This document shows, in pieces, positions 1 through 64,000 of a DNA stretch of 64,000 bases. The stretch is taken from contig NZ_LZZS01000004.1 in assembly GCF_014170335.1 (NCBI RefSeq), forward strand, positions 434,001 to 498,000. The letters run 5' to 3'. The stretch's first letter is position 1. Each line of letters opens with the position of its first letter. Position numbers and translations under genes: made by a program. The notes below the pieces were generated by a model, which saw only the letters and a list, made by a program, of their open reading frames with translations, searched no databases and was not told the DNA's origin. Source of the DNA: Achromobacter sp. UMC46 (GTDB lineage: Bacteria > Pseudomonadota > Gammaproteobacteria > Burkholderiales > Burkholderiaceae_B).

Positions 1-923
1 TCCATGCCGCCCGCGGCATCCACCACCGCAGGCAAGGCCTGCAGGGGGGACAGGCTGCCGTCCAACTGCCTGCCGCCATGATTCGAGACGATCACACCGT
101 CCAGGCCGTGCGCGCGGGCCGTGCGCGCATCCTCGGGATGCAGGATGCCCTTGATCACCATCTGCCCCTTCCAACGGCGGCGGATGGCCGCCACATGCGT
201 CCAGTTCAAATGGCCGCGGTCCGAGAAGTCGCGCAGCACGTTGGCGGACAGGATCGGCGCGCCGCGTGTCGCATAGTTGTTCTCGAAGTGCGGCATACCG
301 TGGCGCCATAGCGTGCGCAAAAACGTGCCGAACAACCAGCGCGGATGCGTCAGCCCCTGCCATGCCAGGCTTGCGCTGGGACGCAGCGGCGTCGAAAAGC
401 CCGCCCGCACATTGTTTTCGCGATTGGCGTCCACCGGCGTATCCACCGTCAGCACCAGCGTCGTCACGCCGGCCGCCGCCACGCGGTCGATCAACGCGGC
501 AATCTGCGCGTCGTCGCCGGGCAGGTAGGCCTGGAACCACGTGCCGGGCGCGGCCTGCATCACTTCCTCCAGCCGGATCAGCGACGATCCGCTCATGATG
601 CACGGCACATCCGCGTCGGCCGCGGCGCGGGCCAGCACGATGTCGCCACGGTAACTGGACAAAGCCGAAATGCCCATGGGCGCCACGCCCACCGGCGCGG
701 CATACTCCCGGCCCAGCACCGTGGCCCGTGTGCTGCGCCGGGACACGTCCACCAGCACTTTCGGCCGGAATCCGTACTGGGAAAAGGCCTGCCGGTTGCC
801 GCGCTCGGACTGGCCGTCTTCCACCGCCCCGGACACGTAAGCGAAGATCGGCTTGGGCAAGCGCTTCTTCGCCGCCGCCTCGAAATCGTGCAGGCTGAGC
901 AGATGGCGCAAAGGGTCGGACAT
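1..923 (-). CDS. FMN-dependent alpha-hydroxy-acid oxidase (L-lactate dehydrogenase family), C-terminus beyond left edge
   Basis: Translating the minus strand from the ATG at 923 gives about 307 residues without a stop up to the window edge, so the C-terminus is missing. The N-terminus is MSDPLRHLLSLHDFEA. It is followed by PVGVAPMGISALSS and, near the edge, VIVSNHGGRQLDG, the flavin-binding and substrate-binding signature of the lactate dehydrogenase/glycolate oxidase/mandelate dehydrogenase family. Such enzymes oxidise an L-2-hydroxy acid to the 2-oxo acid with FMN. The exact substrate cannot be read from the sequence. The gene diverges from a LysR regulator 171 bp away, and a D-2-hydroxyacid dehydrogenase lies just beyond. 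This suggests a hydroxy-acid utilisation cluster. Family is confident; substrate unknown. Confidence 0.88.
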   Translation of the reverse strand, partial: MSDPLRHLLSLHDFEAAAKKRLPKPIFAYVSGAVEDGQSERGNRQAFSQYGFRPKVLVDVSRRSTRATVLGREYAAPVGVAPMGISALSSYRGDIVLARAAADADVPCIMSGSSLIRLEEVMQAAPGTWFQAYLPGDDAQIAALIDRVAAAGVTTLVLTVDTPVDANRENNVRAGFSTPLRPSASLAWQGLTHPRWLFGTFLRTLWRHGMPHFENNYATRGAPILSANVLRDFSDRGHLNWTHVAAIRRRWKGQMVIKGILHPEDARTARAHGLDGVIVSNHGGRQLDGSLSPLQALPAVVDAAGGM

Positions 924-1020
924 GGCGTGGGCTCCTGTCGGCGGTCGGCCGATCATGGATTGGGGCCTCCGCGCAGTTGTCATTGGGTGGCGGACGACTA
1001 TAGGCCCGGCGACAGTTTGA

Positions 1021-1035
1021 ATAAAGTGACTTTAT
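1021..1035. promoter_or_regulatory. Palindromic LysR-type operator candidate
   Basis: A 15-bp palindrome with 7-bp arms (ATAAAGT, one base, ACTTTAT) lies in an unusually AT-rich part of the 171-bp gap between the divergent oxidase and LysR genes. Its form fits the T-N11-A pattern bound by LysR regulators. A looser copy of the left half (CACTTTTATT) lies about 17 bp further on. Assignment to the adjacent LysR protein is inference from position and symmetry. Confidence 0.45.
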
Positions 1036-1094
1036 CGATATTCGTTATTACACTTTTATTCGCTCTTGATTCCCCCGACACTTCACCCCCCGCC

Positions 1095-1994
1095 ATGACG
1101 CTCAAGCAACTTGAAGCCTTCTACTGGGCCGCCACCTGCAAGAACTTCGCCATCGCCGCGAACCGGCTGAATATCTCGGTGTCGTCGCTGTCAAAGCGCA
1201 TCGGGGAACTCGAAGCATCCATCGGCGCGGACCTGTTCAGCCGCAGCGCGCGCAGCGCCACGCTGACTGCCTTGGGCGAACAACTGGTGCCGCACGCCAA
1301 AGACCTGCTGCGCAACGCCGACCAGTTCATGCAGCAGGCCAGCAACAACCTCACGTATTCGGGGCGTTGCCGATTCGGCGCGGGCGAGCTCACGTCGGTC
1401 ACGTGGATGCCGCGGCTGATCGCGGAAATCCAGCGCGCGCATCCGAACCTGCTGGTGGAACCTTACGTGGGGGTGGGAGAACTGGTGGAGCGCGGGCTGG
1501 AAGACGGCGACCTGGATTTCGCCGTGATCGCCGGGCCGTCGTCGCGCGCGTCCATCGCGTCGCACCTGATCGGCAGCGCGGACTTCGACTGGGTGGCCTC
1601 ATCCCGCGCGGTGCCCGATCCCAACGCGCTGACGCCCGCCGACCTGCCCGGGCTGACCTTGATCACGCAGCCGCAAAGCTCGGGCGTGATCCGCATGCTG
1701 GACGACTGGTTGACCGAACAAGGCGTGTCCCCCGGCCGCACCCAATGCTGCAACAGCTGGGGCGCCATCGCCGGCATGCTGCGCCAAGGCTTGGGGCTGG
1801 GTTTCCTGCCCAGCGCCTGGGCGCGCATCCTGATCCAGCGTGGCGATTTGAACCGCCTGCCCGGGCTGGCGCCCTTGCGCCCCCTGCCCTATACCTTCCA
1901 ATGGCGGCGGGACGACACGCGGCCCATGCTGGACAGCCTGCGCATTCTGGCGCAAGACACGTTGGACTTCGACGCGCCAGCGGGAATGGTTTGA
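1095..1994 (+). CDS. LysR-family transcriptional regulator
   Basis: The protein has 299 residues counted from the ATG at 1095. An upstream extension in the same frame runs antisense through the neighbouring oxidase gene and is not credible. The N-terminal winged helix (MTLKQLEAFYWAATCKNFAI and the following helix) is a standard LysR DNA-binding domain. The remainder is a periplasmic-binding-fold effector domain. It is divergent from the hydroxy-acid oxidase and 121 bp upstream of a co-directional 2-hydroxyacid dehydrogenase, so it probably controls one or both in response to a hydroxy or oxo acid. The palindrome in the divergent gap is the likely site of action. The effector is unknown. Confidence 0.88.
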   Translation: MTLKQLEAFYWAATCKNFAIAANRLNISVSSLSKRIGELEASIGADLFSRSARSATLTALGEQLVPHAKDLLRNADQFMQQASNNLTYSGRCRFGAGELTSVTWMPRLIAEIQRAHPNLLVEPYVGVGELVERGLEDGDLDFAVIAGPSSRASIASHLIGSADFDWVASSRAVPDPNALTPADLPGLTLITQPQSSGVIRMLDDWLTEQGVSPGRTQCCNSWGAIAGMLRQGLGLGFLPSAWARILIQRGDLNRLPGLAPLRPLPYTFQWRRDDTRPMLDSLRILAQDTLDFDAPAGMV

Positions 1995-2115
1995 ACCGGC
2001 AATTGTTTACTAAATTTCGCTCTTAGATCAGAAAATTATTCGCTTTATATCCGGTTTTTGCGCGGGTAGAGTCGCCTCGACAGCCCCTCATGCGCCTATA
2101 CGGAGACAAGCCGCA

Positions 2116-3180
2116 ATGCCGGATTTCGGTTCCACCCTGCAAGACTTCCCCAAACGCCTTTGCCGGCTGGACCTGTGGTTGAACCCGGTGTTCGACCAGA
2201 CTATCGGCGCGGCGCCCGGCATCGGCTTGTCGGTGCTGCCGGCGCGCGGCGACGATGCGCGCACGCTGGCCGGCCTGAAGACGGCCCATGCCTATCACGT
2301 GTCCGCCGCCAAGGACGAACTGCCCCGCCAATGGTTCGTGAACGCCGAGCTGATCGCGCAATGTCCCGATCTGGTGTGCGTGTCCTCCGGCGGCGCGGGC
2401 TATGACACCGTGGACGTGCCGGCCTGCACCGCAGCCGGCATCGCGGTGGTGAACCAGGCGGGCGGCAACGCCGCGTCCGTCGCCGAACACACGTACGCGC
2501 TGTTGCTGGCCGTGCAGCGCCGCGTGGTCGAATCGCATCAACGCCTGCGCCACGACACCGGATTTTCCCGCGAAGACCTGATGGGCCACGAGATCCACGG
2601 CACGGTGATCGGCCTGGTGGGCATCGGGCAGATCGGGTCGCGGGTCGCACGCATCGCCCAAGGCTTCGGCATGCGCGTGATCGCGCATGATCCGCTGCTG
2701 GACGCCGACACCATCCGCCGCCGCGGCGCCGAACCCGTGTCGCTGGCCGACCTGCTGGCGCAATCCGATGTCGTATCGCTGCATTGCCCGCTGGACGCCT
2801 CCACGCGCGGCCTGGTGGATGCGCGCGCGTTCGCCGCCATGAAGCCGGGTGCCGTATTCATCTCGACCGCGCGCGGCGGCATCCATGACGAAGCGGCCTT
2901 GTACGACGCCTTGCGCGGCGGCCATCTGCGCGGCGCCGGCCTGGACGTCTGGCAGCAAGAGCCGCCCCCGCACGACGCGCCCTTGCTGGGCCTGCCCAAT
3001 GTGGTCGCCACCTTCCATACGGCAGGCGTCACCCACGAGGCCCGGCGCAACGTCGCGCAGTCCTCCGCCACGCAATTGATCTTGATGCTGCGCGGCGAAC
3101 GCCCGCCGCAACTGGTCAACCCCGAGGTCTGGCCCATCGCCGTCGCGCGCATCGCCAACTTGAATCCGCCGCCCTACTGA
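2116..3180 (+). CDS. D-isomer-specific 2-hydroxyacid dehydrogenase
   Basis: A 354-residue protein of the NAD(P)-dependent D-2-hydroxyacid dehydrogenase family (phosphoglycerate, glyoxylate and hydroxypyruvate reductases). The Rossmann motif GIGQIG is at residues 169-174 and is preceded by the usual GTVIGLVG strand. Later come STARGG (carrying the substrate-binding arginine), a DVWQQEPPP stretch and the histidine region TFHTAGVT. It would interconvert a 2-oxo acid and a D-2-hydroxy acid. With the L-type oxidase upstream it could complete an inversion or oxidation route. It is followed 93 bp later by a Bug receptor, probably co-transcribed. The substrate cannot be assigned. Confidence 0.88.
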   Translation: MPDFGSTLQDFPKRLCRLDLWLNPVFDQTIGAAPGIGLSVLPARGDDARTLAGLKTAHAYHVSAAKDELPRQWFVNAELIAQCPDLVCVSSGGAGYDTVDVPACTAAGIAVVNQAGGNAASVAEHTYALLLAVQRRVVESHQRLRHDTGFSREDLMGHEIHGTVIGLVGIGQIGSRVARIAQGFGMRVIAHDPLLDADTIRRRGAEPVSLADLLAQSDVVSLHCPLDASTRGLVDARAFAAMKPGAVFISTARGGIHDEAALYDALRGGHLRGAGLDVWQQEPPPHDAPLLGLPNVVATFHTAGVTHEARRNVAQSSATQLILMLRGERPPQLVNPEVWPIAVARIANLNPPPY

Positions 3181-3273
3181 TTTCCTGCCGTCCCCGCGAC
3201 GCCTGCGCGGCGTTGCACCCCTTTCAAGAACAGCGCGGCACCAAGCCGCCGACCCATCCCCCGAGGAGACACC

Positions 3274-4272
3274 ATGCAACAACCCAACAAGCGCCGCTCG
3301 CTGCGCATCCTGGCCGCGTCCGCCGCCCTGCTGTCGGGCGCCGCCCTTTTTGGCGGCGCGGCCCAAGCCGCCGGCTATCCGGAACGCCCCATCAACCTGA
3401 TCGTGTCCTACGGCCCGGGCGGCGGCACGGACCTGGTCGCGCGCATGATGGCGCCGTTCCTGCAGAAGTACCTGGGCAACGATGCCCGCATCGTGGTGTT
3501 GAACCGCCCTGGCGCGGGCGGCGCCATCGGCTTCACCGAATTGGCCCGCGCGCAGCCCGACGGCTACACCATCGGCTTCATCAACACGCCCAACCTGCTG
3601 ACCATCCCCATCGAACGCAAGTCCAGCTTCACCTGGCAAAGCTACGACTTGCTGGGCAACCTGATCGATGATCCGGGCGCCTTCACCGTGCGCAACGACA
3701 ATGAATTGAAGACGCTGGCCGACCTGTCTGCCTATGCCAAGCAGAATCCCGGCAAGGTCACGGTAGGCACCACGGGCACGGGGTCGGACGACCACCTGGC
3801 CATGCTGCGTTTCGAGCGCGCCTCGGGCGCGAAGCTCAGCCACATTCCCTACAAGGGCGCGGGCGAAGTGCGCGGCGCGTTGGCAGGCGGAGAAATCACG
3901 ATCGGCGCGATCAACGTGGGCGAAGCGCTGCAGTACCAGAAAGGCGGCACGCCACTGCGTTTCCTGGGGCAGATGGGCAAGGCGCGTTCAGAAGCACTGC
4001 CCGACGTGCCCACGTTCAAGGAACAGGGCTATGACGTTGAACTGGCGTCGTTGCGCGGCCTGGCCGCGCCCAAGGGGCTGCCGGCGGACGTGCGCGGCAA
4101 ACTCGTGGACGCCGTGAAGCGCACGGTGGACGATCCGGAATTCCAGGCCAAGGCCCATGAAATGTTCGCCCCGCTACGCTACTTGCCCCCGGCCGACTAC
4201 GCCCGCGAACTGGCGGCTGGCGAAGCCGAATTCCAGCAACTGTGGAAGGAAGCGCCCTGGCTGGACAAATAA
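3274..4272 (+). CDS. Bug-family tripartite tricarboxylate transporter substrate-binding protein
   Basis: A 332-residue exported protein preceded by a good ribosome binding site (GAGGAGAC). A Lys/Arg-rich start and hydrophobic core end near AQAAG, a Sec signal peptide. Mature features typical of Bug receptors are YPERPINLIVSYGPGGGTD, the NRPGAGG loop, the PDGYT turn and SHIPYKGAGE. Family members bind small carboxylates in the periplasm and hand them to a TctA/TctB permease. No permease genes are nearby, as is common for the many orphan Bug proteins in Alcaligenaceae. The upstream dehydrogenase suggests a hydroxy- or oxo-acid ligand (inference). Confidence 0.92.
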   Translation: MQQPNKRRSLRILAASAALLSGAALFGGAAQAAGYPERPINLIVSYGPGGGTDLVARMMAPFLQKYLGNDARIVVLNRPGAGGAIGFTELARAQPDGYTIGFINTPNLLTIPIERKSSFTWQSYDLLGNLIDDPGAFTVRNDNELKTLADLSAYAKQNPGKVTVGTTGTGSDDHLAMLRFERASGAKLSHIPYKGAGEVRGALAGGEITIGAINVGEALQYQKGGTPLRFLGQMGKARSEALPDVPTFKEQGYDVELASLRGLAAPKGLPADVRGKLVDAVKRTVDDPEFQAKAHEMFAPLRYLPPADYARELAAGEAEFQQLWKEAPWLDK

Positions 4273-4296
4273 GCGCAGCCAGGACCGCGCAAGCTC

Positions 4297-5130
4297 TTAT
4301 TGCGACTTGACGTCTTCGCCCTTGTAGCCGTCGGCATAGGCGCGGCCCGAGCAGCGCACCATTGCCACGCAAGCCGGCGCGCCCGTCTTGGCCGTGCAAG
4401 TGGCGCGCGATTCCTCGCGCGCCGACACGGAGTCGGGGTTCAACGCCGTAAAGCGCGTGCCCCGGCCTTCGCTGCCCTTGACCCACGCCATGCCGACGCA
4501 GCTGTCCTTATAGGTCAGGAGCTTGCGGCAGTCTTTGCAGTCTTCCCATTTCAGCAACGTATTAAGCGCCTCGTCTTCCGTCGGATAGCCGTCCGCATAG
4601 ACCACGCCGCCATCGGCGTTTTCCGCCACGGCGCCCCAATAGGCGCGGGTGTCCAGCTTGGCCGACAGCGCCTCCACATCGGCGGGTTTGGCCCGCTTCG
4701 CGGCCGCCAGGTCTTCGGCGCTATAGCCCGGGCCCGCGCACACGGGCATCGTCGTCAACCGGCATTTGCCGTCAGGGCTGGCCGCCGTGCAGCGGCGCAT
4801 GGCCTTCTTGGCCGCCATTTCGGGCGACACGCTATTGCCCGGGAACAGGTCCTGGCGCGAATTGCGCGCATAAGCCATGCAGCTGTCCCAGAAGGTGGTC
4901 AGCGACTTGCACCCTTTTCCGCCCGCGCGTTTGCACTCGGCGACGGCTGCCATGTCGGCCCACTGCTTGGTTTTTTCCGGCCCCACCCAGTACACCTTGG
5001 AATGGTCGCCGTCCGTCGCCATAGCGCCGTAGACGCTTTGGGCGAACGCCGCGGGAGAAGCCAGGCCCGCCACGACGGCGAGAGCGGCGAATGCAGCGCG
5101 GATCAGGGGAAGAAATCGGGCAGGCATCAT
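4297..5130 (-). CDS. Secreted protein with two DUF4189-like repeats
   Basis: The start is at the double ATG at 5130/5127, because the region just downstream encodes a clear signal peptide ending SPAAFAQ. The mature part contains two similar units. The first begins YGAMATDGDHSKVYWV and includes FWDSCMAYAR; the second begins YWGAVAENADGGVVYADG and includes TYKDSCVGMAW. Both carry conserved Trp, Gly and Cys positions of the DUF4189 type, found in small secreted proteins of unknown role. The many cysteines suggest disulfides in the periplasm or outside. It converges on the Bug gene with a 24-bp gap. No function can be assigned. Confidence 0.75.
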   Translation of the reverse strand: MMPARFLPLIRAAFAALAVVAGLASPAAFAQSVYGAMATDGDHSKVYWVGPEKTKQWADMAAVAECKRAGGKGCKSLTTFWDSCMAYARNSRQDLFPGNSVSPEMAAKKAMRRCTAASPDGKCRLTTMPVCAGPGYSAEDLAAAKRAKPADVEALSAKLDTRAYWGAVAENADGGVVYADGYPTEDEALNTLLKWEDCKDCRKLLTYKDSCVGMAWVKGSEGRGTRFTALNPDSVSAREESRATCTAKTGAPACVAMVRCSGRAYADGYKGEDVKSQ

Positions 5131-5420
5131 CGTCGGAATGAGGGATCGAGTGGGGAGCGGGGACGATCTTAGCAAGAAGCCCTTCTGGTCTGTCCCCCTG
5201 TGAATACCCCCTGCCGGCATATTGCGTAACAAATTTCACATGCTTAGAGGACGATACTGGCCCCGTTTTCCGGTAAAAATGTCGAACTTTCTTAAGCACG
5301 CCGTCAGCGTCCGGCGCTTGCGCTGCGGGGACCTCCGCCTCAGCCCTGCCTGAAGCTGTCACATAAAGAAACAAACGCGTTGAGCCACCTTGACCTGCCA
5401 CGGAGCATCGACAGCACGCC

Positions 5421-5993
5421 ATGAAGTCGCCCCAGCCCTCCCCGATCCGCCGCACGCCGCTCTGGTTGCCGGCCAGCCTGATTGCCGCTGCGGCCACCCT
5501 GTCCGGCTGCGCACCGATGCCCACCGGCGGCAGCTCCGCGATGCCGTCACTGGGCAACGTGTTCAAGTCCGGCCTGTCGTTCTCGCCCAGCGTGAACGTG
5601 GCCAAGAACATGGAAGGCCGCTCGATCAATGACGCCATCGCCGCGTTGGGCGAACCGTCCAAGACGCGCGTCGTCGGCAACGAAGTGGAGCTGGAGTGGT
5701 CCGACTATCAGACCGCCCCCTACACGGAATGGGTCACCACCGGCTCCAGTCAGCAGGTCGTCGGCATGATCGCCGCCACCAACACCACCGCCGCCACGCC
5801 GGTGTTCCAAACGAACACGACAGGCCACTACCAGGACCGCTCGCGAGTCTATGAATGCACGGTGCTGATGCGGATGCAGAACAGCGTCATCGTCAGCTCC
5901 AGTGTCGACGGCAACGTCTGCCCGGAATTCATCGCGTCGCTGCGCAAATGGGCGGGTGAAAACGAGGCGAACAACTACGTCGTGAAGAAGTAG
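5421..5993 (+). CDS. Hypothetical lipoprotein
   Basis: A 190-residue protein with a lipoprotein signal: basic start, hydrophobic stretch and lipobox LSGC near residue 30. It should be lipidated and anchored in the cell envelope. The mature part contains NDAIAALGEPSKTRVVGNEVELEWSDY, which resembles the SmpA/OmlA-like pattern of small outer-membrane lipoproteins where a predicted link between two conditions is scored (gene-family resemblance only). Two cysteines near the C-terminus (YECTVLM and NVCPEF) could pair. A 290-bp non-coding stretch separates it from the divergent DUF4189 gene. Role unknown. Confidence 0.75.
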   Translation: MKSPQPSPIRRTPLWLPASLIAAAATLSGCAPMPTGGSSAMPSLGNVFKSGLSFSPSVNVAKNMEGRSINDAIAALGEPSKTRVVGNEVELEWSDYQTAPYTEWVTTGSSQQVVGMIAATNTTAATPVFQTNTTGHYQDRSRVYECTVLMRMQNSVIVSSSVDGNVCPEFIASLRKWAGENEANNYVVKK

Positions 5994-6002
5994 GCGGCCG
6001 GG

Positions 6003-6407
6003 TCAGTCCTGCGCCGCGCCCGGCAGCTTCGCGATCACCTTGATCTCGAAGTCGAAGCCGTACAGCCACGTCACGCCCACGGCCGTCAGAGCCGGATGCG
6101 GCGCCTCGCCCCAGTATTCCGGCACCACTTGCCAGACGGTTTCGAACTTGGACTGCGGGTCGATCATGAAGACCGTCACGTCCACCACATCGTCGAACGT
6201 GCAGCCCGCCGCCTTCAAGATGGCGTTCAGGTTTTCAAACGCCCGCCGCACCTGTGTTTGAAGTTCCGGTTCGGGCGAGCCGTCTTCGCGGCTGCCGACC
6301 TGCCCCGACACGAACAGGAAGCCGTTGGACCGGACGGCCGGCGAATAGCGGTTGCGTTCATAAAGCGCCTGGCGGCCAGGGGGAAAAACGACGTCGCGGC
6401 TTGCCAT
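6003..6407 (-). CDS. RidA (YjgF/YER057c/UK114) family protein
   Basis: A 134-residue protein starting at the ATG at 6407, which has a strong ribosome binding site (GGAGAGG) just upstream. Longer in-frame starts do not. It contains the hallmark RidA segments: NRYSPAVRSNGFLFVSGQVG, then QTQVRRAFENLNAILKAAG and VVDVTVFMID. RidA proteins form trimers that deaminate reactive enamine/imine intermediates or act in degradation of aromatic or amino compounds. The arginine normally contacting the ligand carboxylate near the C-terminus is not obvious here, so this may be a non-canonical RidA subgroup. It diverges from a LysR gene that probably regulates it. Confidence 0.88.
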   Translation of the reverse strand: MASRDVVFPPGRQALYERNRYSPAVRSNGFLFVSGQVGSREDGSPEPELQTQVRRAFENLNAILKAAGCTFDDVVDVTVFMIDPQSKFETVWQVVPEYWGEAPHPALTAVGVTWLYGFDFEIKVIAKLPGAAQD

Positions 6408-6550
6408 GAATCCTCTCCATTTATGGGCCGGAAGCGGCCCGTCATTAACGAAGGCTTCACTGTAAAGACCCGCCTGGCGCCGATAAACGGGCAATACTGT
6501 CCATCACTGTTTGTAGAATCCAAACAATCCGCGCAACCCTGGGAACCGCC

Positions 6551-7519
6551 ATGGACCGATTCGATGCGATGCAGGCCTTCGCCCGCGTGGTGGAAGCCGG
6601 CAGCTTCACCAAGGCGGCGGAAACGCTGCACATGAGCAAAACCAGCGTCACGCAACTGGTGCAGCAGCTGGAGGCGCGCCTGCGCGTCAAATTGCTGAAC
6701 CGCACCACACGCCGCGTCGCCGTCACCGCCGACGGCGCCGCCTACTACGAACGCGTGATCAAACTGCTGGCCGACATGGACGACGCCGAAACCGGCTTGT
6801 CCGCCGCGTCGGCCGCGCCCCGGGGCCGCCTTCGCGTGGACGTGCCCAGCCCGCTGGCCCGCATGATCCTGATCCCTGCGCTGCCCGCATTCCATGCGCG
6901 CTATCCCGACATCCAGTTGGACATGGGCGTCAGCGACCGCATCGTGGATATCCTCGGCGAGAACGTGGACTGCGTGGTGCGCGGCGGCGAAATCACCGAC
7001 CAGTCGCTGATGGCGCGTCGGGTCGCCGACCTGCGGCTGGGCGTCTACGCCGCCCCCGCCTATCTGGAACGCGCCGGCCTGCCCTCGCACCCGCAAGAAC
7101 TGGAAGATACGCATCACCGGATCGTGGGCTATCTGTGGTCGCGCATCGGCCGCGCGTTCCCCTACGCCATGCACCGCGGCGACGAAAGCGTCAACGTGCA
7201 CGGGCGCTACGTGTTGGCGGTGGACGACGGCAACGCCTATCTGGCTGCGGGATTGGCGGGAATGGGCGTGCTGTGGCTGCCCGATTACATGGCCCGGCCC
7301 TACCTGACACGCGGGGAACTGGTGCCGCTGTTCGAAGACTGGCGCCTGGATCCGATGCCGCTCACCATCGCGTTCCCGCCGAACCGGCATGTCAGCGCCA
7401 AGCTGCGCCTGTTCATCGATTGGGTGGCGGAATTGATGGGGCCCTACGCGCCGGATCCTGGATTGGTCGCGCGCGCAGGTCGCGCTGATGCGCCCCACGC
7501 CAAGCACGCGCGCGCTTGA
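6551..7519 (+). CDS. LysR-family transcriptional regulator with altered C-terminus
   Basis: A 322-residue LysR protein. The N-terminal helix-turn-helix (MDRFDAMQAFARVVEAGSF, then KAAETLHMSKTSVTQLVQQLE) and the SPLARMILIPALPAFHARYP effector domain match the large PgrR/DmlR-like subgroup. It is divergent from ridA across a 143-bp gap, so RidA is a likely target. The normal end of such proteins falls near LRLFIDWVAELM. The last 25 or so residues, which are rich in Ala and His, are read from DNA that in another frame encodes a monooxygenase fragment. The native stop has therefore probably been lost by a recombination event. Confidence 0.88.
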   Translation: MDRFDAMQAFARVVEAGSFTKAAETLHMSKTSVTQLVQQLEARLRVKLLNRTTRRVAVTADGAAYYERVIKLLADMDDAETGLSAASAAPRGRLRVDVPSPLARMILIPALPAFHARYPDIQLDMGVSDRIVDILGENVDCVVRGGEITDQSLMARRVADLRLGVYAAPAYLERAGLPSHPQELEDTHHRIVGYLWSRIGRAFPYAMHRGDESVNVHGRYVLAVDDGNAYLAAGLAGMGVLWLPDYMARPYLTRGELVPLFEDWRLDPMPLTIAFPPNRHVSAKLRLFIDWVAELMGPYAPDPGLVARAGRADAPHAKHARA

Positions 7520-7874
7520 AGCCATCATGCGCGACCTGATCCATGCCCGCGACGGTGCAACGTATTTCGCCGAGCGCGTGTGGGGCGTGTCGCAGCGCCA
7601 AGATCTGGGCGGCGGTCATCCGCTGGTCGGACGCAGCATGCCCGACTTCGAACTGGCCAATGGCAAGAGAGCCGGTCTGCTTCTACGCGGCGGTAAAGCA
7701 CTGTTTCTGGACTTCGATGCCAGCGCAGCACTTGCGGGCTTGCTACGCCCCGGGCAACCGCAGGGCGACTACGCCAGTTGCGACGCCCAAGACCGCTTGG
7801 GCTTGCGGGCAGTGCTGGTGCGCCCGGACGGCATTGTCGCCTGGGCCTGCGACACCGCCCCCGACGGCGTCGCT
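7452..7874 (+). pseudogene. Remnant of FAD-dependent aromatic monooxygenase (C-terminal domain only)
   Basis: Reading the frame of the ATG at 7488 gives RILDWSRAQVALMRPTP, then RDLIHARDGATYFAERVWGV, GHPLVGRSMPDFEL, ALFLDFDASAAL and DRLGLRAVLVRPDGIVAWA. This is the thioredoxin-like C-terminal region of class A FAD monooxygenases (phenol hydroxylase / RdmE / MhpA-like). The whole FAD-binding part (several hundred residues) is absent. The last few residues are replaced where the convergent permease gene begins at 7873. Both ends are therefore truncated. It overlaps the LysR 3' end, which marks the left junction. No function is expected. Confidence 0.75.
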
Positions 7875-8628
7875 ATGCCAGGCGTTCCAACAAGCGGGGC
7901 ACGGCGGACGCCAGCAGCGCCAGGCCGGACACCGTAAGCAAGCCCAGGACGATCTGCCGGAAACGCGCCTCGCTGATGCCGATGTAAAGCTTCGCCCCCA
8001 GCAACGTCGGCACCAGCATCGCGGGCGCTACGATGGCGAACATCGGCACCATGTCGCGCGTCACGATCCCGGTGGCCAGGTACGTGCCCATCGTCACCGC
8101 CAGCATGGACAGGTTGAAGTTCTGGATGATGGCGCGCTGCTTGTCTTTTTCGAAGCCGCGCAGCGTGCACCACAGCGTAGGCAACGACCCCGAAAACCCG
8201 CCAATGCCGCCCAGCACGCCGCCCGCGAACCCCACCGTCCCGTCCGCCAACCGCCCGCCTGCCGTGATCTTCGGCAGGTTCTTGGCCAGCAGCATGATCG
8301 GGCACCAGACGATCAGCAATGCGCCGAGCAGCGCCTTGAACCAATCCATATCCAGATGCGGCAGCACGGCCACCCCAAGCGGAATACCCGCCAGGCCGCC
8401 CAACACGAACGGCAGCAGCAGCTTCAGATTGAAGCCGCGCCTGACCGTAACGGCCGCCAGCACCTGCCCCACCAGCGCACCGAATACCGCAAGCGTGGCC
8501 GCCAGTCGCGGCTCTAGCGCCCAGGCCCAAAACGACATCGCCACAAGCCCGAACGCGAAGCCTGACAAGCCCTGCACGAAACCGGCGACCACCGCGCCCA
8601 GCGCCACCATCAGATACACCGATTCCAT
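7873..8628 (-). CDS. TSUP (TauE/SafE) family membrane permease
   Basis: A 251-residue, very hydrophobic protein with about eight membrane segments. It has two similar halves typical of the TauE/SafE sulfite exporter family, with glycine-rich patches such as GFVQGLSGFAFGLVA near the start and GGVLGGIGGFSGSLPTLW in the middle. The family moves sulfonates, sulfite or related organic anions across the inner membrane. No sulfur-metabolism gene is adjacent, so the substrate is unknown. The stop at 7873 sits inside the decayed monooxygenase gene, so this gene appears to bound the deletion on the right. Confidence 0.85.
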   Translation of the reverse strand: MESVYLMVALGAVVAGFVQGLSGFAFGLVAMSFWAWALEPRLAATLAVFGALVGQVLAAVTVRRGFNLKLLLPFVLGGLAGIPLGVAVLPHLDMDWFKALLGALLIVWCPIMLLAKNLPKITAGGRLADGTVGFAGGVLGGIGGFSGSLPTLWCTLRGFEKDKQRAIIQNFNLSMLAVTMGTYLATGIVTRDMVPMFAIVAPAMLVPTLLGAKLYIGISEARFRQIVLGLLTVSGLALLASAVPRLLERLA

Positions 8629-8775
8629 CGTCGTCCTCTTATGCTCTACTTTCTGGCCTCGCGATTATTCTTGGCGAGTGGATTGAATTGTGATTCAGAC
8701 CCATAAGAGAAAAATTCGAATTCTTGATGGACGAATAATGGATTGCTGATGACGCGTCCACGACCCAGGCCACCG

Positions 8776-9309
8776 ATGGAACCCATACTGATTGCATTAC
8801 CCCCCGCAGCGCAAGCGTCTCTACGACCGCTTCAGGCCACGGATGCCGCGGCATGGTCGGCCTACCTGAACCAGCCGGGCGTCATCGAACATACCAGCTG
8901 GGGCGATATCAGTCCGTCGGCACTTGCGGAACTCATCCATGGCTACGCGGGCCGGGGGGATGCGTTGCGATGGGCCATCGTGGGTGCATGCGGCGGGTTA
9001 TTTGGCACGGTGGGTCTGAACGATATTTCCCAAGCGAATGGGCGGGCTGAACTGGCCTATGACCTGGACCCGCGCCATACCGGCCGCGGCTTGGCGACGC
9101 ACGCTGCGCGCGCCGTCATCGGCTGGGCGCACGATGCCATGGACCTCCAGCGCATCCAGGCCACCGTCCTGGACAGCAACACCCCGTCCATTGCGGTCGT
9201 GGAGCGCGCGGGAATGCACTGCGAGGGATTAATGCGGCAGTACCGAAAGGTGCGCGGACAGGCGCGCGATTATTGGATGTACGCGGCCGTTCGTGACGCG
9301 TCCCAATAA
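8776..9309 (+). CDS. GNAT-family N-acetyltransferase (RimJ/RimL type)
   Basis: About 177 residues from the ATG at 8776. A TTG or ATG slightly upstream (8743/8749) is also open. The SLRPLQATDAAAWSAYL opening, the central LFGTVGLNDIS strand, AELAYDLDPRHTGRGLATHAARAVIGWA (acetyl-CoA pyrophosphate loop) and RIQATVLDSNTPSIAVVERAGM are the standard blocks of RimJ/L-like acetyltransferases. These acetylate protein N-termini, amino acids or antibiotics. The acceptor cannot be told from sequence. It stands alone between the TSUP gene and a small exported ORF. Confidence 0.85.
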   Translation: MEPILIALPPAAQASLRPLQATDAAAWSAYLNQPGVIEHTSWGDISPSALAELIHGYAGRGDALRWAIVGACGGLFGTVGLNDISQANGRAELAYDLDPRHTGRGLATHAARAVIGWAHDAMDLQRIQATVLDSNTPSIAVVERAGMHCEGLMRQYRKVRGQARDYWMYAAVRDASQ

Positions 9310-9399
9310 CGTATCCGACTACAATTTCCTGCAGCATGGATCCATCAGGAACGTTAGCAATGCCAACGCAGTTATTCTTTCAATCTAATGGGAACGAGG

Positions 9400-9576
9400 A
9401 TGCGGCTTGGTCTGTTGTTATTGATAGCGTTCATTGCGGCGACTGCGCATTCGGCAAATCTTCCATGCTCCGGCAAGAAAGGAGGAATAGACCGATGTAT
9501 CGGAGAGCAGTTTCTTTGCCGTGATGGATCGGCCATGCCTTCAGCGCGCGACGATCTCCGACGCCAGCTCGGCTAG
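9400..9576 (+). CDS. Small secreted cysteine-containing protein, probably truncated
   Basis: A short ORF (about 58 residues; an earlier ATG at 9388 is also possible) begins with a convincing signal peptide, MRLGLLLLIAFIAATAHS. It continues ANLPCSGKKGGI, then CIGEQFLC and RDGS. The spaced cysteines and CSGKKGG motif resemble a family of small periplasmic proteins of unknown role in Proteobacteria. Those normally continue with a short serine/lysine tail and a final cysteine. Here the last 15 residues are read from DNA belonging to the convergent Rrf2 gene, so the native end may be lost. A GGAACGAGG stretch overlaps the start region. Confidence 0.5.
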   Translation: MRLGLLLLIAFIAATAHSANLPCSGKKGGIDRCIGEQFLCRDGSAMPSARDDLRRQLG

Positions 9577-9957
9577 CGACTTCCTGCCCAAGTGCCGCAG
9601 CAAGGCCTCCTCGCCTTCACGCAGGGCATCCCCCACCCACTGATTCGCGGCACGCTCGACCGGGCAAGCCGGATTGTCGTCGGCCGGACCGATGGCAAAG
9701 ACGGAACCATGGGCGATCGCCTCATAGACATCCCGCGCCGTGATGGTGTCCAACCCCTTGGCCAGCGCCCATCCCCCGTTTCGCCCGCCCGTGGACGTGA
9801 CCATGCCGGCCGTGCGTAGCGCCGCCATGGTCCGGCGCACCACGACCTCGTTGGTGTGCAGCATCTGGGCCAGCGTTGCCGAAGTGGTCATGCCGCCGCG
9901 CAAATCCATATGGATCAGCACGTGCAGCAGGCGCGCAAGACGTGTGTCATAGGCCAT
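9541..9957 (-). CDS. Rrf2-family transcriptional regulator
   Basis: A 138-residue protein with the Rrf2 winged helix: RLARLLHVLIHMDLRGG, TSATLAQMLHTNEVVVRRTMAALRTAGMV, then the wing STGGRNGGWALAK. Only one cysteine (NPACPVE) lies where iron-sulfur Rrf2 proteins such as IscR or NsrR carry three. A cluster is therefore unlikely, and it resembles the YwnA-like subgroup that senses electrophiles or small molecules. It is divergent from an epoxide-hydrolase-like gene, its probable target, with a perfect inverted repeat in the shared gap. Confidence 0.85.
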   Translation of the reverse strand: MAYDTRLARLLHVLIHMDLRGGMTTSATLAQMLHTNEVVVRRTMAALRTAGMVTSTGGRNGGWALAKGLDTITARDVYEAIAHGSVFAIGPADDNPACPVERAANQWVGDALREGEEALLRHLGRKSLAELASEIVAR

Positions 9958-9971
9958 TGGGTTAATATACC

Positions 9972-9988
9972 GTAACTTTAACTGTTAC
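9972..9988. promoter_or_regulatory. Inverted-repeat operator candidate for the Rrf2 regulator
   Basis: GTAAC, seven bases, then GTTAC forms a perfect 5-bp inverted repeat in the 72-bp AT-rich gap between the Rrf2 gene and the divergent hydrolase. The position suits autoregulation plus control of the hydrolase. Binding by Rrf2 is inferred. Confidence 0.45.
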
Positions 9989-10029
9989 GCTATTATAGCG
10001 GCATTGCAATCTTTCTCCGAGCGCCCACA

Positions 10030-11007
10030 ATGACTGACCTTGAAACCCGGAATGTGAACGTCAACGGCATCACACTGCATGTCACCGCGCAAGGCGAAGG
10101 CCCGCTTGTCTTGCTGTGCCACGGCTTTCCCGAAACCTCCCACGCGTGGCGCCACCAGCTTCCCGCCCTGGCCCTTGCGGGCTATCGCGCCATCGCCCCC
10201 GATTTGCGCGGCTACGGCGCCAGCGAAAGTCCGGCGGACGTGGCGGCGTATACGACCCTGGACGTGATCGGCGATCTGGTCGCGTTGATCGACAACGAGG
10301 GCGCGGATGACGCCGTGATCGTCGGAGGCGATTGGGGCGCCAATATCGCGTGGCAGGCCGCGCAGATACGGCCCGACCGCTTTCGCGCCATTGCCGCGCT
10401 GGGCGTCCCCATGATGGGCCGGCCCCCCGTCCCGCCCAGCCGGCTGTTCCCCAGAACGGAATCGGCGATGTTCTATACGCACTACTTCAGTCAACCGGGC
10501 GTGGCTGAACAGGAGTTCGAACGGGACGTCAGCGCAACGCTGCGCGCCATCTACTTCGCCGCGTCGGGCAATGCCGGGCCTCGCGACGAACCGGGCACGC
10601 CCAATCCCTTCGGCATGGTGGCCAACGGTCGTGGCCTGCTCGATTCGCTGCCTATCCCCGAAACACTGCCAGCCTGGCTTGCCCCGCTGGACCTGGATGT
10701 GTTTGTCCAGAGCTACAAGGCCAGCGGCTTTCGCGGCGGGCTTAACTATTACCGGAATCTGGACCGTAATTGGGCCCTGCAGGGCGCACTGGACGGCAAG
10801 ACGGTCGACGTACCCGCCCTGTATCTTGTGGGCGGACGCGACACGGGACTGGCGATCCCGGGCATGGACCAGATCATCAACGCCATGCCGAGCCTCGTTC
10901 CCCGATTGCGCTCGACCGAAGTGATCCCCCACGCGGGGCATTGGCTGCAGCAGGAGGCGCCTCGCGAAGTCAATGACGCGCTGGTCGAATTCCTGCGGGG
11001 GCTTTGA
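10030..11007 (+). CDS. Alpha/beta hydrolase, epoxide-hydrolase-like
   Basis: A 325-residue alpha/beta hydrolase. The oxyanion-hole motif HGFPETSHAW (residues 31-40), the nucleophile elbow VGGDWGANIAW with Asp101 and the late histidine in HAGHWLQQEAP fit epoxide hydrolases. In these an aspartate, not serine, attacks the substrate. The usual cap domain lies between. It would hydrolyse an epoxide to a diol, or a related halo-compound, in the cytoplasm, as there is no signal peptide. The divergent Rrf2 regulator probably induces it under electrophile stress (inference). Confidence 0.85.
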   Translation: MTDLETRNVNVNGITLHVTAQGEGPLVLLCHGFPETSHAWRHQLPALALAGYRAIAPDLRGYGASESPADVAAYTTLDVIGDLVALIDNEGADDAVIVGGDWGANIAWQAAQIRPDRFRAIAALGVPMMGRPPVPPSRLFPRTESAMFYTHYFSQPGVAEQEFERDVSATLRAIYFAASGNAGPRDEPGTPNPFGMVANGRGLLDSLPIPETLPAWLAPLDLDVFVQSYKASGFRGGLNYYRNLDRNWALQGALDGKTVDVPALYLVGGRDTGLAIPGMDQIINAMPSLVPRLRSTEVIPHAGHWLQQEAPREVNDALVEFLRGL

Positions 11008-11047
11008 CGGCTGCCCTTCGCCGCCGCGGCCACTTCGCATATTGACA

Positions 11048-11065
11048 TATCGGTAAATCTCGATA
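11048..11065. promoter_or_regulatory. ArsR operator candidate, copy 1
   Basis: TATCGGTAAATCTCGATA, just 10 bp before the ArsR start codon, is a near-perfect inverted repeat (ATCGG, six bases, TCGAT). A matching and more perfect copy precedes the oxidoreductase gene at 11448-11467. Recurrence before both genes supports it as the operator of this ArsR protein. Confidence 0.55.
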
Positions 11066-11075
11066 CAATCGCCGC

Positions 11076-11378
11076 ATGGAATTGCTCGAAATATTCAAAG
11101 CCCTCTCGAACCGCACGCGCCTTGAAATCTTGAAAGGTTTGAAGGATCCCGCGACGCACTTCCCCCCGCAGGATGAGGGGGATGTTCATACGGTGGGCGT
11201 CTGCGTCAGCAGCATCCAGGAAGGCGTCGGGCTGTCGCAGTCGACGGTGTCTGACTATCTTGCGACCCTGCAGCGTGCAGGCCTGGTTGAAGTCAGGCGC
11301 ATCGGCCAGTGGACTTACTACAAGCGGAACGAAGCGGCCATCAGTGCGCTTGCCGAGATCATCGGGAAAGAGCTGTAA
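11076..11378 (+). CDS. ArsR-family transcriptional regulator
   Basis: A 100-residue winged-helix protein: [17 protein letters not shown], then [34 protein letters not shown], the classical ArsR recognition helix and wing. The metal-binding CVC motif of arsenic or cadmium sensors is missing and only one cysteine is present. It probably responds to an organic or redox cue instead. The quinone-oxidoreductase-like gene starts 115 bp downstream in the same direction and shares an inverted repeat with the region upstream of arsR, so repression of both genes is likely. Confidence 0.88.
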
Positions 11379-11447
11379 TTTTTACCTCGAACCTTTTTCG
11401 CCCCTTCTTTTCACTCCTTCTTTTCATGCCCTTTTTTTATTCCAATA

Positions 11448-11467
11448 CATCGGTATTTCCCGATATC
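11448..11467. promoter_or_regulatory. ArsR operator candidate, copy 2
   Basis: ATCGG, six bases, CCGAT is a perfect inverted repeat 27 bp before the oxidoreductase start. It lies beside a pyrimidine-rich tract (poly-T runs at 11401-11475). It matches the repeat before the ArsR gene at 11048-11065. Confidence 0.55.
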
Positions 11468-11493
11468 CCTTTTTTTCGAACTTAGGAACTGCA

Positions 11494-12465
11494 ATGAAAG
11501 CGATCACCCTTAAATCATTTGGCGGCCCCGACTCGTTCGAGCTTTGCGATGTGCCCAAACCGGTGCCCCACACAGGACAAGTCCTGGTCCGCGTGCATGC
11601 CACCTCCATCAATCCCTTGGACTACCAGGTCCGGCGCGGCGATTATCCTGACCTGGTCCCCTTGCCCGCCATTACCGGACACGACGTCTCTGGCGTCGTC
11701 GAAGCCGTCGGGCCGGGTGTGACGGCCTTCTCCCCCGGAGACGAAGTCTGGTACACCCCGCAGATTTTCGACGGGCAAGGAAGCTATGCCGAATACCACG
11801 TGGCCGCTGAGGCCATCGTCGGAAAGAAGCCGCCTTCGCTAAGCCATCTTGAAGCGGCAAGCCTGACCTTGGTGGGCGGAACGGCGTGGGAAGCCCTGGT
11901 CGTGCGCGCGGCGCTGCGAGTGGGCGAAACCATCCTGATACATGGCGGCGCCGGAGGCGTCGGCCATGTGGCGATCCAGCTGGCAAAAGCCATCGGCGCA
12001 AAGGTGTTCACGACGGTGCGCGAATCCAGCGCTGATTTCGCACGCGGCCTGGGTGCCGACGGGGTCATCGACTACGAAAAGGAAGACTACGTCGAGGCCG
12101 TCATGCGAGCAACGGGGGGCCGCGGCGTCGACGTCGTGTTCGACACCGTCGGCGGCCACACCTTGTCGCGCAGCCCCGACGCGCTTGCACAACTTGGCCG
12201 GGTCGTCACGATCGTGGACATCGCGCAACCACAGAACCTCGTCCAGGCTTGGGGCAAGAACGCGAGCTACCACTTCGTCTTCACCCGCCAACACCGCGGC
12301 AAGCTTGATGAGTTGAGCGCGTTGATCGCGCGCGGCCAGCTGCGGCCACACCTTGGCGCGGTGTACTCGCTTGCCGACATTCCGCTCGCCCACGCCCGGT
12401 TGGAGGCGCCGAACAACGGTATCCAGGGAAAGCTCGCGATTGCAGTGGTGCCGCCAGCTGAATGA
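11494..12465 (+). CDS. Zinc-independent MDR alcohol dehydrogenase / quinone oxidoreductase
   Basis: A 323-residue medium-chain dehydrogenase/reductase starting [17 protein letters not shown], with the GroES-like half ([29 protein letters not shown]) and the NAD(P) Rossmann motif [15 protein letters not shown] in the middle. The zinc ligands of classical alcohol dehydrogenases are absent, matching the QOR/zeta-crystallin branch that reduces quinones or enones with NADPH. It lies downstream of the ArsR gene and its operator repeat, so it is probably the main target. It ends 23 bp before a convergent hydrolase. Confidence 0.85.
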
Positions 12466-12488
12466 AGGATGGTGTCAGCGCCGACGGG

Positions 12489-13415
12489 CTACTGCGACGC
12501 AGCCAGAAATCTTACGATCAACCCGACCGTCGCGCCGGTGCTCTCTTCCATCAACCAGTGCCCCGCCCCTGGCACGACTTCTCCGCGCACATCGGTCGCC
12601 GCATTACGCATGACGATCGCCATGTTGTCGCCGAAGGACTTCTCTCCGCCGATGGCCAGCACCGGCATGGTGAGCTTGGTTTTGGAGAACGCGATGTTGT
12701 CGGCGACGTCGCTCTTGGCGATGGCGTTGAACTGCGCGAAGGCGGCGCGCATCGCGCCTGGCTGGGAATAGAGCTTGGTGTAGTGGCGTCGCGTGGCCTC
12801 GTCGATCTTCGACGGCGTGCCGGCAAACTCGTTCCAGAACCGGTCAAGATAGATGCGTTCCCTACCTGCGACCAGACGCTCGAAATCAGGGCCGCCGGCG
12901 TTGAAATGCCACAGCGCGGGCCACAGGATGATCTGGTCCCAAGGCGCGATGCCGGGCACGGGTGCGTCCATCACGACGAGTTTGTCGACTTTGTCGGGAT
13001 AGCTCGCCGCATACGCATAGGCGACCATCGTGCCAATGTCATGGCCGACCACGGCGGTCCTGTCCTGCTTGAACGCCGTCACGACCGCGCGTATGTCGAC
13101 CGCCTGCGACTTCTTGTCGTAGCCACTGGCGGGTTTTGACGATTTCCCCATGCCGCGCAGGTCCGGCACGATCACCAGGTGCGTCTTCGCGAGCGCTTGC
13201 GCGAGTGGCGCCCACATGTCGCCCGTGTCGCCGAACCCGTGAATGAGTACCACGGCAGGGCCGGCGCCACCGGAACGGACGAAAATCTTCGCGCCATCCG
13301 CCATGGTGACGGTCTGGTTCTTGAAGCTGCTTGGGAATGCCGGCTGTGCCGCGGCATTGGCGATGCACAGCACCCCGGCCAACAGCGCGACTACCCGCGC
13401 AAAGCGACTTTTCAT
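12489..13415 (-). CDS. Secreted alpha/beta hydrolase with aspartate nucleophile
   Basis: The start at 13415 has GGAG eight bases upstream and opens a signal peptide (MKSRFARVVALLAGVLCIANAAAQ), giving 308 residues. The hydrolase core has HGFGDTGDMW, PDLRGMGKSSKP, the nucleophile elbow VVGHDIGTMVAYA with Asp126 and a C-terminal GAGHWLMEES histidine. An aspartate nucleophile points to epoxide hydrolase or haloalkane dehalogenase chemistry rather than esterase. An exported member is less usual and suggests periplasmic action on environmental compounds. It is convergent with the oxidoreductase gene. Confidence 0.83.
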   Translation of the reverse strand: MKSRFARVVALLAGVLCIANAAAQPAFPSSFKNQTVTMADGAKIFVRSGGAGPAVVLIHGFGDTGDMWAPLAQALAKTHLVIVPDLRGMGKSSKPASGYDKKSQAVDIRAVVTAFKQDRTAVVGHDIGTMVAYAYAASYPDKVDKLVVMDAPVPGIAPWDQIILWPALWHFNAGGPDFERLVAGRERIYLDRFWNEFAGTPSKIDEATRRHYTKLYSQPGAMRAAFAQFNAIAKSDVADNIAFSKTKLTMPVLAIGGEKSFGDNMAIVMRNAATDVRGEVVPGAGHWLMEESTGATVGLIVRFLAASQ

Positions 13416-13775
13416 ATCGGAACTCCAGTATTGAAGACCAGATCCGCCCGAAACATTGGGAGGCATTGTCGCGCGGAGAACTCAAGATATTTGGGTTAAT
13501 CCAAGCGGCAAGCGCCCACTCATGAAAAATGCCATATCGCGCCCAGCTTGACGGCGAGTGCCTGCAAGACGCTACATGGAGTCCCTGACAATCCGCTGTA
13601 TCCGGCATGTCGGCGTCATGAAAACCATTCACCAGAATTCGCCTCCAAAGGCAAAGGCGACGTGACTTGGGGGAAGAGGCTGCCATCATTCGCAATTCTG
13701 GCGCGGAACGTGACAGAATGTCAGCCAGGTGCAGCCCGGCTGCACCGGTGAATCCAGCATTGATCAGGCCCTGAA
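13416..13775. other. Intergenic region without recognised gene
   Basis: 360 bp between the secreted hydrolase (minus) and the cyclase (plus). It must hold both promoters. Short open frames on either strand show no recognisable protein, and I see no strong hairpin or repeat. Confidence 0.5.
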
Positions 13776-15461
13776 ATGCCCGTTATCGGTGATCCGTCCC
13801 TAACCCGACCCGCTGACGATGGCGCGGGCGGCGCACATTGCGAACCCGACGGTTCGTTGAACCGGCTGGTGCGTCTGACCCGGCGCTTGTTCAGCGTAGA
13901 CGTGGCAATTCTGGTGTGCTCCGACGCCGATGACGCGTGGCAGGCGGTGGACGGCACGCCGCCCCCGGAATCCCAGCCCTGGGCCATCGAATGCCCCGTG
14001 CGCGCCGCCAATGGGCGCCTGCTGGGCGGCTTGCGGCTGCTGCACGGGCAGGCGCGCGGTTTTACCGACGAAGACAACCAGGCCTTGAAGGACCTGGCCG
14101 ACCTTGCGGCAATGGCCATCGAACAGCGCCATGTGCGGTCAGGCGAGCGCGGCGGGGAAGACACCTGGCGCGAAGAAGCCCGAAAGCTGTCGCTGGCCAT
14201 CGCGGGTAGCGGCACGGGTGTCTGGGACCGCAACGTGGTGACCGGCGAGATCACCTATTCGCCCGGCTGGAAAGCCTTGCTTGGCTATAGCGATTCGGAA
14301 CTCACGACGCGCATCGAGGACGCCTACACCCGCCTGCATCCGGACGACCTTGACTACGTGCGCGCCGCCATGCAGGACCATTTCGACGGCAAGACCGAAA
14401 GCTACGAAGTCGAGCACCGCATCCGTTGCAAGGACGGCAGCTACAAGTGGATCTGCAGCCGCGGCAAAGTGATCAGCCGGGACCATTCCGGCAAGGCGTT
14501 GCGAATGATGGGCACGACCACCGACATCAGCGCGGTGCGCGCCATGTCTGACCGGCTCAAGCGTACGGCGGACCTTGTCGTCAACCTCACCGACGCTGTG
14601 CCCGGGCTGGTCTTCCAGTGCCGGGCGGTGCCCGAAGGCGGCTCGTGGTTCTCGTATGTCAGCGCCGGCATCTGGGACACGTTCGAGCTCACCGCCGATG
14701 ACGTGCGCGCCAGCACCACCGCTATCGAACAGCGCATCCATCCCGAGGACTTGCCCGCCTATCGCTCGTCGCTGCAAAAGGCAGCCGCCGCACTGACGCC
14801 GTGGCACCTGGAATTCCGGGTCTGCCTTCCGTTACAGGGCGTGCAGTGGCGCCAGGGGGACGCCAGCCCGCGCCGCGACGCCGATAACGGCGTGGTATGG
14901 CACGGGTTCGTCACGGACATCACCGACCGCAAGCGCGCCGAGTTCGAATTGCGAGAGCACGCCGCCACGGACGCGCTGACGACCTTGCCCAACCGCCGCC
15001 ATTTCATGTCGCGCATCGCCGCGGAGCTTACGCGGATCAAGGGCCACGGCGGCCTCGGTTCGGCGGTGCTGATGTGCGACCTGGACCACTTCAAGCACAT
15101 CAACGACACATGGGGACATGCGATCGGTGACGGAGTCCTGCAGCATTTTGCGAATATGCTGCGCACCCAGTTGCGCGACACCGACCTGGTGGGGCGCATC
15201 GGCGGCGAGGAGTTCGCCGTCGTGCTGCCCGATACTGACATCGAAAGCGCGCACCGGTTCGCCCGGAACGTGCAGCGCCGGATCGCTGATACGCCGTATT
15301 TGTCGGACGGGCGGCATATACCGCTGACGGTCAGCATCGGCATTTCCGCGCTGCATACGAAGGACGACGACGCGGAGCTGGCACTCAGCCGCAGCGACCG
15401 CGCGCTGTACTACGCCAAGCAACGGGGACGCAATCGGATCGAATCGGTGTTTTTCCGATAG
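13776..15461 (+). CDS. Diguanylate cyclase with GAF-PAS-PAS-GGDEF architecture
   Basis: A 561-residue protein without membrane segments. Residues about 25-125 look like a shortened GAF domain (CPVRAANGRLLGGLRL, LADLAAMAIEQR). Two PAS/PAC units follow at roughly 145-255 and 265-390; the second ends in FVTDITDRKRAEFELREHA. The C-terminal GGDEF domain begins DALTTLPNRRHF. Its active site is GGEEF at residues 476-480, and the inhibitory RxxD site (RDTD) is at 467-470. It should therefore make cyclic di-GMP and be product-inhibited. It stands alone, and the signal sensed by GAF/PAS is unknown. Confidence 0.92.
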   Translation: MPVIGDPSLTRPADDGAGGAHCEPDGSLNRLVRLTRRLFSVDVAILVCSDADDAWQAVDGTPPPESQPWAIECPVRAANGRLLGGLRLLHGQARGFTDEDNQALKDLADLAAMAIEQRHVRSGERGGEDTWREEARKLSLAIAGSGTGVWDRNVVTGEITYSPGWKALLGYSDSELTTRIEDAYTRLHPDDLDYVRAAMQDHFDGKTESYEVEHRIRCKDGSYKWICSRGKVISRDHSGKALRMMGTTTDISAVRAMSDRLKRTADLVVNLTDAVPGLVFQCRAVPEGGSWFSYVSAGIWDTFELTADDVRASTTAIEQRIHPEDLPAYRSSLQKAAAALTPWHLEFRVCLPLQGVQWRQGDASPRRDADNGVVWHGFVTDITDRKRAEFELREHAATDALTTLPNRRHFMSRIAAELTRIKGHGGLGSAVLMCDLDHFKHINDTWGHAIGDGVLQHFANMLRTQLRDTDLVGRIGGEEFAVVLPDTDIESAHRFARNVQRRIADTPYLSDGRHIPLTVSIGISALHTKDDDAELALSRSDRALYYAKQRGRNRIESVFFR

Positions 15462-15492
15462 AAGCCGGCGTTCGGCCCGCCTCGTCCGGGTG

Positions 15493-16437
15493 TCACCCAA
15501 CGCGAGCGGTCCTGTCCCAGTCTCGCATATGCCGTTCGATGTGCTCGCGAATGAAGTCGGCCAGCACGCGCGTCGCCATGGACGGAAAGCGGTTGGGCGC
15601 GGTAAGCAGGTAGATGGCGTCGCCGACGCCTTCGGGCTCGAACTCGGGCAGCACTTCAACCAGCGTCCGGTCGCGCAACTGGCTCCATACCGCATAGCGG
15701 GGCAGCAAGGCCACGCCCAGCCCCGCCAGGACCGCGTCCCGCAGGAACGGGTAATCGCCCGACTGCAGCCTTGGCGCCACGCGCAGGATCAGCGGGTCTC
15801 CGTGCTCTTGCTTCATGCGCAAGTCAAAGCGGCGGCCCAGGGACTGCGGCGCAATCAGATCGCAGCGCCCCAGCTGCGCCATCGTCTGCACCGGCGCATT
15901 TTCCGCCAGGAATGCCGGCGAGGCGCACAGGCACCACTGGATTCCGCACACGCGGCGCGCCACATGGTCCTCGGGCGGCGATGAGGTGATCTTCAGCGCG
16001 ATATCGACTTCGGCGGAGATCAGGTCCCCGATGCCGTCGTTGATATGCACGCGCAACGAAATATCGGGATGCGTGCGCGCGAAGTCGAGCAGCACGGGCG
16101 CCAGATAAAGATGGCCCAGGCCTGTCGGCAACCGGATGCGCACGTCTCCCCTGACGGCTCCGTCCAGGCTGTCGATGGCGGCTTGCACTGCGCGCATCTC
16201 GTCAAGCAAGCGGATGCCATGCTGGTAAAGCAGTTGGCCGGCTTGCGTCAGCTCGACATGCCGGGTGGTCCGCCGGAAGAGCTGCGCGCCCAAGTCCAGT
16301 TCCAGCCGCTTCAAGCGATGAGACATGTTCGAACGCGTCATTCCGCAACGCAGCGCGGCGGCGCTCAGATTGCGCGACTCCACCATGGCCACGAAGAGTC
16401 TGACCAGATTCAGGTCCGGCATATTGTCAATCATCAT
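15493..16437 (-). CDS. LysR-family transcriptional regulator
   Basis: A 314-residue LysR protein. MPDLNLVRLFVAMVESRNLSAAALR and the recognition helix RSNMSHRLKRLE form the DNA-binding domain. The C-terminal effector domain follows GDVRIRLPTGLGHLYLAPVL. Starts at 16437 or 16422 are both possible. It is divergent from the CoA-transferase operon across an 87-bp gap and most likely controls it. It ends 31 bp after the convergent cyclase gene. Confidence 0.88.
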   Translation of the reverse strand: MMIDNMPDLNLVRLFVAMVESRNLSAAALRCGMTRSNMSHRLKRLELDLGAQLFRRTTRHVELTQAGQLLYQHGIRLLDEMRAVQAAIDSLDGAVRGDVRIRLPTGLGHLYLAPVLLDFARTHPDISLRVHINDGIGDLISAEVDIALKITSSPPEDHVARRVCGIQWCLCASPAFLAENAPVQTMAQLGRCDLIAPQSLGRRFDLRMKQEHGDPLILRVAPRLQSGDYPFLRDAVLAGLGVALLPRYAVWSQLRDRTLVEVLPEFEPEGVGDAIYLLTAPNRFPSMATRVLADFIREHIERHMRDWDRTARVG

Positions 16438-16524
16438 TCACCATTCCAGGCACAAATACGTGGATTGTCCAATGCTGCCGGCGAGTCTAGCATCGACCGC
16501 ATTGTCCTCAGCCGCATCACACCC

Positions 16525-17736
16525 ATGCCGACCACGCCGTTCGCCTCCTCTTCCGGCCCCTATTCAGGCCTGCGCGTACTCGACCTCAGCCAGGGTATCG
16601 CGGGCCCCTACTGCGCCCAGATCCTCTGGCAGCAAGGCGCCGACGTGGTGAAGGTAGAACCGCCGGACGGCGATTGGGGCCGCCATGTCGGCGTCGTGCG
16701 CGACGATCAGAGCGCACTGTCGATCGCCTATAACGTGGGCAAGCGCGGCGTGTGCGTGGATGCCCGCCAGCCACAGGGCAAAGCCTTGCTGGCGCAAATG
16801 GCGCAACGCGCCGACATCCTGATCCAGAATTTCCGCCCCGGCGTGGCTGAACGCATGGGCGTGGGCTATGACAGCCTGGCCGAGCGCTGCCCCGGCCTGG
16901 TGTATGTGTCCATCAGCGGCTATGGCCCGGATGGCCCTAGCGCGAACGCGCCGGCGTCGGACTCGGTGATGCAGGCCGACAGCGGGCTGATGTTCGCGAA
17001 CCAGACGCCCGAGGGCGAGCCGCGCCGGATCGGCCTGCTGATGGCCGACATCGCCACCGCGCTGTATGCCGTCCAGGCCACCAGCGCCGCCCTGTATCAG
17101 CAGGCGCGCGGCGGCCGCGGCCAGCACGTGCAACTGAGCCTGTTCCAGGCCTGCGCCGCCTTGCAGGTAAACGACATCCTGGCGTTCGGCATGGCGGGCG
17201 CCCGCGCGGCGGGCGCGGTCAGCGCGCCCAATGGCGTGTTCGATACGGCGGACGCCAGCCTGTCGGTCCTGGCGCTGAACAACGACCAGTTTGCCCGGCT
17301 CTGCCGCGCGCTGGATCGGACCGACTGGCTGGCGGATCCGGCGCTATCCAGCAACGCGGGGCGCATGGCCCAGCGCGAACGCCTGCACCGCGAACTGTCC
17401 GTTCAACTGGCGGCGCAGCCGGCCGCGCACTGGGTGGAGCGCCTGGCACGCGAAGACGTATTGCATGCGCGAGTCAGGGACTACGACAGCCTGGCCGCGC
17501 ACCCGCAGGCCGCGCATATCGGCTTGCTGGAGCCCCTGGCGCAGCCCGGCGGCACCCCCCTGCCGTTCGCGCGCGTGCCCGGCGCGGCAACGCGCCGGCC
17601 GTTGCAGGCCGCGCCTGCGGTCGGCCAGCATACGGTTGCCGCATTGACGGACTGGGGCGTGCCGCCTTCGGACATCCAGTCCTTGCTGGACGCAGGCGTG
17701 CTGCGCCAGGCGCCTTCCCCGCAGGAGGACCGCTGA
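16525..17736 (+). CDS. CaiB/BaiF-type (family III) CoA-transferase
   Basis: 403 residues from the ATG at 16525. An upstream extension in this frame crosses the LysR gene and is not used. Family III signatures are clear: GLRVLDLSQGIAGPYCAQIL, GADVVKVEPPDGDWGR, IQNFRPGVAERMGVGYDSL and VYVSISGYGPDGP. The conserved catalytic aspartate region is ADSGLMFANQ/IGLLMADIATAL. Such enzymes move CoA between a carboxylic acid and an acyl-CoA. The gene's stop overlaps the start of the next gene by one base, so the two are translationally coupled. With the oxidoreductase and Bug receptor it forms an organic-acid uptake and activation operon. Confidence 0.9.
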   Translation: MPTTPFASSSGPYSGLRVLDLSQGIAGPYCAQILWQQGADVVKVEPPDGDWGRHVGVVRDDQSALSIAYNVGKRGVCVDARQPQGKALLAQMAQRADILIQNFRPGVAERMGVGYDSLAERCPGLVYVSISGYGPDGPSANAPASDSVMQADSGLMFANQTPEGEPRRIGLLMADIATALYAVQATSAALYQQARGGRGQHVQLSLFQACAALQVNDILAFGMAGARAAGAVSAPNGVFDTADASLSVLALNNDQFARLCRALDRTDWLADPALSSNAGRMAQRERLHRELSVQLAAQPAAHWVERLAREDVLHARVRDYDSLAAHPQAAHIGLLEPLAQPGGTPLPFARVPGAATRRPLQAAPAVGQHTVAALTDWGVPPSDIQSLLDAGVLRQAPSPQEDR

Positions 17737-18800
17737 TGCGCGCGCTGATCTGCCGACGCCATGGGCCGGTCGAGGACGTCTTGCCGGGAGACATGGCGGA
17801 CGCTCCGGCCCCTGGGCCCCACGAAGTCACGGTCGCCGTGGAATACGCAAGCGTCAGCCATGCGACCAAGCTGCTGATCCAAGGCAGCTACCAAAGCCGG
17901 CCTCCCCTGCCCTTCGCGCCTGGCACGGAAGCCGCCGGGCGCGTCATTGCATGCGGCGCGGACGTCACGCGCCTGAAGCCGGGCGACAAGGTGGTGGCGC
18001 TGGCGCGCTGGGGCTGCTACGCGGAACGCCTGACGCTGCCCGAGCACACCGTCTACCCGGTGCCCGACGACTTGCCGCTGCTCTCCGCCCTGCCCATTCC
18101 CATTTCCTACGGAACCGCCTGGTGCGCCTTGCTATGGCGCGCGGCCATGCAGCCCGGCGACACGGTGCTGGTGCTGGGAGCCGGATCCGGCGTCGGCCTG
18201 GCGGCCGTGGAAATCGCCTCGTCGCTGGGCGCCACGGTACTCGCCTGCGCCAGCACCGACGCCAAACGCCAGGCCGCGCTGGCTGCAGGCGCCGCGCATG
18301 CGTTCGCGGCCGACGAAGACATGGCGCAGGCTGTCAAGGCGGCAAGCGGCGGGCGCGGTGCCGACGTGGTGATCGATGCCGTGGGCGGCGACGCCTTCGA
18401 ACGCAGCGTGCGGGCGGCGGCGGCCAACGCGCGGATGGTCTCGGTCGGCTTCGCCAGCGGCCGCATTCCCGATGTGCCGCTGAACCTGCTGCTGGTGAAG
18501 AACATTGCCCTGCATGGGTTTTTCTTTGGCCGCTACATAGGCTGGACGCCCGCCGACGAACGCATCGTCCACGCGCCCGCCATGCAGCGGACGATGTCCA
18601 CCTTGTTTGACTGGGCCCGCAGCAAGCGGATCCGGCCAGCTGTAACGGCGGTCTATCCGATCACCGGTCTTGCCGCAGCACTCGCCGCCCTGGAAAGTCG
18701 ACAAGTCGTCGGCAAGGTGGCGATCACAATAACGACGGAGACAAACCCATGTACGCCATCACCGCCCGACTCGCCCCCAGGGCGAGCCGCTTCCGCCTAG
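17736..18800 (+). CDS. NADPH:quinone oxidoreductase-like MDR enzyme
   Basis: A 354-residue medium-chain reductase. It has the GroES-like half with PFAPGTEAAGRVIACG and LKPGDKVVALARWGCYAERL, then the nucleotide motif GAGSGVGLAAVEIA and GGRGADVVIDAVGG. It matches the acryloyl-CoA reductase / NADPH:quinone reductase branch, fitting reduction of an unsaturated acyl-CoA made by the preceding CoA-transferase (inference). The family normally ends near VVGKVAIT. Here about 18 extra Pro/Ser-rich residues are read into the next gene, with a 52-bp overlap, perhaps because the native stop was lost. Confidence 0.87.
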   Translation: MRALICRRHGPVEDVLPGDMADAPAPGPHEVTVAVEYASVSHATKLLIQGSYQSRPPLPFAPGTEAAGRVIACGADVTRLKPGDKVVALARWGCYAERLTLPEHTVYPVPDDLPLLSALPIPISYGTAWCALLWRAAMQPGDTVLVLGAGSGVGLAAVEIASSLGATVLACASTDAKRQAALAAGAAHAFAADEDMAQAVKAASGGRGADVVIDAVGGDAFERSVRAAAANARMVSVGFASGRIPDVPLNLLLVKNIALHGFFFGRYIGWTPADERIVHAPAMQRTMSTLFDWARSKRIRPAVTAVYPITGLAAALAALESRQVVGKVAITITTETNPCTPSPPDSPPGRAASA

Positions 18801-19774
18801 CGCGACACGCCACGCAAATTGCCGCCGCCGCGCTGGCCTTGGGCCTTGCCGCAGGCCCATTGACCGCGCTGGCTGCGGACGCCGCGTTTCCCGCCAAGCC
18901 CATCACCATGGTCGTCCCCTACCCGCCGGGCGGCCCGACGGATATCGTGGCGCGCCTGGTGGCGGCGGAAATGTCCAAGACCATCGGCCAAAACATCATC
19001 GTGGACAACAAGCCCGGCGCAAGCGGGATGATCGGCGCCGATCTCGTGGCGCGCGCCGCGCCGGATGGCTATACCTTCCTGGCCAACGCGTCGCTGCACG
19101 TGATCAATCCGTACATCTACGCGTCGATGCGCTACGACGCCTTCAAGGATTTCGCGCCCATCACCCAGCTGGCGGACGTGCCGCTGGTGCTGGTGGTGCC
19201 GCAGACCGCCAAGGTCCGCACCGTCCAGGATCTGGTAGCGCAGGGCAAGACGCAGCCGCTGAACTTCGGTTCGGCGGGGTCCGCATCGGCGCAGCAGCTT
19301 GCGGGCGAGTCCTTCAAGGTACGCTCCGGCCTGCAGATGCAGCATGTGCCCTACAAGGGCAGCGCGCCGGCATTGACGGACCTGGTAGGCGGACAGATCC
19401 AGTTGATGTTCGACTCGATGCCGTCGGCCATGCCGTTCATCAAGTCGGGCAAGCTGCGCGCGGTGGCGGTGACGACCGCGCACCGGGTGGATGAGCTTCC
19501 CGACGTGCCGACCATGGCGGAATCCGGTTTCCCCGGTTTCGATATCAGCACCTGGTACGGCCTGTGGGCGCCCAAGGGCACGCCGCCCGAGATCGTGGCC
19601 AAGTTGGCCGACCATGCCGCGCGAGCGCTCAAGCAGCCCAACGTCGTGACGCAATACGCGGGGCTGGGCGCCAAGCCGGTGGGATCGGACCCCGCCACCT
19701 TCGCGCGCTTCAATGTCTCCGAGGGAGAAAAGTGGCGCGATATCGTCAAGGCGGCGAATATCACGCCGCAATAG
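18749..19774 (+). CDS. Bug-family tripartite tricarboxylate transporter substrate-binding protein
   Basis: 341 residues with GGAGA seven bases before the ATG. The signal peptide is long and ends near ALAADA. Mature motifs are FPAKPITMVVPYPPGGPTD, DNKPGASGMIGAD, APDGYTF and HVPYKGSAPALTDL, all standard for periplasmic Bug receptors. It is the last gene of the CoA-transferase operon and overlaps the oxidoreductase 3' end by 52 bp, implying coupled expression. Its ligand is probably the acid activated by that operon. Confidence 0.92.
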   Translation: MYAITARLAPRASRFRLARHATQIAAAALALGLAAGPLTALAADAAFPAKPITMVVPYPPGGPTDIVARLVAAEMSKTIGQNIIVDNKPGASGMIGADLVARAAPDGYTFLANASLHVINPYIYASMRYDAFKDFAPITQLADVPLVLVVPQTAKVRTVQDLVAQGKTQPLNFGSAGSASAQQLAGESFKVRSGLQMQHVPYKGSAPALTDLVGGQIQLMFDSMPSAMPFIKSGKLRAVAVTTAHRVDELPDVPTMAESGFPGFDISTWYGLWAPKGTPPEIVAKLADHAARALKQPNVVTQYAGLGAKPVGSDPATFARFNVSEGEKWRDIVKAANITPQ

Positions 19775-20107
19775 CGGAGACCGGGGGCTTCAGCTGCTTT
19801 GCCCTGCATGGTCGGCGAAATAAGGGGGTCTTTCGCTAGCGTGCCCGAAATGCGTGCTGGGCGACCCGAAGGAAATCAGTGGCGCCTCCGTGCTGCCGAC
19901 CCAGATCGCATTGACATCGTTGCAGGTTGAGAGATGGGTGCGTTAACGCGACATGTCAATGGAAGCACTTTCCGCGCGCCTGCGTCACGCCCGGCCCAAG
20001 CCGGGCCGGGCTGCGGCGCGGCCGAAAATATTCAATCGCGCCTGCCCTATTCACCTGCCTTGAACATCGTCGAGCTGTTTACGCCCGAAGCCGGCATGCG
20101 GGAGTAT
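19775..20107. other. Intergenic region between convergent genes
   Basis: 333 bp between the Bug gene and the convergent asparaginase. One short plus-strand frame from about 19954 (SMEALSARLRHARPKPG) faintly recalls the start of an XRE-type helix-turn-helix but stops within 40 residues. I see a GC-rich palindromic patch around 19990-20020 (cccggcccaagccgggcc) that could act as a bidirectional terminator. Nothing else is recognisable. Confidence 0.35.
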
Positions 20108-21160
20108 TCAACGGTCAAACGCGGCCTGCAGTGCTTCCTTGCTGCCCTGCCCCTGATGCAACATCAGCATCAGCAGCAGCCGGGCCTTCTGGGGGCTGAG
20201 ATCCCCTGCCATGACCGCGCCGGCGTCGTAGGTCGTTTTCCCGCCGCCGGGAAATCCATAGACCGGCATCGTGCGCCCATTCGGCACGCGCGTCGAAATG
20301 ACGACCGGCACGCCTTTGCCCAGCGCGTACTTGACGGCCTCGAACATCGACACGTTCATGTTGCCCATGCCCACGGCCTGGACCACGATGCCCTTCGCCC
20401 CCTGGTCCACCGCGTAGCGCAGCAAGCCGCCATCGGCGCCGCCGAACATGGGCAGGATTTCCACGCGCGGCATCTCGCCTTCGCCGATATCGATGTGCTG
20501 ACGCCGCAAAGGCGTCCGCGAGAATTGCACGCGGTCCGACCAGACCTCTCCCAGAAACCCGAAGTCACCCGATTTGAAGGTCTCGACATCGGCGGTATGG
20601 GTCTTGGTCGCCGTGCGCGCGGCGTTGATCTGATTGTTCATCGCAATCATCACCCCCATGCCCTTGGCATCCGGCGCGGTGGCGATCCGGATCGCGTTGA
20701 GCAGGTTGCGCGGCCCGTCGAAATCCGGCGAAGACGCGTTGCGTTGCGCGCCGATCAGAATGACCGGTTTGTCGGACTTCACCGTCAAATCAAGCCAGTA
20801 TGCGGTCTCTTCCATCGTGTCCGTGCCGTGGGCGATCACCACCCCGGCCACTTCAGGACGCGCCAAGGCGTCATCCACCGACTTGGTCAGACGCGTCCAC
20901 CACTTGGGTTCGACATAATTGGCCGACATGGCCGAGAAGTTGTTGACTTCAATGCGGGCGTACTTGGCCGCGTCGGGAACCGTCTGCATCAGGTCGTCGC
21001 CCGAGATGGCGGGAACCACCCCTTTGGTGACCGGATCCACCTTCATCGCGATCGTGCCGCCCGTCGCGATGAACTGGACGACCGGCAGACTTTCCGCTGC
21101 GGCGCCTGCCGACATCGCGCACATTGCAAAAACCGAGAGGATTCGAAATTGCAGGCTCAT
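20108..21160 (-). CDS. Periplasmic type II L-asparaginase/glutaminase
   Basis: 350 residues with a signal peptide ending SAGAAAES and a GGAAG ribosome binding site. The first catalytic motif FIATGGTIA carries the nucleophile Thr36. The second, IAHGTDTMEETAYWL, holds Thr113-Asp114, matching Thr89/Asp90 of E. coli AnsB. The protein should hydrolyse asparagine and/or glutamine to the acid plus ammonia in the periplasm. It is of full family length, and the active-site residues I can place are present. It stands alone; no transporter or regulator is adjacent. Confidence 0.93.
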   Translation of the reverse strand: MSLQFRILSVFAMCAMSAGAAAESLPVVQFIATGGTIAMKVDPVTKGVVPAISGDDLMQTVPDAAKYARIEVNNFSAMSANYVEPKWWTRLTKSVDDALARPEVAGVVIAHGTDTMEETAYWLDLTVKSDKPVILIGAQRNASSPDFDGPRNLLNAIRIATAPDAKGMGVMIAMNNQINAARTATKTHTADVETFKSGDFGFLGEVWSDRVQFSRTPLRRQHIDIGEGEMPRVEILPMFGGADGGLLRYAVDQGAKGIVVQAVGMGNMNVSMFEAVKYALGKGVPVVISTRVPNGRTMPVYGFPGGGKTTYDAGAVMAGDLSPQKARLLLMLMLHQGQGSKEALQAAFDR

Positions 21161-21276
21161 GAGACGCTTCCAGAATGGTGTACGGAAAGCCCATTCTAGT
21201 CAGGAAGACAGCGCTGCGTCACCCCGCCCTGCCCACGTCGTAAACTGGCGTTCCAACGGTTTCTTTGGAAGGACGC

Positions 21277-22152
21277 ATGCCGTTCATTCCGTTTTCAACG
21301 CCTCGGCCAAGCCGGAATCAGACCTGGCGGATGATGCATAGTCGCCAGCTTGCGCAATTCCCCGGGGCGCATGAGCGCGTCGTGTTGTACGATGCGCCGC
21401 CGGACGACGCCACGCTGGCCTCGATCGAGGACGTTCATCTCTGGGCGCCCCACGAGGATCCGCTGCATGAATTGCCGGAACTCATCGCCCGGCTGCCGTC
21501 GCTGATCCATCTGTCGATTGGTCCTGGCGCCATCCTGCCCAGCCTCGTGGATGGGTTGCGCGCTGACATGCTGCCCGCCAGCCTGCGCCACCTTTCCCTG
21601 CATCCCGAGCAAGGCACGTATACCTGGAACGCCGGTCCGATGCCCAGGCTGGAGGCCTTGACGGTAGACGCGATGCTCCGCTTCGAGCCGGAAGCATTCC
21701 CCGCGCTGATATCGCTGTCCGCGATTCCAGACCGGCGCGGCGTGCTGCTGGACCGCGCGTTGCGGTTGCCGCTCAGGGAGCTGAACCTGTGGAACGTGCC
21801 GTTCGATTCGTCAGTATTCGATCGCATCGCCGAAATGCCGTTGCTGGCGCTTGGCTTGCTGGGCGGCCGCACCTTGAAAACGCTGTCCGGTATCGAACAG
21901 CTTGCCGGATTGCGTTCGCTACGGCTAAAAAACCAAGGCATGTTGCAAACGATTCGCCCGGTCGCCGCGCTTCCCCACTTGGAGCGGTTGGACATTCAGT
22001 ACTGCACGCGCATCGGCGACATCGACGTCCTGGGCGCGCTGCCCGCATTGCAGGAGCTGACGTTGGTCGGTTGCGGAAATGTCGGTTTGGGAGATCTGGA
22101 ACATACCCTGCGCGCCGGCTTGCGGCGCACGAACATTGCGGCGACGCAATAG
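21277..22152 (+). CDS. Leucine-rich-repeat-like protein
   Basis: 291 residues from the ATG at 21277, which has GGAAGGA six bases upstream. A TTG further up lacks this. No signal peptide or membrane segment is visible. From about residue 60 the chain shows repeated leucine-spaced units such as LPSLIHLSIGPGAI, LPASLRHLSLHPE, LAGLRSLRLKNQGML, LPHLERLDIQYC and LPALQELTLVGC, spaced about 20-24 residues. This is an LRR solenoid. Such proteins bind other proteins; in bacteria they include effectors and housekeeping proteins. No partner or pathway is evident. Confidence 0.72.
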   Translation: MPFIPFSTPRPSRNQTWRMMHSRQLAQFPGAHERVVLYDAPPDDATLASIEDVHLWAPHEDPLHELPELIARLPSLIHLSIGPGAILPSLVDGLRADMLPASLRHLSLHPEQGTYTWNAGPMPRLEALTVDAMLRFEPEAFPALISLSAIPDRRGVLLDRALRLPLRELNLWNVPFDSSVFDRIAEMPLLALGLLGGRTLKTLSGIEQLAGLRSLRLKNQGMLQTIRPVAALPHLERLDIQYCTRIGDIDVLGALPALQELTLVGCGNVGLGDLEHTLRAGLRRTNIAATQ

Positions 22153-22415
22153 CGGCGTACTGATGGTCGTCCTGGGCCGCCCAGGCGCCGTCCAGGTCCG
22201 GATAAAAGCCCCCGCCGCTTGCCCGGCTGAGCAGAACGGCCCGCCAAACGAACGGCGCTACAATCCCCGGCGGTTTTTGCCCTTCGGCGACACCCAGCCC
22301 TCTCAGGAGGATCCCGGCAGGGCCGCGACGGCGCTTTCGGGCTTTCCGCCTGACTTTTCATTGCAGTAGTCCGGCCAGGCCGGATGGTTTTGCGCTTTTC
22401 GCGATCGAGGATGTC

Positions 22416-23759
22416 ATGTCTCGGCAGTTGTTGGCTCTCGTGCTGGGGCCGCTTCTTGGCTTGTTCGTTGTCTGCATCGGCAACGCTTTCATTTCTTCCC
22501 TTACCACCCTGCGACTGGATGCGGCCGGCGAGTCCGCCACCGTCATCGGCCTGATTTCGTCGTCGTATTTCATCGGCCTGACGCTGGGCGCGATCTTCAA
22601 CGACCGGCTGATCGTGCGCATCGGCCATATCCGGGCATACAGCAGTTTTGCGTCGCTGATCGCGGTAACGGTGCTGCTGCAAGGGCTGGTCTTCGGCGCC
22701 GAGGCATGGTTCGTGCTGCGGCTGATCAACGGGTGGGCAAGCGTCGGCGTGTTCCTGGTGGTGGAAAGCTGGCTGCTGCTGGCCGGCGATCCGAAGATGC
22801 GCGGGCGCTTGCTGGCGTTCTACATGATCTCGTTGTACGGATCCGGCATGCTGGGCCAGATCCAGCTTGGCGCCCTGACGCAGCTGGGCGAGATGGCGCC
22901 CTTCATGGTGGCGGGGCTGCTGGCCTCGCTGTCGGTGATGCCGATGGTCATCATTCCGCGCATTTCGCCGCTGGCGGAACGCGTCGAACCCCTGATGCCG
23001 CAGCACCTGATCCGCATGACGCCCACCGGGGTCATGGGCTGCTTCGGTTCGGGGGTGGCGATCGCGGCGGTATATACCTTGCTGCCGCTGTACCTGCAGC
23101 GCATCGGGCTGGATGTGGCCGAAGTCGGCAAGATGATGGGCGCCGTGATCCTGGGCGCCATGGTGCTGCAGTATCCCGTCGGCCGCTGGTCCGACCTGCG
23201 CGACCGGCAGGTCGTGCTGATCGCGCTGGCGGTTTTCTGTACCGTGCTCAGCCTGCTGATCCTGCTGTTGCCGACCGGGTCGCCGCTGCTGATCGTCCTG
23301 CTGTTCCTGCTGGGCGGCGGCGTGTTCGCCATCTATCCGGTCGCCGTCAGCCACGCCGCGGATCGCGCGCCCGCCGATGCGCTGGTGCGCATGATCCAGG
23401 GCCTGCTGCTGATCAATTCGCTGGGGTCGGCCCTGAGCCCGCTGGCGATTTCGCAGGTGATGGCGAAATATGGTGCGGCCGGACTGTTCTGGTGTTTCGC
23501 GCTGCTGAACGTCAGCCTGATGGCTTTCTTCATGTGGCGCCGCCGCGAGCGCCCTGCCCCGTCGCCTGTCGCGCCGTTTGCCGCCGCCGCCCAGATGTCG
23601 CCGGTGGGCGTCGAATTGCGCGTCACTGAAGACCTTGTCCAGGGCGCGTTGGACCATGAAATGACCGAAGACCTGACCAATGTCGTACCGGGCACGGACG
23701 CGGCGGAACCGGTGTTATCGGCCTCGCAGGAAACGCCGCCCGCTTCGGGCGGCGGTTGA
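22416..23759 (+). CDS. MFS transporter (YcaD-like)
   Basis: A 447-residue protein with 12 predicted membrane segments. The loop between segments 2 and 3 is NDRLIVRIGHIRAY, the MFS D-R-x-G-R-type region. Segments 4-5 include RLINGWASVGVFLVVESWLLL, a pattern seen in YcaD and related putative sugar or drug transporters. The C-terminal 60 or so residues after RRRERPAPSP are a charged, Pro/Ala-rich cytoplasmic tail (MTEDLTNVVPG). Its substrate is unknown. The gene stands alone after a 263-bp gap that holds its promoter. Confidence 0.85.
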   Translation: MSRQLLALVLGPLLGLFVVCIGNAFISSLTTLRLDAAGESATVIGLISSSYFIGLTLGAIFNDRLIVRIGHIRAYSSFASLIAVTVLLQGLVFGAEAWFVLRLINGWASVGVFLVVESWLLLAGDPKMRGRLLAFYMISLYGSGMLGQIQLGALTQLGEMAPFMVAGLLASLSVMPMVIIPRISPLAERVEPLMPQHLIRMTPTGVMGCFGSGVAIAAVYTLLPLYLQRIGLDVAEVGKMMGAVILGAMVLQYPVGRWSDLRDRQVVLIALAVFCTVLSLLILLLPTGSPLLIVLLFLLGGGVFAIYPVAVSHAADRAPADALVRMIQGLLLINSLGSALSPLAISQVMAKYGAAGLFWCFALLNVSLMAFFMWRRRERPAPSPVAPFAAAAQMSPVGVELRVTEDLVQGALDHEMTEDLTNVVPGTDAAEPVLSASQETPPASGGG

Positions 23760-24028
23760 AGCGTCTTCCTGCGTTCGTTCGGGCCGCCGCCGAAAGCGGT
23801 GCGGCGCAAACCCGGAACGGCTGAAAATGCCATATGTAACAGATTAGCAATACCTGCAATATCGTGAAGCCTGGACGATAAACAGCCCCCTTATACTCGC
23901 CTCCGCATCCCAATTCTGCCGGCCGCCATCACGTTTGATTACCCCCCGCGCCGGAAGATCGACCGTTCTATACCGACATCAACAATCAAAACGCTTTTAT
24001 AGAAATTCGACAGGACGTTTCCTAACTC

Positions 24029-24934
24029 ATGAGAACCCTTATGAAGGTCAGCCCGAGTTTCCGCCGCCGGTGCGTGCGCACCGCCCTGGCCGGCTTGCTT
24101 GCCTCCACCTTTGCCGTCCTGAGCAGCCCTGCGCCTGCGCTCGCCGCCACGGACAGCGCGCCAGCAATACAAAAATCCGTCGCCGCCGCCGTGACGCCTC
24201 CCGATGCCGCCACGGTGATGTATTTCATCTATCAGATCGACGGCAAAGGCGAAACGTCGTACGAAGTGGCAAACGGCAGCATCGCCACGTATTGGTTCGG
24301 CCATGCCTTCGAATCCGAAGGCACGCATTACTACACGGGCTTTGTCTGGGAAACCGCAGAACGGTACGGCAAGCCGGGCGAAGATCAGGTCGGCCCCGAA
24401 ACGCAGGTCAATATTGCGGAATCCACGTTCGTGCTGAACGATCCCACATCCGAGCGCCCCTGGAAATTCCGGGGCCTTGAGCACACCATCGGCGAATTCG
24501 GCGCATACGAAAGGGCCCCGGACGTCGACAAGCGCCGCAAGCCGGTCGAATACCGCACGCCCGCCGGCAAGCTATTGCTGGCCGTGCCGGATACGAGTTT
24601 CGACAACGGCATCACCAGCGACGGCTACTCGCTGCTGGTGTTCGATCCCGAACGCCTGAAGACGGATTCGGACAACAAGGTCTGGACCTACGTGGGCAAC
24701 GTCCTGACGGGCGAAGACAACAGCGCCGCCTGCTCGGATGGCGAAGTGATGCCGTGCACCAACAGCACCGGCGAACTGGTGTTCACCGCAGACGGCGCCA
24801 ACGACATGCCGCGCCTGGCCGTCAAACCCAACGGCACCACGATCTCGGGGCCGAACAAGACCCGCCAGTTGGGCGCCGCCGACGTCACGCACTACACGTT
24901 CAACGCCAAGACCAAGCGGTACGTCAGCCAATAA
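24029..24934 (+). CDS. Secreted protein of unknown function
   Basis: 301 residues (a second ATG at 24041 is equally plausible). The Sec signal peptide ends at PAPALAAT. The mature chain has aromatic-rich strands (MYFIYQIDGKGETSYEVANGS, YYTGFVWETAERYG), a Cys pair (AACSDGEVMPC) and no recognised domain. The composition and absence of hydrophobic segments suggest a soluble periplasmic or secreted beta-rich protein. An AT-rich stretch upstream and a strong hairpin downstream make it a single-gene unit. I do not recognise the family. Confidence 0.7.
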   Translation: MRTLMKVSPSFRRRCVRTALAGLLASTFAVLSSPAPALAATDSAPAIQKSVAAAVTPPDAATVMYFIYQIDGKGETSYEVANGSIATYWFGHAFESEGTHYYTGFVWETAERYGKPGEDQVGPETQVNIAESTFVLNDPTSERPWKFRGLEHTIGEFGAYERAPDVDKRRKPVEYRTPAGKLLLAVPDTSFDNGITSDGYSLLVFDPERLKTDSDNKVWTYVGNVLTGEDNSAACSDGEVMPCTNSTGELVFTADGANDMPRLAVKPNGTTISGPNKTRQLGAADVTHYTFNAKTKRYVSQ

Positions 24935-24935
24935 G

Positions 24936-24965
24936 AAACTGCCGCGGCGCCCGCCGCGGCAGTTT
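24936..24965 (+). terminator. Strong hairpin terminator
   Basis: Perfect 12-bp arms (AAACTGCCGCGG and its complement) with a 6-base loop begin two bases after the preceding stop codon. The outer A/T base pairs give an A-tract before and a TTT after. It suits rho-independent termination. Confidence 0.75.
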
Positions 24966-24976
24966 CCCCTCACGCC

Positions 24977-25238
24977 ATGAACCTGATCCTGCTTGCCTTC
25001 ATCGTGCTGCTTGCGGCGGCAAGCGTCGTCTATCGCTGCGTCCGCCGCCAGCCCCACGACACCTGCCGCGCCATCGCGCGCAACGTGCTTGGCGGCGTTC
25101 GGGTCGGGGCGTCTGGGTTATGTCATCGACGCCATCAAGGCCGGCGCCCTGCCCAGTCTGGCCGCCGCCGTCGTGTGCACGCTGCTGTTCCATGGCGTGC
25201 CCTGGAAGCGGCGCACAAACGCTTCGCAACAACCATGA
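24977..25238 (+). pseudogene. Small membrane protein gene, apparently frameshifted
   Basis: The frame starting at 24977 encodes MNLILLAFIVLLAAASVVYR, a clear membrane segment, then RQPHDTCRAIARNVLGG before turning into Arg-rich non-protein-like sequence. From about 25095 the frame of position 24993 becomes protein-like: AFGSGRLGYVIDAIKAGALPSLAAAVVCTLLFHGVPW, a second membrane segment. Joining the two across a one-base shift near 25090-25100 gives a plausible 85-90-residue two-segment membrane protein. It could be a true frameshift mutation or a sequencing error. Function unknown. Confidence 0.45.
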
Positions 25239-25378
25239 CAATCGCCTGAAACCCGAGTGAAACTCGCCTGAAACCCCATGAAAACAGGGCTGGGCGCGCG
25301 GTTTCACGTGCCGCCCTTAAAGCTGTTATTAAGCCCGCATGACTACAATTTCCGAATCGCATTCCCGGTTCGCCCGTC

Positions 25379-26557
25379 ATGCCGTTTCTTCAGTTTTCAC
25401 CGCTTCATCCCGACCGGGGCGGCATCCGCATTGCACCGTCCGATGCCCGTCAGGCGGCCTTGGCGCTCCCCGCCATCCAGCACTTCCTGTCTTCGTTCGG
25501 GCTTCGCGACACGGCGAACTGTTCCGGCGTGGCCGGCACGGCGCCCGGCGCGCAGGCATGGCTTAACGCCGCCTTTGCGGCAGCCTGCATGCCGGACCAT
25601 GACACGACCGGCGTCGCTCACGCATTGAACCTGCGCACGGACACCTGCGACATCGACCTGGACCGCGAGATCGTGCTGGCGATGCTGGCCAGCCCGGTCG
25701 CGTTCACGTTCCCCACCCTCGCGGAACTGGAATCGGCGGTGCGCATCCGCCGCTACATCGTCCAGGCCGCGCGCAAGACCGCGTTGGCGTTCGACACCGA
25801 ACACGCCGAACGGCCATCGGACTACTGGACCTATGACGAGGCGCGCGGCTTTACCGCCCTGCCGGGGCGATCGCTGATCGAAGGCTTGCGCAAGGCCACG
25901 CAACCCGAAGCGTCAGGGCAGCTGTACGCGTTCTCGTGCTATCGGGCGACGGAGTACGTGACGGTCCTGGGCATTGCGCAAGAGCTGCTGCACGCCAACC
26001 CCGAACTGGGCCGCCGCCTGCAACGCCAATGGGAAACGCGCGCCGTCATGTCCGGCCGCTTCCATGAAGCGTTCCTGCACGAGTACGGTTCGCTTGCCGA
26101 TCCCCTGCCCCAACGCTTCTACGTGCCGGGCGACCGGCTGTGGTTCCGCAACCCGGACGCGGCCTCGTCCGACGTCGAAGGGTACGAGGGTTCGTGGGTG
26201 TTCTATCTGGGCAATGGCCAGTTCAACAATTTCTGGGAACGCGGCGCCCCGTTCACGCTGACGACCAAGTGCGTCGAGATCTTCCATTGGCGCCACGGGC
26301 TTCGCACCGATGCCGCCGGCAAGCCCGTCATCGACGAACAGATCGTCCGGGAGCGCGTGCGGCAGACGCTGGCCGACCCCCAGGCCACGGCCGACGTGCT
26401 GGCGCGCATGACGCGGATCCGCGATCCGCAAGGCGTCTACGACCAGGGCGGCTGCATCGACGCGACGCGCGAGCGAGTGCGCTGGGTGCGCCCGGGCCAT
26501 GCAGACATCGCCCTGCCCGAGGTTCCCGAGCGGCCGCAGTGGTCCATCGCGGCCTGA
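25379..26557 (+). CDS. Tgl-like transglutaminase-family protein
   Basis: A 392-residue protein without signal peptide. Its middle follows, block by block, the Bacillus spore transglutaminase Tgl as I recall it. LASPVAFTFPTLAELESAV corresponds to ETPVQFDYHSIAELMFEL. LYAFSCYRA, with Cys187, corresponds to the catalytic YAFEC116ATA. YVPGDRLWFRNPD corresponds to FLGDCLYFKNPE, followed by a YEGSWVFYLGNGQF strand. The catalytic cysteine is kept, but the neighbouring Glu115, Glu187 and His200 positions appear to be Ser, Ser and Phe. It also has about 100 extra N-terminal and 80 extra C-terminal residues. Catalysis may therefore differ or be lost. Family assignment is from memory of one sequence, so moderate confidence. 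Confidence 0.55.
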   Translation: MPFLQFSPLHPDRGGIRIAPSDARQAALALPAIQHFLSSFGLRDTANCSGVAGTAPGAQAWLNAAFAAACMPDHDTTGVAHALNLRTDTCDIDLDREIVLAMLASPVAFTFPTLAELESAVRIRRYIVQAARKTALAFDTEHAERPSDYWTYDEARGFTALPGRSLIEGLRKATQPEASGQLYAFSCYRATEYVTVLGIAQELLHANPELGRRLQRQWETRAVMSGRFHEAFLHEYGSLADPLPQRFYVPGDRLWFRNPDAASSDVEGYEGSWVFYLGNGQFNNFWERGAPFTLTTKCVEIFHWRHGLRTDAAGKPVIDEQIVRERVRQTLADPQATADVLARMTRIRDPQGVYDQGGCIDATRERVRWVRPGHADIALPEVPERPQWSIAA

Positions 26558-26572
26558 TCGGTCGCTCGCGGT

Positions 26573-26712
26573 TCAGGACATGGGGCAGTAGGCGATCCAG
26601 CCCTTGAACGTGAAGCCGGCGTAGAACTAGTCAACATCGTCGAAGCCCGCCTCATGCAGCAAGGCCACGTCTTGCTCGGGCGTCATCAAGGCGCCAAGGC
26701 AGAAACGAAACT
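26573..26712 (-). pseudogene. C-terminal remnant of a SAM-dependent methyltransferase
   Basis: On the minus strand one frame reads FRFCLGALMTPEQDVALL, HEAGFDDVD, an in-frame TAG (26627-26629), then FYAGFTFKGWIAYCPMS and a stop at 26573. EQ..LL.EAGF..V..FY.GF.F.GW is the typical last 45 residues of class I methyltransferases of the trans-aconitate/tellurite-resistance type. The rest of the gene is absent, and FUSC coding sequence begins 8 bp away. It is a dead fragment. Confidence 0.6.
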
Positions 26713-26719
26713 GTCGATG

Positions 26720-27904
26720 CTATCGCGTATGGCGCGACGGCAAGATGAAATCGCCTTTCAGGCGGCGCGTTGCCAGCATCACGGCCGCCAACACGGCGAT
26801 GCCCGAGAGGATGCCCGACAGGCGCAGCAGCGCGGGCATCGGGTCATTCGCCCAATGGTGGTCTTGAACAAACACCATGATGAACGCGATGGTGAACTGG
26901 CGGCCCACATAGCTTGCGCCCTGCGGCCCCGACTGCACGTGGCATCCGGCCCACACGCCCAGCGACAGCACCAGCATGGACAGCACCGCTTGCCCCTGCG
27001 TCACCGGCAACAGCGCCATGCCCAGCGCGCCGGCCAGCAGGCAACCGATCACCCGCTGCACCATCTTGTCGATGATGGGCTGGCGCGTGCCGTCCACGAG
27101 TTTTCCGGCGGGCAGTATCAGCACGGCAATCGCCGTCACCAGCGCTTGCGCGAAACCGGGCATGTCCAGGAAGTATGTGGCCGCGGCCAGGACGATGATG
27201 GCCAGGGCGGCCTGCATGCCCAGCACCAGCCGATTGCGCCGCAGCGACTCCGCCGACGGCGCCGCGCTAGGCTCGGGCGCCGCGCCTTCGCCGCCGCCGA
27301 AGGGCGTGGCCGATGCGGCGGGCGGGCGGATCCGGCGATACCACTGCGGCCCGAAATGGAACAGGCTGGCGACCGCCAGGCAAGACAGCGTGCCCACCAC
27401 GACCTCGGCCGCCCGCAGCGCGGCGAATTCCGCGGTGGACGGCAGGGAATTCAGCACATGCGCTTCGTAGGTCACCATCAGGGCGGTCACCCCGCCCAGC
27501 ATCCAGGCATAAGGCGCCTTGGAGCCGTTGGCGTAATAGGCGGCCACGCCGCCGATCACGCCCAGCGCCGGCACGAACAGCCAGGGACGGTCGCCGATCA
27601 ACGGTCCGGCCACGGCGCCCAGGCCGGCGCCTATCACGGTGCCGATGACCCGGTGCGCCGCGCGCTCGGCCGACGCGGCGAAGCGGGTCTGCATCACCGC
27701 AAAGCCGCTGATGGCGGCCCACCAGGTGTAGGAAAGGTGCAAGACGTTCGCCACCACGACGGCAAGCGCGACGGACAGCACGGCTTCAGCGCTGAAGATC
27801 GCGCGGTCCCGGCCGGGCTTCCAGGCGGCCAGTTCTCGGGCCAGCGCGGCAAGGGCTGCCCTGCAAGTTCGCAACAGCGTGCTGACCAGGTTCATCGCGT
27901 TCAT
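26720..27904 (-). CDS. FUSC-family aromatic-acid-type exporter
   Basis: About 394 residues from the ATG at 27904; a TTG at 27919 is also open. Two blocks of membrane segments surround a central cytoplasmic linker rich in Pro/Ala/Glu. This is the layout of FUSC proteins (fusaric-acid resistance, AaeB, YccS). Typical motifs are TWWAAISGFAVMQTRF, RVIGTVIGAGLGAVAG and, in the second half, QRVIGCLLAGALGMALLP. Family members export aromatic acids. It is immediately downstream of, and co-directional with, the CatR-type LysR and near catB, suggesting a role in relieving aromatic-acid stress (inference). Confidence 0.85.
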   Translation of the reverse strand: MNAMNLVSTLLRTCRAALAALARELAAWKPGRDRAIFSAEAVLSVALAVVVANVLHLSYTWWAAISGFAVMQTRFAASAERAAHRVIGTVIGAGLGAVAGPLIGDRPWLFVPALGVIGGVAAYYANGSKAPYAWMLGGVTALMVTYEAHVLNSLPSTAEFAALRAAEVVVGTLSCLAVASLFHFGPQWYRRIRPPAASATPFGGGEGAAPEPSAAPSAESLRRNRLVLGMQAALAIIVLAAATYFLDMPGFAQALVTAIAVLILPAGKLVDGTRQPIIDKMVQRVIGCLLAGALGMALLPVTQGQAVLSMLVLSLGVWAGCHVQSGPQGASYVGRQFTIAFIMVFVQDHHWANDPMPALLRLSGILSGIAVLAAVMLATRRLKGDFILPSRHTR

Positions 27905-27940
27905 CCTAGCGCCCCGCAAACCGCCCGGGCAAGCGTGGCG

Positions 27941-28822
27941 TCAATCGGCCAACCCCGCCGCCAACGCCAACGCCCGCGCCAGGAACTCGGACTGATCGTC
28001 CTTGCGGTAGCTGGCGATTACCGGCGACACGAACGCGTCGCCCTCGATCCGAACGTGCACCACATCCTGCCGCTGCAAGCGTTGCACCGACGCCGGCACC
28101 ACCGACACGCCCAGCCCCGCCGCCACCAGGCCGATCGCCGTCTGCAGCTCGTTGGCCTCTTGCACGACCTGCAGCGCATGGCCCGCCGCGCGGAACAGTC
28201 CCAGCACATGGTCCGCGAAGTTCGGCCGCGGCCTGGCGGGATACAGCACGAAAGGCTCTTGCGCCAGGCGTTCCACCGATACGCTGCCCAGCGCCGCCAG
28301 CGGATGATGCAGCGGCACGGCGGCCATCAACGGTTCGGTCATCAGCACCCGGCGTTCGATCGCGGGATCATCCAGCAGGATCCGGCCGATACCCAGGTCG
28401 ATGCGCCCCGCCTTCAGCGCTTCCAGTTGCGGCAGCGTCGTCATTTCCGTCAGGCCGACTTCCACCTGCGGGTCCGCGCTGCGTAGCTGGCGGATCAGTT
28501 CGGGTACGAATCCGTAAAGCGTCGACGGCACGAAACCGATGCCGAACCAGCGCCGCTGCGTTTGCCCAAGGCGGCGCGTGCCTTCCAGCACTTCGTCCAG
28601 CCGGGCGGTCAGCAGCCGGGACTGCTCCAGCAGGAAGCGCCCGGCTTCGGTCAGCTTCAAGGCGCGGGTGGTGCGTTCGAACAATTGCACCCCCAGCGCT
28701 TCCTCGAACTGGCGGATCTGGCGGCTGAGCGGCGGCTGGGCGATGTGCAGACGGGTGGCGGCGCGGGTGAAGCTGCCCTCTTCCGCCACGGCCTGGAAGT
28801 AGCGCAGGTGCCTAAGTTGCAT
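27941..28822 (-). CDS. LysR regulator of the CatR/BenM type
   Basis: 293 residues. MQLRHLRYFQAVAEEGSFTRAA, LHIAQPPLSRQIRQFEE and LGVQLFERTTRALKLTEAG follow the BenM/CatM/CatR subgroup very closely. The effector domain opens IGFVPSTLYGFVPELIRQLR, also typical of muconate-responsive members. It is divergent from catB across 107 bp, the classical catR-catB arrangement, so cis,cis-muconate-dependent activation is expected. The FUSC exporter follows after 36 bp and may be co-transcribed with it. Confidence 0.9.
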   Translation of the reverse strand: MQLRHLRYFQAVAEEGSFTRAATRLHIAQPPLSRQIRQFEEALGVQLFERTTRALKLTEAGRFLLEQSRLLTARLDEVLEGTRRLGQTQRRWFGIGFVPSTLYGFVPELIRQLRSADPQVEVGLTEMTTLPQLEALKAGRIDLGIGRILLDDPAIERRVLMTEPLMAAVPLHHPLAALGSVSVERLAQEPFVLYPARPRPNFADHVLGLFRAAGHALQVVQEANELQTAIGLVAAGLGVSVVPASVQRLQRQDVVHVRIEGDAFVSPVIASYRKDDQSEFLARALALAAGLAD

Positions 28823-28929
28823 GGCTTATTTAGACTGGAAAGGTATGAATCGGAACCCATATAGTCTTGGACTCAATGGGAAAGCGCAAGCCATACTGGC
28901 AACATCGCTAAATTCCTGGCAATAAAAGT

Positions 28930-30054
28930 ATGAATCCGGCAAGCATTCTCTCGGTCGCAGCCATTCTGGTGGACCTGCCCACCATCCGCGCCCATCAACT
29001 GGCCATGGCGGTCATGCAGCGCCAGACGCTCGTGATCGTGCGCCTGACCTGCAGCGACGGCATCGAAGGCATCGGCGAAGCCACCACCATCGGCGGCCTG
29101 TCCTATGGCGAAGAAAGCCCCGAAGGCATCAAGCTGGCCATCGATACGTATCTGGCCCCGGCGCTGGCCGGCATGGACGCGACCAACATCCACGCGGCCA
29201 TGCAGCGCCTGGAGAAAGTGGCGCGCGGCAACCGCTTCGCCAAGTCCGCGCTGGAAACCGCGCTGCTGGACGCCCAGGGCAAGCGCCTGAACGTGCCGGT
29301 ATCGACCCTGCTGGGCGGCGCCGTGCGCACGCGCATGCCGGTGTTGTGGACGCTGGCCAGCGGCGACACCGCCCGCGACATCGAAGAAGCCGAATCGCTG
29401 CTGCAAAGCCGCCGCCACAATACGTTCAAGCTGAAAGTGGGCCGCCGCGCCGTATCGGAAGACGTGGCGCACGTGTCGCGCATCAAGCAGGCGCTGGGCG
29501 ACCGCGCCCGCGTGACGGTGGACGTGAACCAGGCCTGGAACGAGGCCGATGCCGCCGGCGCCATCGCGCGCCTGGAAGCGGCCGGCGTCGACTTGATCGA
29601 GCAACCCATCCCGCGCGCCAACCTGGCCGGCATGGCCCGCCTGGCCGCGCGTTTCGTGGTGCCCATCATGGCGGACGAAGCCGTGAATGGTCCCGAAGAC
29701 GCACTGGACATCGCGCGCCAGGGCGCCGCCGACGTGCTGGCCTTGAAGATCGCCAAGTCGGGCGGCCTGTATGAAATGCTGCGCACCGCGGCCGTGGGTG
29801 ACGCCGCCGGCATGTCGCTGTACGGCGGCACGATGCTGGAAGGCTCGGTCGGGTCGATCGCATCCGCGCATGGCTTCGCCTGCCTGCCGCGCCTGTCCTG
29901 GGGCACCGAATTGTTCGGCCCGCTGCTGTTGAAGGACGACATCGTCGCCAATCCGCCGCGCTATGCCGATTTTGAACTTGAACTGCCCGCCGGCCCCGGC
30001 CTGGGCCTGACGCTGGACGAAGACAAGCTGAAATTCTACCGGCGGGACCGCTGA
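28930..30054 (+). CDS. catB: Muconate cycloisomerase
   Basis: 374 residues of the enolase superfamily. Catalytic positions agree exactly with the Pseudomonas putida enzyme numbering: KLK at 167-169, metal ligands Asp198, Glu224 and Asp249, and the second lysine Lys273. It converts cis,cis-muconate to muconolactone in the beta-ketoadipate (catechol ortho-cleavage) pathway. The divergent CatR-type LysR supports the assignment. Unusually, catC and catA do not follow; the next gene is a Bug receptor, so the pathway is split or muconate or a lactone arrives by uptake. Chloromuconate cycloisomerase is a less likely alternative. Confidence 0.92.
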   Translation: MNPASILSVAAILVDLPTIRAHQLAMAVMQRQTLVIVRLTCSDGIEGIGEATTIGGLSYGEESPEGIKLAIDTYLAPALAGMDATNIHAAMQRLEKVARGNRFAKSALETALLDAQGKRLNVPVSTLLGGAVRTRMPVLWTLASGDTARDIEEAESLLQSRRHNTFKLKVGRRAVSEDVAHVSRIKQALGDRARVTVDVNQAWNEADAAGAIARLEAAGVDLIEQPIPRANLAGMARLAARFVVPIMADEAVNGPEDALDIARQGAADVLALKIAKSGGLYEMLRTAAVGDAAGMSLYGGTMLEGSVGSIASAHGFACLPRLSWGTELFGPLLLKDDIVANPPRYADFELELPAGPGLGLTLDEDKLKFYRRDR

Positions 30055-30146
30055 CCGGCCCGCAATACGCAGACCGCGACACGCCCCCCGGCCGCGCCCG
30101 CCTTGAAGGGCGCACCCACAATAATTCAAGCACCACGGAGACAACC

Positions 30147-31133
30147 ATGCGCATGCGCCATGTACTCAAACCCTTTGCCCGCGCCATCCTGGCGCTGTCG
30201 TTGCTGGGCGGCGCGTCCGCCGCGCTGGCGGAGGGCTATCCCGACCGTCCGGTCAAATGGGTCGTGCCCTTCCCGCCCGGAGGCGCGATGGACAGCATCG
30301 CCCGCACGCTGGGCGAATCCATGGGCAAGCAATTGAACACGTCGTTCATCGTCGAGAATCGCGCCGGCGCGGGCGGCAACATCGGCGCGGCCACGGTCGC
30401 GCGGTCCAAGCCCGACGGCTACACGATCCTGATCGTCGCCAACGGCATGGCCGTCAATCCGGCGCTGTACGCCGACCTGAACTACGACCCCATCAAGGAC
30501 TTCGCGCCGATTTCGCTTCTGGCCGTGGTGCCGAACGTGCTGGTCACCAATCCAGCCCGCACGGGCGCGACCAGCGTGCAGGACGTCATCGCCAAGGCGA
30601 AGGCCCAGCCCAACCACTACACCTACGCCTCGGCCGGCGTGGGCACGTCGATCCATCTGGCGGGCGAGCTCTTCGTGTCGATGACGGGCGTCGAGATGCT
30701 GCATGTGCCCTACAAGGGCAGCGGCCCGGCCGTGGCCGATCTGCTGGGCGGCCAGGTCGACTACATGTTCGACAGCATCACGTCGGCCAAGCCGCACATC
30801 GCCACCGGCAAGCTACGTGCGCTGGCGGTCACCACCACCAAGCGCTCCGCCGCCCTGCCCGACGTGCCGACCCTGCAGGAAGCCGGCGTGCCGGGTTACG
30901 AGCTGATGCCCTGGTTCGCGGCTTTCGCCCCCGCCGGCACCCCGCCGGAAGTGGTGGCCAAGCTGAATGAAGCCATGCGCACGGCGCTGGCCGAGCCGAA
31001 GGTGAAGGCGACCCTGGATTCGATCGGTGCGGAGTCCATCGGCAGCAGCCCGGACGCGTTGCGCGACCATCTGGCCAAAGAAACCGAACAGTGGAAGACC
31101 TTGGTCAAGGAACGCAACATCAAGATCAACTGA
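30147..31133 (+). CDS. Bug-family tripartite tricarboxylate transporter substrate-binding protein
   Basis: 328 residues with a GGAG site before the ATG and a signal peptide ending SAALAEG. Motifs YPDRPVKWVVPFPPGGAMD, ENRAGAGGNIGA, KPDGYTI and HVPYKGSGPAVADLLGG are typical. It starts 92 bp after catB in the same direction, so it is probably induced with it. Its ligand may be muconate, a lactone or an aromatic acid (inference). No TctA/TctB permease is nearby. Confidence 0.92.
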   Translation: MRMRHVLKPFARAILALSLLGGASAALAEGYPDRPVKWVVPFPPGGAMDSIARTLGESMGKQLNTSFIVENRAGAGGNIGAATVARSKPDGYTILIVANGMAVNPALYADLNYDPIKDFAPISLLAVVPNVLVTNPARTGATSVQDVIAKAKAQPNHYTYASAGVGTSIHLAGELFVSMTGVEMLHVPYKGSGPAVADLLGGQVDYMFDSITSAKPHIATGKLRALAVTTTKRSAALPDVPTLQEAGVPGYELMPWFAAFAPAGTPPEVVAKLNEAMRTALAEPKVKATLDSIGAESIGSSPDALRDHLAKETEQWKTLVKERNIKIN

Positions 31134-31223
31134 TCGCGGCTCCGGCGGACGGCGGGTGCGGCATTGCCGTCCCGCCATCGCCCTGTCGCACGTCAGTGCG
31201 TGAAAATTGGACCCGGCCCCAAT

Positions 31224-31251
31224 TTGAAACAGTGTTTATCAAAAATAATCA
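31224..31251 (+). promoter_or_regulatory. Possible sigma-70 promoter of the autotransporter gene
   Basis: TTGAAA, 16 bases, then TAATCA lie in an AT-rich block (31220-31320) that stands out in this GC-rich sequence. The autotransporter start is about 140 bp downstream. Pattern-based only. Confidence 0.3.
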
Positions 31252-31387
31252 CAATAGATTTTAAACTGATACATTCCGCCCCCAATAAGCCGCCAACGGT
31301 ATTCATCAAAAAAGGGGTCGTCGAGTGTTTTCGGTATATGAATGTGGGCAATTTACTGAATCAGCCAAACGCTCGATAAACGGGGCG

Positions 31388-34150
31388 ATGGCACTGCGGC
31401 GGAAGCGCGATTATTTATTTTCCGCCGCCATGTTGCTAGGCGCCGCGCCTTGTCTGTTGACCGCGCCAGCGGCGCTGGCGGCGGACCGGTATTTCATTCA
31501 AACAGGCAATATAACGTGGGGCCAAACCCCCAGCAGCGGATTCGACGCGAACGGCAGCCCGGTTCCGGGTGGAACTGATCGGGCAATCTACGCGATGGCT
31601 GGAAGCGGGCAATCCATGTTGTGGGGCCCAGCCCGCCAGATAGGCTCCCTCGTCTTTTTAGCGCCGTATACCGGCACGGGTTTCATCCCCAACACTGCGA
31701 GTCCGACGCTGAATGCCGTCATGACGATCAATGGCGTTGACGGTGTCGGCGTGGAAAGCCGGGTGAATCAACAGATCGATCTCAGTTCCAGAATCGCGCT
31801 GGGCAATGACCAGGAATGGCGCATCGAGAGCGAGAGCGGCAGCGTTCGGCAATTGACCAACGGCAATACCCGCAATCTGAACCTCAATACCTCGGTGCTG
31901 ACGCTGAACGCGGTCAACGCCGGCAATGCCTTCGTTCTGGAACAGGCAATCATCGGCAGCGGCGGCCTGATTATCTCGGGCGCTGGCAGCACCACGCTGA
32001 GCGGCGCCAATACCTACACGGGCGGAACGTACATCAACGGCGGAACTTTGCGGGTGTCCAGCGACGCCAACTTGGGCAATGCGGCCGGAACGCTCGAATT
32101 CAATGGCGGCGTGCTGCAGATCAGCGGCACCACATTCACCGCAACGGCGCGCGCAATCACGCTGGATGAGCGCGGAGGGACGCTCGACGTCGCGGACGCA
32201 GGCAACACCGTGACGGTAGGCACGGGGGTCGCCGGAACGGGTTCGTTGACCAAGCTCGGCGCGGGCGCCCTGTCGCTCTCGGGCGACAACCGCTACAGCG
32301 GAGACACCCGCATCGAATCCGGCCGGCTGTCATTGACGGGCGCAGGCCGCCTGGCAGTGTCGAACCGGGTAGTGGTCGGCGATGGCATCTTTGACATTTC
32401 AGCGACGGCGGCCGGAGCAACCATCGGCACCCTGGCGGGCGCGGGCGACGTCGCCCTCGGCACCCAGACGCTAACGTTGACCGCGGCGAACGATACCTTC
32501 GGGGGCACGCTGCAAGGAAGCGGCGGGCTGACGCTGAATGCCGGCACGCAAGGGCTTTCAGGCACCAGCATCGGCTTTACGGGACCCACCACGATCCAGG
32601 GCGGCGTCCTGGCCGTGAACGGGTCGATCGGAAACTCCGCCGTGACGGTCCGGCAAGGCGGCACGCTGGCCGGCGGGGGCACAGTCGGAACGACGCAGGT
32701 GGAGCGCGGCGGCGTGGTGGCTCCCGGATCATCCATTGGCACCCTGACGGTCAATGGCAATTTCACGCAGGCGGCCGGTTCGGTTTACCGGATCGAACTC
32801 GACCCGAGCTCCTCGGCATCGGATCTGATCGCGGTGAACGGCACGGCCACGCTGCAACCCGGCGCGCGCTATGACCTCAAACCCGTCTCGGCGGCAAGCT
32901 ACCGCCTGGGTACGAAGTACACCGTGCTCAGCGCGACGGGCGGAGTTGGCGGGACCTATGGCCAGTCGCTGCCAGTCTCGGCGTTCCTTGCCCTGCAAGA
33001 CAGCAATGACAGCAACCATGTGTACCTTAACGTGGTCCAGACGCGCAGCGTCGGCGAGGCAGCGGAAACGCCCAACCAGGACAGCACCGCCGGCGGCCTT
33101 GCTGGCGCGGCAGGCGACACGGTGCTGAACGCGGATTCCGACGCGCAAGCGCGCGACATGTTGGACGCGCTGTCCGGCGAAGCATTGGCGTCGTCCAAGG
33201 GCATGCTGGTCTCGGGCACCTTGCTGGTCCGCAATTCGGTCAATGACCGCCTGCGGGACACGTCATGCCTGAACGACGGGCGTGAAGGCCGCGGCAGCGC
33301 ACTGGCGCGCGCCTGCGCCAGCGACGCTACACCCCGCGCGTGGGCACAGGCGCTGGGTGGCTGGGGCCGCGCCGGCGGCGGACAAGGCATTTCCCAGATC
33401 AAACAGGACACCGCCGGTTTCCTGATCGGTGCCGACATGCCTCTTGCGGGCGATTGGCGGGCAGGCGCCTTTGCCGGCTACACCCATACCAGCTTCAACG
33501 TGGATCAGCTTGACTCCAAGGGCGGCGCCGACAGCTACCACCTCGGCGTCTATGGCGGACGACAGTGGGATCGCCTGGCGCTGCGCGTGGGCGCGGCTTA
33601 CTCGTGGCATGACGTGGATACGCGCCGCTCGGTACGTATAGGCAACCTGAGCAACAACCTGCGAGCCGATTACGACGCGGGTGCAAGCCAAGTCTTCGGA
33701 GAAGTGGGATACGGGCTGTCCCGAGGCGTTCTTCGTATTGAGCCGATTGCCGCGCTGGCCTTCGTGAACCTCCGCACAGACGGGTTCGATGAGCGTGGTG
33801 GTGATGCCGCGCTGAGCAGTCGTTCCGACAGCTCCAACACCTGGTTTTCCACGCTCGGCATCAGGCCGTCGTTGGATATCGAAGTCGGCAAGATGAGCGG
33901 CACCGTTCGCGGCCTGATCGGATGGCGGCACGCTTTCGGCGACACGACGCCCACATCGACCGTGGCCTTTTCCGGGGGCAGCGCCTTCAGCGTCTCCGGC
34001 GCGCCCATCGCCGAGGATGCCGCCGTGGTCGAGATCGGCGCGGACTTGGCGCTTTCCCCGACTGCGACCCTGGGACTGGCCTACGGCGGACAGTTCGGTT
34101 CCAGCAACACCGACCAGCGTCTGCAGGCCAACTTGTCGGTGCAATTCTAG
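31388..34150 (+). CDS. Autotransporter with PATR passenger repeats
   Basis: 920 residues from the ATG at 31388, which opens a signal peptide ending PAALAAD. An in-frame ATG at 31325 would add 21 unlikely residues. The passenger is Gly/Thr/Asn-rich, as in beta-helices. It carries PATR units such as LSGANTYTGGTYINGGTLRV and LSGDNRYSGDTRIESGRLSL. The last 270 or so residues (from about AWAQALGGWGRAGG) are an autotransporter beta-barrel that ends in aromatic Phe (LSVQF). It should be a type Va surface or secreted protein. No protease or lipase motif is evident; adhesion or biofilm roles are common in the family. A hairpin follows the stop. Confidence 0.9.
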   Translation: MALRRKRDYLFSAAMLLGAAPCLLTAPAALAADRYFIQTGNITWGQTPSSGFDANGSPVPGGTDRAIYAMAGSGQSMLWGPARQIGSLVFLAPYTGTGFIPNTASPTLNAVMTINGVDGVGVESRVNQQIDLSSRIALGNDQEWRIESESGSVRQLTNGNTRNLNLNTSVLTLNAVNAGNAFVLEQAIIGSGGLIISGAGSTTLSGANTYTGGTYINGGTLRVSSDANLGNAAGTLEFNGGVLQISGTTFTATARAITLDERGGTLDVADAGNTVTVGTGVAGTGSLTKLGAGALSLSGDNRYSGDTRIESGRLSLTGAGRLAVSNRVVVGDGIFDISATAAGATIGTLAGAGDVALGTQTLTLTAANDTFGGTLQGSGGLTLNAGTQGLSGTSIGFTGPTTIQGGVLAVNGSIGNSAVTVRQGGTLAGGGTVGTTQVERGGVVAPGSSIGTLTVNGNFTQAAGSVYRIELDPSSSASDLIAVNGTATLQPGARYDLKPVSAASYRLGTKYTVLSATGGVGGTYGQSLPVSAFLALQDSNDSNHVYLNVVQTRSVGEAAETPNQDSTAGGLAGAAGDTVLNADSDAQARDMLDALSGEALASSKGMLVSGTLLVRNSVNDRLRDTSCLNDGREGRGSALARACASDATPRAWAQALGGWGRAGGGQGISQIKQDTAGFLIGADMPLAGDWRAGAFAGYTHTSFNVDQLDSKGGADSYHLGVYGGRQWDRLALRVGAAYSWHDVDTRRSVRIGNLSNNLRADYDAGASQVFGEVGYGLSRGVLRIEPIAALAFVNLRTDGFDERGGDAALSSRSDSSNTWFSTLGIRPSLDIEVGKMSGTVRGLIGWRHAFGDTTPTSTVAFSGGSAFSVSGAPIAEDAAVVEIGADLALSPTATLGLAYGGQFGSSNTDQRLQANLSVQF

Positions 34151-34166
34151 GCAGGGGATTAGCGCA

Positions 34167-34192
34167 AAAGCCCGCGCCTCGGCGAGGGCTTT
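34167..34192 (+). terminator. Terminator after the autotransporter
   Basis: AAAGCCC, a 12-base loop region containing further pairing, then GGGCTTT, 16 bp after the stop codon. It fits a rho-independent terminator with a short T-run. Confidence 0.6.
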
Positions 34193-34453
34193 GCATTGGA
34201 AGGCGCTGATTTGATTGAGGCAGCCACACCTCCCGGTGCACTGGCGAGCCGTCCTTCGGACTTCATGAGCGTCCCACGGACGTTCACAGGCACCGGAGCG
34301 ACCTCTATTGCAGTGTCGGCCCAAACCGAGGTGTTGAAAGCTATCTACAAGCGAAAGATAGATGCCGCTCTGATTTGGGATCTCAACAAAGACTGACGCC
34401 CAACCTTGCCGCTTCCAATAGGGTCGTGGCGAAGGCCTCAGTCGCGGAAAATC
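34193..34453 (+). other. Short hypothetical ORF region preceding the glycosyltransferase
   Basis: 261 bp where base composition starts to drop. One plus-strand frame (34196-34396, 66 residues, including TEVLKAIYKRKIDAALIWDLNKD) is protein-like. It faintly recalls the RKIDA..W.L.R stretch of serine recombinases but lacks any catalytic motif. It may be a fragment of a larger gene. I cannot name it. Confidence 0.25.
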
Positions 34454-35611
34454 ATGATGAAGATTCTTTATACAAACTTTCATGTTGGGCCGAATGTCAG
34501 TGGTCACGCCATCTACATCTCTCGCCTTGCGCAGAATTTGGTAGGGCGCCACTCTATCAGTGTTGCCGCGCCACCCGGGTGCGCGCTTTTGCGGCTTGCT
34601 GCGGATATTCCAAATGTCAGCACCTACCCTATAGCGTTTTCGTCTCGCTTCTACCGGATGCCCACTCCGGCAAGACAGTTGCGTGCGCTGCTCGAACTCG
34701 AGAATTTCGATGTGGTGCACGTCAACGGATCTGCCGATCACAAACTGGTTATCTTGGCGTCGCTTTTTCTAAAGCGACGACCAAAGATCGTTTTCACGAA
34801 GCACAACGATCAGCCCATATCTGCGCTTAGCGCGCGCATCCGTACATGGTTAGGCACAGATCATGTGATTGCAGTATGCGACCACGTACGCAGGAAGCTC
34901 GCTAAGACCGCGTATGCCAGCGCCGGCATATCTACGGTATTCAACGGCGTAGATACGAAAGTCTTTCGCCCCTTCAATGAGAAGGAAGGCAGCGGCATGA
35001 GGGCACGTTACTTCGGCAGAGAGCTTGCTGGCCGCATTGTGCTGGGCAGCAATGCTGGGACAGGTGACTACAAGAGTTGGATGGACATGGTCCGCGCTGT
35101 TGCTCGCTTACCCCTCATAGAGCGGGAGACCTTCCATGTAGCAGTTGCAGGCGGGCCGATATCCAGCGCTGACCTTGCAGAAATTCGAGGTCTGGGAATG
35201 GAAGGTCGATTCAGTTATGTGGGAATGCTTGACGACGTTAGGCCGTTCATTTCTGCGATTGATGTGGGTTTTGTGCTGTCTCATCGGGTAGAAACGATCT
35301 CTTTTGCCTGTCGCGAAATGATGGCCAGCGGGAAGCCCGTGATCGTGACCGAGTACGCAGGACTACCAGAGAACATCGCCCGTGACAAAGACGGTTGGGT
35401 GGTCCCGTCACGGTCACCCGATTCAATCGCAAGCTTGTTGACCCAGATCTCTCAGCGGAAGTTCGACCTCTCTGCCATGGGCGTCGAGGCACGAAGAAAG
35501 GCAGAAGCCGAATTCGACCACGTTGACTTTATCCAAGGTACCCAGCGTGTCTATGTGGAGCTGGTTTTCCCCGCCCCGGGGTGTCACGAATTGAGTGGCT
35601 TCGGTGGGTAA
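34454..35611 (+). CDS. Family 4 glycosyltransferase (GT-B fold)
   Basis: 385 residues from the double ATG at 34454/34457; a longer start would add a non-homologous tail. The N-terminal half has YTNFHVGPNVSGHAIYISRLA and the mid-chain DHVIAVCDHVRRKL/VFNGVDTKVFRP. The C-terminal half has the nucleotide-sugar site ETISFACREMMASGKPVIVTEY, with the E-x7-E motif of GT4 enzymes. It should transfer a sugar during LPS, capsule or glycan assembly. Its GC content is visibly lower than the flanks, and no other glycan gene is present, so it looks laterally acquired. The last 15 residues (PAPGCHELSGFGG) are atypical and may mark a broken 3' end. Confidence 0.83.
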   Translation: MMKILYTNFHVGPNVSGHAIYISRLAQNLVGRHSISVAAPPGCALLRLAADIPNVSTYPIAFSSRFYRMPTPARQLRALLELENFDVVHVNGSADHKLVILASLFLKRRPKIVFTKHNDQPISALSARIRTWLGTDHVIAVCDHVRRKLAKTAYASAGISTVFNGVDTKVFRPFNEKEGSGMRARYFGRELAGRIVLGSNAGTGDYKSWMDMVRAVARLPLIERETFHVAVAGGPISSADLAEIRGLGMEGRFSYVGMLDDVRPFISAIDVGFVLSHRVETISFACREMMASGKPVIVTEYAGLPENIARDKDGWVVPSRSPDSIASLLTQISQRKFDLSAMGVEARRKAEAEFDHVDFIQGTQRVYVELVFPAPGCHELSGFGG

Positions 35612-35746
35612 AGCTGAGGGTCGATGTCAGGATGCCTATTTCTTGAGCGCAACTGGGCGCTCTCGGACACATTTCAGCCTGCTCAGAGACATCCTCGAAT
35701 TCCGCCTATCGGGCGCAGCAGCTGTTTACTTTAATCGGCTGTGTCT

Positions 35747-36181
35747 ATGAATCCTTCTGAGAGCACAATATTGAGGCCTCCACCATCTCGATCCTCCGAC
35801 GTCGACGCGCCAGCGTCTACACGCTGTTACCCGGACAGTTCCAGCACAAGTACAACCGCCGGCGGTCCGTCCGAGATCGAACCGGCGCGGGTCGCGCTGG
35901 CCGAACTCGCCAATACCGACTGTCTGAGTACCTCCGCCCGCCTTTCGATCTGGATACGTGCAAGCGGCCATCGCCCCAGGTACTTTGCGGAGATCCAGCC
36001 GTTGATGAAAGCGCATGGCTGGACCAGTCTACGGGCTTTGCGGCATTGCCGTGGATATACCAGAACCGAGATGGCGTTACGCATCGGAATGCACCTGCCC
36101 ACTTATGGATTTATCGAGGATGGGACCGTGGATCTGGGAAGTTGGGTGCAGCCTGCCTTGGAGCTGCTTCTGTTGGACTAA
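35747..36181 (+). CDS. Hypothetical protein, possible helix-turn-helix
   Basis: 144 residues from the ATG at 35747 (GTG at 35741 in frame). The first 45 residues are Ser/Thr/Pro-rich and disordered. The C-terminal part (MKAHGWTSLRALRHCRGYTRTEMALRIGMHLPTYGFIEDGTVD) has the spacing of an XRE-type helix-turn-helix, although the match is loose. An overlapping minus-strand frame is less protein-like. It lies in the low-GC, gene-poor patch. Coding status is uncertain. Confidence 0.4.
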   Translation: MNPSESTILRPPPSRSSDVDAPASTRCYPDSSSTSTTAGGPSEIEPARVALAELANTDCLSTSARLSIWIRASGHRPRYFAEIQPLMKAHGWTSLRALRHCRGYTRTEMALRIGMHLPTYGFIEDGTVDLGSWVQPALELLLLD

Positions 36182-36327
36182 GCAAACGCCGTGTCGAGAC
36201 CGATCGGGTTCGCCGAGGATTCTGGATCGAATGATCGCCTTGCTTCCTCCACGGAGCTATTCAGGGCGTTCGTTCGTTTGGATACGATTCACGCTACTGG
36301 CGCGACGCTGGGCGTGATGGGGGCAAG

Positions 36328-36378
36328 CCGCGCAGTTGTGACCGCGGGTGAAACGAGGCTGCGGTCACAACTGCGCGG
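36328..36378. repeat. Perfect 18-bp inverted repeat
   Basis: Arms at 36328-36345 and 36361-36378 are exact complements (CCGCGCAGTTGTGACCGC and its reverse complement) separated by 15 bases. No T-tract follows, so a simple terminator is unlikely. It could be a recombination or insertion site, a protein-binding site or a structured RNA. Confidence 0.75.
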
Positions 36379-36670
36379 CGTCGGTGCCGAAGGCATCATC
36401 GTGGAACGCGGCGTGCGTGCGGGGCGCGACATGTGTAGCGGCTCGAAGTCCGTGCGGCAGCCAGGGGGCAGGGCCGCACCCTTTAACACAGTCGCAAGCA
36501 TCGGAGTCGAAAACAGCATTCGTCTGATTTCCGCCCTGAGAGAATGACCGTCCGAGCTTGAAGTTTTGTCCTCACCCTAAGTCGACGCGATTGGCAGACA
36601 GAGATGGGCGTTGATTACTGCCGCAAGGGCGGCCGCATAGGTAGCCGGAGGTCCAACAACTCGGCCACAG

Positions 36671-36712
36671 GGAGCTGATCCAGCCTGTCCACCTATGCGA
36701 TCGATCAGCTCC
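36671..36712. repeat. Perfect 10-bp inverted repeat
   Basis: GGAGCTGATC at 36671-36680 and GATCAGCTCC at 36703-36712 are separated by 22 bases, just beyond the 3' end of the SDR gene. It might serve as that gene's transcription terminator or be a mobile-element trace. Confidence 0.55.
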
Positions 36713-36744
36713 GGCGTGTGGAGTCTCCAGCCGCCCCAGGCTTG

Positions 36745-37494
36745 TTAGACCTGCGCCATGCCACCATCGACGAACAACTCAATCCCGTTTACGAAGCTCG
36801 AGGCGTCCGATGCGAGAAAGACTGCGGCCTTCGCGATCTCATCGGGTTCGCCAATTCGGCCCAATGGGATCCTATCCGCAAGGCTCTCAAGAAAAACCTG
36901 TTCCTGGTCTGGAGGGACAAGCCCGGTGAGTAAGGGCGTCCGGATCGGTCCGGGACTCAGCACGTTGAGCCGGATACCTTTGTCCTTCAGGTCGAGGATC
37001 CAACCCCGCGCCAGCGCGCGGACCGCTGCTTTCGTCGCGCTATAGACGCTGAAGCCGGCCGTGCCCGTGATCGACGCAATCGAGCCGGTCAATACCACCG
37101 CCGATCCCTCGGACAAGAGCGGTAGCGCATTCTGTACTGTGAAAAGCAAGCCTTTCACATTGACACCGAACTCCTGATCGAACTGTGCCTCGCTGATTGC
37201 TCCCAGAGGAGCGAGGACGCCAGTACCCGCATTCGCCACAAGGATGTCCACTCGACCGTAGCGATTGCCAACGAATTCATAGAGCGCGTCTGCATCAGCA
37301 AGCTTCGACACATCGGCCCGAAACGCACTGGCACGGCCTCCGATCTCCGCAATCGCCCTGTCGAGCTCTGCTTGGCGGCGACCAGTAATCACGACTTCGG
37401 CGCCCTCTGCGGCGAAGCGCATTGCGATGGCCAGCCCTATCCCGGAGCTTCCACCAGTAATGACGGCCACTTTATCTTTGAGTATCATTGCCAC
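36745..37494 (-). CDS. Short-chain dehydrogenase/reductase
   Basis: 249 residues with all classical SDR features. The cofactor motif TGGSSGIG is at 13-20, VANAG at 86-90, catalytic Ser138 and the YSATK motif with Tyr151 and Lys155. The C-terminal FVNGIELFVDGG is also typical. TGRR at the end of strand 2 favours NADPH. The substrate is unknown. It is divergent from a TetR gene 195 bp away that is probably its repressor; SDR/TetR pairs of this sort are common and often mobile. Confidence 0.9.
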   Translation of the reverse strand: MAMILKDKVAVITGGSSGIGLAIAMRFAAEGAEVVITGRRQAELDRAIAEIGGRASAFRADVSKLADADALYEFVGNRYGRVDILVANAGTGVLAPLGAISEAQFDQEFGVNVKGLLFTVQNALPLLSEGSAVVLTGSIASITGTAGFSVYSATKAAVRALARGWILDLKDKGIRLNVLSPGPIRTPLLTGLVPPDQEQVFLESLADRIPLGRIGEPDEIAKAAVFLASDASSFVNGIELFVDGGMAQV

Positions 37495-37565
37495 TTCCCT
37501 TCATATATCTGCGTAGTTTGGAGTCGCTGAAGGGGCACGGCCGATACCCCGCGAACTCCTCGTCA

Positions 37566-37596
37566 CCTAAGCCACTGCCCCGAGCAGTGGCCTAGG
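37566..37596. repeat. Interrupted palindrome between SDR and TetR genes
   Basis: CCTA-A-GCCACTGC, five bases, GCAGTGGC-C-TAGG: 12 of 13 arm positions pair. It lies in the 195-bp divergent gap, about 70 bp from the SDR start and 92 bp before the TetR start. It may be the TetR operator or an RNA hairpin in the SDR leader. Confidence 0.55.
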
Positions 37597-37688
37597 TACT
37601 GACATTCCATTTGTGATTTAACTAGCCATCGCTACAATATTCGCAGGCTTAACCCCGGTCAAGCATTAATTTAGGGATCGATATAAAA

Positions 37689-38327
37689 ATGTGTGCTACG
37701 ACTCGCGGACGAGGTCGACCCCGCCTGTTGGAGCGAGATGCTGCGCTTGAAGTGGCGGCGAAGCTCTTCTGGCAGTATGGCTATGAGGGGACTTCGATTG
37801 CCGACTTGACGAAGGCTATGGGGGTCACGCCGCCATCGCTATATGCGGCGTTTGGCTCGAAGGAAGAACTGTATAGACAGGCGGTCGACTTTCAGGTCGA
37901 TCGTCAAAGCAAGGCTCGTTCAGAAGCGCTGCGAAAGGAGCCATCGGCCTATCGCGCCGTCTCATTCTATCTCCACGATTTTGCGTATCGCTGTTCCGAT
38001 CCAGACACGCCTCGTGGTTGCATGATTTCGACTGCAGTCCTGCAACATGCAAAAGAGAACGAGCCTGCCGCTCGCATCGTCGCAGCGCGACGCGAGACCG
38101 CTATTCAGGAAATCAAGACGCGGTTTGACCGCGCAGTCGCCGAGGGAGAGTTGCCTCCCGAGACCGATACTGACGCCCTCGCGCGCTTTTTTGCGGCGGT
38201 CGTTCAAGGGATGTCAGCGCAGGCATGCGACGGCGCAGGTGAGGCAGTCCTCCAGCGATTGGCCGATATCGCCCTTGCGGCGTGGCCCGGCCACCGTCCT
38301 GTCGCTGAGACGCCGCCCTGTTCCTGA
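37689..38327 (+). CDS. TetR-family transcriptional regulator
   Basis: 212 residues. RGRPRLLERDAALEVAAKLFWQYGYEGTSIADLTKAMGVTPPSLYAAFGSKEELYRQAV is a textbook TetR DNA-binding domain. The ligand-binding region contains CSDPDTPRGCMISTAV, the cysteine-containing stretch seen in the YcdC/AcrR-like C-terminal family TetR_C_33. It is divergent from the SDR gene and probably represses it. An AraC gene follows 30 bp after its stop. Confidence 0.9.
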   Translation: MCATTRGRGRPRLLERDAALEVAAKLFWQYGYEGTSIADLTKAMGVTPPSLYAAFGSKEELYRQAVDFQVDRQSKARSEALRKEPSAYRAVSFYLHDFAYRCSDPDTPRGCMISTAVLQHAKENEPAARIVAARRETAIQEIKTRFDRAVAEGELPPETDTDALARFFAAVVQGMSAQACDGAGEAVLQRLADIALAAWPGHRPVAETPPCS

Positions 38328-38357
38328 GTCACTACGCGCGAGGCGCCCGAATAACCC

Positions 38358-39323
38358 ATGCCGCAACTGGACTGGTTGAGCTCCCTTCTGAAAATGATCA
38401 CCGTTACCGGCCAGTTGGAAGTCCGCTGCGCATACGGCGCCCCGTGGCGTGTAGCCTACGGCCAGGCCACCGCACGCGAGATTCCTTACCACGTCGTGCT
38501 AAAGGGCCGGGCTTTCCTTGAGGATCCTGAGGGCGGGACAGTAGGAGAACTGGTGGGCGGCGACATCGTGCTGTTGCCTCACGGGTCGGCACATGTGCTC
38601 CATGATGGCAGCGGACGGGCGCCGGCGCATACGTATAACCGCGTAGGTCTGACGGGATGGACCGTCAGCGAGAACGACGGCACAGGCGAGCATCTGGACA
38701 TGTTGTGCGGGCGGTTCTTTATAGGACCTCCTCATGACCGGCTGCTTCGCGACTACCTGCCCACGAAGCTGCTCGTGCGGGCCGCGGACGGCAACGGGGG
38801 CGAAGGCGCCGGATCCGCCTCCAATCACCTGGCCCGTCTCGTGGACCTTATGCGCGCGGAATCCGCTGGCGACAAGTTGGGTGGATACGCCATGCTCAAT
38901 GCGCTGACGTCAGCGCTGTTTACGCTGGTGCTGCGCGTGGCAAGTGAATCCGCGCAGGCTCCGGCGGGATTGCTAGCCCTGGCTGGCCATCCCAGGCTGG
39001 CCCCCGCCATCTCGGCTATGTTCGGCGATCCTGCGCGGGCCTGGACGCTGTCCGATCTGGCAGAGCTGTGCAGTATGTCGCGCGCTACCTTCATGCGCCA
39101 CTTCCAAGACAGGCTGGGCCGCTCGGCCATGGAACTGTTGACCGATATCCGGATGGGTCTGGCCGCAAATGAGCTGAAGAAGCCAACAATGAGTACTGAG
39201 ACGGTGGCCGAGTCGGTAGGGTATCAATCGGTGTCAGCTTTTCGGCGCGCGTTCGCCCAATGGATGGGCATGACTCCCGGGCAATGGCGCCGCTTGGCAC
39301 GCTCAACCCTCGCCGAGGCGTAG
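38358..39323 (+). CDS. AraC-family regulator with cupin N-terminus
   Basis: 321 residues. The N-terminal half is a cupin-type sensor (WRVAYGQATAREIPYHVVLKGRAFLE, GDIVLLPHGSAHVLHDG) of the AraC_binding_2/cupin_6 type. The C-terminal half has the double helix-turn-helix (WTLSDLAELCSMSRATFMRHFQDRLG, and ETVAESVGYQSVSAFRRAFAQWMGMTPGQWRR). It is tandem with the preceding TetR gene and convergent with the next TetR gene. Its target is unclear: the SDR upstream or the EamA/dehalogenase group beyond are candidates. Confidence 0.9.
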   Translation: MPQLDWLSSLLKMITVTGQLEVRCAYGAPWRVAYGQATAREIPYHVVLKGRAFLEDPEGGTVGELVGGDIVLLPHGSAHVLHDGSGRAPAHTYNRVGLTGWTVSENDGTGEHLDMLCGRFFIGPPHDRLLRDYLPTKLLVRAADGNGGEGAGSASNHLARLVDLMRAESAGDKLGGYAMLNALTSALFTLVLRVASESAQAPAGLLALAGHPRLAPAISAMFGDPARAWTLSDLAELCSMSRATFMRHFQDRLGRSAMELLTDIRMGLAANELKKPTMSTETVAESVGYQSVSAFRRAFAQWMGMTPGQWRRLARSTLAEA

Positions 39324-39361
39324 AGGACGGTAGTCTAAGCCAGCGCTCCCTCGTCGTTCAA

Positions 39362-39976
39362 TCACTGTCCAGCATTCTGCTTGTCATCTGCACGAGGATC
39401 AAGAAGAGCCAGCGCAGGCCTGACCATTCCTTCCAGCAGAGGCCGCTCGGGTCTGGTCCTGGCAAGAACGCGCAATCCGATATGAACACCCAGTAGCAGC
39501 CGCCCCAGGTCCGTGGCCGACTGGGATGTCGTTATCGTGCCGTCGCGCTGCCCGGCTTGGACACAGCGGCGAAAGAACGCCTCGATATGCCCAAGGACAT
39601 CGGTGACGATCTCGCGGAACTCCGGGTCATGCGGGGCGACCTCCAGCGCCGAGTTCACAAGCATGCATCCCCTGCGTCGCTCATCGTCCAGGGAGCGTTG
39701 AATGATCTCCGCAAAAAAGGTGCTGATCGCCCTTGGGGGAGACAGCTTGCCTTCGAGCCGGCGCACGCGATCAGCGAAAGTGGTTTCGATGTAGTGATTG
39801 AGCGCCCGCCGGTATAGGGTGCGCTTGTCGCCGAACGCGTTGTACAGGCTTGCGCCGGTCAGTCCCATCTTGTCGGCCAGCTCTCTGATCGAGGTCGCTT
39901 CGTACCCGCGTTCCCAGAAGCAGTCAATGGCGGCAGCCAGGACTTCGGCTTCATCAAATTCTCTTGGTCGACCCAT
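39362..39976 (-). CDS. TetR-family transcriptional regulator
   Basis: 204 residues from the ATG at 39976, chosen because MGRPREFDEAEVL is the typical TetR start. A TTG 45 bases upstream lacks homology. CFWERGYEATSIRELADKMGLTGASLYNAFGDKRTLY is the DNA-binding domain and DDERRRGCMLVNSALE is the usual cysteine-containing C-terminal segment. It is divergent from the EamA exporter across 149 bp and is the probable regulator of the EamA, dehalogenase and AhpD-like genes. Confidence 0.9.
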   Translation of the reverse strand: MGRPREFDEAEVLAAAIDCFWERGYEATSIRELADKMGLTGASLYNAFGDKRTLYRRALNHYIETTFADRVRRLEGKLSPPRAISTFFAEIIQRSLDDERRRGCMLVNSALEVAPHDPEFREIVTDVLGHIEAFFRRCVQAGQRDGTITTSQSATDLGRLLLGVHIGLRVLARTRPERPLLEGMVRPALALLDPRADDKQNAGQ

Positions 39977-40125
39977 ATGACGATTACTCAAAGGTCCGGC
40001 GCATGCCGGGGTAGTGGTCAATAAGGTTGAAATTTTAGATCAATTGATATAAAACACAATGCCATGCCCATGACTTCCCACAGGCCGAAGAATTCCTGCC
40101 TTCGGATCCCGTTTTTCCCAACACT

Positions 40126-41067
40126 TTGGCAACCGTGAACACGTCCTCCAATTCGGTTTCGCCCATGCGATGGGTCCGCGGCCTGACCTTCGCAGCGATC
40201 TCGGTCCTGATATTTTCCGGATGGTTCGTGGCGACGCGATTTACGGTCACCCATCAACAATTGAGCATCTGGGATCTCACGGCGCTGCGTTTTGGGGCCG
40301 GTGCGGTGCTGCTTGCCCCGGTGTTGTTCAAGCAACGGTTGCCGGCGAAGGCTTGGCTGGAAGGCCTGCTCTATGCCGTGCTGTGGGGGGCGCCCTTTAC
40401 CTTGCTCGTCGCCACGGGGCTGAAGCTCACCACGGCAGCGCAAGCCTCATCGATGGTTCCCGCGCTGATGCCCGTGTTGGCTGGCCTGCTTGGGTGGCTT
40501 GCTACGAAGCAGCGTCCGGCTGGGTCGACGATATGGTGTTATCTGGCGATCCTGTTTGGCTTGATCGCGCTGGTGATCAGCCGCCCGGGAGTGGATGGAG
40601 GCAATGATCCGCTGGGCTACGGCGCGCTGGTGTTGGCGGCGCTGACTTGGGCCGTGTACTCGGTGCGGTTTCGCAGCAGTCGGCTGTCGGCGCTTCAGTC
40701 GGCGGCGCTAATCTGTTTCTGGTCGGCGGTGATTTTCGTCCCCGTGTATGTGGGTTGGAACCTGTCGAGGCTTAGCCAGGCGTCGCCCCAGGAAATCGTA
40801 TTCCAGCTCGTCTATCAAGGCGTACTCATGAGTGGCGTGGCGCTCTTTGCCTATAACCGGGCCATCGCCCTTCTTGGCGCTGGCGCAGCGGCCGCCATGA
40901 TGGCGTTGGTGCCCGTCCTGGCGACGCTCCTGGCGGTGCCTGTATTGGGAGAGACCCCGTCTTTGCTGGGCGTTGCTGCAATCGCCGTCATCGCAATCGG
41001 CGTGGCTTTTGCCGCAAGGCGTCCGCGACCGGTTCTCGTTCTTGAGACTGCAAGTAAGGCGCATTGA
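40126..41067 (+). CDS. EamA/DMT-family transporter
   Basis: 313 residues from TTG at 40126; GTG at 40135 or ATG at 40165 would shorten the N-terminus without touching a membrane segment. Ten membrane segments are present in two similar EamA halves (VLIFSGWFVATRF, WDLTALRFGAGAVLL; then GALVLAALTWAVYSVRF and GVALFAYNRAIALLGAGAAAAMMALVPVLATL). Family members export amino acids, metabolites or drugs. It is divergent from a TetR gene, a classic efflux arrangement. A ruined GST gene begins two bases after its stop. Confidence 0.87.
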   Translation: MATVNTSSNSVSPMRWVRGLTFAAISVLIFSGWFVATRFTVTHQQLSIWDLTALRFGAGAVLLAPVLFKQRLPAKAWLEGLLYAVLWGAPFTLLVATGLKLTTAAQASSMVPALMPVLAGLLGWLATKQRPAGSTIWCYLAILFGLIALVISRPGVDGGNDPLGYGALVLAALTWAVYSVRFRSSRLSALQSAALICFWSAVIFVPVYVGWNLSRLSQASPQEIVFQLVYQGVLMSGVALFAYNRAIALLGAGAAAAMMALVPVLATLLAVPVLGETPSLLGVAAIAVIAIGVAFAARRPRPVLVLETASKAH

Positions 41068-41069
41068 AA

Positions 41070-41478
41070 ATGATCCGCCTCTACTACCATCCGTCGCCCG
41101 ATCGCGCCAAGATTTCGCTCATAACGGCAAGGTGCCCGCAGGCAGGACTACTCTGTCCATCGCTGTAGCCGCGAAGCCGTGCGTCACTATCAAGTCCTGG
41201 ACGCCTATCCGGCCCGCCGGGAGTACATCGTTGGCGATGAATACACCATTGCCGATATCTGTGCGCGGGGATGGCTGGACCAGGCGTTCAGGGGCATGAA
41301 GGGCGTCGAGGACGCCTTGGCGCCATACCCAAATATCAAGCGCTAGTTTTGGGAGGTCGACACCAAACCTGCTGTCACGCGCGTGCGGATGGTTGGATCC
41401 GATGCCGAGTTCAAGAAATTCAATGATGAGGAGACTCAGCGGGCGTTGTGCCCTACGAACCTTCCCCCGGCGGCCTGA
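41070..41478 (+). pseudogene. Glutathione S-transferase pseudogene
   Basis: The ATG at 41070 begins MIRLYYHPSPDRAKISL, a GST N-terminus. A large internal deletion and frame change follow. From about 41178 a different frame reads QVLDAYPARREYIVGDEYTIADICARGWLDQAF, GVEDALAPYPNIKR, then an in-frame TAG at 41344-41346. The homology continues with FWEVDTKPAVTRVR and FKKFNDEETQRAL to a stop at 41478. This is the C-terminal domain of a YghU/YfcG-like GST, with most of the central part lost. It once sat between the exporter and the dehalogenase, probably in one operon. Confidence 0.75.
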
Positions 41479-41509
41479 TTGCCGTCAGCATAAATCACAG
41501 GAGAGTCGC

Positions 41510-42193
41510 ATGTCGGATACCAAGGCTGTTGTCTTTGACCTTTACGGCACGCTGTATGACGTTCATTCCGTAGTGCAGCGATGCGATGCCTCGTATCCCG
41601 GCCGAGGTATGGAGATTAGTGCCATGTGGCGCCAGAAGCAACTCGAATACACGTGGCTGCGCAGCTTGATGGGGCGGTATGTTTCGTTCGAGCAAGCAAC
41701 CCATGACGCGCTTGTCTACGTCTGCAATCACCTGAAGCTCGATCTCGACAAGACGACTTGCAGCGAGCTGTGCGACGCCTATCTGCAACTGTCGCCGTAT
41801 CCAGAAGTACCCGAGGCATTGCAGCGCTTGAACAGCGCCGGCTTGCCGCTGGCCATCTTGTCGAACGGATCGGTTTTCTCGATCGACAGCGTCGTGAAGA
41901 GTTCCGGTCTGCACGAGAAGTTTGCTCATCTGCTTAGCGTCGAGGCTGTGGGCGTGTTCAAGCCCCATCCGCGAGTCTATGCGCTCGCTTGCCAAGCCCT
42001 GGGCGTGTTGCCGCATGAGATTCTGTTTGTGTCTTCGAACGCATGGGATATCTCCGGCGCGCGCCACTTTGGGTTTCAGACCTGCTGGGTGAACCGCAGC
42101 GACAACACGTTTGATGAATTGGGCGCTACGCCTCAGGCCGTGATCGGGGGATTGGACGAGCTGCCTGCATTGATCAACGCTCGTGGTGTTTAG
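41510..42193 (+). CDS. (S)-2-haloacid dehalogenase (type II)
   Basis: 227 residues from the ATG at 41510, which has CAGGAGAG upstream. This HAD-fold enzyme keeps every catalytic residue of L-DEX at the same number: nucleophile Asp10, Thr14, Arg41, Ser118, Asn119, Lys151, Tyr157, Ser175, Asn177 and Asp180. It should hydrolyse L-2-haloacids (for example 2-chloropropionate) to D-2-hydroxy acids in the cytoplasm. Neighbours are an EamA transporter, a GST fragment and an AhpD-like protein, suggesting a xenobiotic or halo-acid cassette under the TetR regulator. Confidence 0.93.
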   Translation: MSDTKAVVFDLYGTLYDVHSVVQRCDASYPGRGMEISAMWRQKQLEYTWLRSLMGRYVSFEQATHDALVYVCNHLKLDLDKTTCSELCDAYLQLSPYPEVPEALQRLNSAGLPLAILSNGSVFSIDSVVKSSGLHEKFAHLLSVEAVGVFKPHPRVYALACQALGVLPHEILFVSSNAWDISGARHFGFQTCWVNRSDNTFDELGATPQAVIGGLDELPALINARGV

Positions 42194-42308
42194 TTGATAT
42201 ATGGAGTTTGATCCTTATGGGCATAATTTCGAGCCGATGCAGGCTCGAAATACGTGCGGGGCCAGCCTAAAGTGACAACTCCGAATCACCTATCAAAGGA
42301 GTCAAACC

Positions 42309-42848
42309 ATGAGCCGTATCGCTATTCCCACCGTCGAATCCGCTACTGGCGCCACTGCTGACGTTTACGCCCAGATCAAAAGGCTTCCAGGCGGTGCTGT
42401 GCCTAACCTGCTTGCTGCATTGGGCCATCTGGCCCCCGCCTCCCTGGCCGCAGTGCTGGCCGCCGAAGGCGCATTGGCGTCTGGCAGCCTCAGCAAGAAA
42501 GACATCGAAACGATCAAGGTGCTAGTCAGCGAGCAGACTGGCTGCGATTATTGTGCGGCCGCGCATCATCTGCTGGGCAAGATGGCGGGCCTGTCGGCCG
42601 ACTCGCTGGATGCCATTCGCGCCGGCCAAGCCACGGGTGAGGCTAAACGCGACGCCCTGGTGCGTTTCGTGCTGATCTTGCAGAATACCCGGGGCACTAT
42701 CAGCGAGAGCGAGTTCGCGGCGATTCGCGCGGTCGGCTACACGGACACGCAACTGGCCGAGATCTCACTGGCGATCGCGCTCACGATCTACACCAACACC
42801 TTCAATCGTATCAACGATACCGACGTCGACTTCCCGCCCGTGCCGTAA
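42309..42848 (+). CDS. Carboxymuconolactone decarboxylase / AhpD-like protein
   Basis: 179 residues with an AAGGAG ribosome binding site. It contains the AhpD-type redox motif SEQTGCDYCAAAHHLLGK with Cys79, Cys82 and His86 and a preceding Glu75. That points to alkylhydroperoxidase-like thiol chemistry rather than true carboxymuconolactone decarboxylation. It probably protects against peroxides or acts in an oxidative step linked to the neighbouring dehalogenase. It follows that gene by 115 bp in the same direction. Confidence 0.87.
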   Translation: MSRIAIPTVESATGATADVYAQIKRLPGGAVPNLLAALGHLAPASLAAVLAAEGALASGSLSKKDIETIKVLVSEQTGCDYCAAAHHLLGKMAGLSADSLDAIRAGQATGEAKRDALVRFVLILQNTRGTISESEFAAIRAVGYTDTQLAEISLAIALTIYTNTFNRINDTDVDFPPVP

Positions 42849-43209
42849 GTCGTCTTGCCGGGGGAGTGGCGCTTTTGGGGCTGCGCCGCGCCCGGCATCC
42901 ACGAGGGCGCAAGGGGTCGGCCCATAGCGCATGGAGCGCCAAGTCTGGCCGCACGCGCTTAATCGCGCTTATCCCGAGGTTCGCCTTTCTTCGACCTGCA
43001 GGCCGTCTATCTGCGTAGAAGGTAGGAAGATGGTCGCACAATGGCTGCTCTTGAGTGCCGAAGGCGAAAGACGCACTTCAACGAAAAAACCGAACCCCAT
43101 CCGCGCGCCCTCAGGGATTCCCCCAATCACATTCTCCTTGCGGAAAATCAATGCTCTATAGGACACTTTGTGTCATTAGGGCCGACACGGCGCAATCAAG
43201 GGGAATGGC
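42849..43209. other. Intergenic region without recognised gene
   Basis: 361 bp between the AhpD-like gene and the next Bug gene. Short frames on both strands are not protein-like enough to call. The GC level falls after about 43050, consistent with a promoter for the downstream catabolic operon. Confidence 0.4.
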
Positions 43210-44172
43210 ATGAAGGTTTTGGGCAGATTGGCCGCGTTGGCGTTGGCGATGGGAATGGTGGCGGGCGCGCAGGCGGCGTTTCCGGAACGGCCTATCCGGC
43301 TGGTGGTGCCGTTCGGCGCCGGTGGCATCACGGATATCGTGGCGCGCCAGGTAGGCAAGGGCATGGGCGATGTGCTGGGCCAGAGTATCGTCATTGAAAA
43401 CCGGCCCGGTGCGGGCGGTGTGATTGCCGCGCAGATGGCGGCCACGGCGCCTGCCGACGGGTACACGATCTTCATGGGGACGGTCGGCACGCAGGTCGTG
43501 AACCCGCTGATCTACAGCAAGCTGAGCTACGACGCGAACCAGTTCGCGCCGGTGGGCATGGTGTCCGGGTCGCCGTATGTGCTGGCGGTGCGGGCGGGGT
43601 TGCCGGCCGCGTCGTTCAGTGAATTCGTGGCTTATGCGAAGGCCAATCCGGCGCGTTTGAATTTCGGGTCGGCGGGCAATGCCAGTTCGCCGCATCTGGG
43701 GCTGGAACTGTTGAAGCTGACGGCGGGCCTGGACATCGTGCATGTGCCGTTCAAGAGCGGCAGCGAAGCGGTCAATGCGGCCATCGGCGAGCAGGTGGAC
43801 GTGGTGATGGACGCCAGCCCGGTCATCATGCCGCATGTGGCCTCAGGCAAGTTGCGCGCGTTGGCGGTGGCGGCGGACAAGCGGTTGCCGTCGGCGCCTG
43901 CAGTGCCCGCCAGCCCCGAGGTGGGCGACGCGCAGTTGCAGATCAGTTCGTGGAACGCCTTTTTCGCGCCGGCCGGCACGCCGCCGGAGGTGGTGGCGGC
44001 CTTGAATGCCGCGCTGCAAAAGACGCTGGCGTCGGCGGAATTGAAGGAACGGCTGGAGGCCCAGGGCACGCAACTGTACACGGGGGCACCGGACGAATAT
44101 CAGCGCTTCATCGCGGCAGAGAAGGCCAAGTGGGCCCAGATCGTGAAGCGCGCCAATATCAAAATGGACTGA
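43210..44172 (+). CDS. Bug-family tripartite tricarboxylate transporter substrate-binding protein
   Basis: 320 residues, with a signal peptide ending AGAQAAF. Motifs FPERPIRLVVPFGAGGITD, ENRPGAGGVIAAQ, PADGYTIFMG and HVPFKSGSEAVNAA are typical of Bug receptors. It is first in a tight run with a GST (4-bp gap), a class II aldolase and cupin regulators, so it probably takes up the substrate of that pathway. No permease genes are adjacent. Confidence 0.92.
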   Translation: MKVLGRLAALALAMGMVAGAQAAFPERPIRLVVPFGAGGITDIVARQVGKGMGDVLGQSIVIENRPGAGGVIAAQMAATAPADGYTIFMGTVGTQVVNPLIYSKLSYDANQFAPVGMVSGSPYVLAVRAGLPAASFSEFVAYAKANPARLNFGSAGNASSPHLGLELLKLTAGLDIVHVPFKSGSEAVNAAIGEQVDVVMDASPVIMPHVASGKLRALAVAADKRLPSAPAVPASPEVGDAQLQISSWNAFFAPAGTPPEVVAALNAALQKTLASAELKERLEAQGTQLYTGAPDEYQRFIAAEKAKWAQIVKRANIKMD

Positions 44173-44176
44173 CCGC

Positions 44177-44818
44177 ATGACTCAGACGAAGCATCCCCTG
44201 GCGGGCAAGCCGCTGGAACTGGCCGACACGCTGCGCTCGGGCAACGCGTGGAAGATCCGGCTGGCGTGCGGTTTCATGGGCCTGCCGCTGGCGCGGCGCA
44301 CGTTCGACATCGTCCAGGGCGACCTTGAAACCGACGCGTTCGCGCGCATCAATCCGTGGCGGCAGGTGCCGGCCTTGCTGACGCCCGAAGGTGAATGGCT
44401 GGCCGAATCGCAGGCGATCCTGTGGTACTTGGCGCAGGGTACGCCCTGGCTGCCGGCGGATCGGCTGACGCAGGCGCAGGTCAGCAGCTGGCTGAGTTTC
44501 GAGCAGACGCAGCATATGCATGCGTTTGCGCAGCCGCGGCTGTTGATCCATCTGCGCAGGACTGCGGCCGTGGATGATCCGGCGATGGTGGCCTGGCGCG
44601 CGATCGGCATGAAAGCCGCGGCGCTGATGGACGCGCATCTGGCGGGCCGGACCTATCTGGTGGGCGACGCGCCGACGATCGCCGACGTGGCGCTGTACCC
44701 CTACACCAGCATGGCGGAAGAGGGCGGTTACGACCTGTCCGCCTTTACCCAACTCACTGCCTGGCTGGCGCGCGTGCGCGTCTTGCCGGGATTTACGCCG
44801 TTGATCGATGCGGCATGA
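44177..44818 (+). CDS. Glutathione S-transferase family protein
   Basis: 213 residues. The thioredoxin-like N-terminal domain (LELADTLRSGNAWKIRLACGFMGLPLARR, then WRQVPALLTPEGEWLAESQAILWYLAQG, with the Glu-Ser glutathione contact) leads into an all-helical C-terminal domain (YLVGDAPTIADVALYPYT). The catalytic residue is probably the Ser at LRSGN. It could isomerise or conjugate an intermediate in the neighbouring pathway. It starts 4 bp after the Bug stop, so the two are coupled. Confidence 0.88.
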   Translation: MTQTKHPLAGKPLELADTLRSGNAWKIRLACGFMGLPLARRTFDIVQGDLETDAFARINPWRQVPALLTPEGEWLAESQAILWYLAQGTPWLPADRLTQAQVSSWLSFEQTQHMHAFAQPRLLIHLRRTAAVDDPAMVAWRAIGMKAAALMDAHLAGRTYLVGDAPTIADVALYPYTSMAEEGGYDLSAFTQLTAWLARVRVLPGFTPLIDAA

Positions 44819-44825
44819 CGGAGAC

Positions 44826-45611
44826 ATGATGAACGATACGATGCACCTGGGAAAAGACGAACTGATCGCGCGGGCGAAGGCGGAAATGCAGCGCCAGTTC
44901 GACACGCCGCAGTGGAGCCTGCGCGAACGTCTGGCGCTGACCTGTCGCATCCTGTTCGACGGCGGCCATGATTCCGGGCTGGCCGGGCAGATCACGGCGC
45001 GCGCGGGCGAGCCGGGCCGCTATTACACGCAGCGGCTAGGGTTGGGGTTCGACGAGATCACGGCCAGCAACCTGCTGGTGGTGGATGAGGACCTGCGGGT
45101 ACAGGAAGGCGGTGGTATGCCCAATCCGGCCAACCGCTTCCATTCCTGGATCTACCGCGCGCGGCCGGACGTGAACTGCATCATCCACACGCATCCGCTG
45201 CATGCAGCGTCGTTGTCCATGCTGGAGGTGCCGCTTGAGATCTCGCATATGGACAATTGCCCCTTGTATGGCGACGTGGCCTTTCTGAAGGATTGGCCGG
45301 GCGTGCCCGTGGGCAACGAGGAAGGCGAGATCATTTCGGCGGCGCTGGGCGACAAGCGCGCCATCCTGCTGTCGCACCACGGCATGCTGATCGCCGCCGG
45401 TTCGGTGGAAGAGGCCTGCGTGCTGGCGTTGCAGTTCGAGCGGGCGGCGCGCATGCAGCTGCTGGCGATGGCGGCTGGCCAGATCCAGCCCATCCCGCCG
45501 GCGCTGGGCCGCGAGGCGCACGCCTGGATCCTGACGCCCAAGCGTTCCCAGGTGGGCTTTTCGTACTACGCCCGGCGCGCGCTGCGCGCCCACGCCGACG
45601 TGCTGGCCTGA
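44826..45611 (+). CDS. Class II aldolase/adducin family protein
   Basis: 261 residues; double ATG at 44826/44829, with GGAGA immediately upstream favouring the second. The zinc-binding motif HTHPLHAASLSM and the later LSHHGMLIAAG are those of fuculose-phosphate-aldolase-like metal enzymes, preceded by GLAGQITARAG. Members perform aldol cleavage or decarboxylation, for example of hydroxy acids. It starts 8 bp after the GST stop. The Bug, GST and aldolase genes plausibly form a small catabolic operon whose substrate I cannot name. Confidence 0.88.
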   Translation: MMNDTMHLGKDELIARAKAEMQRQFDTPQWSLRERLALTCRILFDGGHDSGLAGQITARAGEPGRYYTQRLGLGFDEITASNLLVVDEDLRVQEGGGMPNPANRFHSWIYRARPDVNCIIHTHPLHAASLSMLEVPLEISHMDNCPLYGDVAFLKDWPGVPVGNEEGEIISAALGDKRAILLSHHGMLIAAGSVEEACVLALQFERAARMQLLAMAAGQIQPIPPALGREAHAWILTPKRSQVGFSYYARRALRAHADVLA

Positions 45612-45665
45612 GGGGGCGGGGCGGGGTGAAGCGAGGGCGGCTCGACGGCGGGGCCGGTTTCGGGC

Positions 45666-46253
45666 ATGCTTACCGGTCGGATTTTCGACCCTTTGCCCAT
45701 GATCGATCTGCCCCATCGCCTGCGAACCCTGCGCCGCCAGCAATCCTTGTCCCTGGAACAGCTGGCGCAGCGCACGGGCCTGACCAAAAGCTATCTGTCC
45801 AAGCTGGAACGCGGCTTGAGCGAGCCGTCGATCTCGACCGTGCTGCGGCTGGCCGAAGCCTACGGCGTCGGCGTGTCTCAGTTGGTGGGGACGGATGACA
45901 CGGCCCAGGACGAGGTGGTCAGCGTGGTGCGCGTGGCGGACCGCGAGGCCCTGCAACGCGGCGGGCTGGGCAGCGAATATCATTATGAATCGCTGGCCGG
46001 GCGCCGCAAGGTCAAGGCGATGGAGCCCTTCGTGGTGCATCCGCCGCGCGACTTTCCGGACGCCACCGCCGTGTTCCCGCATCCGGGCGAAGAGTTCCTG
46101 CTGGTGCTCAAGGGCGCCATCGAAGTCTTTGTGGGCGAACGCCAGTTCCGCCTTGAGACCGGGGATTCGGTCTATTTCGATTCCGAACTGCCGCACCGCA
46201 TGCGCACCGTCAGCCGGGCCATGGCCGAGGTGCTGGTGGTGGCCGCGCATTAG
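45666..46253 (+). CDS. XRE-family regulator with C-terminal cupin
   Basis: 195 residues from 45666; an ATG at 45699 (MIDLPHRLRTLRRQQ) is closer to the usual family start. The helix-turn-helix LRRQQSLSLEQLAQRTGLTKSYLSKLERGLSEPSISTVLRLAEAYGV is followed by a cupin sensor (FPHPGEEFLLVLKGAIEVFVGERQFRLETGDSVYFDSELPHRM). PuuR and related proteins have this layout and control small-molecule catabolism. It probably regulates the aldolase operon in front of it and the cupin behind it. Confidence 0.9.
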   Translation: MLTGRIFDPLPMIDLPHRLRTLRRQQSLSLEQLAQRTGLTKSYLSKLERGLSEPSISTVLRLAEAYGVGVSQLVGTDDTAQDEVVSVVRVADREALQRGGLGSEYHYESLAGRRKVKAMEPFVVHPPRDFPDATAVFPHPGEEFLLVLKGAIEVFVGERQFRLETGDSVYFDSELPHRMRTVSRAMAEVLVVAAH

Positions 46254-46297
46254 GCGCAATTGGCCGGCGACCGCATAACGAGATTGATAGGTGTCCC

Positions 46298-46663
46298 ATG
46301 AAACATGACCAGTCGCGGCTTGTCCGCATTGATGCCGGCCCCCTGAAGGATCCGGTGCCCGGCAAACCCCGCCGTCCGATTTCGGGCGATGCGGCCTTCC
46401 TGACCGTCACCGCCTTTGAGGGCAACGCCGGCAAAGCCGAGGCCGGTGTATGGGAAAGCACCGCGGGCGTGTTCCAGTCGAACACCACCGGCTACATCGA
46501 GTTCGGCTACATCGTCGAGGGCTCGGCCCGCCTGGTCGACCCCGACGGCACCGTGCACGAATTGACGGTGGGCGAAGCCTTCGTCATGCCGGAAGGTTAT
46601 ACCGGCCGCTGGGAAGTGGACCAGTTCGTCAAGAAGATCTACTTCATCACGCGCCTGGGCTGA
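46298..46663 (+). CDS. Cupin-domain protein (DUF861-like)
   Basis: 121 residues. A single cupin fold of the EutQ/DUF861 type: GVWESTAGVFQSNTTGYIEFGYIVEGSARLVDPDGTVHELTVGEAFVMPEGYTGRWEVDQFVKKIYFITR. The usual metal-binding histidines are mostly absent, as in the ureidoglycolate/sugar-isomerase-like cupins of this group. It follows the XRE-cupin regulator by 44 bp and may handle a hydroxy-acid or amino-sugar intermediate. Exact role unknown. Confidence 0.8.
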   Translation: MKHDQSRLVRIDAGPLKDPVPGKPRRPISGDAAFLTVTAFEGNAGKAEAGVWESTAGVFQSNTTGYIEFGYIVEGSARLVDPDGTVHELTVGEAFVMPEGYTGRWEVDQFVKKIYFITRLG

Positions 46664-46681
46664 CGCCCTGCCGCCACACCC

Positions 46682-47047
46682 CTATGGCTGCGGCCGCTGC
46701 GGGTAGGCGGACGTGCCGAACGTGTTGCCCATGCGGTTGCCGATGGTGGCCGGCGTGGGCAGGCCCATCTGGTTGGGCGGGCGCTGCGTGACCGCTTCCG
46801 ACGCCAGCCCCGGGGCTGGCCGTTGGGGGGCGTCGGGCGCCATCTTCTGGTTCAGGCAGTCGTAGGACAGCGCCCGATACCCGTTGACTTCCGTGTCGAT
46901 GCACGCGCCGCCGGGCGCGGCGGGTTTCTGCGCGCCTGACGAAGGGGCGGCGGGCGCTTGGGGCTCGGCGGCCGACAGCGGCCCGGCCAACGCGGCGGAC
47001 AGCAACAGCAGGACAACGCGGCCAGCGGCCAGGGGCACCGTGCGCAT
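46682..47047 (-). CDS. Small secreted Pro-rich protein of unknown function
   Basis: 121 residues. The signal peptide ends LAGPLSAAEP. The mature chain is Pro/Ala-rich with two cysteines (GGACIDTEVNGYRALSYDCLNQKM) and a Gln/Pro-rich, probably disordered tail. VNGYRALSYDCLN recurs in small secreted Bordetella/Achromobacter proteins as I recall, but I know no function. It diverges from the surface-signalling operon across 229 bp and may be unrelated to it. Confidence 0.65.
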   Translation of the reverse strand: MRTVPLAAGRVVLLLLSAALAGPLSAAEPQAPAAPSSGAQKPAAPGGACIDTEVNGYRALSYDCLNQKMAPDAPQRPAPGLASEAVTQRPPNQMGLPTPATIGNRMGNTFGTSAYPQRPQP

Positions 47048-47276
47048 GCGCGCTCCTATCAGCAGTGCCGGCGGATCGCGGCCGGCGGGATCCGTGAAGT
47101 ATAGGGAGGGCGGGCGCCGCGCAGGTGACCGTTGCGTGTCGGGCGCCGGGCCGCAGCGGCAAAGGTGTCACGAATGCGTCATTCGGCGCCTCTAGCATGG
47201 CGGCTTTTGTTAGGGCGGGCGCCCAAGCGCCTGGTGTTGCGGCCATGTCAGGCAATTCCCCCTTGCGGTCACGTTC

Positions 47277-47954
47277 ATGAGCGGCGCCTTCACCGGCTGC
47301 GGCACGGCGCTGCGCGCCTGTCTGGCCTTGGGCCTGCTCACGCTGGCGGCGGCGGGCCAAGCGGAACCGCCTCCCAAGCCCGTCGCTTTCGCGATCACTG
47401 CGCAGCCTTTGGCTCAGGCGCTGGTCGAATACAGCCTGGCCAGCGGGCTGACCGTGCTGGTGGACAGCACGTTGACCGTCGGCAGGCAGGCCCCGGCGGT
47501 GATCGGCAACTACACGCCGGGCGATGCCTTGCGCAAGTTGCTGGCCGGGTCGCCGCTGGCGATCCGGTACGCCAGCGCGCAGTCGTTCACGCTGGTCTCG
47601 ACAGAGCAAGAGGCCGCCGCCGCGCGGCGACCGGACAAGCGGTTGCGCGACACGCCCTATGCCGCCGTCGTGCAGGGCGCGCTGAAGCGCGCCTTGTGCA
47701 AGGCGGCCGGTACGCAGCCGGGCAGTTATCGGGCTTTGGTGCAATTGTGGTTCGACAAGGCCTGGCGGGTCAGCCGCGTCGGTTGGGTCGCGACGACCGG
47801 TTCGCCGGGGTTGGACGGCAGGCTGGAAGCCGCGTTGCGCGGCGTGGTGATCGGTCCTTTGCCGGCGGGTATGCCGCAACCGCTGACGGTCCTGCTGGAA
47901 CCGCGCAGCGCGGCCGAGTGCGTGGCAGAATCCGGAGCCGGCCGTGCGGGATAG
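47277..47954 (+). CDS. STN-domain signalling protein with TonB-like C-terminal domain (VreA-like)
   Basis: 225 residues with a signal peptide ending AAAGQAE. Residues 36-108 are an STN domain (AFAITAQPLAQALVEYSLASGLTVLVDSTLT, GDALRKLLAGSPLAIRY), the signalling module of TonB-dependent transducers. There is no receptor barrel. Residues 125-210 (YAAVVQGALKRAL, YRALVQLWFDKAWRVSRVGWVATTGSPGLDGRLEAAL) look like a TonB C-terminal domain. It is thus a free periplasmic signal carrier like VreA of the PUMA3 system. It overlaps the sigma gene by 11 bp, so its job is probably to relay an envelope signal to the FecR protein. Confidence 0.8.
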   Translation: MSGAFTGCGTALRACLALGLLTLAAAGQAEPPPKPVAFAITAQPLAQALVEYSLASGLTVLVDSTLTVGRQAPAVIGNYTPGDALRKLLAGSPLAIRYASAQSFTLVSTEQEAAAARRPDKRLRDTPYAAVVQGALKRALCKAAGTQPGSYRALVQLWFDKAWRVSRVGWVATTGSPGLDGRLEAALRGVVIGPLPAGMPQPLTVLLEPRSAAECVAESGAGRAG

Positions 47955-48513
47955 CAAACCGGAAAACTCGCTGCGGTCCTTGTTCCTGGAGCGCTACAAC
48001 GACTTCCGCAATCAGCTCAAACGGCGCCTCGGGTCGGAAGACCTGGCGCATGACGCGATGCAGGAAGCCTTTTTGAAGGTCAATGACTTGCCCGCCAGTT
48101 CGTCGATCCAGCAGCCTGCGGCCTATCTGTTCCGCGTGGCGTTGAACATCGCAGAAGACCAGCGGCGCAGAGACTCCCGCTTGCTGACGGGAATAGAGAT
48201 AAGCGAGCTGATCCACATCACGGACGAGGCCGCTGACCCCGCGCGCATCGCGCAGGGCCGCAACCAGATCGACGCCTTCCAGCGTGCGCTGCGCAAATTG
48301 CCTGAGCGCACGCAGCAGATGCTGCTGGCCGCGCGCGTGCACGAGTTGCCCCACGCGGAAATCGCGCGGCGCTACGGCGTGTCGGAGCGCATTGTCTCTA
48401 AAGAACTCAAACGCGCGCTGGAACACTGCGCGCGGGAACTGCACGTGGCGGGCATGGGGGCAGGGGCGTTGTCCGGCCGTGCGGCGGGCGGGGACGAAGA
48501 ACCATGGCACTGA
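47944..48513 (+). CDS. ECF sigma factor, FecI-like
   Basis: 189 residues from a GTG start that overlaps the preceding gene. Region 2 (LFLERYNDFRNQLKRRLGSEDLAHDAMQEAFLKVND, then PAAYLFRVALNIAEDQRRRDSR) and region 4 (LRKLPERTQQMLLAARVHELPHAEIARRYGVSERIVSKELKRALEHC) are both complete. This is the iron-starvation FecI group by sequence. No TonB-dependent receptor is near; the next structural genes are the TpsA/TpsB pair. It should direct transcription of that exoprotein operon once released by the FecR protein (inference). Confidence 0.9.
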   Translation: MRDSKPENSLRSLFLERYNDFRNQLKRRLGSEDLAHDAMQEAFLKVNDLPASSSIQQPAAYLFRVALNIAEDQRRRDSRLLTGIEISELIHITDEAADPARIAQGRNQIDAFQRALRKLPERTQQMLLAARVHELPHAEIARRYGVSERIVSKELKRALEHCARELHVAGMGAGALSGRAAGGDEEPWH

Positions 48514-49472
48514 CGATGAGCCTGCCCGGAAATAACAAGAACCATGATGCGGCTGCGCGCGAGGCGCGGGCCTGGCTGCTGACCCTGACCTCTGGCCGCG
48601 CCACCGAGGCCGATGCCCGGGCGTTCCGGGAATGGTTGCAGGCCGACCCGCGGCGCCAGGCGGCATTCACCGCGCAGAAGCAGCTGTGGCGCGACGTGGG
48701 CCCGGCGGTGCAGGAAGTGGTGGCCGAGGGCGCGCGCAACCAGGCGCGCAAGTCGCTGGTGAGCGGCCGGCGGGCATTCCTGGGCGGCGCGTTGGCGGCG
48801 TCGGCCGCCTATCTGGCGTTCAAGCCGCCGTTGGGGCTGTGGCCCGGCCTGGACACGCTGGGTGCGGACTACCGCACGGCGGCGGGCGAGCAGCGGCGGG
48901 TGGTGTTCGGCGATGCGCTGGATGTCCAGATGAATACGCTGACGCGCATCAATGTCAGCAGCGGCGGCGACGGCGCGGTGATCGAACTGGCCGATGGCGA
49001 GGCCGAGATCCGCAGCGGGGCGGCCCAGGCCGTCGTCGTCGCGGGCAAAGGGCGGATCACGGCGAAGGAGGCGGTGTTCAACGTGCGCTACATCGGCGGC
49101 GAGGCACGGCTGTGCTGCCTGTCGGGCGTCGTGCGGCTGGCGCATGCGCAAGGCGTATTCGATGTCGTGGCCAACCGCGAACTGCGCTATGACGACCAGC
49201 GGGTGATGCCGCCGATCCAGGTCGACCCCGCTATCGTGACCGCGTGGCGGCAAGGATGGCTGGTGTTCGACCAGCAACCGCTGGCGCAAGTGGTGGACGA
49301 GTTGAACCGCTATCGGCGCGGCCGCCTGGTGCTGATGAACGACCAACTGGGCAAGCGGATGGTGCAAGCGCGCTTTTCGCTGGCGCAGGTGGCCGACGCG
49401 GAACGCCTGATCCGGGACGCCTACGGGGCCCACGTGACCCGTCTTCCGGCGGGTGTCGTCCTGTTGTCATAG
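48504..49472 (+). CDS. FecR-family anti-sigma factor with twin-arginine-like membrane segment
   Basis: 322 residues; the start overlaps the sigma gene by 10 bp. The N-terminal cytoplasmic part (REARAWLLTLTSGRATEADARAFREWLQADPRRQAAF) is the DUF4880/FecR N-domain that holds the sigma factor. One membrane segment follows at about 88-108, beginning SGRRAFLGGALAASAAYLAF. Its adjacent arginines resemble a Tat signal. The periplasmic FecR domain (YRTAAGEQRRVVFGDALDVQMNTLTRINV) and a C-terminal STN-like domain (QQPLAQVVDELNRYRRGRLVL) follow. It should sense the STN protein and control the sigma factor. Confidence 0.9.
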   Translation: MALTMSLPGNNKNHDAAAREARAWLLTLTSGRATEADARAFREWLQADPRRQAAFTAQKQLWRDVGPAVQEVVAEGARNQARKSLVSGRRAFLGGALAASAAYLAFKPPLGLWPGLDTLGADYRTAAGEQRRVVFGDALDVQMNTLTRINVSSGGDGAVIELADGEAEIRSGAAQAVVVAGKGRITAKEAVFNVRYIGGEARLCCLSGVVRLAHAQGVFDVVANRELRYDDQRVMPPIQVDPAIVTAWRQGWLVFDQQPLAQVVDELNRYRRGRLVLMNDQLGKRMVQARFSLAQVADAERLIRDAYGAHVTRLPAGVVLLS

Positions 49473-49519
49473 GCCGGTTTCGCCCTGGCGTTCTGATGAA
49501 TTATTTGTGACAGGGTTCT

Positions 49520-49542
49520 GGTCGGCATTTTTCCATCCGTCT
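49520..49542 (+). promoter_or_regulatory. Candidate ECF promoter upstream of tpsA
   Basis: GGTC, 14 bases, CGTCT in the 120-bp gap between the FecR gene and tpsA. A similar pair (GGTC, 15 bases, CGTCT) lies before tpsB at 62328-62351. CGTC-type -10 elements are common for ECF sigma factors. The match is short, so this is tentative. Confidence 0.3.
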
Positions 49543-49592
49543 GTCTTGTTCTAGGTGGCGAACACGCGCGATTGGAACAAGGGATGGCGATC

Positions 49593-52500
49593 ATGCAGGC
49601 ACGGATGTCGGAAATGGGCGGCAAGAGGAACACGGCGCGCGCGCCGGGGCGCGGGCGCCCGAACTGGCGTCCGACGCCGCTGTCGCAGGCGGTGACGGCG
49701 CTGTTGATCGCGGGCAGCGCCAGCGGCGCGGCGCAGGCGCAGACACGCGCGTTCAGCCCCGGCTGGTTCTCCGACAAGAATGCCGTGCAGTCCACGGCGC
49801 AACGCACGGGCCGCATGCCGGACGGCAGCGTCGCGGGCATCGGCAGCAGCGTGCGCCAGCAGCAGCAATCTCGCCAGCAATTGCAGCGTTCGCTGGACAA
49901 CCTGAACCGCACGGCCGCCGCGGTGGCGGCGCAGCAGGCCGCCCAGGCGGCGGCGCGCGCGGCGGCGGCCGCCAACGGCAGCGATGTGCCCGACGGCCTG
50001 GCTGAAGGCGGGCTGTGGGCGGCCGAGGGAGGCCTGGCGAAATGGGAAGGCGCGAAAGCCGCCAAACCCAGCGTGGAGAACGGCCGCCAGGTCGTCACCA
50101 TCGAGCAAACGCAATCGCGGGCGATCCTGAACTGGGACACGTTCAACGTCGGCCGCAACACGACCGTGCAATTCAAGCAGGGCACGGACGACGCGGTGCT
50201 GAACCGCGTGGTCGGCGCATCGGCCAAACCCAGCCAGATCCAGGGTGCGATCAAAGCCGACGGCACGGTGATGGTGGTGAACCAGAACGGCGTGATCTTC
50301 TCCGGCACCAGCCAGGTGAATGCGCGCAATCTGGTGGCGGCAGCGGCCACGGTCACGGATGCGCAATTCCGCGACAAAGGGCTGTACGCCGACAACGGCG
50401 CGCAGCCGACCTTCCAGGACGCGCTGGGCCGCGTCGAGGTGCAGGCGGGCGCGTCCATCCGGACGGCGGTGCCGACGACCTCCACCACGGGCGGCGGCTA
50501 TGTGCTGCTTCTGGGCAAGGAAACGGCGAACGCGGGCACGATCGACACGCCGGGCGGGCAGGCCCTGCTGGCGGCGGGCGACAGCTTCACGATCAAGCGC
50601 GGCCAAGGCACGTCGGGCAATCTCGTGTCCACCACGAAGGGCAATGAAGTGACGCCCGGCGGCACGCCGGGGCGCGTCGCGAACACCGGCTTGATCCAGG
50701 CGGCGACGGGCGACGTGACGCTGACGGGCGGCGATGTCGTGCAAGGCGGGGTGGTGTTGTCCAGCACGTCGGTGGACGCGCGGGGAACGGTGCACCTGAA
50801 AGCGGCGGGCGACGCCGGCAAGATCACCTTGGCGGAAAACAGCACGACGGCGATCTTGCTGGACCGCAGCGGCGCGCTGGCGTTGGACAGCCAGCGGGAC
50901 GGCCTGCGAGTGCCGGTGACGACGCAGACGGATACGGCCTTGGTGGCGGCCGGTGCCGACCGGCGCGAGCTGTCTCGGGTGGAGATCGGCAGCTCCGGCA
51001 CGGTGGACTTCGCGTCAGGCTCGATCACGCTGGCCACGGGCGGGCAGATCGCCGTGCACGCGTCGCAGCGCAGCCTGGTGCGCGACGGGGCGATCCTGGA
51101 TGTGGCGGGCGCCGTGGGCGTGCCCGTCGCCATGGAGAACAACAACATCAAGATCAACGTCCAGGGCAATGAGCAGCGCGATGCGCCGATCAACCGGGAC
51201 AGCGGCAAGCTCAACAGCAACGATGTGTGGGTCGACCTGCGCGATCTTGTCTTTGTGCCCGCCGGCACCAACGGCTACGCGACCGACCGCTGGTACACGG
51301 CCGGCGGCCTGCTGGAGGTCAGCGGCTACCTGGGCACGCAGGGGCACGCCGTCAACGAATGGATGGCGCAGGGCGGCAACGTGGAATTCACGGGCGGCGA
51401 CGTCGTGACGCGCACCGGTTCGCAGATCAACGTGTCGGGCGGCACGCTGGACGTGCAGGACGGCATGATCCGGCAGACGTGGCTGCGCGGCGTGGACGGC
51501 AGGCTGTACGACGTGTCGCGTGCGCCGGGGGACCTGGCCTATGCGGGCCTGTACAAAGGGTACGAGGCGCAAAGCGAACGATGGGGCCAGACGCGCTACT
51601 TCTATAACCCGCTGATCGCGCCGCGCGAGCGCTTCGAGACCGGCTATACGGTGGGCCGGGACGCGGGCCGGCTGCTGATCGGCACCAAGAGCGCGGTGCT
51701 GGAAGGCGAGCTGATCGGCACGACGTTCCAGGGCGACCGGCAGAACGCCGCCGCGAAGGCCGGCCTGGATGGCTACCAGCAATCGCAGCGCGCGGTGGCA
51801 CGCGGCGCGCAGCTGGTGGTGGGCACCTATATGCCGTACTACAACAAGACCACGGGCACGCTGCAGTACGTGCTGGGGCGCGGGGACGACACGGTCAATC
51901 AGGTGGTGCTGTCCGACCGGGTGGCGGCAGTCGCCGCCGGCCTGGACCTGGACACGGCGCTGCCCGCCGACCGCACGGGCATCCTGCAGCTGGATACGAC
52001 GCGGCTCAATGGCTTTGGCCTGGGCGCCGTGAAGATCGCTGCGGGCGACATCACGGTGCAATCGGATCTGACGGTGGCCCCGGCGGGCGACATCACGCTG
52101 TTCGCAAACAATCTGGCGGTGGACGCCGCGCTGACGGCCAACGCTGGCAGCATCCGGCTGGGCAATGTGCTGTTCCAGGCCACGCCCGGCGGCATGGCCG
52201 ACACCACGGCGGGCACGGCGAACGCGGGTGGCGGGCTGACCGACGACCGGCTGGCGCTGGGCGCGCGGGCACGCCTGGACACGTCGGGCCTGTGGGCCAA
52301 CCTGGCGCAGGCGCCAGGGCAGACCGGCGACATGCCGTATCTGAACGGCGGCAGCGTGTCGCTGCGCAGCTCGCTGGATATTGATCTGCAAGCCGGCAGT
52401 GTGATTGACGTGAGCTCGGGCGCCGCGCTGCGCGGCAAGGGCAACGTCACCGGCGGCAAGGGCGGCAACGTGACCGTGGAAGCGGTGGCGGCCGGCACCG

Positions 52501-55500
52501 CCACCGGCGGTCGGCTGGTGCTGGATGCGGAACTGCGGGGCTATGGCGTCGAGGGCGGCGGCACGCTGGCCGTGACGGCGGGCAAGGTCGTGCTGGGCGC
52601 CAAACCATCTGACGCCGGCGACGACGTGCTGGCGCTGGCGGCGCCGTTGTTTCAGCAGGGGTTCTCGCGTTACGAGATCACCGGCAGCCGCGGCGCCTCG
52701 GTGGCCGAGGACACGCGCATCGACGTGTCGATGCCGGTGTACCGTCCGGTGAACGGCGCGGCCAGGATGGCGACGGGCGCGCCAGCCGGCGCGGCATTGG
52801 AAATCTGGCTGCCGCCGGTCTACCAGCATGACCCCGTGGCGGGCTCGGTGACGCGCCGTCGCGGCGCCAGTCTGTCGCTGCAAAGCGGCCGCAGCCTGTC
52901 GCTGCCGGGAGCGGATGCCGATGCGGCGTTGCTTGTCGACCGCGGCGCGCAGATCAATGTGGACCCGGGGCAGGCGATCCAATTGCGCGGCGCGGGCCAG
53001 ATCACGGTGCTGGGCGCGTTGACGGCGGCCGGCGGCAAGATCGATATCCGCCAACTGGGCATGGGCGATATCGATGTGGCGGAGTCCATCGAGACCGCCG
53101 CGGGCCAAGTACACAACCGGTCGATCTGGATCGGCGAGCAGGCGGTGCTGAACGTGGCCGGCCGCGCGGAAACCGGCGTGGACGCGCAGGGCCGCCGCTA
53201 TGGCGTGGCGGACGCAGGCGGCGTCATCGTGATCGGCGGCGAGATCAATCATGACCGCGCCACGGCGACCTCTTCCGACGCCTACGTCATCATCCGGCCG
53301 GGCGCGGTGCTGGATGCGTCCGGTTCGAGCGCGACCGTGGACGTCAACGGGGTGGGCCCCCTGCAGCTGGACCGCAACGGCGGCCGCATCGCGCTCAGTT
53401 CCTACAACGGCCTGTTCCTGGACGGCACGTTCATCGCGCGGGCCGGTGGCGCAAACGCCGCAGGCGGCGCCCTGGATATCGCGCTGGAAACGCCGCTGTA
53501 CCTCGGCGCGGGCGAGAACCCGTCCAGCATGGAGGTGCAGGTGCCGCGCGAGCTGGTACTGGCAGCCGGCGCGGGCAACGCCCTGGCGTCGGATCTGAAG
53601 CCGGGCGAGACCGCCGACGCGCTGCGCTACGGGCAGGCCCGACTGGACGTCGCGCGCCTGTTGGCGGGCGGGGGCTTTGATCAGTTGGGGCTGCTGTCCA
53701 ATGGTTTGATGTCGTTTGACGGCGCGATCGATATCGCGCTCGGCCAAAGCCTGCATCTGTACGCCGGCGCGTTTTCGCTGGCGCCGGACGCCGACGCGGC
53801 AACGCGCGTGAACCTGGCGGCGTCTCAGGTGCGCCTGTCCGGGCCGGGCAAGTACACCGCTACCAACGGCGTGATCCGGCCGCGCGTGCTGTTCGGCGAT
53901 GCGCCGTCAATGGGGACGGGCGTCTTCACGGTGCACGCCACCGACCTGCTGGAAGTGGGCAATAGCCTGTCGTTTGGCACCCAGGGCAGCATCAACCGCA
54001 GCGTGGGCGGCCTTTTGGCGGTGGCGCGGCCGGGTTTTGACCGGGTGACGCTGGAAAGCGGTGGCGACCTGCGCTTCTTGCTGAATAACGACAGCGAGCC
54101 GCGCACCCGACTGTGGACGCGCGGCGATCTGGACCTGATCGCCGCGCAGTTGTACCCGGTGACGGGCGCTGAGGCCGAGGTGCTGGCCGGCTATACCCGC
54201 AACCCGGTTTCCGGCATCAATGTGTTCGATCCGACCCGCATGCTGCGAGTGGGCCGGTCCGGCGGGGCCACTGCGCCGTTGCCGGCCGTGCCGTATTCGG
54301 CGTTTGGCTCGCTGCGCCTGGCGGCGACCAACGTGGAGCAGGGCGGCGTGGTGCGCGCGCCGCTGGGCGCCATCGTCTTGGGCGATGTGAGTTCGACGTC
54401 AGGCACGCAGCGCCTGACGTTGCTGCCGGGTAGCGTGACCTCGGTCAGCGGCGCCGGGCTATGGATGCCCTACGGCGGCACGACCGATGGCGTGTCGTAC
54501 AAGTTCAAGGGCGCGGAAGTCGCGCTGGTGGGCGCGGGCGGCGCCACCGGATCGGGCAGCGGCGCGTCGTTGCGCACGGGCATCACACTGGGATTCCGCG
54601 ATGTGGATGCGCTGCCGGGATCGGTGCTGGACCTGTCCGGCGGCGGTGAACTGACCGGCGCGGGCTTCGTGTCCGGACGTGGTGGCTCGACCGACGCGCG
54701 CTATTCCCCGCTGGTGCGCAACGATCCCAAGGGCGGTTTCACCTTGCCCGGGCTGGCGGACAACCCCGTCTATGCCATCGTGCCGGGCGTGCAGCCGGGC
54801 TATGCGCCGGCCGGCGGTGAAGCCGGCGCCTCGGCCCCGGGTCTGGGGCGGCAAATCACCATCGGGGCGGGTGTGCCGGGCTTGCCGGCCGGCACCTATA
54901 CGTTGATGCCGTCGACCTATGCCTTGTTGCCTGGCGCGTTCCGCGTCGAAATCAATACGGGGGCGACGGCGGGCGCCGCCATGGTGCCGGCGCAGATGCG
55001 CAACCTGTCGTGGGCGGCCAGCGGCACGCTGTCCACCGCCGGCACGCGGGTGGCCGATAGCTTGGCGACCCCCGTCATCCTGACGCCGGCCAACGTGCTG
55101 CGCACCTATTCGCAATACAACGAGACCAGCTACGCCAACTTTGTGCGTGCCGATGCGGCCACGCGCGGCGTGCCGCGCGCGATGCTGCCGGCCGACGGCC
55201 GGACCTTGCGCCTGGCGGTCCATGCCGGGTCGCAGGACGGGCAGGCGCTGCGCTTTGACGGTCTGGCCGATTTCAAAGCCGCCGAGGGCGGCTTTGGGGG
55301 GGCGGCGGCGCTCACCGGCGGCAGTACGAGCGTCGAGATCCTGGCGGCGGGCCAGGCGCCCACTGCGGGCTTTGCGGGCGCCTCGGTGCAGGCCGATGCG
55401 CTGGTCGCACTGGGCGCCAGCCGGTTGGTGATCGGCGCGCTGCCGGTGGTGATGTACGGCCAGGGCGGCCGCTTCTACACGTTCCAGGGCGGTGCCAACG

Positions 55501-58500
55501 AAGTGGTGATGCGCGCCGGCGCGCAACTGGCTGCGCCCGAGGTGTTGATTTCGTCGCGGACGATCGAGCTTGAAGCGGGCGCCGGCATTTCGACGCTGGG
55601 TCGCGGCGCGCCGTCGGTGGATTCGACCAACGGGTATGCGTTTGAACCGGGCAGCACGGGGTTGCTGGCCGTGTCCAACGGCCGCCTGGATGTCCTGGCG
55701 CCTGATGCGCTGGGCGCGGGCATGATCCGCATCGGCACCTGCGCGGCGCTGCCCTGCGAGGGCGTGACGCGGCTGTATTCCGAGGGCACGATCGCCGCGG
55801 CCACCAACGGCACCTTCGACCTGGGCGAGCAGGTGTCGTATGGCACCCGCAACCTGACGCTGGCGGTCGGGGCGATCAACGCGGGCACCGCCGATGCGCT
55901 GGCGCAGGCGGCCGCGCGCGGCGTGCTGCCCAACGGGCTGACGCTGAACCAGACCATCCTGGGGCGTCTGCTGCGCGGCGACACCAGCACCGGCGCCCCG
56001 GCGTTGGAGCGGCTGACGCTGACGGCGCGCGAGTCCATGAATTTCTACGGCACCGTCGCGCTGGATACACGCGATCCGCTTACCGGCAAGTACAGTCTGG
56101 CCACGCTGTCTTTGGGTACGCCGGCCATCTACGGCTACGGCGCTGCCGGCGACGAGGCCAGCATCCGCACCCAGAACCTGATCTGGAGCGGCGCCACGCA
56201 GGCGCCGGGGGCGGTGGCGGCAGGCGGGGCCGGCACGGGCCACGGTGTGCTGCGCATCGAAGCCGAACGCATCGAGTTCGGCTACGGCCAGGGGGCGCAG
56301 CCCAGCGGGCTGGACGACAACGGCCGCCTGGCGCTGGGCTTTGCCAGCGTCAACCTGAACGCCAGCGAACGCATCACGGCCAATCACCGCGGCAGCCTGG
56401 CGGTGTATGAATCGCAAGGCGCGTATGCCAGCGGCAGCGGCTACACCTACAGCGGCGGAAATCTCAACCTGAACACGCCGCTGTTGACCGGGTTGGCGGG
56501 ATCGGTGAACAAGATCACGGCCGGCGGCGACGTGCGCGTGGCGGCCGCGCCGGGCGCGCAGGCGGCAACCGTGCAGGAATTGGGCGCGGAACTGAGCCTG
56601 GCGGGCGCCAATGTGCGCGTGGACGGCGCCATCGTGCTGCCCAGCGGCAAGCTGACGCTGCAAGGCCGCGACAGCGTGGTGCTGGGCGCCGCGTCGCAAC
56701 TGGACCTGGCCGGCCGCGCCATCGCCTTCAACGACGTGTTGCGCTATAGCTGGGGTGGCGACCTGATCCTGGAAAGCAGCCAGGGCGGCATCCGGCAAGA
56801 GGCCGGCTCGGTGATCGATCTGTCGGCCAAGGAGAACAACGCCGGCAGCCTGCGGGCCGTGGCGCTGGCGGCAGGCGCGGGTCAGGTGGAGCTGCTGGGC
56901 CGCATCGTGGGCGCCAGTTCGGGTCACTACGACGCCGGCGGCACCGCAGTGCCGTACCGCGCGGGCAGCGTCGATATCCGCGCGCAGCGGCTGGGGGCGG
57001 CGGGCGCCTTGAATGCCGATTTCGACGCGCTGAATCAACGCCTGAACGACGGCGGCGTGTTCGGGGCACGTAGTTTCCAGATCAAGCAAGGCAGCCTGAC
57101 GGTCGGCGATACGCTGCGCGCCAACGATGTCAACCTGTCGATCGACGGCGGCAGCCTGATGGTGGCGGGCCGGGTGGACGCCAGCGGCGAGCGGGTAGGC
57201 CGCATCCGCCTGGCGGCGCGGGACGGCTTGACGCTGGCGGGGGCGTCGGTGCTGGATGCGCACAGCACGGTGATGCGCGTGGACAGCTACGGCAAGATCA
57301 TCGACGCGCCGAACCGCGCGGTGGTGGAACTGAATTCCGGCCAAGGCGTGCTGACCCTGGCCAGCGGCGCGCGCATCGACCTGCGTCACGGCACCTTGGC
57401 CACGGGGCAGCACGACGGCGTGCAACGCGGCACGCTGGAACTGCTGGCGCCACGCATCGACGCGGCCGGCAATACGGGAATCAACGGCGGCGGGGCACCG
57501 GGTTCCGCCGCCCGCTATGGCGATATCGCCATCGAGGCGCGTGGCCCGCTCGCGATCGACGGCGCCAAGTCGATCACGCTGACTGCCATGCAGCGCTATG
57601 ACGACGCCGATGTGGGCAACTCCGGCGACCGGACCAACGGCCGCGAGTACCAGATCATCAATCAGGCCTACCTGGAAGCCAAGCACGGCGACAGCACCGC
57701 CTTCATGGGCGGCGCGGTGGTCAATGGCAACTTGATCAACGGCAAGCTGGCTGGCTTGAACAACGCCACGTATCGTGACGTGTTCCATCTGCGCCCGGGC
57801 GTGGAAATCGTCAGCAAGACCGCCGACGGTGATCTGGTGGTGCAGGGCGACCTGGACCTGTCGCGCTACCGCTATGCGGGCGTAAACCCGAGCTCGCCGC
57901 TGACGGGGGTGTACGGCTCGGGCGAGGCCGGCGCGCTGATCCTGCGCGCCAAGGGCAACCTGGATGTCTACGGCAGCATCAACGACGGCTTCGCGCCGCC
58001 GGCCGCCACGCCGGACGACGAGCACGGCTGGGTGCTGACGCCCGGCGTGCAGCCGTTTGGCGGCGACGTGGTGTTGCCGCGCGGCGGCGTCACGCTTGCC
58101 GACGGCACCGAGTTCCCCGGCGGCAAGACGCTGAACTATCCCTTGCCCCTGAAGGCCGTGAAACTGGCGGCGGGCACCCGCTTGCCGGTGGAGGCCGCGC
58201 TCGACCAGGAACTGTCTCTCGCCAGCGGCACGGTGCTTTCCGGCGACGTGCGGGATGCGTCTGGCCAACTGCTGTACGGCGCCGGCACGGTACTGAACCA
58301 GGCGGTGGACCTGCCCGCCGGCACGCGCCTGGGGGCGGGCACGCTGCTGGCCGGCGGCACGTCGCTGCAGTCGTTCACCTGGCCCGCGAACGTGGCCCTG
58401 CCCAATCTGTACACCACGCAGGGCTATGAGCCGAACGTGCTGCTGATGGAGGGCACCATTACGCTCAAGCAAGGCGCGTTCATTCCGTCGCAGACCAAGC

Positions 58501-61500
58501 TGGTATTCCCGGCGGGGACCGACTATGTGGACCTGCGGCCCGGCACGCCGGCAGATCAGCGGCGCAATTGGGCCGTGGCCCAGATGCTGCCCGCAGGCAG
58601 CCAGTCGTGGTCGGTGCAACTGGTGGCCGGCGCCGACCTGGACGCGGCCGATCCGCGCCGGGTGCTGACCGGGCCGGCCGCCGGCAAGCTGACGCTGGCG
58701 GACACGCATTACAACGCCAGCCTGGTCCAGGGCGGCGGGTGGGTCTGGGGGCCGGACGCCGAACAGTCAGGCTTCGAGCCCGGCACGCCGGTGCCGGACG
58801 ACATGGCATGGCTTTGCGACGTGATCGAAGGATTCTGCGAGCGCGGTGACGCCAACGCGGTTTCGGTGACGCCGCATACGCAGAATTTCAGCGTGCTGCG
58901 CACCGGCACCGGTGACCTGGACCTGAACGCGGGCGGCGATATCAGCCTGATGTCGGCCTATGGCGTGTACACCGCCGGCACGCAGTCGGCGAACATCGCG
59001 TCCGCCTACCAATTGCCGCGCGGACGATTCGGCGCCACGGTGCTGGGCGACGACCATGCGGCGACCTATGAGCCGTTCGTGACGGCGGGCAGCGGTTACC
59101 AGGCCTGGTATCCCGAAGCCGGCGGCAACCTCAGCCTGTACGCCGGCGGCGCATTGCGCGGCGACGCGTGGGGCCAGACTGCGCAAAGCACGTTCGATGC
59201 CCGCAGGGTGGACGCCAGCGTGGGCGTCGGCAATTGGCTGTGGCGCCAGGGGACGGGCAGCGCCAACGGCGGCGATACGCCAACCGCATGGTGGATCAAC
59301 TTCGGCAGCTACACCCAGGCACCGTCGGACTTCAAGGACACCACGCCGCTGCTGGTGGGCTTTACCGGCTTTGGCGCGCTGGGCGGCGGCAATGTCAGCG
59401 TGCGCACCGATGGTGATGCCGGCAACATCGAGGCGCGCGGTTCGCGCAGCACCCCGCGCAGCCAGGGTCTGGTCGTGGCGGTGGGCAGCTCCGGCCGCAT
59501 CGCGGCCGACGGCGGCATGACGTTGACCGGCGGCGGAGATATCGACCTGCGCATCGGCGGGGCGCTCAACCCCACGCAGAATGCCCGCGGCGGCGTGTCG
59601 TCGACCTCCGGGCCCACGCCGTATTACGGCGATCCCGCCATCGACATGCAAGGCGCGCTGATCAACCTGCGCGGCAATGTGCAGTTCGCGGGCGGCGCGA
59701 TCGGCGGGCTGGACCTGCGCTACAGCAGCCAGCCGGCCCTGCGCGACGCCAAGGACAGCCGCGGCTTCGATCCCTATGAATCGTCGCTGGCCAGCGCCAC
59801 CGGCGGGTTGGCGCTGATTCCGGGCGATGCGGTGATCCGGCTGGACACGCGTGGCGACCTGGTGGTGGGCGGCGCCAGCGATCCGGGCCGTGTCGCGTTG
59901 CAGAACAGCACGCCGTTCCGGTTGCGCGACGGCACGCGGATCGATGGCGGCGGCTACAGCTGGTTTTCGATGTGGACGGCCAACACCGCCATTGAACTGT
60001 CCAGCGCGGGCGGCAACCTGACGCCCAGCCGGCAGACGTCGCACAGCGCCCAAAGCCTGGCGCTGCAGACCGGCCGCAACACGTCCGCGTCGGATGCGCG
60101 CTATTTGTACCCGTCGATCCTGCGCGCCACCGCGTACGACGGCAGCATCTACGCGGGCGTCTCGGCCGGCTACCTGAACGCCGAGGACGGCGGCCTGCCG
60201 TATTCGCTGACGCTGGCGCCCGGCGCGCGCGGCCAGCTTGAACTGCTGGCGGGCAATTCGATTTACGCGGGCGGCTACGCCATCAACCGCTCGGGGGCCG
60301 ATCCGGCCAGCGTGGCCAATGTGCTGGCCCCGGCGTTCGCGGGCTATACCTCGCAGGCCACCAGCGCGGTCACCTTGAGCAACCAGGGCGCCAACGGCAT
60401 CGTCGGCGCTCGCAACGCGCACTTTCCGTTGTTCTACTTCGAGGCGCCCACGGCCAGTGCGGCCGGGTCCGACCAGGTCACGCGCCTGTATGCCCGCGAC
60501 GGCGACATCGTGGGGCTGCGCAGCGGCGAAACGCTGGCGATCATCGCGGGCCCCAACCTGGGGCAGGCCTGGTACGAGGCGTCGGGTCCCGTGTGGATGA
60601 TGGCCGGACGCGACATCGTGGCGTCGGGCACCGATACCGGCGCGCAATTGAACGTGCCTACAACCAACGGCTACTACTTTGCGGCGGGCGTGGCCTCGGC
60701 CACCTCTTCCGGCAATCTGTTCCTGCACCGCGATGCGCTGGACGTGTCGCGGGTGTCGGCGGGCCGCGACATTCTCTACAGTTCGTTCCAGGTGGCCGGC
60801 CCCGGCACGCTGGAAGTCACTGCCGGCCGCCATGTGCTGATGGGCGACCGGGCGTCGATCAACAGCCTGGGCGCGGTGATGCCGGGCGACCACCGCCCCG
60901 GCGCATCGATCGCCGTGCTGGCGGGCGTGGGCGCCAAGGGGCCCGATTACGCGGGCTTTCTGGCGCGGTATCTGGACCCGGCCAAGGCGGCGGACCCGAG
61001 CCGCCCGCTGGTGGATCAGGGCCTGGCGTTCAAGACGTACGAGGCTGAACTGTTGCTGTGGTTGACGCAGCGGTACGGCTTTTCAGGCAGCACGGACGAC
61101 GCGCGCGCTTATTTTTCGGCGTTGCCGGCGGAGCAGCAGCGCGTCTTCGCGCGACAGGTCTACTTCGCGGAGCTGCGTTCCGGCGGGCGGGAATACAACG
61201 ACAAGGCCAACCCGCGCAACGGCAGCTACTTGCGGGGCCGCCAGGCCATCGCCGCGCTGTTCCCCGACACGGCGCCGGGGGCGTATCAAGGCGACCTCAC
61301 GCTATATGGCGCATCGGGCATCCGCAGCAGCTTCGGCGGCGATATCCAGCTGATGACGCCGGGCGGGCAGCAGGTGTTCGGCGTGGAGGGCGTCGCGCCG
61401 CCGGCTTCCGCGGGCATCATCACGCAGGGCGAAGGCAGCATCCAGCTGTACGCGCTGGGCAGCATCCTGCTGGGCCAAAGCCGGGTGATGACGACGTTTG

Positions 61501-62147
61501 GCGGCGGCATCACGGCGTGGTCGGCCCAAGGCGACATCAACGCGGGCCGCGGTTCCAAGACAACGGTGCTATACACGCCGCCCAAGCGCGTCTATGACGC
61601 GTTCGGCAACGTGACCCTGTCGCCGAACGCGCCCAGCACCGGCGCGGGCATCGCGACGCTGGCGCCGTTGCCGGAGGTGCCGGCCGGCGACGTCGACCTG
61701 TATGCACCGCTGGGCACCATCGATGCGGGCGAAGCCGGCATCCGCGTGTCGGGCAACGTGAACATCGCAGCCCTGCAGGTGGTGAACGCGGCCAACATCC
61801 AGGCGCAGGGCGACAGCGCGGGCGTGCCGGTGACGGCGTCCGTCAACACCGGCGCGCTGTCGTCGGCCAGCGCGGCGGCGACTTCGGCGGTCAATGCGGC
61901 GCAGGATTCCGCCCAGCGCGCCCAGAGCCAGGCGCGTCAGAACCAGCCCTCGGTGATCAACGTGCAGATCCTGGGATATGGCGACGAGCCCGTGGCGGGC
62001 GCCGCGCCCGTGCCGCAGGGCAGCCCGTCGGCGGCCGCGCCGGCGTATGACCGCGCCAGCGCCGTTCAGGTGCTGGGCGCGGGGCCGCTGGACACCAGCG
62101 AAGCCGCGTCGCTGAGCGCCGACGAACGACGCAAGCTGACGATGTGA
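49593..62147 (+). CDS. Giant TpsA exoprotein (filamentous-haemagglutinin-like, DUF3739 family)
   Basis: 4,184 residues from the ATG at 49593, chosen because AAGGG lies 9 bases before it. Earlier in-frame starts (49572 TTG, 49584 ATG) exist. An extended signal peptide ends GAAQAQT. A coiled, Gln/Ala-rich segment follows, then the TPS secretion domain (about 120-290), including NWDTFNVGRNTTVQF and VNQNGVIFSGTSQVNARNL. The bulk is Gly/Ala/Asp-rich beta-helix with haemagglutinin-type repeats. Two short Cys pairs occur (TCAALPCEG near 2050, WLCDVIEGFCE near 3075). A DUF3739-like region (FGGDIQLMTPGGQ, GEGSIQLYALGSILLGQSRVMTTFGG) lies at about 3915-4075, and the end is ADERRKLTM. It should be exported by the adjoining TpsB. 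Adhesin or toxin-carrier role is inferred; no toxin domain is seen. Confidence 0.9.
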   Translation: MQARMSEMGGKRNTARAPGRGRPNWRPTPLSQAVTALLIAGSASGAAQAQTRAFSPGWFSDKNAVQSTAQRTGRMPDGSVAGIGSSVRQQQQSRQQLQRSLDNLNRTAAAVAAQQAAQAAARAAAAANGSDVPDGLAEGGLWAAEGGLAKWEGAKAAKPSVENGRQVVTIEQTQSRAILNWDTFNVGRNTTVQFKQGTDDAVLNRVVGASAKPSQIQGAIKADGTVMVVNQNGVIFSGTSQVNARNLVAAAATVTDAQFRDKGLYADNGAQPTFQDALGRVEVQAGASIRTAVPTTSTTGGGYVLLLGKETANAGTIDTPGGQALLAAGDSFTIKRGQGTSGNLVSTTKGNEVTPGGTPGRVANTGLIQAATGDVTLTGGDVVQGGVVLSSTSVDARGTVHLKAAGDAGKITLAENSTTAILLDRSGALALDSQRDGLRVPVTTQTDTALVAAGADRRELSRVEIGSSGTVDFASGSITLATGGQIAVHASQRSLVRDGAILDVAGAVGVPVAMENNNIKINVQGNEQRDAPINRDSGKLNSNDVWVDLRDLVFVPAGTNGYATDRWYTAGGLLEVSGYLGTQGHAVNEWMAQGGNVEFTGGDVVTRTGSQINVSGGTLDVQDGMIRQTWLRGVDGRLYDVSRAPGDLAYAGLYKGYEAQSERWGQTRYFYNPLIAPRERFETGYTVGRDAGRLLIGTKSAVLEGELIGTTFQGDRQNAAAKAGLDGYQQSQRAVARGAQLVVGTYMPYYNKTTGTLQYVLGRGDDTVNQVVLSDRVAAVAAGLDLDTALPADRTGILQLDTTRLNGFGLGAVKIAAGDITVQSDLTVAPAGDITLFANNLAVDAALTANAGSIRLGNVLFQATPGGMADTTAGTANAGGGLTDDRLALGARARLDTSGLWANLAQAPGQTGDMPYLNGGSVSLRSSLDIDLQAGSVIDVSSGAALRGKGNVTGGKGGNVTVEAVAAGTATGGRLVLDAELRGYGVEGGGTLAVTAGKVVLGAKPSDAGDDVLALAAPLFQQGFSRYEITGSRGASVAEDTRIDVSMPVYRPVNGAARMATGAPAGAALEIWLPPVYQHDPVAGSVTRRRGASLSLQSGRSLSLPGADADAALLVDRGAQINVDPGQAIQLRGAGQITVLGALTAAGGKIDIRQLGMGDIDVAESIETAAGQVHNRSIWIGEQAVLNVAGRAETGVDAQGRRYGVADAGGVIVIGGEINHDRATATSSDAYVIIRPGAVLDASGSSATVDVNGVGPLQLDRNGGRIALSSYNGLFLDGTFIARAGGANAAGGALDIALETPLYLGAGENPSSMEVQVPRELVLAAGAGNALASDLKPGETADALRYGQARLDVARLLAGGGFDQLGLLSNGLMSFDGAIDIALGQSLHLYAGAFSLAPDADAATRVNLAASQVRLSGPGKYTATNGVIRPRVLFGDAPSMGTGVFTVHATDLLEVGNSLSFGTQGSINRSVGGLLAVARPGFDRVTLESGGDLRFLLNNDSEPRTRLWTRGDLDLIAAQLYPVTGAEAEVLAGYTRNPVSGINVFDPTRMLRVGRSGGATAPLPAVPYSAFGSLRLAATNVEQGGVVRAPLGAIVLGDVSSTSGTQRLTLLPGSVTSVSGAGLWMPYGGTTDGVSYKFKGAEVALVGAGGATGSGSGASLRTGITLGFRDVDALPGSVLDLSGGGELTGAGFVSGRGGSTDARYSPLVRNDPKGGFTLPGLADNPVYAIVPGVQPGYAPAGGEAGASAPGLGRQITIGAGVPGLPAGTYTLMPSTYALLPGAFRVEINTGATAGAAMVPAQMRNLSWAASGTLSTAGTRVADSLATPVILTPANVLRTYSQYNETSYANFVRADAATRGVPRAMLPADGRTLRLAVHAGSQDGQALRFDGLADFKAAEGGFGGAAALTGGSTSVEILAAGQAPTAGFAGASVQADALVALGASRLVIGALPVVMYGQGGRFYTFQGGANEVVMRAGAQLAAPEVLISSRTIELEAGAGISTLGRGAPSVDSTNGYAFEPGSTGLLAVSNGRLDVLAPDALGAGMIRIGTCAALPCEGVTRLYSEGTIAAATNGTFDLGEQVSYGTRNLTLAVGAINAGTADALAQAAARGVLPNGLTLNQTILGRLLRGDTSTGAPALERLTLTARESMNFYGTVALDTRDPLTGKYSLATLSLGTPAIYGYGAAGDEASIRTQNLIWSGATQAPGAVAAGGAGTGHGVLRIEAERIEFGYGQGAQPSGLDDNGRLALGFASVNLNASERITANHRGSLAVYESQGAYASGSGYTYSGGNLNLNTPLLTGLAGSVNKITAGGDVRVAAAPGAQAATVQELGAELSLAGANVRVDGAIVLPSGKLTLQGRDSVVLGAASQLDLAGRAIAFNDVLRYSWGGDLILESSQGGIRQEAGSVIDLSAKENNAGSLRAVALAAGAGQVELLGRIVGASSGHYDAGGTAVPYRAGSVDIRAQRLGAAGALNADFDALNQRLNDGGVFGARSFQIKQGSLTVGDTLRANDVNLSIDGGSLMVAGRVDASGERVGRIRLAARDGLTLAGASVLDAHSTVMRVDSYGKIIDAPNRAVVELNSGQGVLTLASGARIDLRHGTLATGQHDGVQRGTLELLAPRIDAAGNTGINGGGAPGSAARYGDIAIEARGPLAIDGAKSITLTAMQRYDDADVGNSGDRTNGREYQIINQAYLEAKHGDSTAFMGGAVVNGNLINGKLAGLNNATYRDVFHLRPGVEIVSKTADGDLVVQGDLDLSRYRYAGVNPSSPLTGVYGSGEAGALILRAKGNLDVYGSINDGFAPPAATPDDEHGWVLTPGVQPFGGDVVLPRGGVTLADGTEFPGGKTLNYPLPLKAVKLAAGTRLPVEAALDQELSLASGTVLSGDVRDASGQLLYGAGTVLNQAVDLPAGTRLGAGTLLAGGTSLQSFTWPANVALPNLYTTQGYEPNVLLMEGTITLKQGAFIPSQTKLVFPAGTDYVDLRPGTPADQRRNWAVAQMLPAGSQSWSVQLVAGADLDAADPRRVLTGPAAGKLTLADTHYNASLVQGGGWVWGPDAEQSGFEPGTPVPDDMAWLCDVIEGFCERGDANAVSVTPHTQNFSVLRTGTGDLDLNAGGDISLMSAYGVYTAGTQSANIASAYQLPRGRFGATVLGDDHAATYEPFVTAGSGYQAWYPEAGGNLSLYAGGALRGDAWGQTAQSTFDARRVDASVGVGNWLWRQGTGSANGGDTPTAWWINFGSYTQAPSDFKDTTPLLVGFTGFGALGGGNVSVRTDGDAGNIEARGSRSTPRSQGLVVAVGSSGRIAADGGMTLTGGGDIDLRIGGALNPTQNARGGVSSTSGPTPYYGDPAIDMQGALINLRGNVQFAGGAIGGLDLRYSSQPALRDAKDSRGFDPYESSLASATGGLALIPGDAVIRLDTRGDLVVGGASDPGRVALQNSTPFRLRDGTRIDGGGYSWFSMWTANTAIELSSAGGNLTPSRQTSHSAQSLALQTGRNTSASDARYLYPSILRATAYDGSIYAGVSAGYLNAEDGGLPYSLTLAPGARGQLELLAGNSIYAGGYAINRSGADPASVANVLAPAFAGYTSQATSAVTLSNQGANGIVGARNAHFPLFYFEAPTASAAGSDQVTRLYARDGDIVGLRSGETLAIIAGPNLGQAWYEASGPVWMMAGRDIVASGTDTGAQLNVPTTNGYYFAAGVASATSSGNLFLHRDALDVSRVSAGRDILYSSFQVAGPGTLEVTAGRHVLMGDRASINSLGAVMPGDHRPGASIAVLAGVGAKGPDYAGFLARYLDPAKAADPSRPLVDQGLAFKTYEAELLLWLTQRYGFSGSTDDARAYFSALPAEQQRVFARQVYFAELRSGGREYNDKANPRNGSYLRGRQAIAALFPDTAPGAYQGDLTLYGASGIRSSFGGDIQLMTPGGQQVFGVEGVAPPASAGIITQGEGSIQLYALGSILLGQSRVMTTFGGGITAWSAQGDINAGRGSKTTVLYTPPKRVYDAFGNVTLSPNAPSTGAGIATLAPLPEVPAGDVDLYAPLGTIDAGEAGIRVSGNVNIAALQVVNAANIQAQGDSAGVPVTASVNTGALSSASAAATSAVNAAQDSAQRAQSQARQNQPSVINVQILGYGDEPVAGAAPVPQGSPSAAAPAYDRASAVQVLGAGPLDTSEAASLSADERRKLTM

Positions 62148-62150
62148 ACA

Positions 62151-62177
62151 TGACCGCCGGCAAGCCGCCGGCGGTCA
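62151..62177 (+). terminator. Hairpin after tpsA stop codon
   Basis: TGACCGCCGGC, five bases, GCCGGCGGTCA: perfect 11-bp arms starting three bases after the tpsA stop. No T-run follows; with the next hairpin it forms a double terminator. Confidence 0.6.
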
Positions 62178-62192
62178 TCGGTTTGTCATGAA

Positions 62193-62221
62193 GCGGCCAG
62201 CATCCCCTGGCCGCTTTTTTT
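62193..62221 (+). terminator. Rho-independent terminator between tpsA and tpsB
   Basis: GCGGCCAG, six bases, CTGGCCGC followed by seven T residues: a textbook intrinsic terminator. It implies that tpsB, 257 bp further on, has its own promoter or relies on read-through. Confidence 0.85.
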
Positions 62222-62327
62222 CGCCTTGCACGCTAGCGCCGTCATCTCGCACGGCCAGAATCGCCGCCGGGCAGTCCGCGCCTTGCGGCCGCCGATTCTT
62301 TTTCATGAAGTTTTTCTTACAACGCGC

Positions 62328-62351
62328 GGTCTTCGCCTTCCCAGTACGTCT
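62328..62351 (+). promoter_or_regulatory. Candidate ECF promoter upstream of tpsB
   Basis: GGTC, 15 bases, CGTCT lies downstream of the tpsA terminator and 127 bp before tpsB. It resembles the candidate before tpsA at 49520-49542. Tentative. Confidence 0.25.
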
Positions 62352-62477
62352 AGTAACAAGCAGAAGCTGTGGACGCGAGGTAGCGGGCCAAAACCGTAAC
62401 GGGATTGTCGCGAAGCGCATGGCACGGCAGCGGCCGGCACCAGGCCGGATTTCACACAAGGAACTGAGTGCATCGCT

Positions 62478-64000
62478 ATGCATGATTTCGAAAGTAGGGG
62501 CTGCGCGTTGCGCGCCATATTGCGCCGCGCGCCGCAAGCATTCGTTCTGACCGCCGGCGTCCTGGGCGGCTCCGCGGCCTGGGCGCAGCAGGCGCCGGCT
62601 CCCGAGGCCGCTTCCGAAGCCGCACCCGCCGCCGCAGCCGCATCCGACGGCCGCCGCGTCAACATCAACGAGTACATCGTGCGCGGCAACACCGTGCTGG
62701 AAGCCCGCGACATCGAACGCGCCGTCTACCCCTACCTGGGGCCGGACCGCACGCTGGCCGACATCGAGTCCGCGCGCGAAGCCTTGCAAACCATCTATCA
62801 GGAACGCGGCTACCAGTCGGTCTACGTCGATCTGCCCGAACAACAGGTCGCCGACGGCATCGTGTTCCTGCAAGTGTCCGAGACCAAGGTGGGACGGGTG
62901 CGGGTGGTGGGTGCGCAGCATTACTCGCCGCTTGCGATCCGCGACGAGGTGCCGGCGCTGCAGGAAGGCCAGGTGCCCAACTTCAACCGCGCGCAGGCCG
63001 AACTGACCAGCCTGAACAAGGGCGCCAGCCGCCAGGTCGTGCCGCTGGTGAAGGAAGGGCGCATGCCGGGCACGATGGACGTGGACCTGAAGGTCGAGGA
63101 CAAGAGCCCCTGGCATGCCAGCATGGGCCTGAACAACGACTACAGCGCCGACACCTCGCGCCTGCGCAGCACGGCGTCCCTGGGCTACGACAACCTGTGG
63201 CAACTGGGCCATTCCGTCAGCCTGACCTTCTTCACCGCGCCGCAGGAAACCGACAATGCCAAGGTCTGGTCGGGGTCGTATTCCATGCCGCTGTCCAGCC
63301 GCTGGGGCTTGCAGTTCTCGGGTTACAAGAGCGACAGCAACGTGGCGACCATCGGCGGCACCAATGTGCTGGGCAAGGGTTATTCCTTCGGCTTGTCCGC
63401 CATCTACACGATGGAGCCGCAGGGCGATTGGAGCAATTCGCTGTCCGTCGGCCTGGATTACAAGAAGTTCGACGAGTCCACGCGTTTCGGCGCCAACGAA
63501 GACCAGATCCCGATCAAGTACCTGCCGTTCACGCTGGGCTACAACGGCTATCGCTATTCCGAGTCGTCGCAGAGCAGCGTGGGGCTGTCCATCGTGGGCG
63601 CCAGCGGTTCGTTCTTCAACCAGGGCAGCGACTGGAAGGAATTCGACGACAAACGCTATCAAGCCAGCCCCAGCTTCGCCTTGCTGCGTGGCGACGGCAC
63701 GCATACGCAGAACCTGTTCGGCGATTGGCAGCTGGGCCTGCGCGGCTCGTTCCAGCTGGCCTCGGGCGCCCTGGTGTCCAACGAACAGTTCTCGGCCGGC
63801 GGCGCGACCAGCGTGCGCGGCTACCTGGCCGCCGAACGCACGGGCGACGACGGCGTCCTGGGTTCGGTGGAATGGCGCACGCCGTCGCTGGCCCGCTGGC
63901 TGGGCGCGAATGTCAACGAATGGCGCTTCTACGCATTTGCCGACGCCGCCACCTTGCGCCTGCGCGACCCGCTGCCCGAACAGGATTCCAGCTTCTCGCT
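62478..64000 (+). CDS. TpsB (ShlB/FhaC/HecB-family) outer-membrane transporter, C-terminus beyond right edge
   Basis: The plus frame from the ATG at 62478 stays open to the window end (507 residues). The signal peptide ends SAAWAQQ. An Ala/Pro-rich linker (residues about 35-60), two POTRA domains (RVNINEYIVRGNTVLEARDIERAVYPYLGPD; ALQTIYQERGYQSVYVDLPEQQVADGIVFLQV; KVGRVRVVGAQHYS) and then the 16-strand barrel follow. The barrel contains the secretin-loop motif ATSVRGYLAAER of loop L6. The last strands are missing at the edge. It should export the giant TpsA protein. The clear partner relation and the intervening terminator suggest separate transcription. Confidence 0.92.
   Translation, partial: MHDFESRGCALRAILRRAPQAFVLTAGVLGGSAAWAQQAPAPEAASEAAPAAAAASDGRRVNINEYIVRGNTVLEARDIERAVYPYLGPDRTLADIESAREALQTIYQERGYQSVYVDLPEQQVADGIVFLQVSETKVGRVRVVGAQHYSPLAIRDEVPALQEGQVPNFNRAQAELTSLNKGASRQVVPLVKEGRMPGTMDVDLKVEDKSPWHASMGLNNDYSADTSRLRSTASLGYDNLWQLGHSVSLTFFTAPQETDNAKVWSGSYSMPLSSRWGLQFSGYKSDSNVATIGGTNVLGKGYSFGLSAIYTMEPQGDWSNSLSVGLDYKKFDESTRFGANEDQIPIKYLPFTLGYNGYRYSESSQSSVGLSIVGASGSFFNQGSDWKEFDDKRYQASPSFALLRGDGTHTQNLFGDWQLGLRGSFQLASGALVSNEQFSAGGATSVRGYLAAERTGDDGVLGSVEWRTPSLARWLGANVNEWRFYAFADAATLRLRDPLPEQDSSFS

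Follow-up and report, generated by a model that had tools for sequence, protein, structure and literature searches.

Is the giant exoprotein gene of this Achromobacter sp. UMC46 locus controlled by the cell-surface signalling genes that lie directly upstream of it, and to which input would such a switch respond? In the window, by which we mean the whole 64,000-nt stretch analysed (contig C4:434001-498000; genome 6.68 Mb), genes for an STN protein, an ECF sigma factor and a FecR-type anti-sigma factor precede tpsA and tpsB. The exoprotein, encoded in the same unbroken stretch, is most likely controlled by this envelope signalling switch. We consider it probable (about 80 %) that the locus is a PUMA3-type (VreA-VreI-VreR) module with a linked exoprotein, in which a circuit of phosphate/PhoB and VreI controls the tpsA and tpsB genes. 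Related bacteria are already known to have this arrangement, and the locus adds sequence clues to the role of VreA. Literature searches for DUF3739 and for Achromobacter with two-partner secretion and an ECF sigma factor gave no papers.

Gene content of the locus

The features are collected in Table 1. The open reading frame coordinates bore out the gene overlaps described in the first-pass annotation (11 bp between the STN protein and sigma factor genes, 10 bp between the sigma factor and FecR genes), and likewise the 120 bp gap that separates the FecR gene from the tpsA ATG. The exoprotein read from this ATG has 4,184 residues; the longest reading begins at TTG 49572 and gives 4,191 aa (ORF 49572-62147). 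The domain assignments also held in Pfam searches: STN was found in VreA (31.6 bits, cut-off 28.4), Sigma70_r2 and Sigma70_r4_2 in the sigma factor (29.5 and 49.4 bits) and FecR and DUF4880 in the anti-sigma factor (41.1 and 39.5 bits), all over cut-off, and TpsA contained TPS (84.6 bits) and DUF3739 (133 bits). The signal peptide of VreA was recognised by eye. TpsB scored 70.1 bits for ShlB and 63.9 bits for POTRA_2, and by its predicted domains, a TPS domain with a POTRA/ShlB partner, the pair is a two-partner secretion (type Vb) system.

Table 1 Features of the vreAIR-tpsA-tpsB locus (positions in the window)
Feature	Position	Strand	Description
Predicted PhoB/sigma-70 promoter of vreAIR	47166..47198	+	TGTCAC-N5-CGTCAT-N10-TAGCAT; 14/15 defined positions
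vreA-like gene	47277..47954	+	225 aa; STN domain; TonB4/TolA-like C-terminal domain
vreI-like ECF sigma factor	47944..48513	+	GTG start; 189 aa
vreR-like FecR anti-sigma factor	48504..49472	+	322 aa
Predicted VreI/PhoB promoter of tpsA	49496..49544	+	Reverse-strand pho box 49496-49513 (14/18), 24 nt, CGTCTGT 49538-49544
tpsA, two-partner exoprotein	49593..62147	+	TPS and DUF3739 domains
Predicted VreI/PhoB promoter of tpsB	62305..62353	+	Reverse-strand pho box (12/18), 24 nt, CGTCTAG 62347-62353
tpsB	62478..64142 (last part beyond window end 64000)	+	554 aa; ShlB, POTRA_2

Beyond the window tpsB is followed by exbB (with DUF2341, laminin-G and ExbB domains), exbD, tonB, a Porin_5 porin gene, a coiled-coil gene, ybjN and ppiC. 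The genome contains one TpsB of this type, the next TpsB proteins being 22-25 % identical. A second vreAIR-tpsA copy lies on another contig and has no adjoining tpsB. As the first-pass annotation had noted, no TonB-dependent receptor was found among the scanned window ORFs of at least 560 aa; there are nine ORFs of this size, of which one is tpsA, three are antisense to tpsA and five were scanned. No solved relative of the Porin_5 porin was found. A hydrophobic stretch recurs at the Porin_5 N-terminus in many of the sequences inspected; since an oligomerisation helix would explain it equally well, we do not claim a TonB box there.

Relation to PUMA3 systems

At the level of sequence, the gene set, gene order, synteny and promoter footprints point to a PUMA3-type module. 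VreA combines an STN domain and a TolA/TonB-like C-terminus in 225 aa with no beta-barrel, the ECF sigma and FecR genes lie directly behind it, and tpsA, tpsB, exbB-exbD-tonB and genes for a porin, a PA0697-type protein, YbjN and PpiC are linked. In the accessible parts of the literature on P. aeruginosa PUMA3 (PA0674-PA0699; PMC2729926, PMC4971064, PMC7035377), the same three regulators form one operon with the same gene order, with an STN plus TolA/TonB-like VreA and a giant TpsA. The P. aeruginosa order pdtB-exbB2-exbD2-tonB4-PA0696-PA0697-PA0698(YbjN)-PA0699(PpiC) is that of Achromobacter past the window, as judged by comparing domains and order with a table in the available part of PMC7035377; the PA0697 correspondence is one of position and coiled-coil character only. 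The first-pass annotation had thus rightly tied the signalling module to a two-partner exoprotein and compared it with PUMA3 and PdtAB, but the locus is itself a probable member of the PUMA3 family and not only its nearest analogue.

Two supposed differences from PUMA3 were withdrawn. Direct contiguity of vreAIR with tpsA was reported in 2009 for R. palustris and Janthinobacterium, and so was the TolA/TonB-like C-terminus of VreA itself (PMC2729926, available part). As here, the R. palustris and Janthinobacterium modules lie immediately before tpsA and are repeated in the genome; of their four clusters, three precede tpsA and one precedes tpsB-exbBD, whereas the Achromobacter genome has two copies, with tpsA and tpsB both after the first. 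Differences from P. aeruginosa, as far as the accessible descriptions of it go, include the second vreAIR-tpsA copy without adjoining tpsB and the vreA/vreI overlap, which is 4 bp in P. aeruginosa (PMC2729926). Hxc type II secretion genes and lapA are not found between vreR and tpsA, unlike in P. aeruginosa; Hxc genes do not define PUMA3, since the 2009 clusters directly precede tpsA (PMC2729926, same part). Type II secretion genes were found upstream of tpsA in each locus scanned for them, namely two from Pseudomonas (L085, L098) and one from A. insuavis (L129). Nor is there a recognisable phdA between tpsA and tpsB, unlike in P. aeruginosa; the longest plus-strand ORF in the 330 bp gap, of 120 aa, extends into tpsB and gave no hit in Pfam.

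The trio before tpsA was common in relatives, so that the refuting condition set in the first-pass annotation, absence of this gene order from all related genomes, did not hold. Among 41 non-Pseudomonas loci with at least 2.7 kb of sequence upstream of a related tpsA, vreAIR lay directly upstream in 40, from 10 named genera, and the full trio with vreA ahead of vreI was present in 42 of 80 loci (40 non-Pseudomonas, two Pseudomonas). A chance neighbourhood of trio and tpsA was therefore rejected. The nearest neighbour by tpsA agreed with that by vreA, vreI and vreR in 26, 28 and 31 of 39 cases, and the distance correlations of tpsA with the three were low (0.27-0.33).

Promoter footprints

Candidate promoters precede vreA, tpsA and tpsB (Table 1). 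Pho boxes were scored against an 18-position sequence taken as the pho-box consensus. The vreA promoter pattern, composed after viewing the same sequences, was found at 12 or more of its 15 positions in 36 of 41 vreA upstream regions, compared with 40 of 1950 random windows from the same loci (2.1 %); the other five regions fell under 12/15. The plain 18-position count reached at least 13 upstream of vreA in 14/41 regions, against 30/975 random windows. Within the first 190 nt behind vreR, a pho box of at least 13/18 occurred in 20 of 41 loci, where about 0.7 would be expected from a background of 0.095 per kb (derived from 20 of the loci). The remaining 21 tpsA upstream stretches, including that of the genome's second copy (10/18), had no box at this threshold.

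The combination of box, spacing and CGTCT was found before tpsA in the window and in nine of 40 other upstream stretches, all nine from Achromobacter, and before tpsB in the window and in 15 of 18 other loci from five genera; two of the three tpsB upstream regions where it was missing were from Pseudomonas. The tpsA and tpsB sites were the only two genome matches with at most three mismatches to a pattern which was made from those two sites. Aligned globally as one set, the stretches upstream of tpsA gave no useful information.

As these footprints suggest PhoB control of vreA, tpsA and tpsB, the earlier statement that the inducing signal is unknown does not wholly stand. On the sequence evidence, the most strongly supported input would be phosphate starvation, as in P. 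aeruginosa, for which pho boxes before vreA, tpsA and tpsB-side genes are given in the accessible accounts. The footprints would extend the P. aeruginosa PhoB-plus-sigma logic to Achromobacter, Bordetella, Pollutimonas, Pandoraea and Janthinobacterium.

Alternative explanations

The locus could be an ordinary FecI/FecR iron-type module that stands beside tpsA by chance and has its receptor elsewhere. The STN profile of VreA does match the signalling domains of the iron receptors FemA, FpvA and FecA, and 12 of the 15 STN matches in the genome lie in frames of receptor size (over 800 aa). The FecA-FecR-FecI system shares the STN, FecR and ECF sigma logic, but here the transducer has 225 aa and no barrel, the cargo is an exoprotein and the predicted control is by phosphate, not iron. 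Synteny in 40 of 41 loci outside Pseudomonas, pho-box-like sites before vreA, the gene order of the PUMA3 regulon and the lack of a receptor in the scanned window ORFs make this explanation highly improbable, and it was rejected.

Within a PUMA3-type module, the role of VreA is less clear. The available part of a 2020 paper (PMC7035377) describes its function, if any, as unknown and exbB2-exbD2-tonB4 as uncharacterised. VreA could be a vestige or accessory, idle in signalling, with PhoB-fed VreI and VreR as the entire circuit. In P. aeruginosa, a vreA deletion mutant expressed pdtA and phdA as the wild type did, with no change in low-phosphate regulon expression or zebrafish virulence (PMC4971064, PMC7035377, accessible parts). 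Against this, VreA is retained ahead of vreI in all 42 loci holding the full trio, and at least two cysteines occur in 39 of 39 VreA tails, compared with none of 17 distinct TonB tails. Retention and cysteines indicate that selection seems to act on VreA, perhaps for a signal other than those tried, and we regard an idle VreA as possible, though somewhat improbable.

The C-terminal domain of VreA, in turn, could be of TolA type rather than kin to the operon's TonB; in 2009 it was modelled on TolA (PMC2729926, available part). The domain is missed by Pfam alone (TonB_2, 12.1 bits, cut-off 22), yet profile-profile comparison (hhalign) matches it to the operon's own TonB at 96.3-98.6 %. The genome's TolA-like protein (L161), which also has cysteines, is the next best match, with 16.4 bits and 78.5 % against 37.2 bits and 96.3 % for the operon TonB. 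In a first tree without L161, VreA formed one clade (100/98). When L161 was added and the long-branched L163 omitted, VreA was no longer resolved as one clade: two changes were needed for it, with a single change sufficing in 40 % of bootstrap trees, and the TonB class did not resolve either. As L161 weakens the tree, the case for VreA-TonB kinship is built on profile scores and gene linkage. The C-terminal part alone was found as a separate protein in 19 of 300 Burkholderiales genomes, all 19 DUF3739-positive, and within 5 kb of DUF3739 in 18 of them. A TolA-type origin is thus unlikely. Discrimination is weaker from the TonB side: the module TonB profile gave 30.7 bits for the window VreA, 29.0 for another TonB of the genome (L162) and less than 10 for several VreA proteins. 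TonB scores of the iterated vreA profile were excluded as evidence, as its hits may include TonB proteins. In the matches listed in a literature search, mostly outside subscription journals, the accessible text contained no statement of a VreA-TonB4 kinship.

Proposed mechanism

Under phosphate starvation, PhoB~P would drive vreAIR from a sigma-70 promoter, and VreR would hold VreI at the inner membrane. Once VreR is cleared, VreI and PhoB would jointly fire the tpsA promoter and that of the tpsB-exbB-exbD-tonB-porin-ppiC genes, and TpsA would be exported through TpsB. The available parts of the P. aeruginosa studies disagree on VreR: it was reported as essential for VreI activity in 2009 (PMC2729926), but in 2016 regulon expression was found to be 3.7- to 5.3-fold higher when VreR was absent (PMC4971064).

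VreA would be an STN signalling domain that is not part of a receptor and has a TonB-like domain attached. Most likely the STN half contacts VreR on its periplasmic side, and the TonB-like half binds an outer-membrane protein with which the operon's own TonB also interacts. VreA may thus share the docking site of this TonB and sense the secretion apparatus. More specifically, and as a tentative proposal on the unlikely side, VreA could be a decoy TonB on this partner (the Porin_5 porin or TpsB), its STN half shielding or releasing VreR. Its C-terminal domain would then have been taken from the class of TonB proteins that serves DUF3739 exoprotein systems specifically and would compete with TonB for the docking site, or sample it. 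The switch would read the state of the secretion apparatus, with its own feedback for each tpsA copy, which would explain why each vreAIR stands beside its own tpsA although the genome has a single tpsB of this type and a single tonB of that class. The deletion result cited above leaves the VreA step unproven and possibly wrong.

VreA is not mentioned in the accessible part of a study of FoxA (PMC11637429), where the signalling domain is proposed to be cleaved and to shield FoxR from proteolysis. As proposed here for VreA, a free STN domain would meet the anti-sigma factor in both systems, made by receptor proteolysis in FoxA and by gene architecture in VreA.

Results

The genes for VreA (STN protein), VreI (ECF sigma factor), VreR (FecR protein) and the long ORF lie exactly where the first-pass annotation had placed them, and their domains were confirmed by Pfam. 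The window is part of contig C4 of a 6.68 Mb genome, and when matches to the TpsA N-terminus were listed, the first 21 were all Achromobacter records, which makes the genome almost surely that of an Achromobacter.

Genes of the module and neighbouring features (window positions, or positions in L010, the stretch with tpsB and the genes past the window end, and L043, a locus on contig C6)
Feature	Position	Strand	Domains or remarks
Autotransporter, 941 residues	31325-34147		~13 kb upstream of module; Autotransporter beta-domain (228.8 bits), PATR repeats
vreA	47277-47954	+	STN
VreA C-terminal domain, with C141 and C215	~47650-47954
vreI	47944-48513	+	Sigma70 regions 2 and 4
vreR	48504-49472	+	FecR, DUF4880
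tpsA	49593 (ATG) to 62147	+	4,184 residues from that ATG; TPS, DUF3739
tpsB	62478-64142 (past window end)	+	ORF
exbB	L010:3182-5104	as tpsB	behind tpsB; DUF2341, laminin-G
exbD, tonB, Porin_5 porin, coiled-coil gene, YbjN gene, ppiC (isomerase), in this order	behind exbB	as tpsB
Xre/MbcA/ParS-type antitoxin and RES-domain gene pair	L010:10328-11358		behind ppiC, past window
Further ECF-type sigma factor gene	L043:17369-18043	minus	directly behind second tpsA; Sigma70_r4_2 (45.3 bits)

The published table of the P. aeruginosa VreI regulon contains pdtB, exbB2, exbD2, tonB4, PA0696 (porin), PA0697, PA0698 (YbjN) and PA0699 (PpiC) (PMC7035377). Compared with this table, the genes on the tpsB side are the same in type and order, the counterpart of PA0697 being assigned by position and coiled-coil character only. 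Since gene type and order agree with the VreI regulon, the module goes beyond mere resemblance to PUMA3 and is clearly a complete member of that known system. It had been proposed earlier that the contiguity of regulatory and exoprotein genes and the TonB-like domain of the signal carrier set the module apart; both features were known already, because PMC2729926 describes VreA with an N-terminal STN and a C-terminal TolA/TonB-like part, PUMA3 homologues associated with homologues of TPS, ExbBD and PA0696 in six other genomes, and PUMA3 genes directly adjoining tpsA in R. palustris and Janthinobacterium.

The ExbB-type proton channel of the module is an unusual fusion in which ~370 residues at the N-terminus make up a DUF2341 and laminin-G/concanavalin-like region, and genome G285 has such a fusion too (51% identity). 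The antitoxin/RES pair, which is likely a toxin-antitoxin unit, keeps its position in the related genome G138.

A search with the TpsA N-terminus yielded 430 related loci, and the best 80 were kept: 8 whose upstream sequence was shorter than 2.7 kb (7 from outside Pseudomonas and 1 from within it), 41 other non-Pseudomonas and 31 other Pseudomonas loci. Where at least 2.7 kb was available, vreA, vreI and vreR stood directly upstream of tpsA in 40/41 non-Pseudomonas and 2/31 Pseudomonas loci of these 80. The lone non-Pseudomonas exception (L129, A. insuavis) has type II secretion genes there instead, as do L085 and L098, the two Pseudomonas loci scanned. The seven short non-Pseudomonas loci had the trio partly or wholly in four cases and lacked it in three, one of which (L081) has 1.9 kb upstream, room enough for vreR. 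Sequence sets were drawn with a stricter cut (39 loci).

A second vreAIR-tpsA unit is located on contig C6, and its regulators share 42% (vreR), 39% (vreI) and 37% (vreA) identity with the first. Only one TpsB of the module's type is present in the genome, the remaining TpsB relatives being 22-25% identical; elsewhere, two close copies of TpsB or TonB occur in some genomes. Regulators differed more than TpsA N-termini in 9 of the 10 within-genome pairs compared, while in the tenth (L082/L092) vreI was slightly closer than tpsA. Tandem units, two on one contig ~15 kb apart, occur in Achromobacter sp. ASV32 (L062, L069) and Achromobacter sp. UMC71 (L060, L070).

In profile comparisons the STN half of VreA aligned with signalling domains of FemA, FpvA, FecA and others, and the C-terminal half matched only HasB, weakly. 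A profile of the C-terminus scored 37-48 bits with module TonBs (encoded behind tpsB-exbB-exbD), 16.4 with the TolA-like protein of the genome and at most 9.3 with five other TonB relatives; in hhalign the TonB encoded behind this tpsB reached 96.3%, the TolA-like protein 78.5% and the others at most 25%. DUF3739 was present in 34 of 300 Burkholderiales genomes. In a survey for VreA and its C-terminal part that scored at most 10 candidates per genome, misses being possible, full-architecture VreA occurred in 4/300, all DUF3739-positive, and the C-terminal part only, as a separate TonB, in another 19 (19/19 DUF3739-positive), at most 5 kb from DUF3739 in 18 of them; neither was detected in the remaining 11 DUF3739-positive genomes. 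ExbB, ExbD and Porin_5 adjoined the separate TonB in 9/9 cases examined closely. A search of 31 genomes (29 picked for vreAIR, 2 Pseudomonas with tpsA) recovered module TonB in 30 and missed it in the Janthinobacterium of locus L107. All 39 VreA tails have at least two cysteines and the TonB tails, from 17 distinct genes, none. C141 and C215 of VreA are invariant (34/34 alignment rows), whereas neither module TonBs nor those linked to DUF3739 have them; the TolA-like protein also has two cysteines.

The regions upstream of vreA were scored with a pattern that combines two PhoB half-sites with a -10 box, all at set distances (15 defined positions); 36/41 reached at least 12/15, compared to 40/1950 random windows from the same loci, which may include real sites, and 5/2050 shuffles. 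As the pattern was composed after the sequences had been seen, the contrast with random windows is partly built in. A plain 18-position pho-box count, performed before that, gave at least 13 in 14/41 vreA regions and 30/975 random windows. Within the first 190 nt behind vreR a pho box of at least 13/18 was found in 20/41 loci, forming by eye about six related groups, compared to 0.7 expected (background from 20 of the loci). Upstream of tpsB a pho box precedes CGTCT by 24 nt in the window and in 15/18 other loci (Achromobacter 10, Bordetella 2, Pollutimonas 1, Pandoraea 1, Janthinobacterium 1), and the identical spacing recurs upstream of tpsA in the window and in 9/40 others. These nine account for most of the 11 occurrences of the pattern over the best 80 loci (1.56 Mb, both strands). 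The window's two sites are the genome's only matches, at three mismatches or fewer, to a longer pattern made from these two. The vreA promoter of the second unit scored 14/15, and no recognisable pho box was seen upstream of its tpsA (10/18).

Discussion

A literature search found no paper combining Achromobacter, two-partner secretion and ECF sigma factors. The module is thus a known system in a genus for which no description of it was found, together with one new lead on the role of VreA.

Phosphate starvation would, through PhoB~P, switch on vreAIR, and PhoB~P would also assist VreI at the promoters of tpsA and tpsB. This scheme is supported by the sequence footprints and by experiment in P. 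aeruginosa, where vreAIR requires PhoB and VreI does not bind the pdtA promoter unless PhoB is present (PMC4971064); a 2017 review places pdtB-pdtA under control of phosphate, PhoBR and PUMA3 (PMC5422565). VreR would restrain VreI, as homology and 2016 deletion data suggest (PMC4971064), although a contrary 2009 result reported VreR as essential for VreI activity (PMC2729926).

VreA may consist of a free STN domain in contact with VreR and a second domain that goes where the TonB of the operon goes. Against a role in signalling stands the vreA deletion in P. aeruginosa, which was without effect in low phosphate (PMC4971064, PMC7035377). The STN domain of FoxA can shield an anti-sigma factor from proteolysis (PMC11637429), which offers a plausible way for VreA to act. 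C141 and C215 of VreA perhaps form a disulphide bond.
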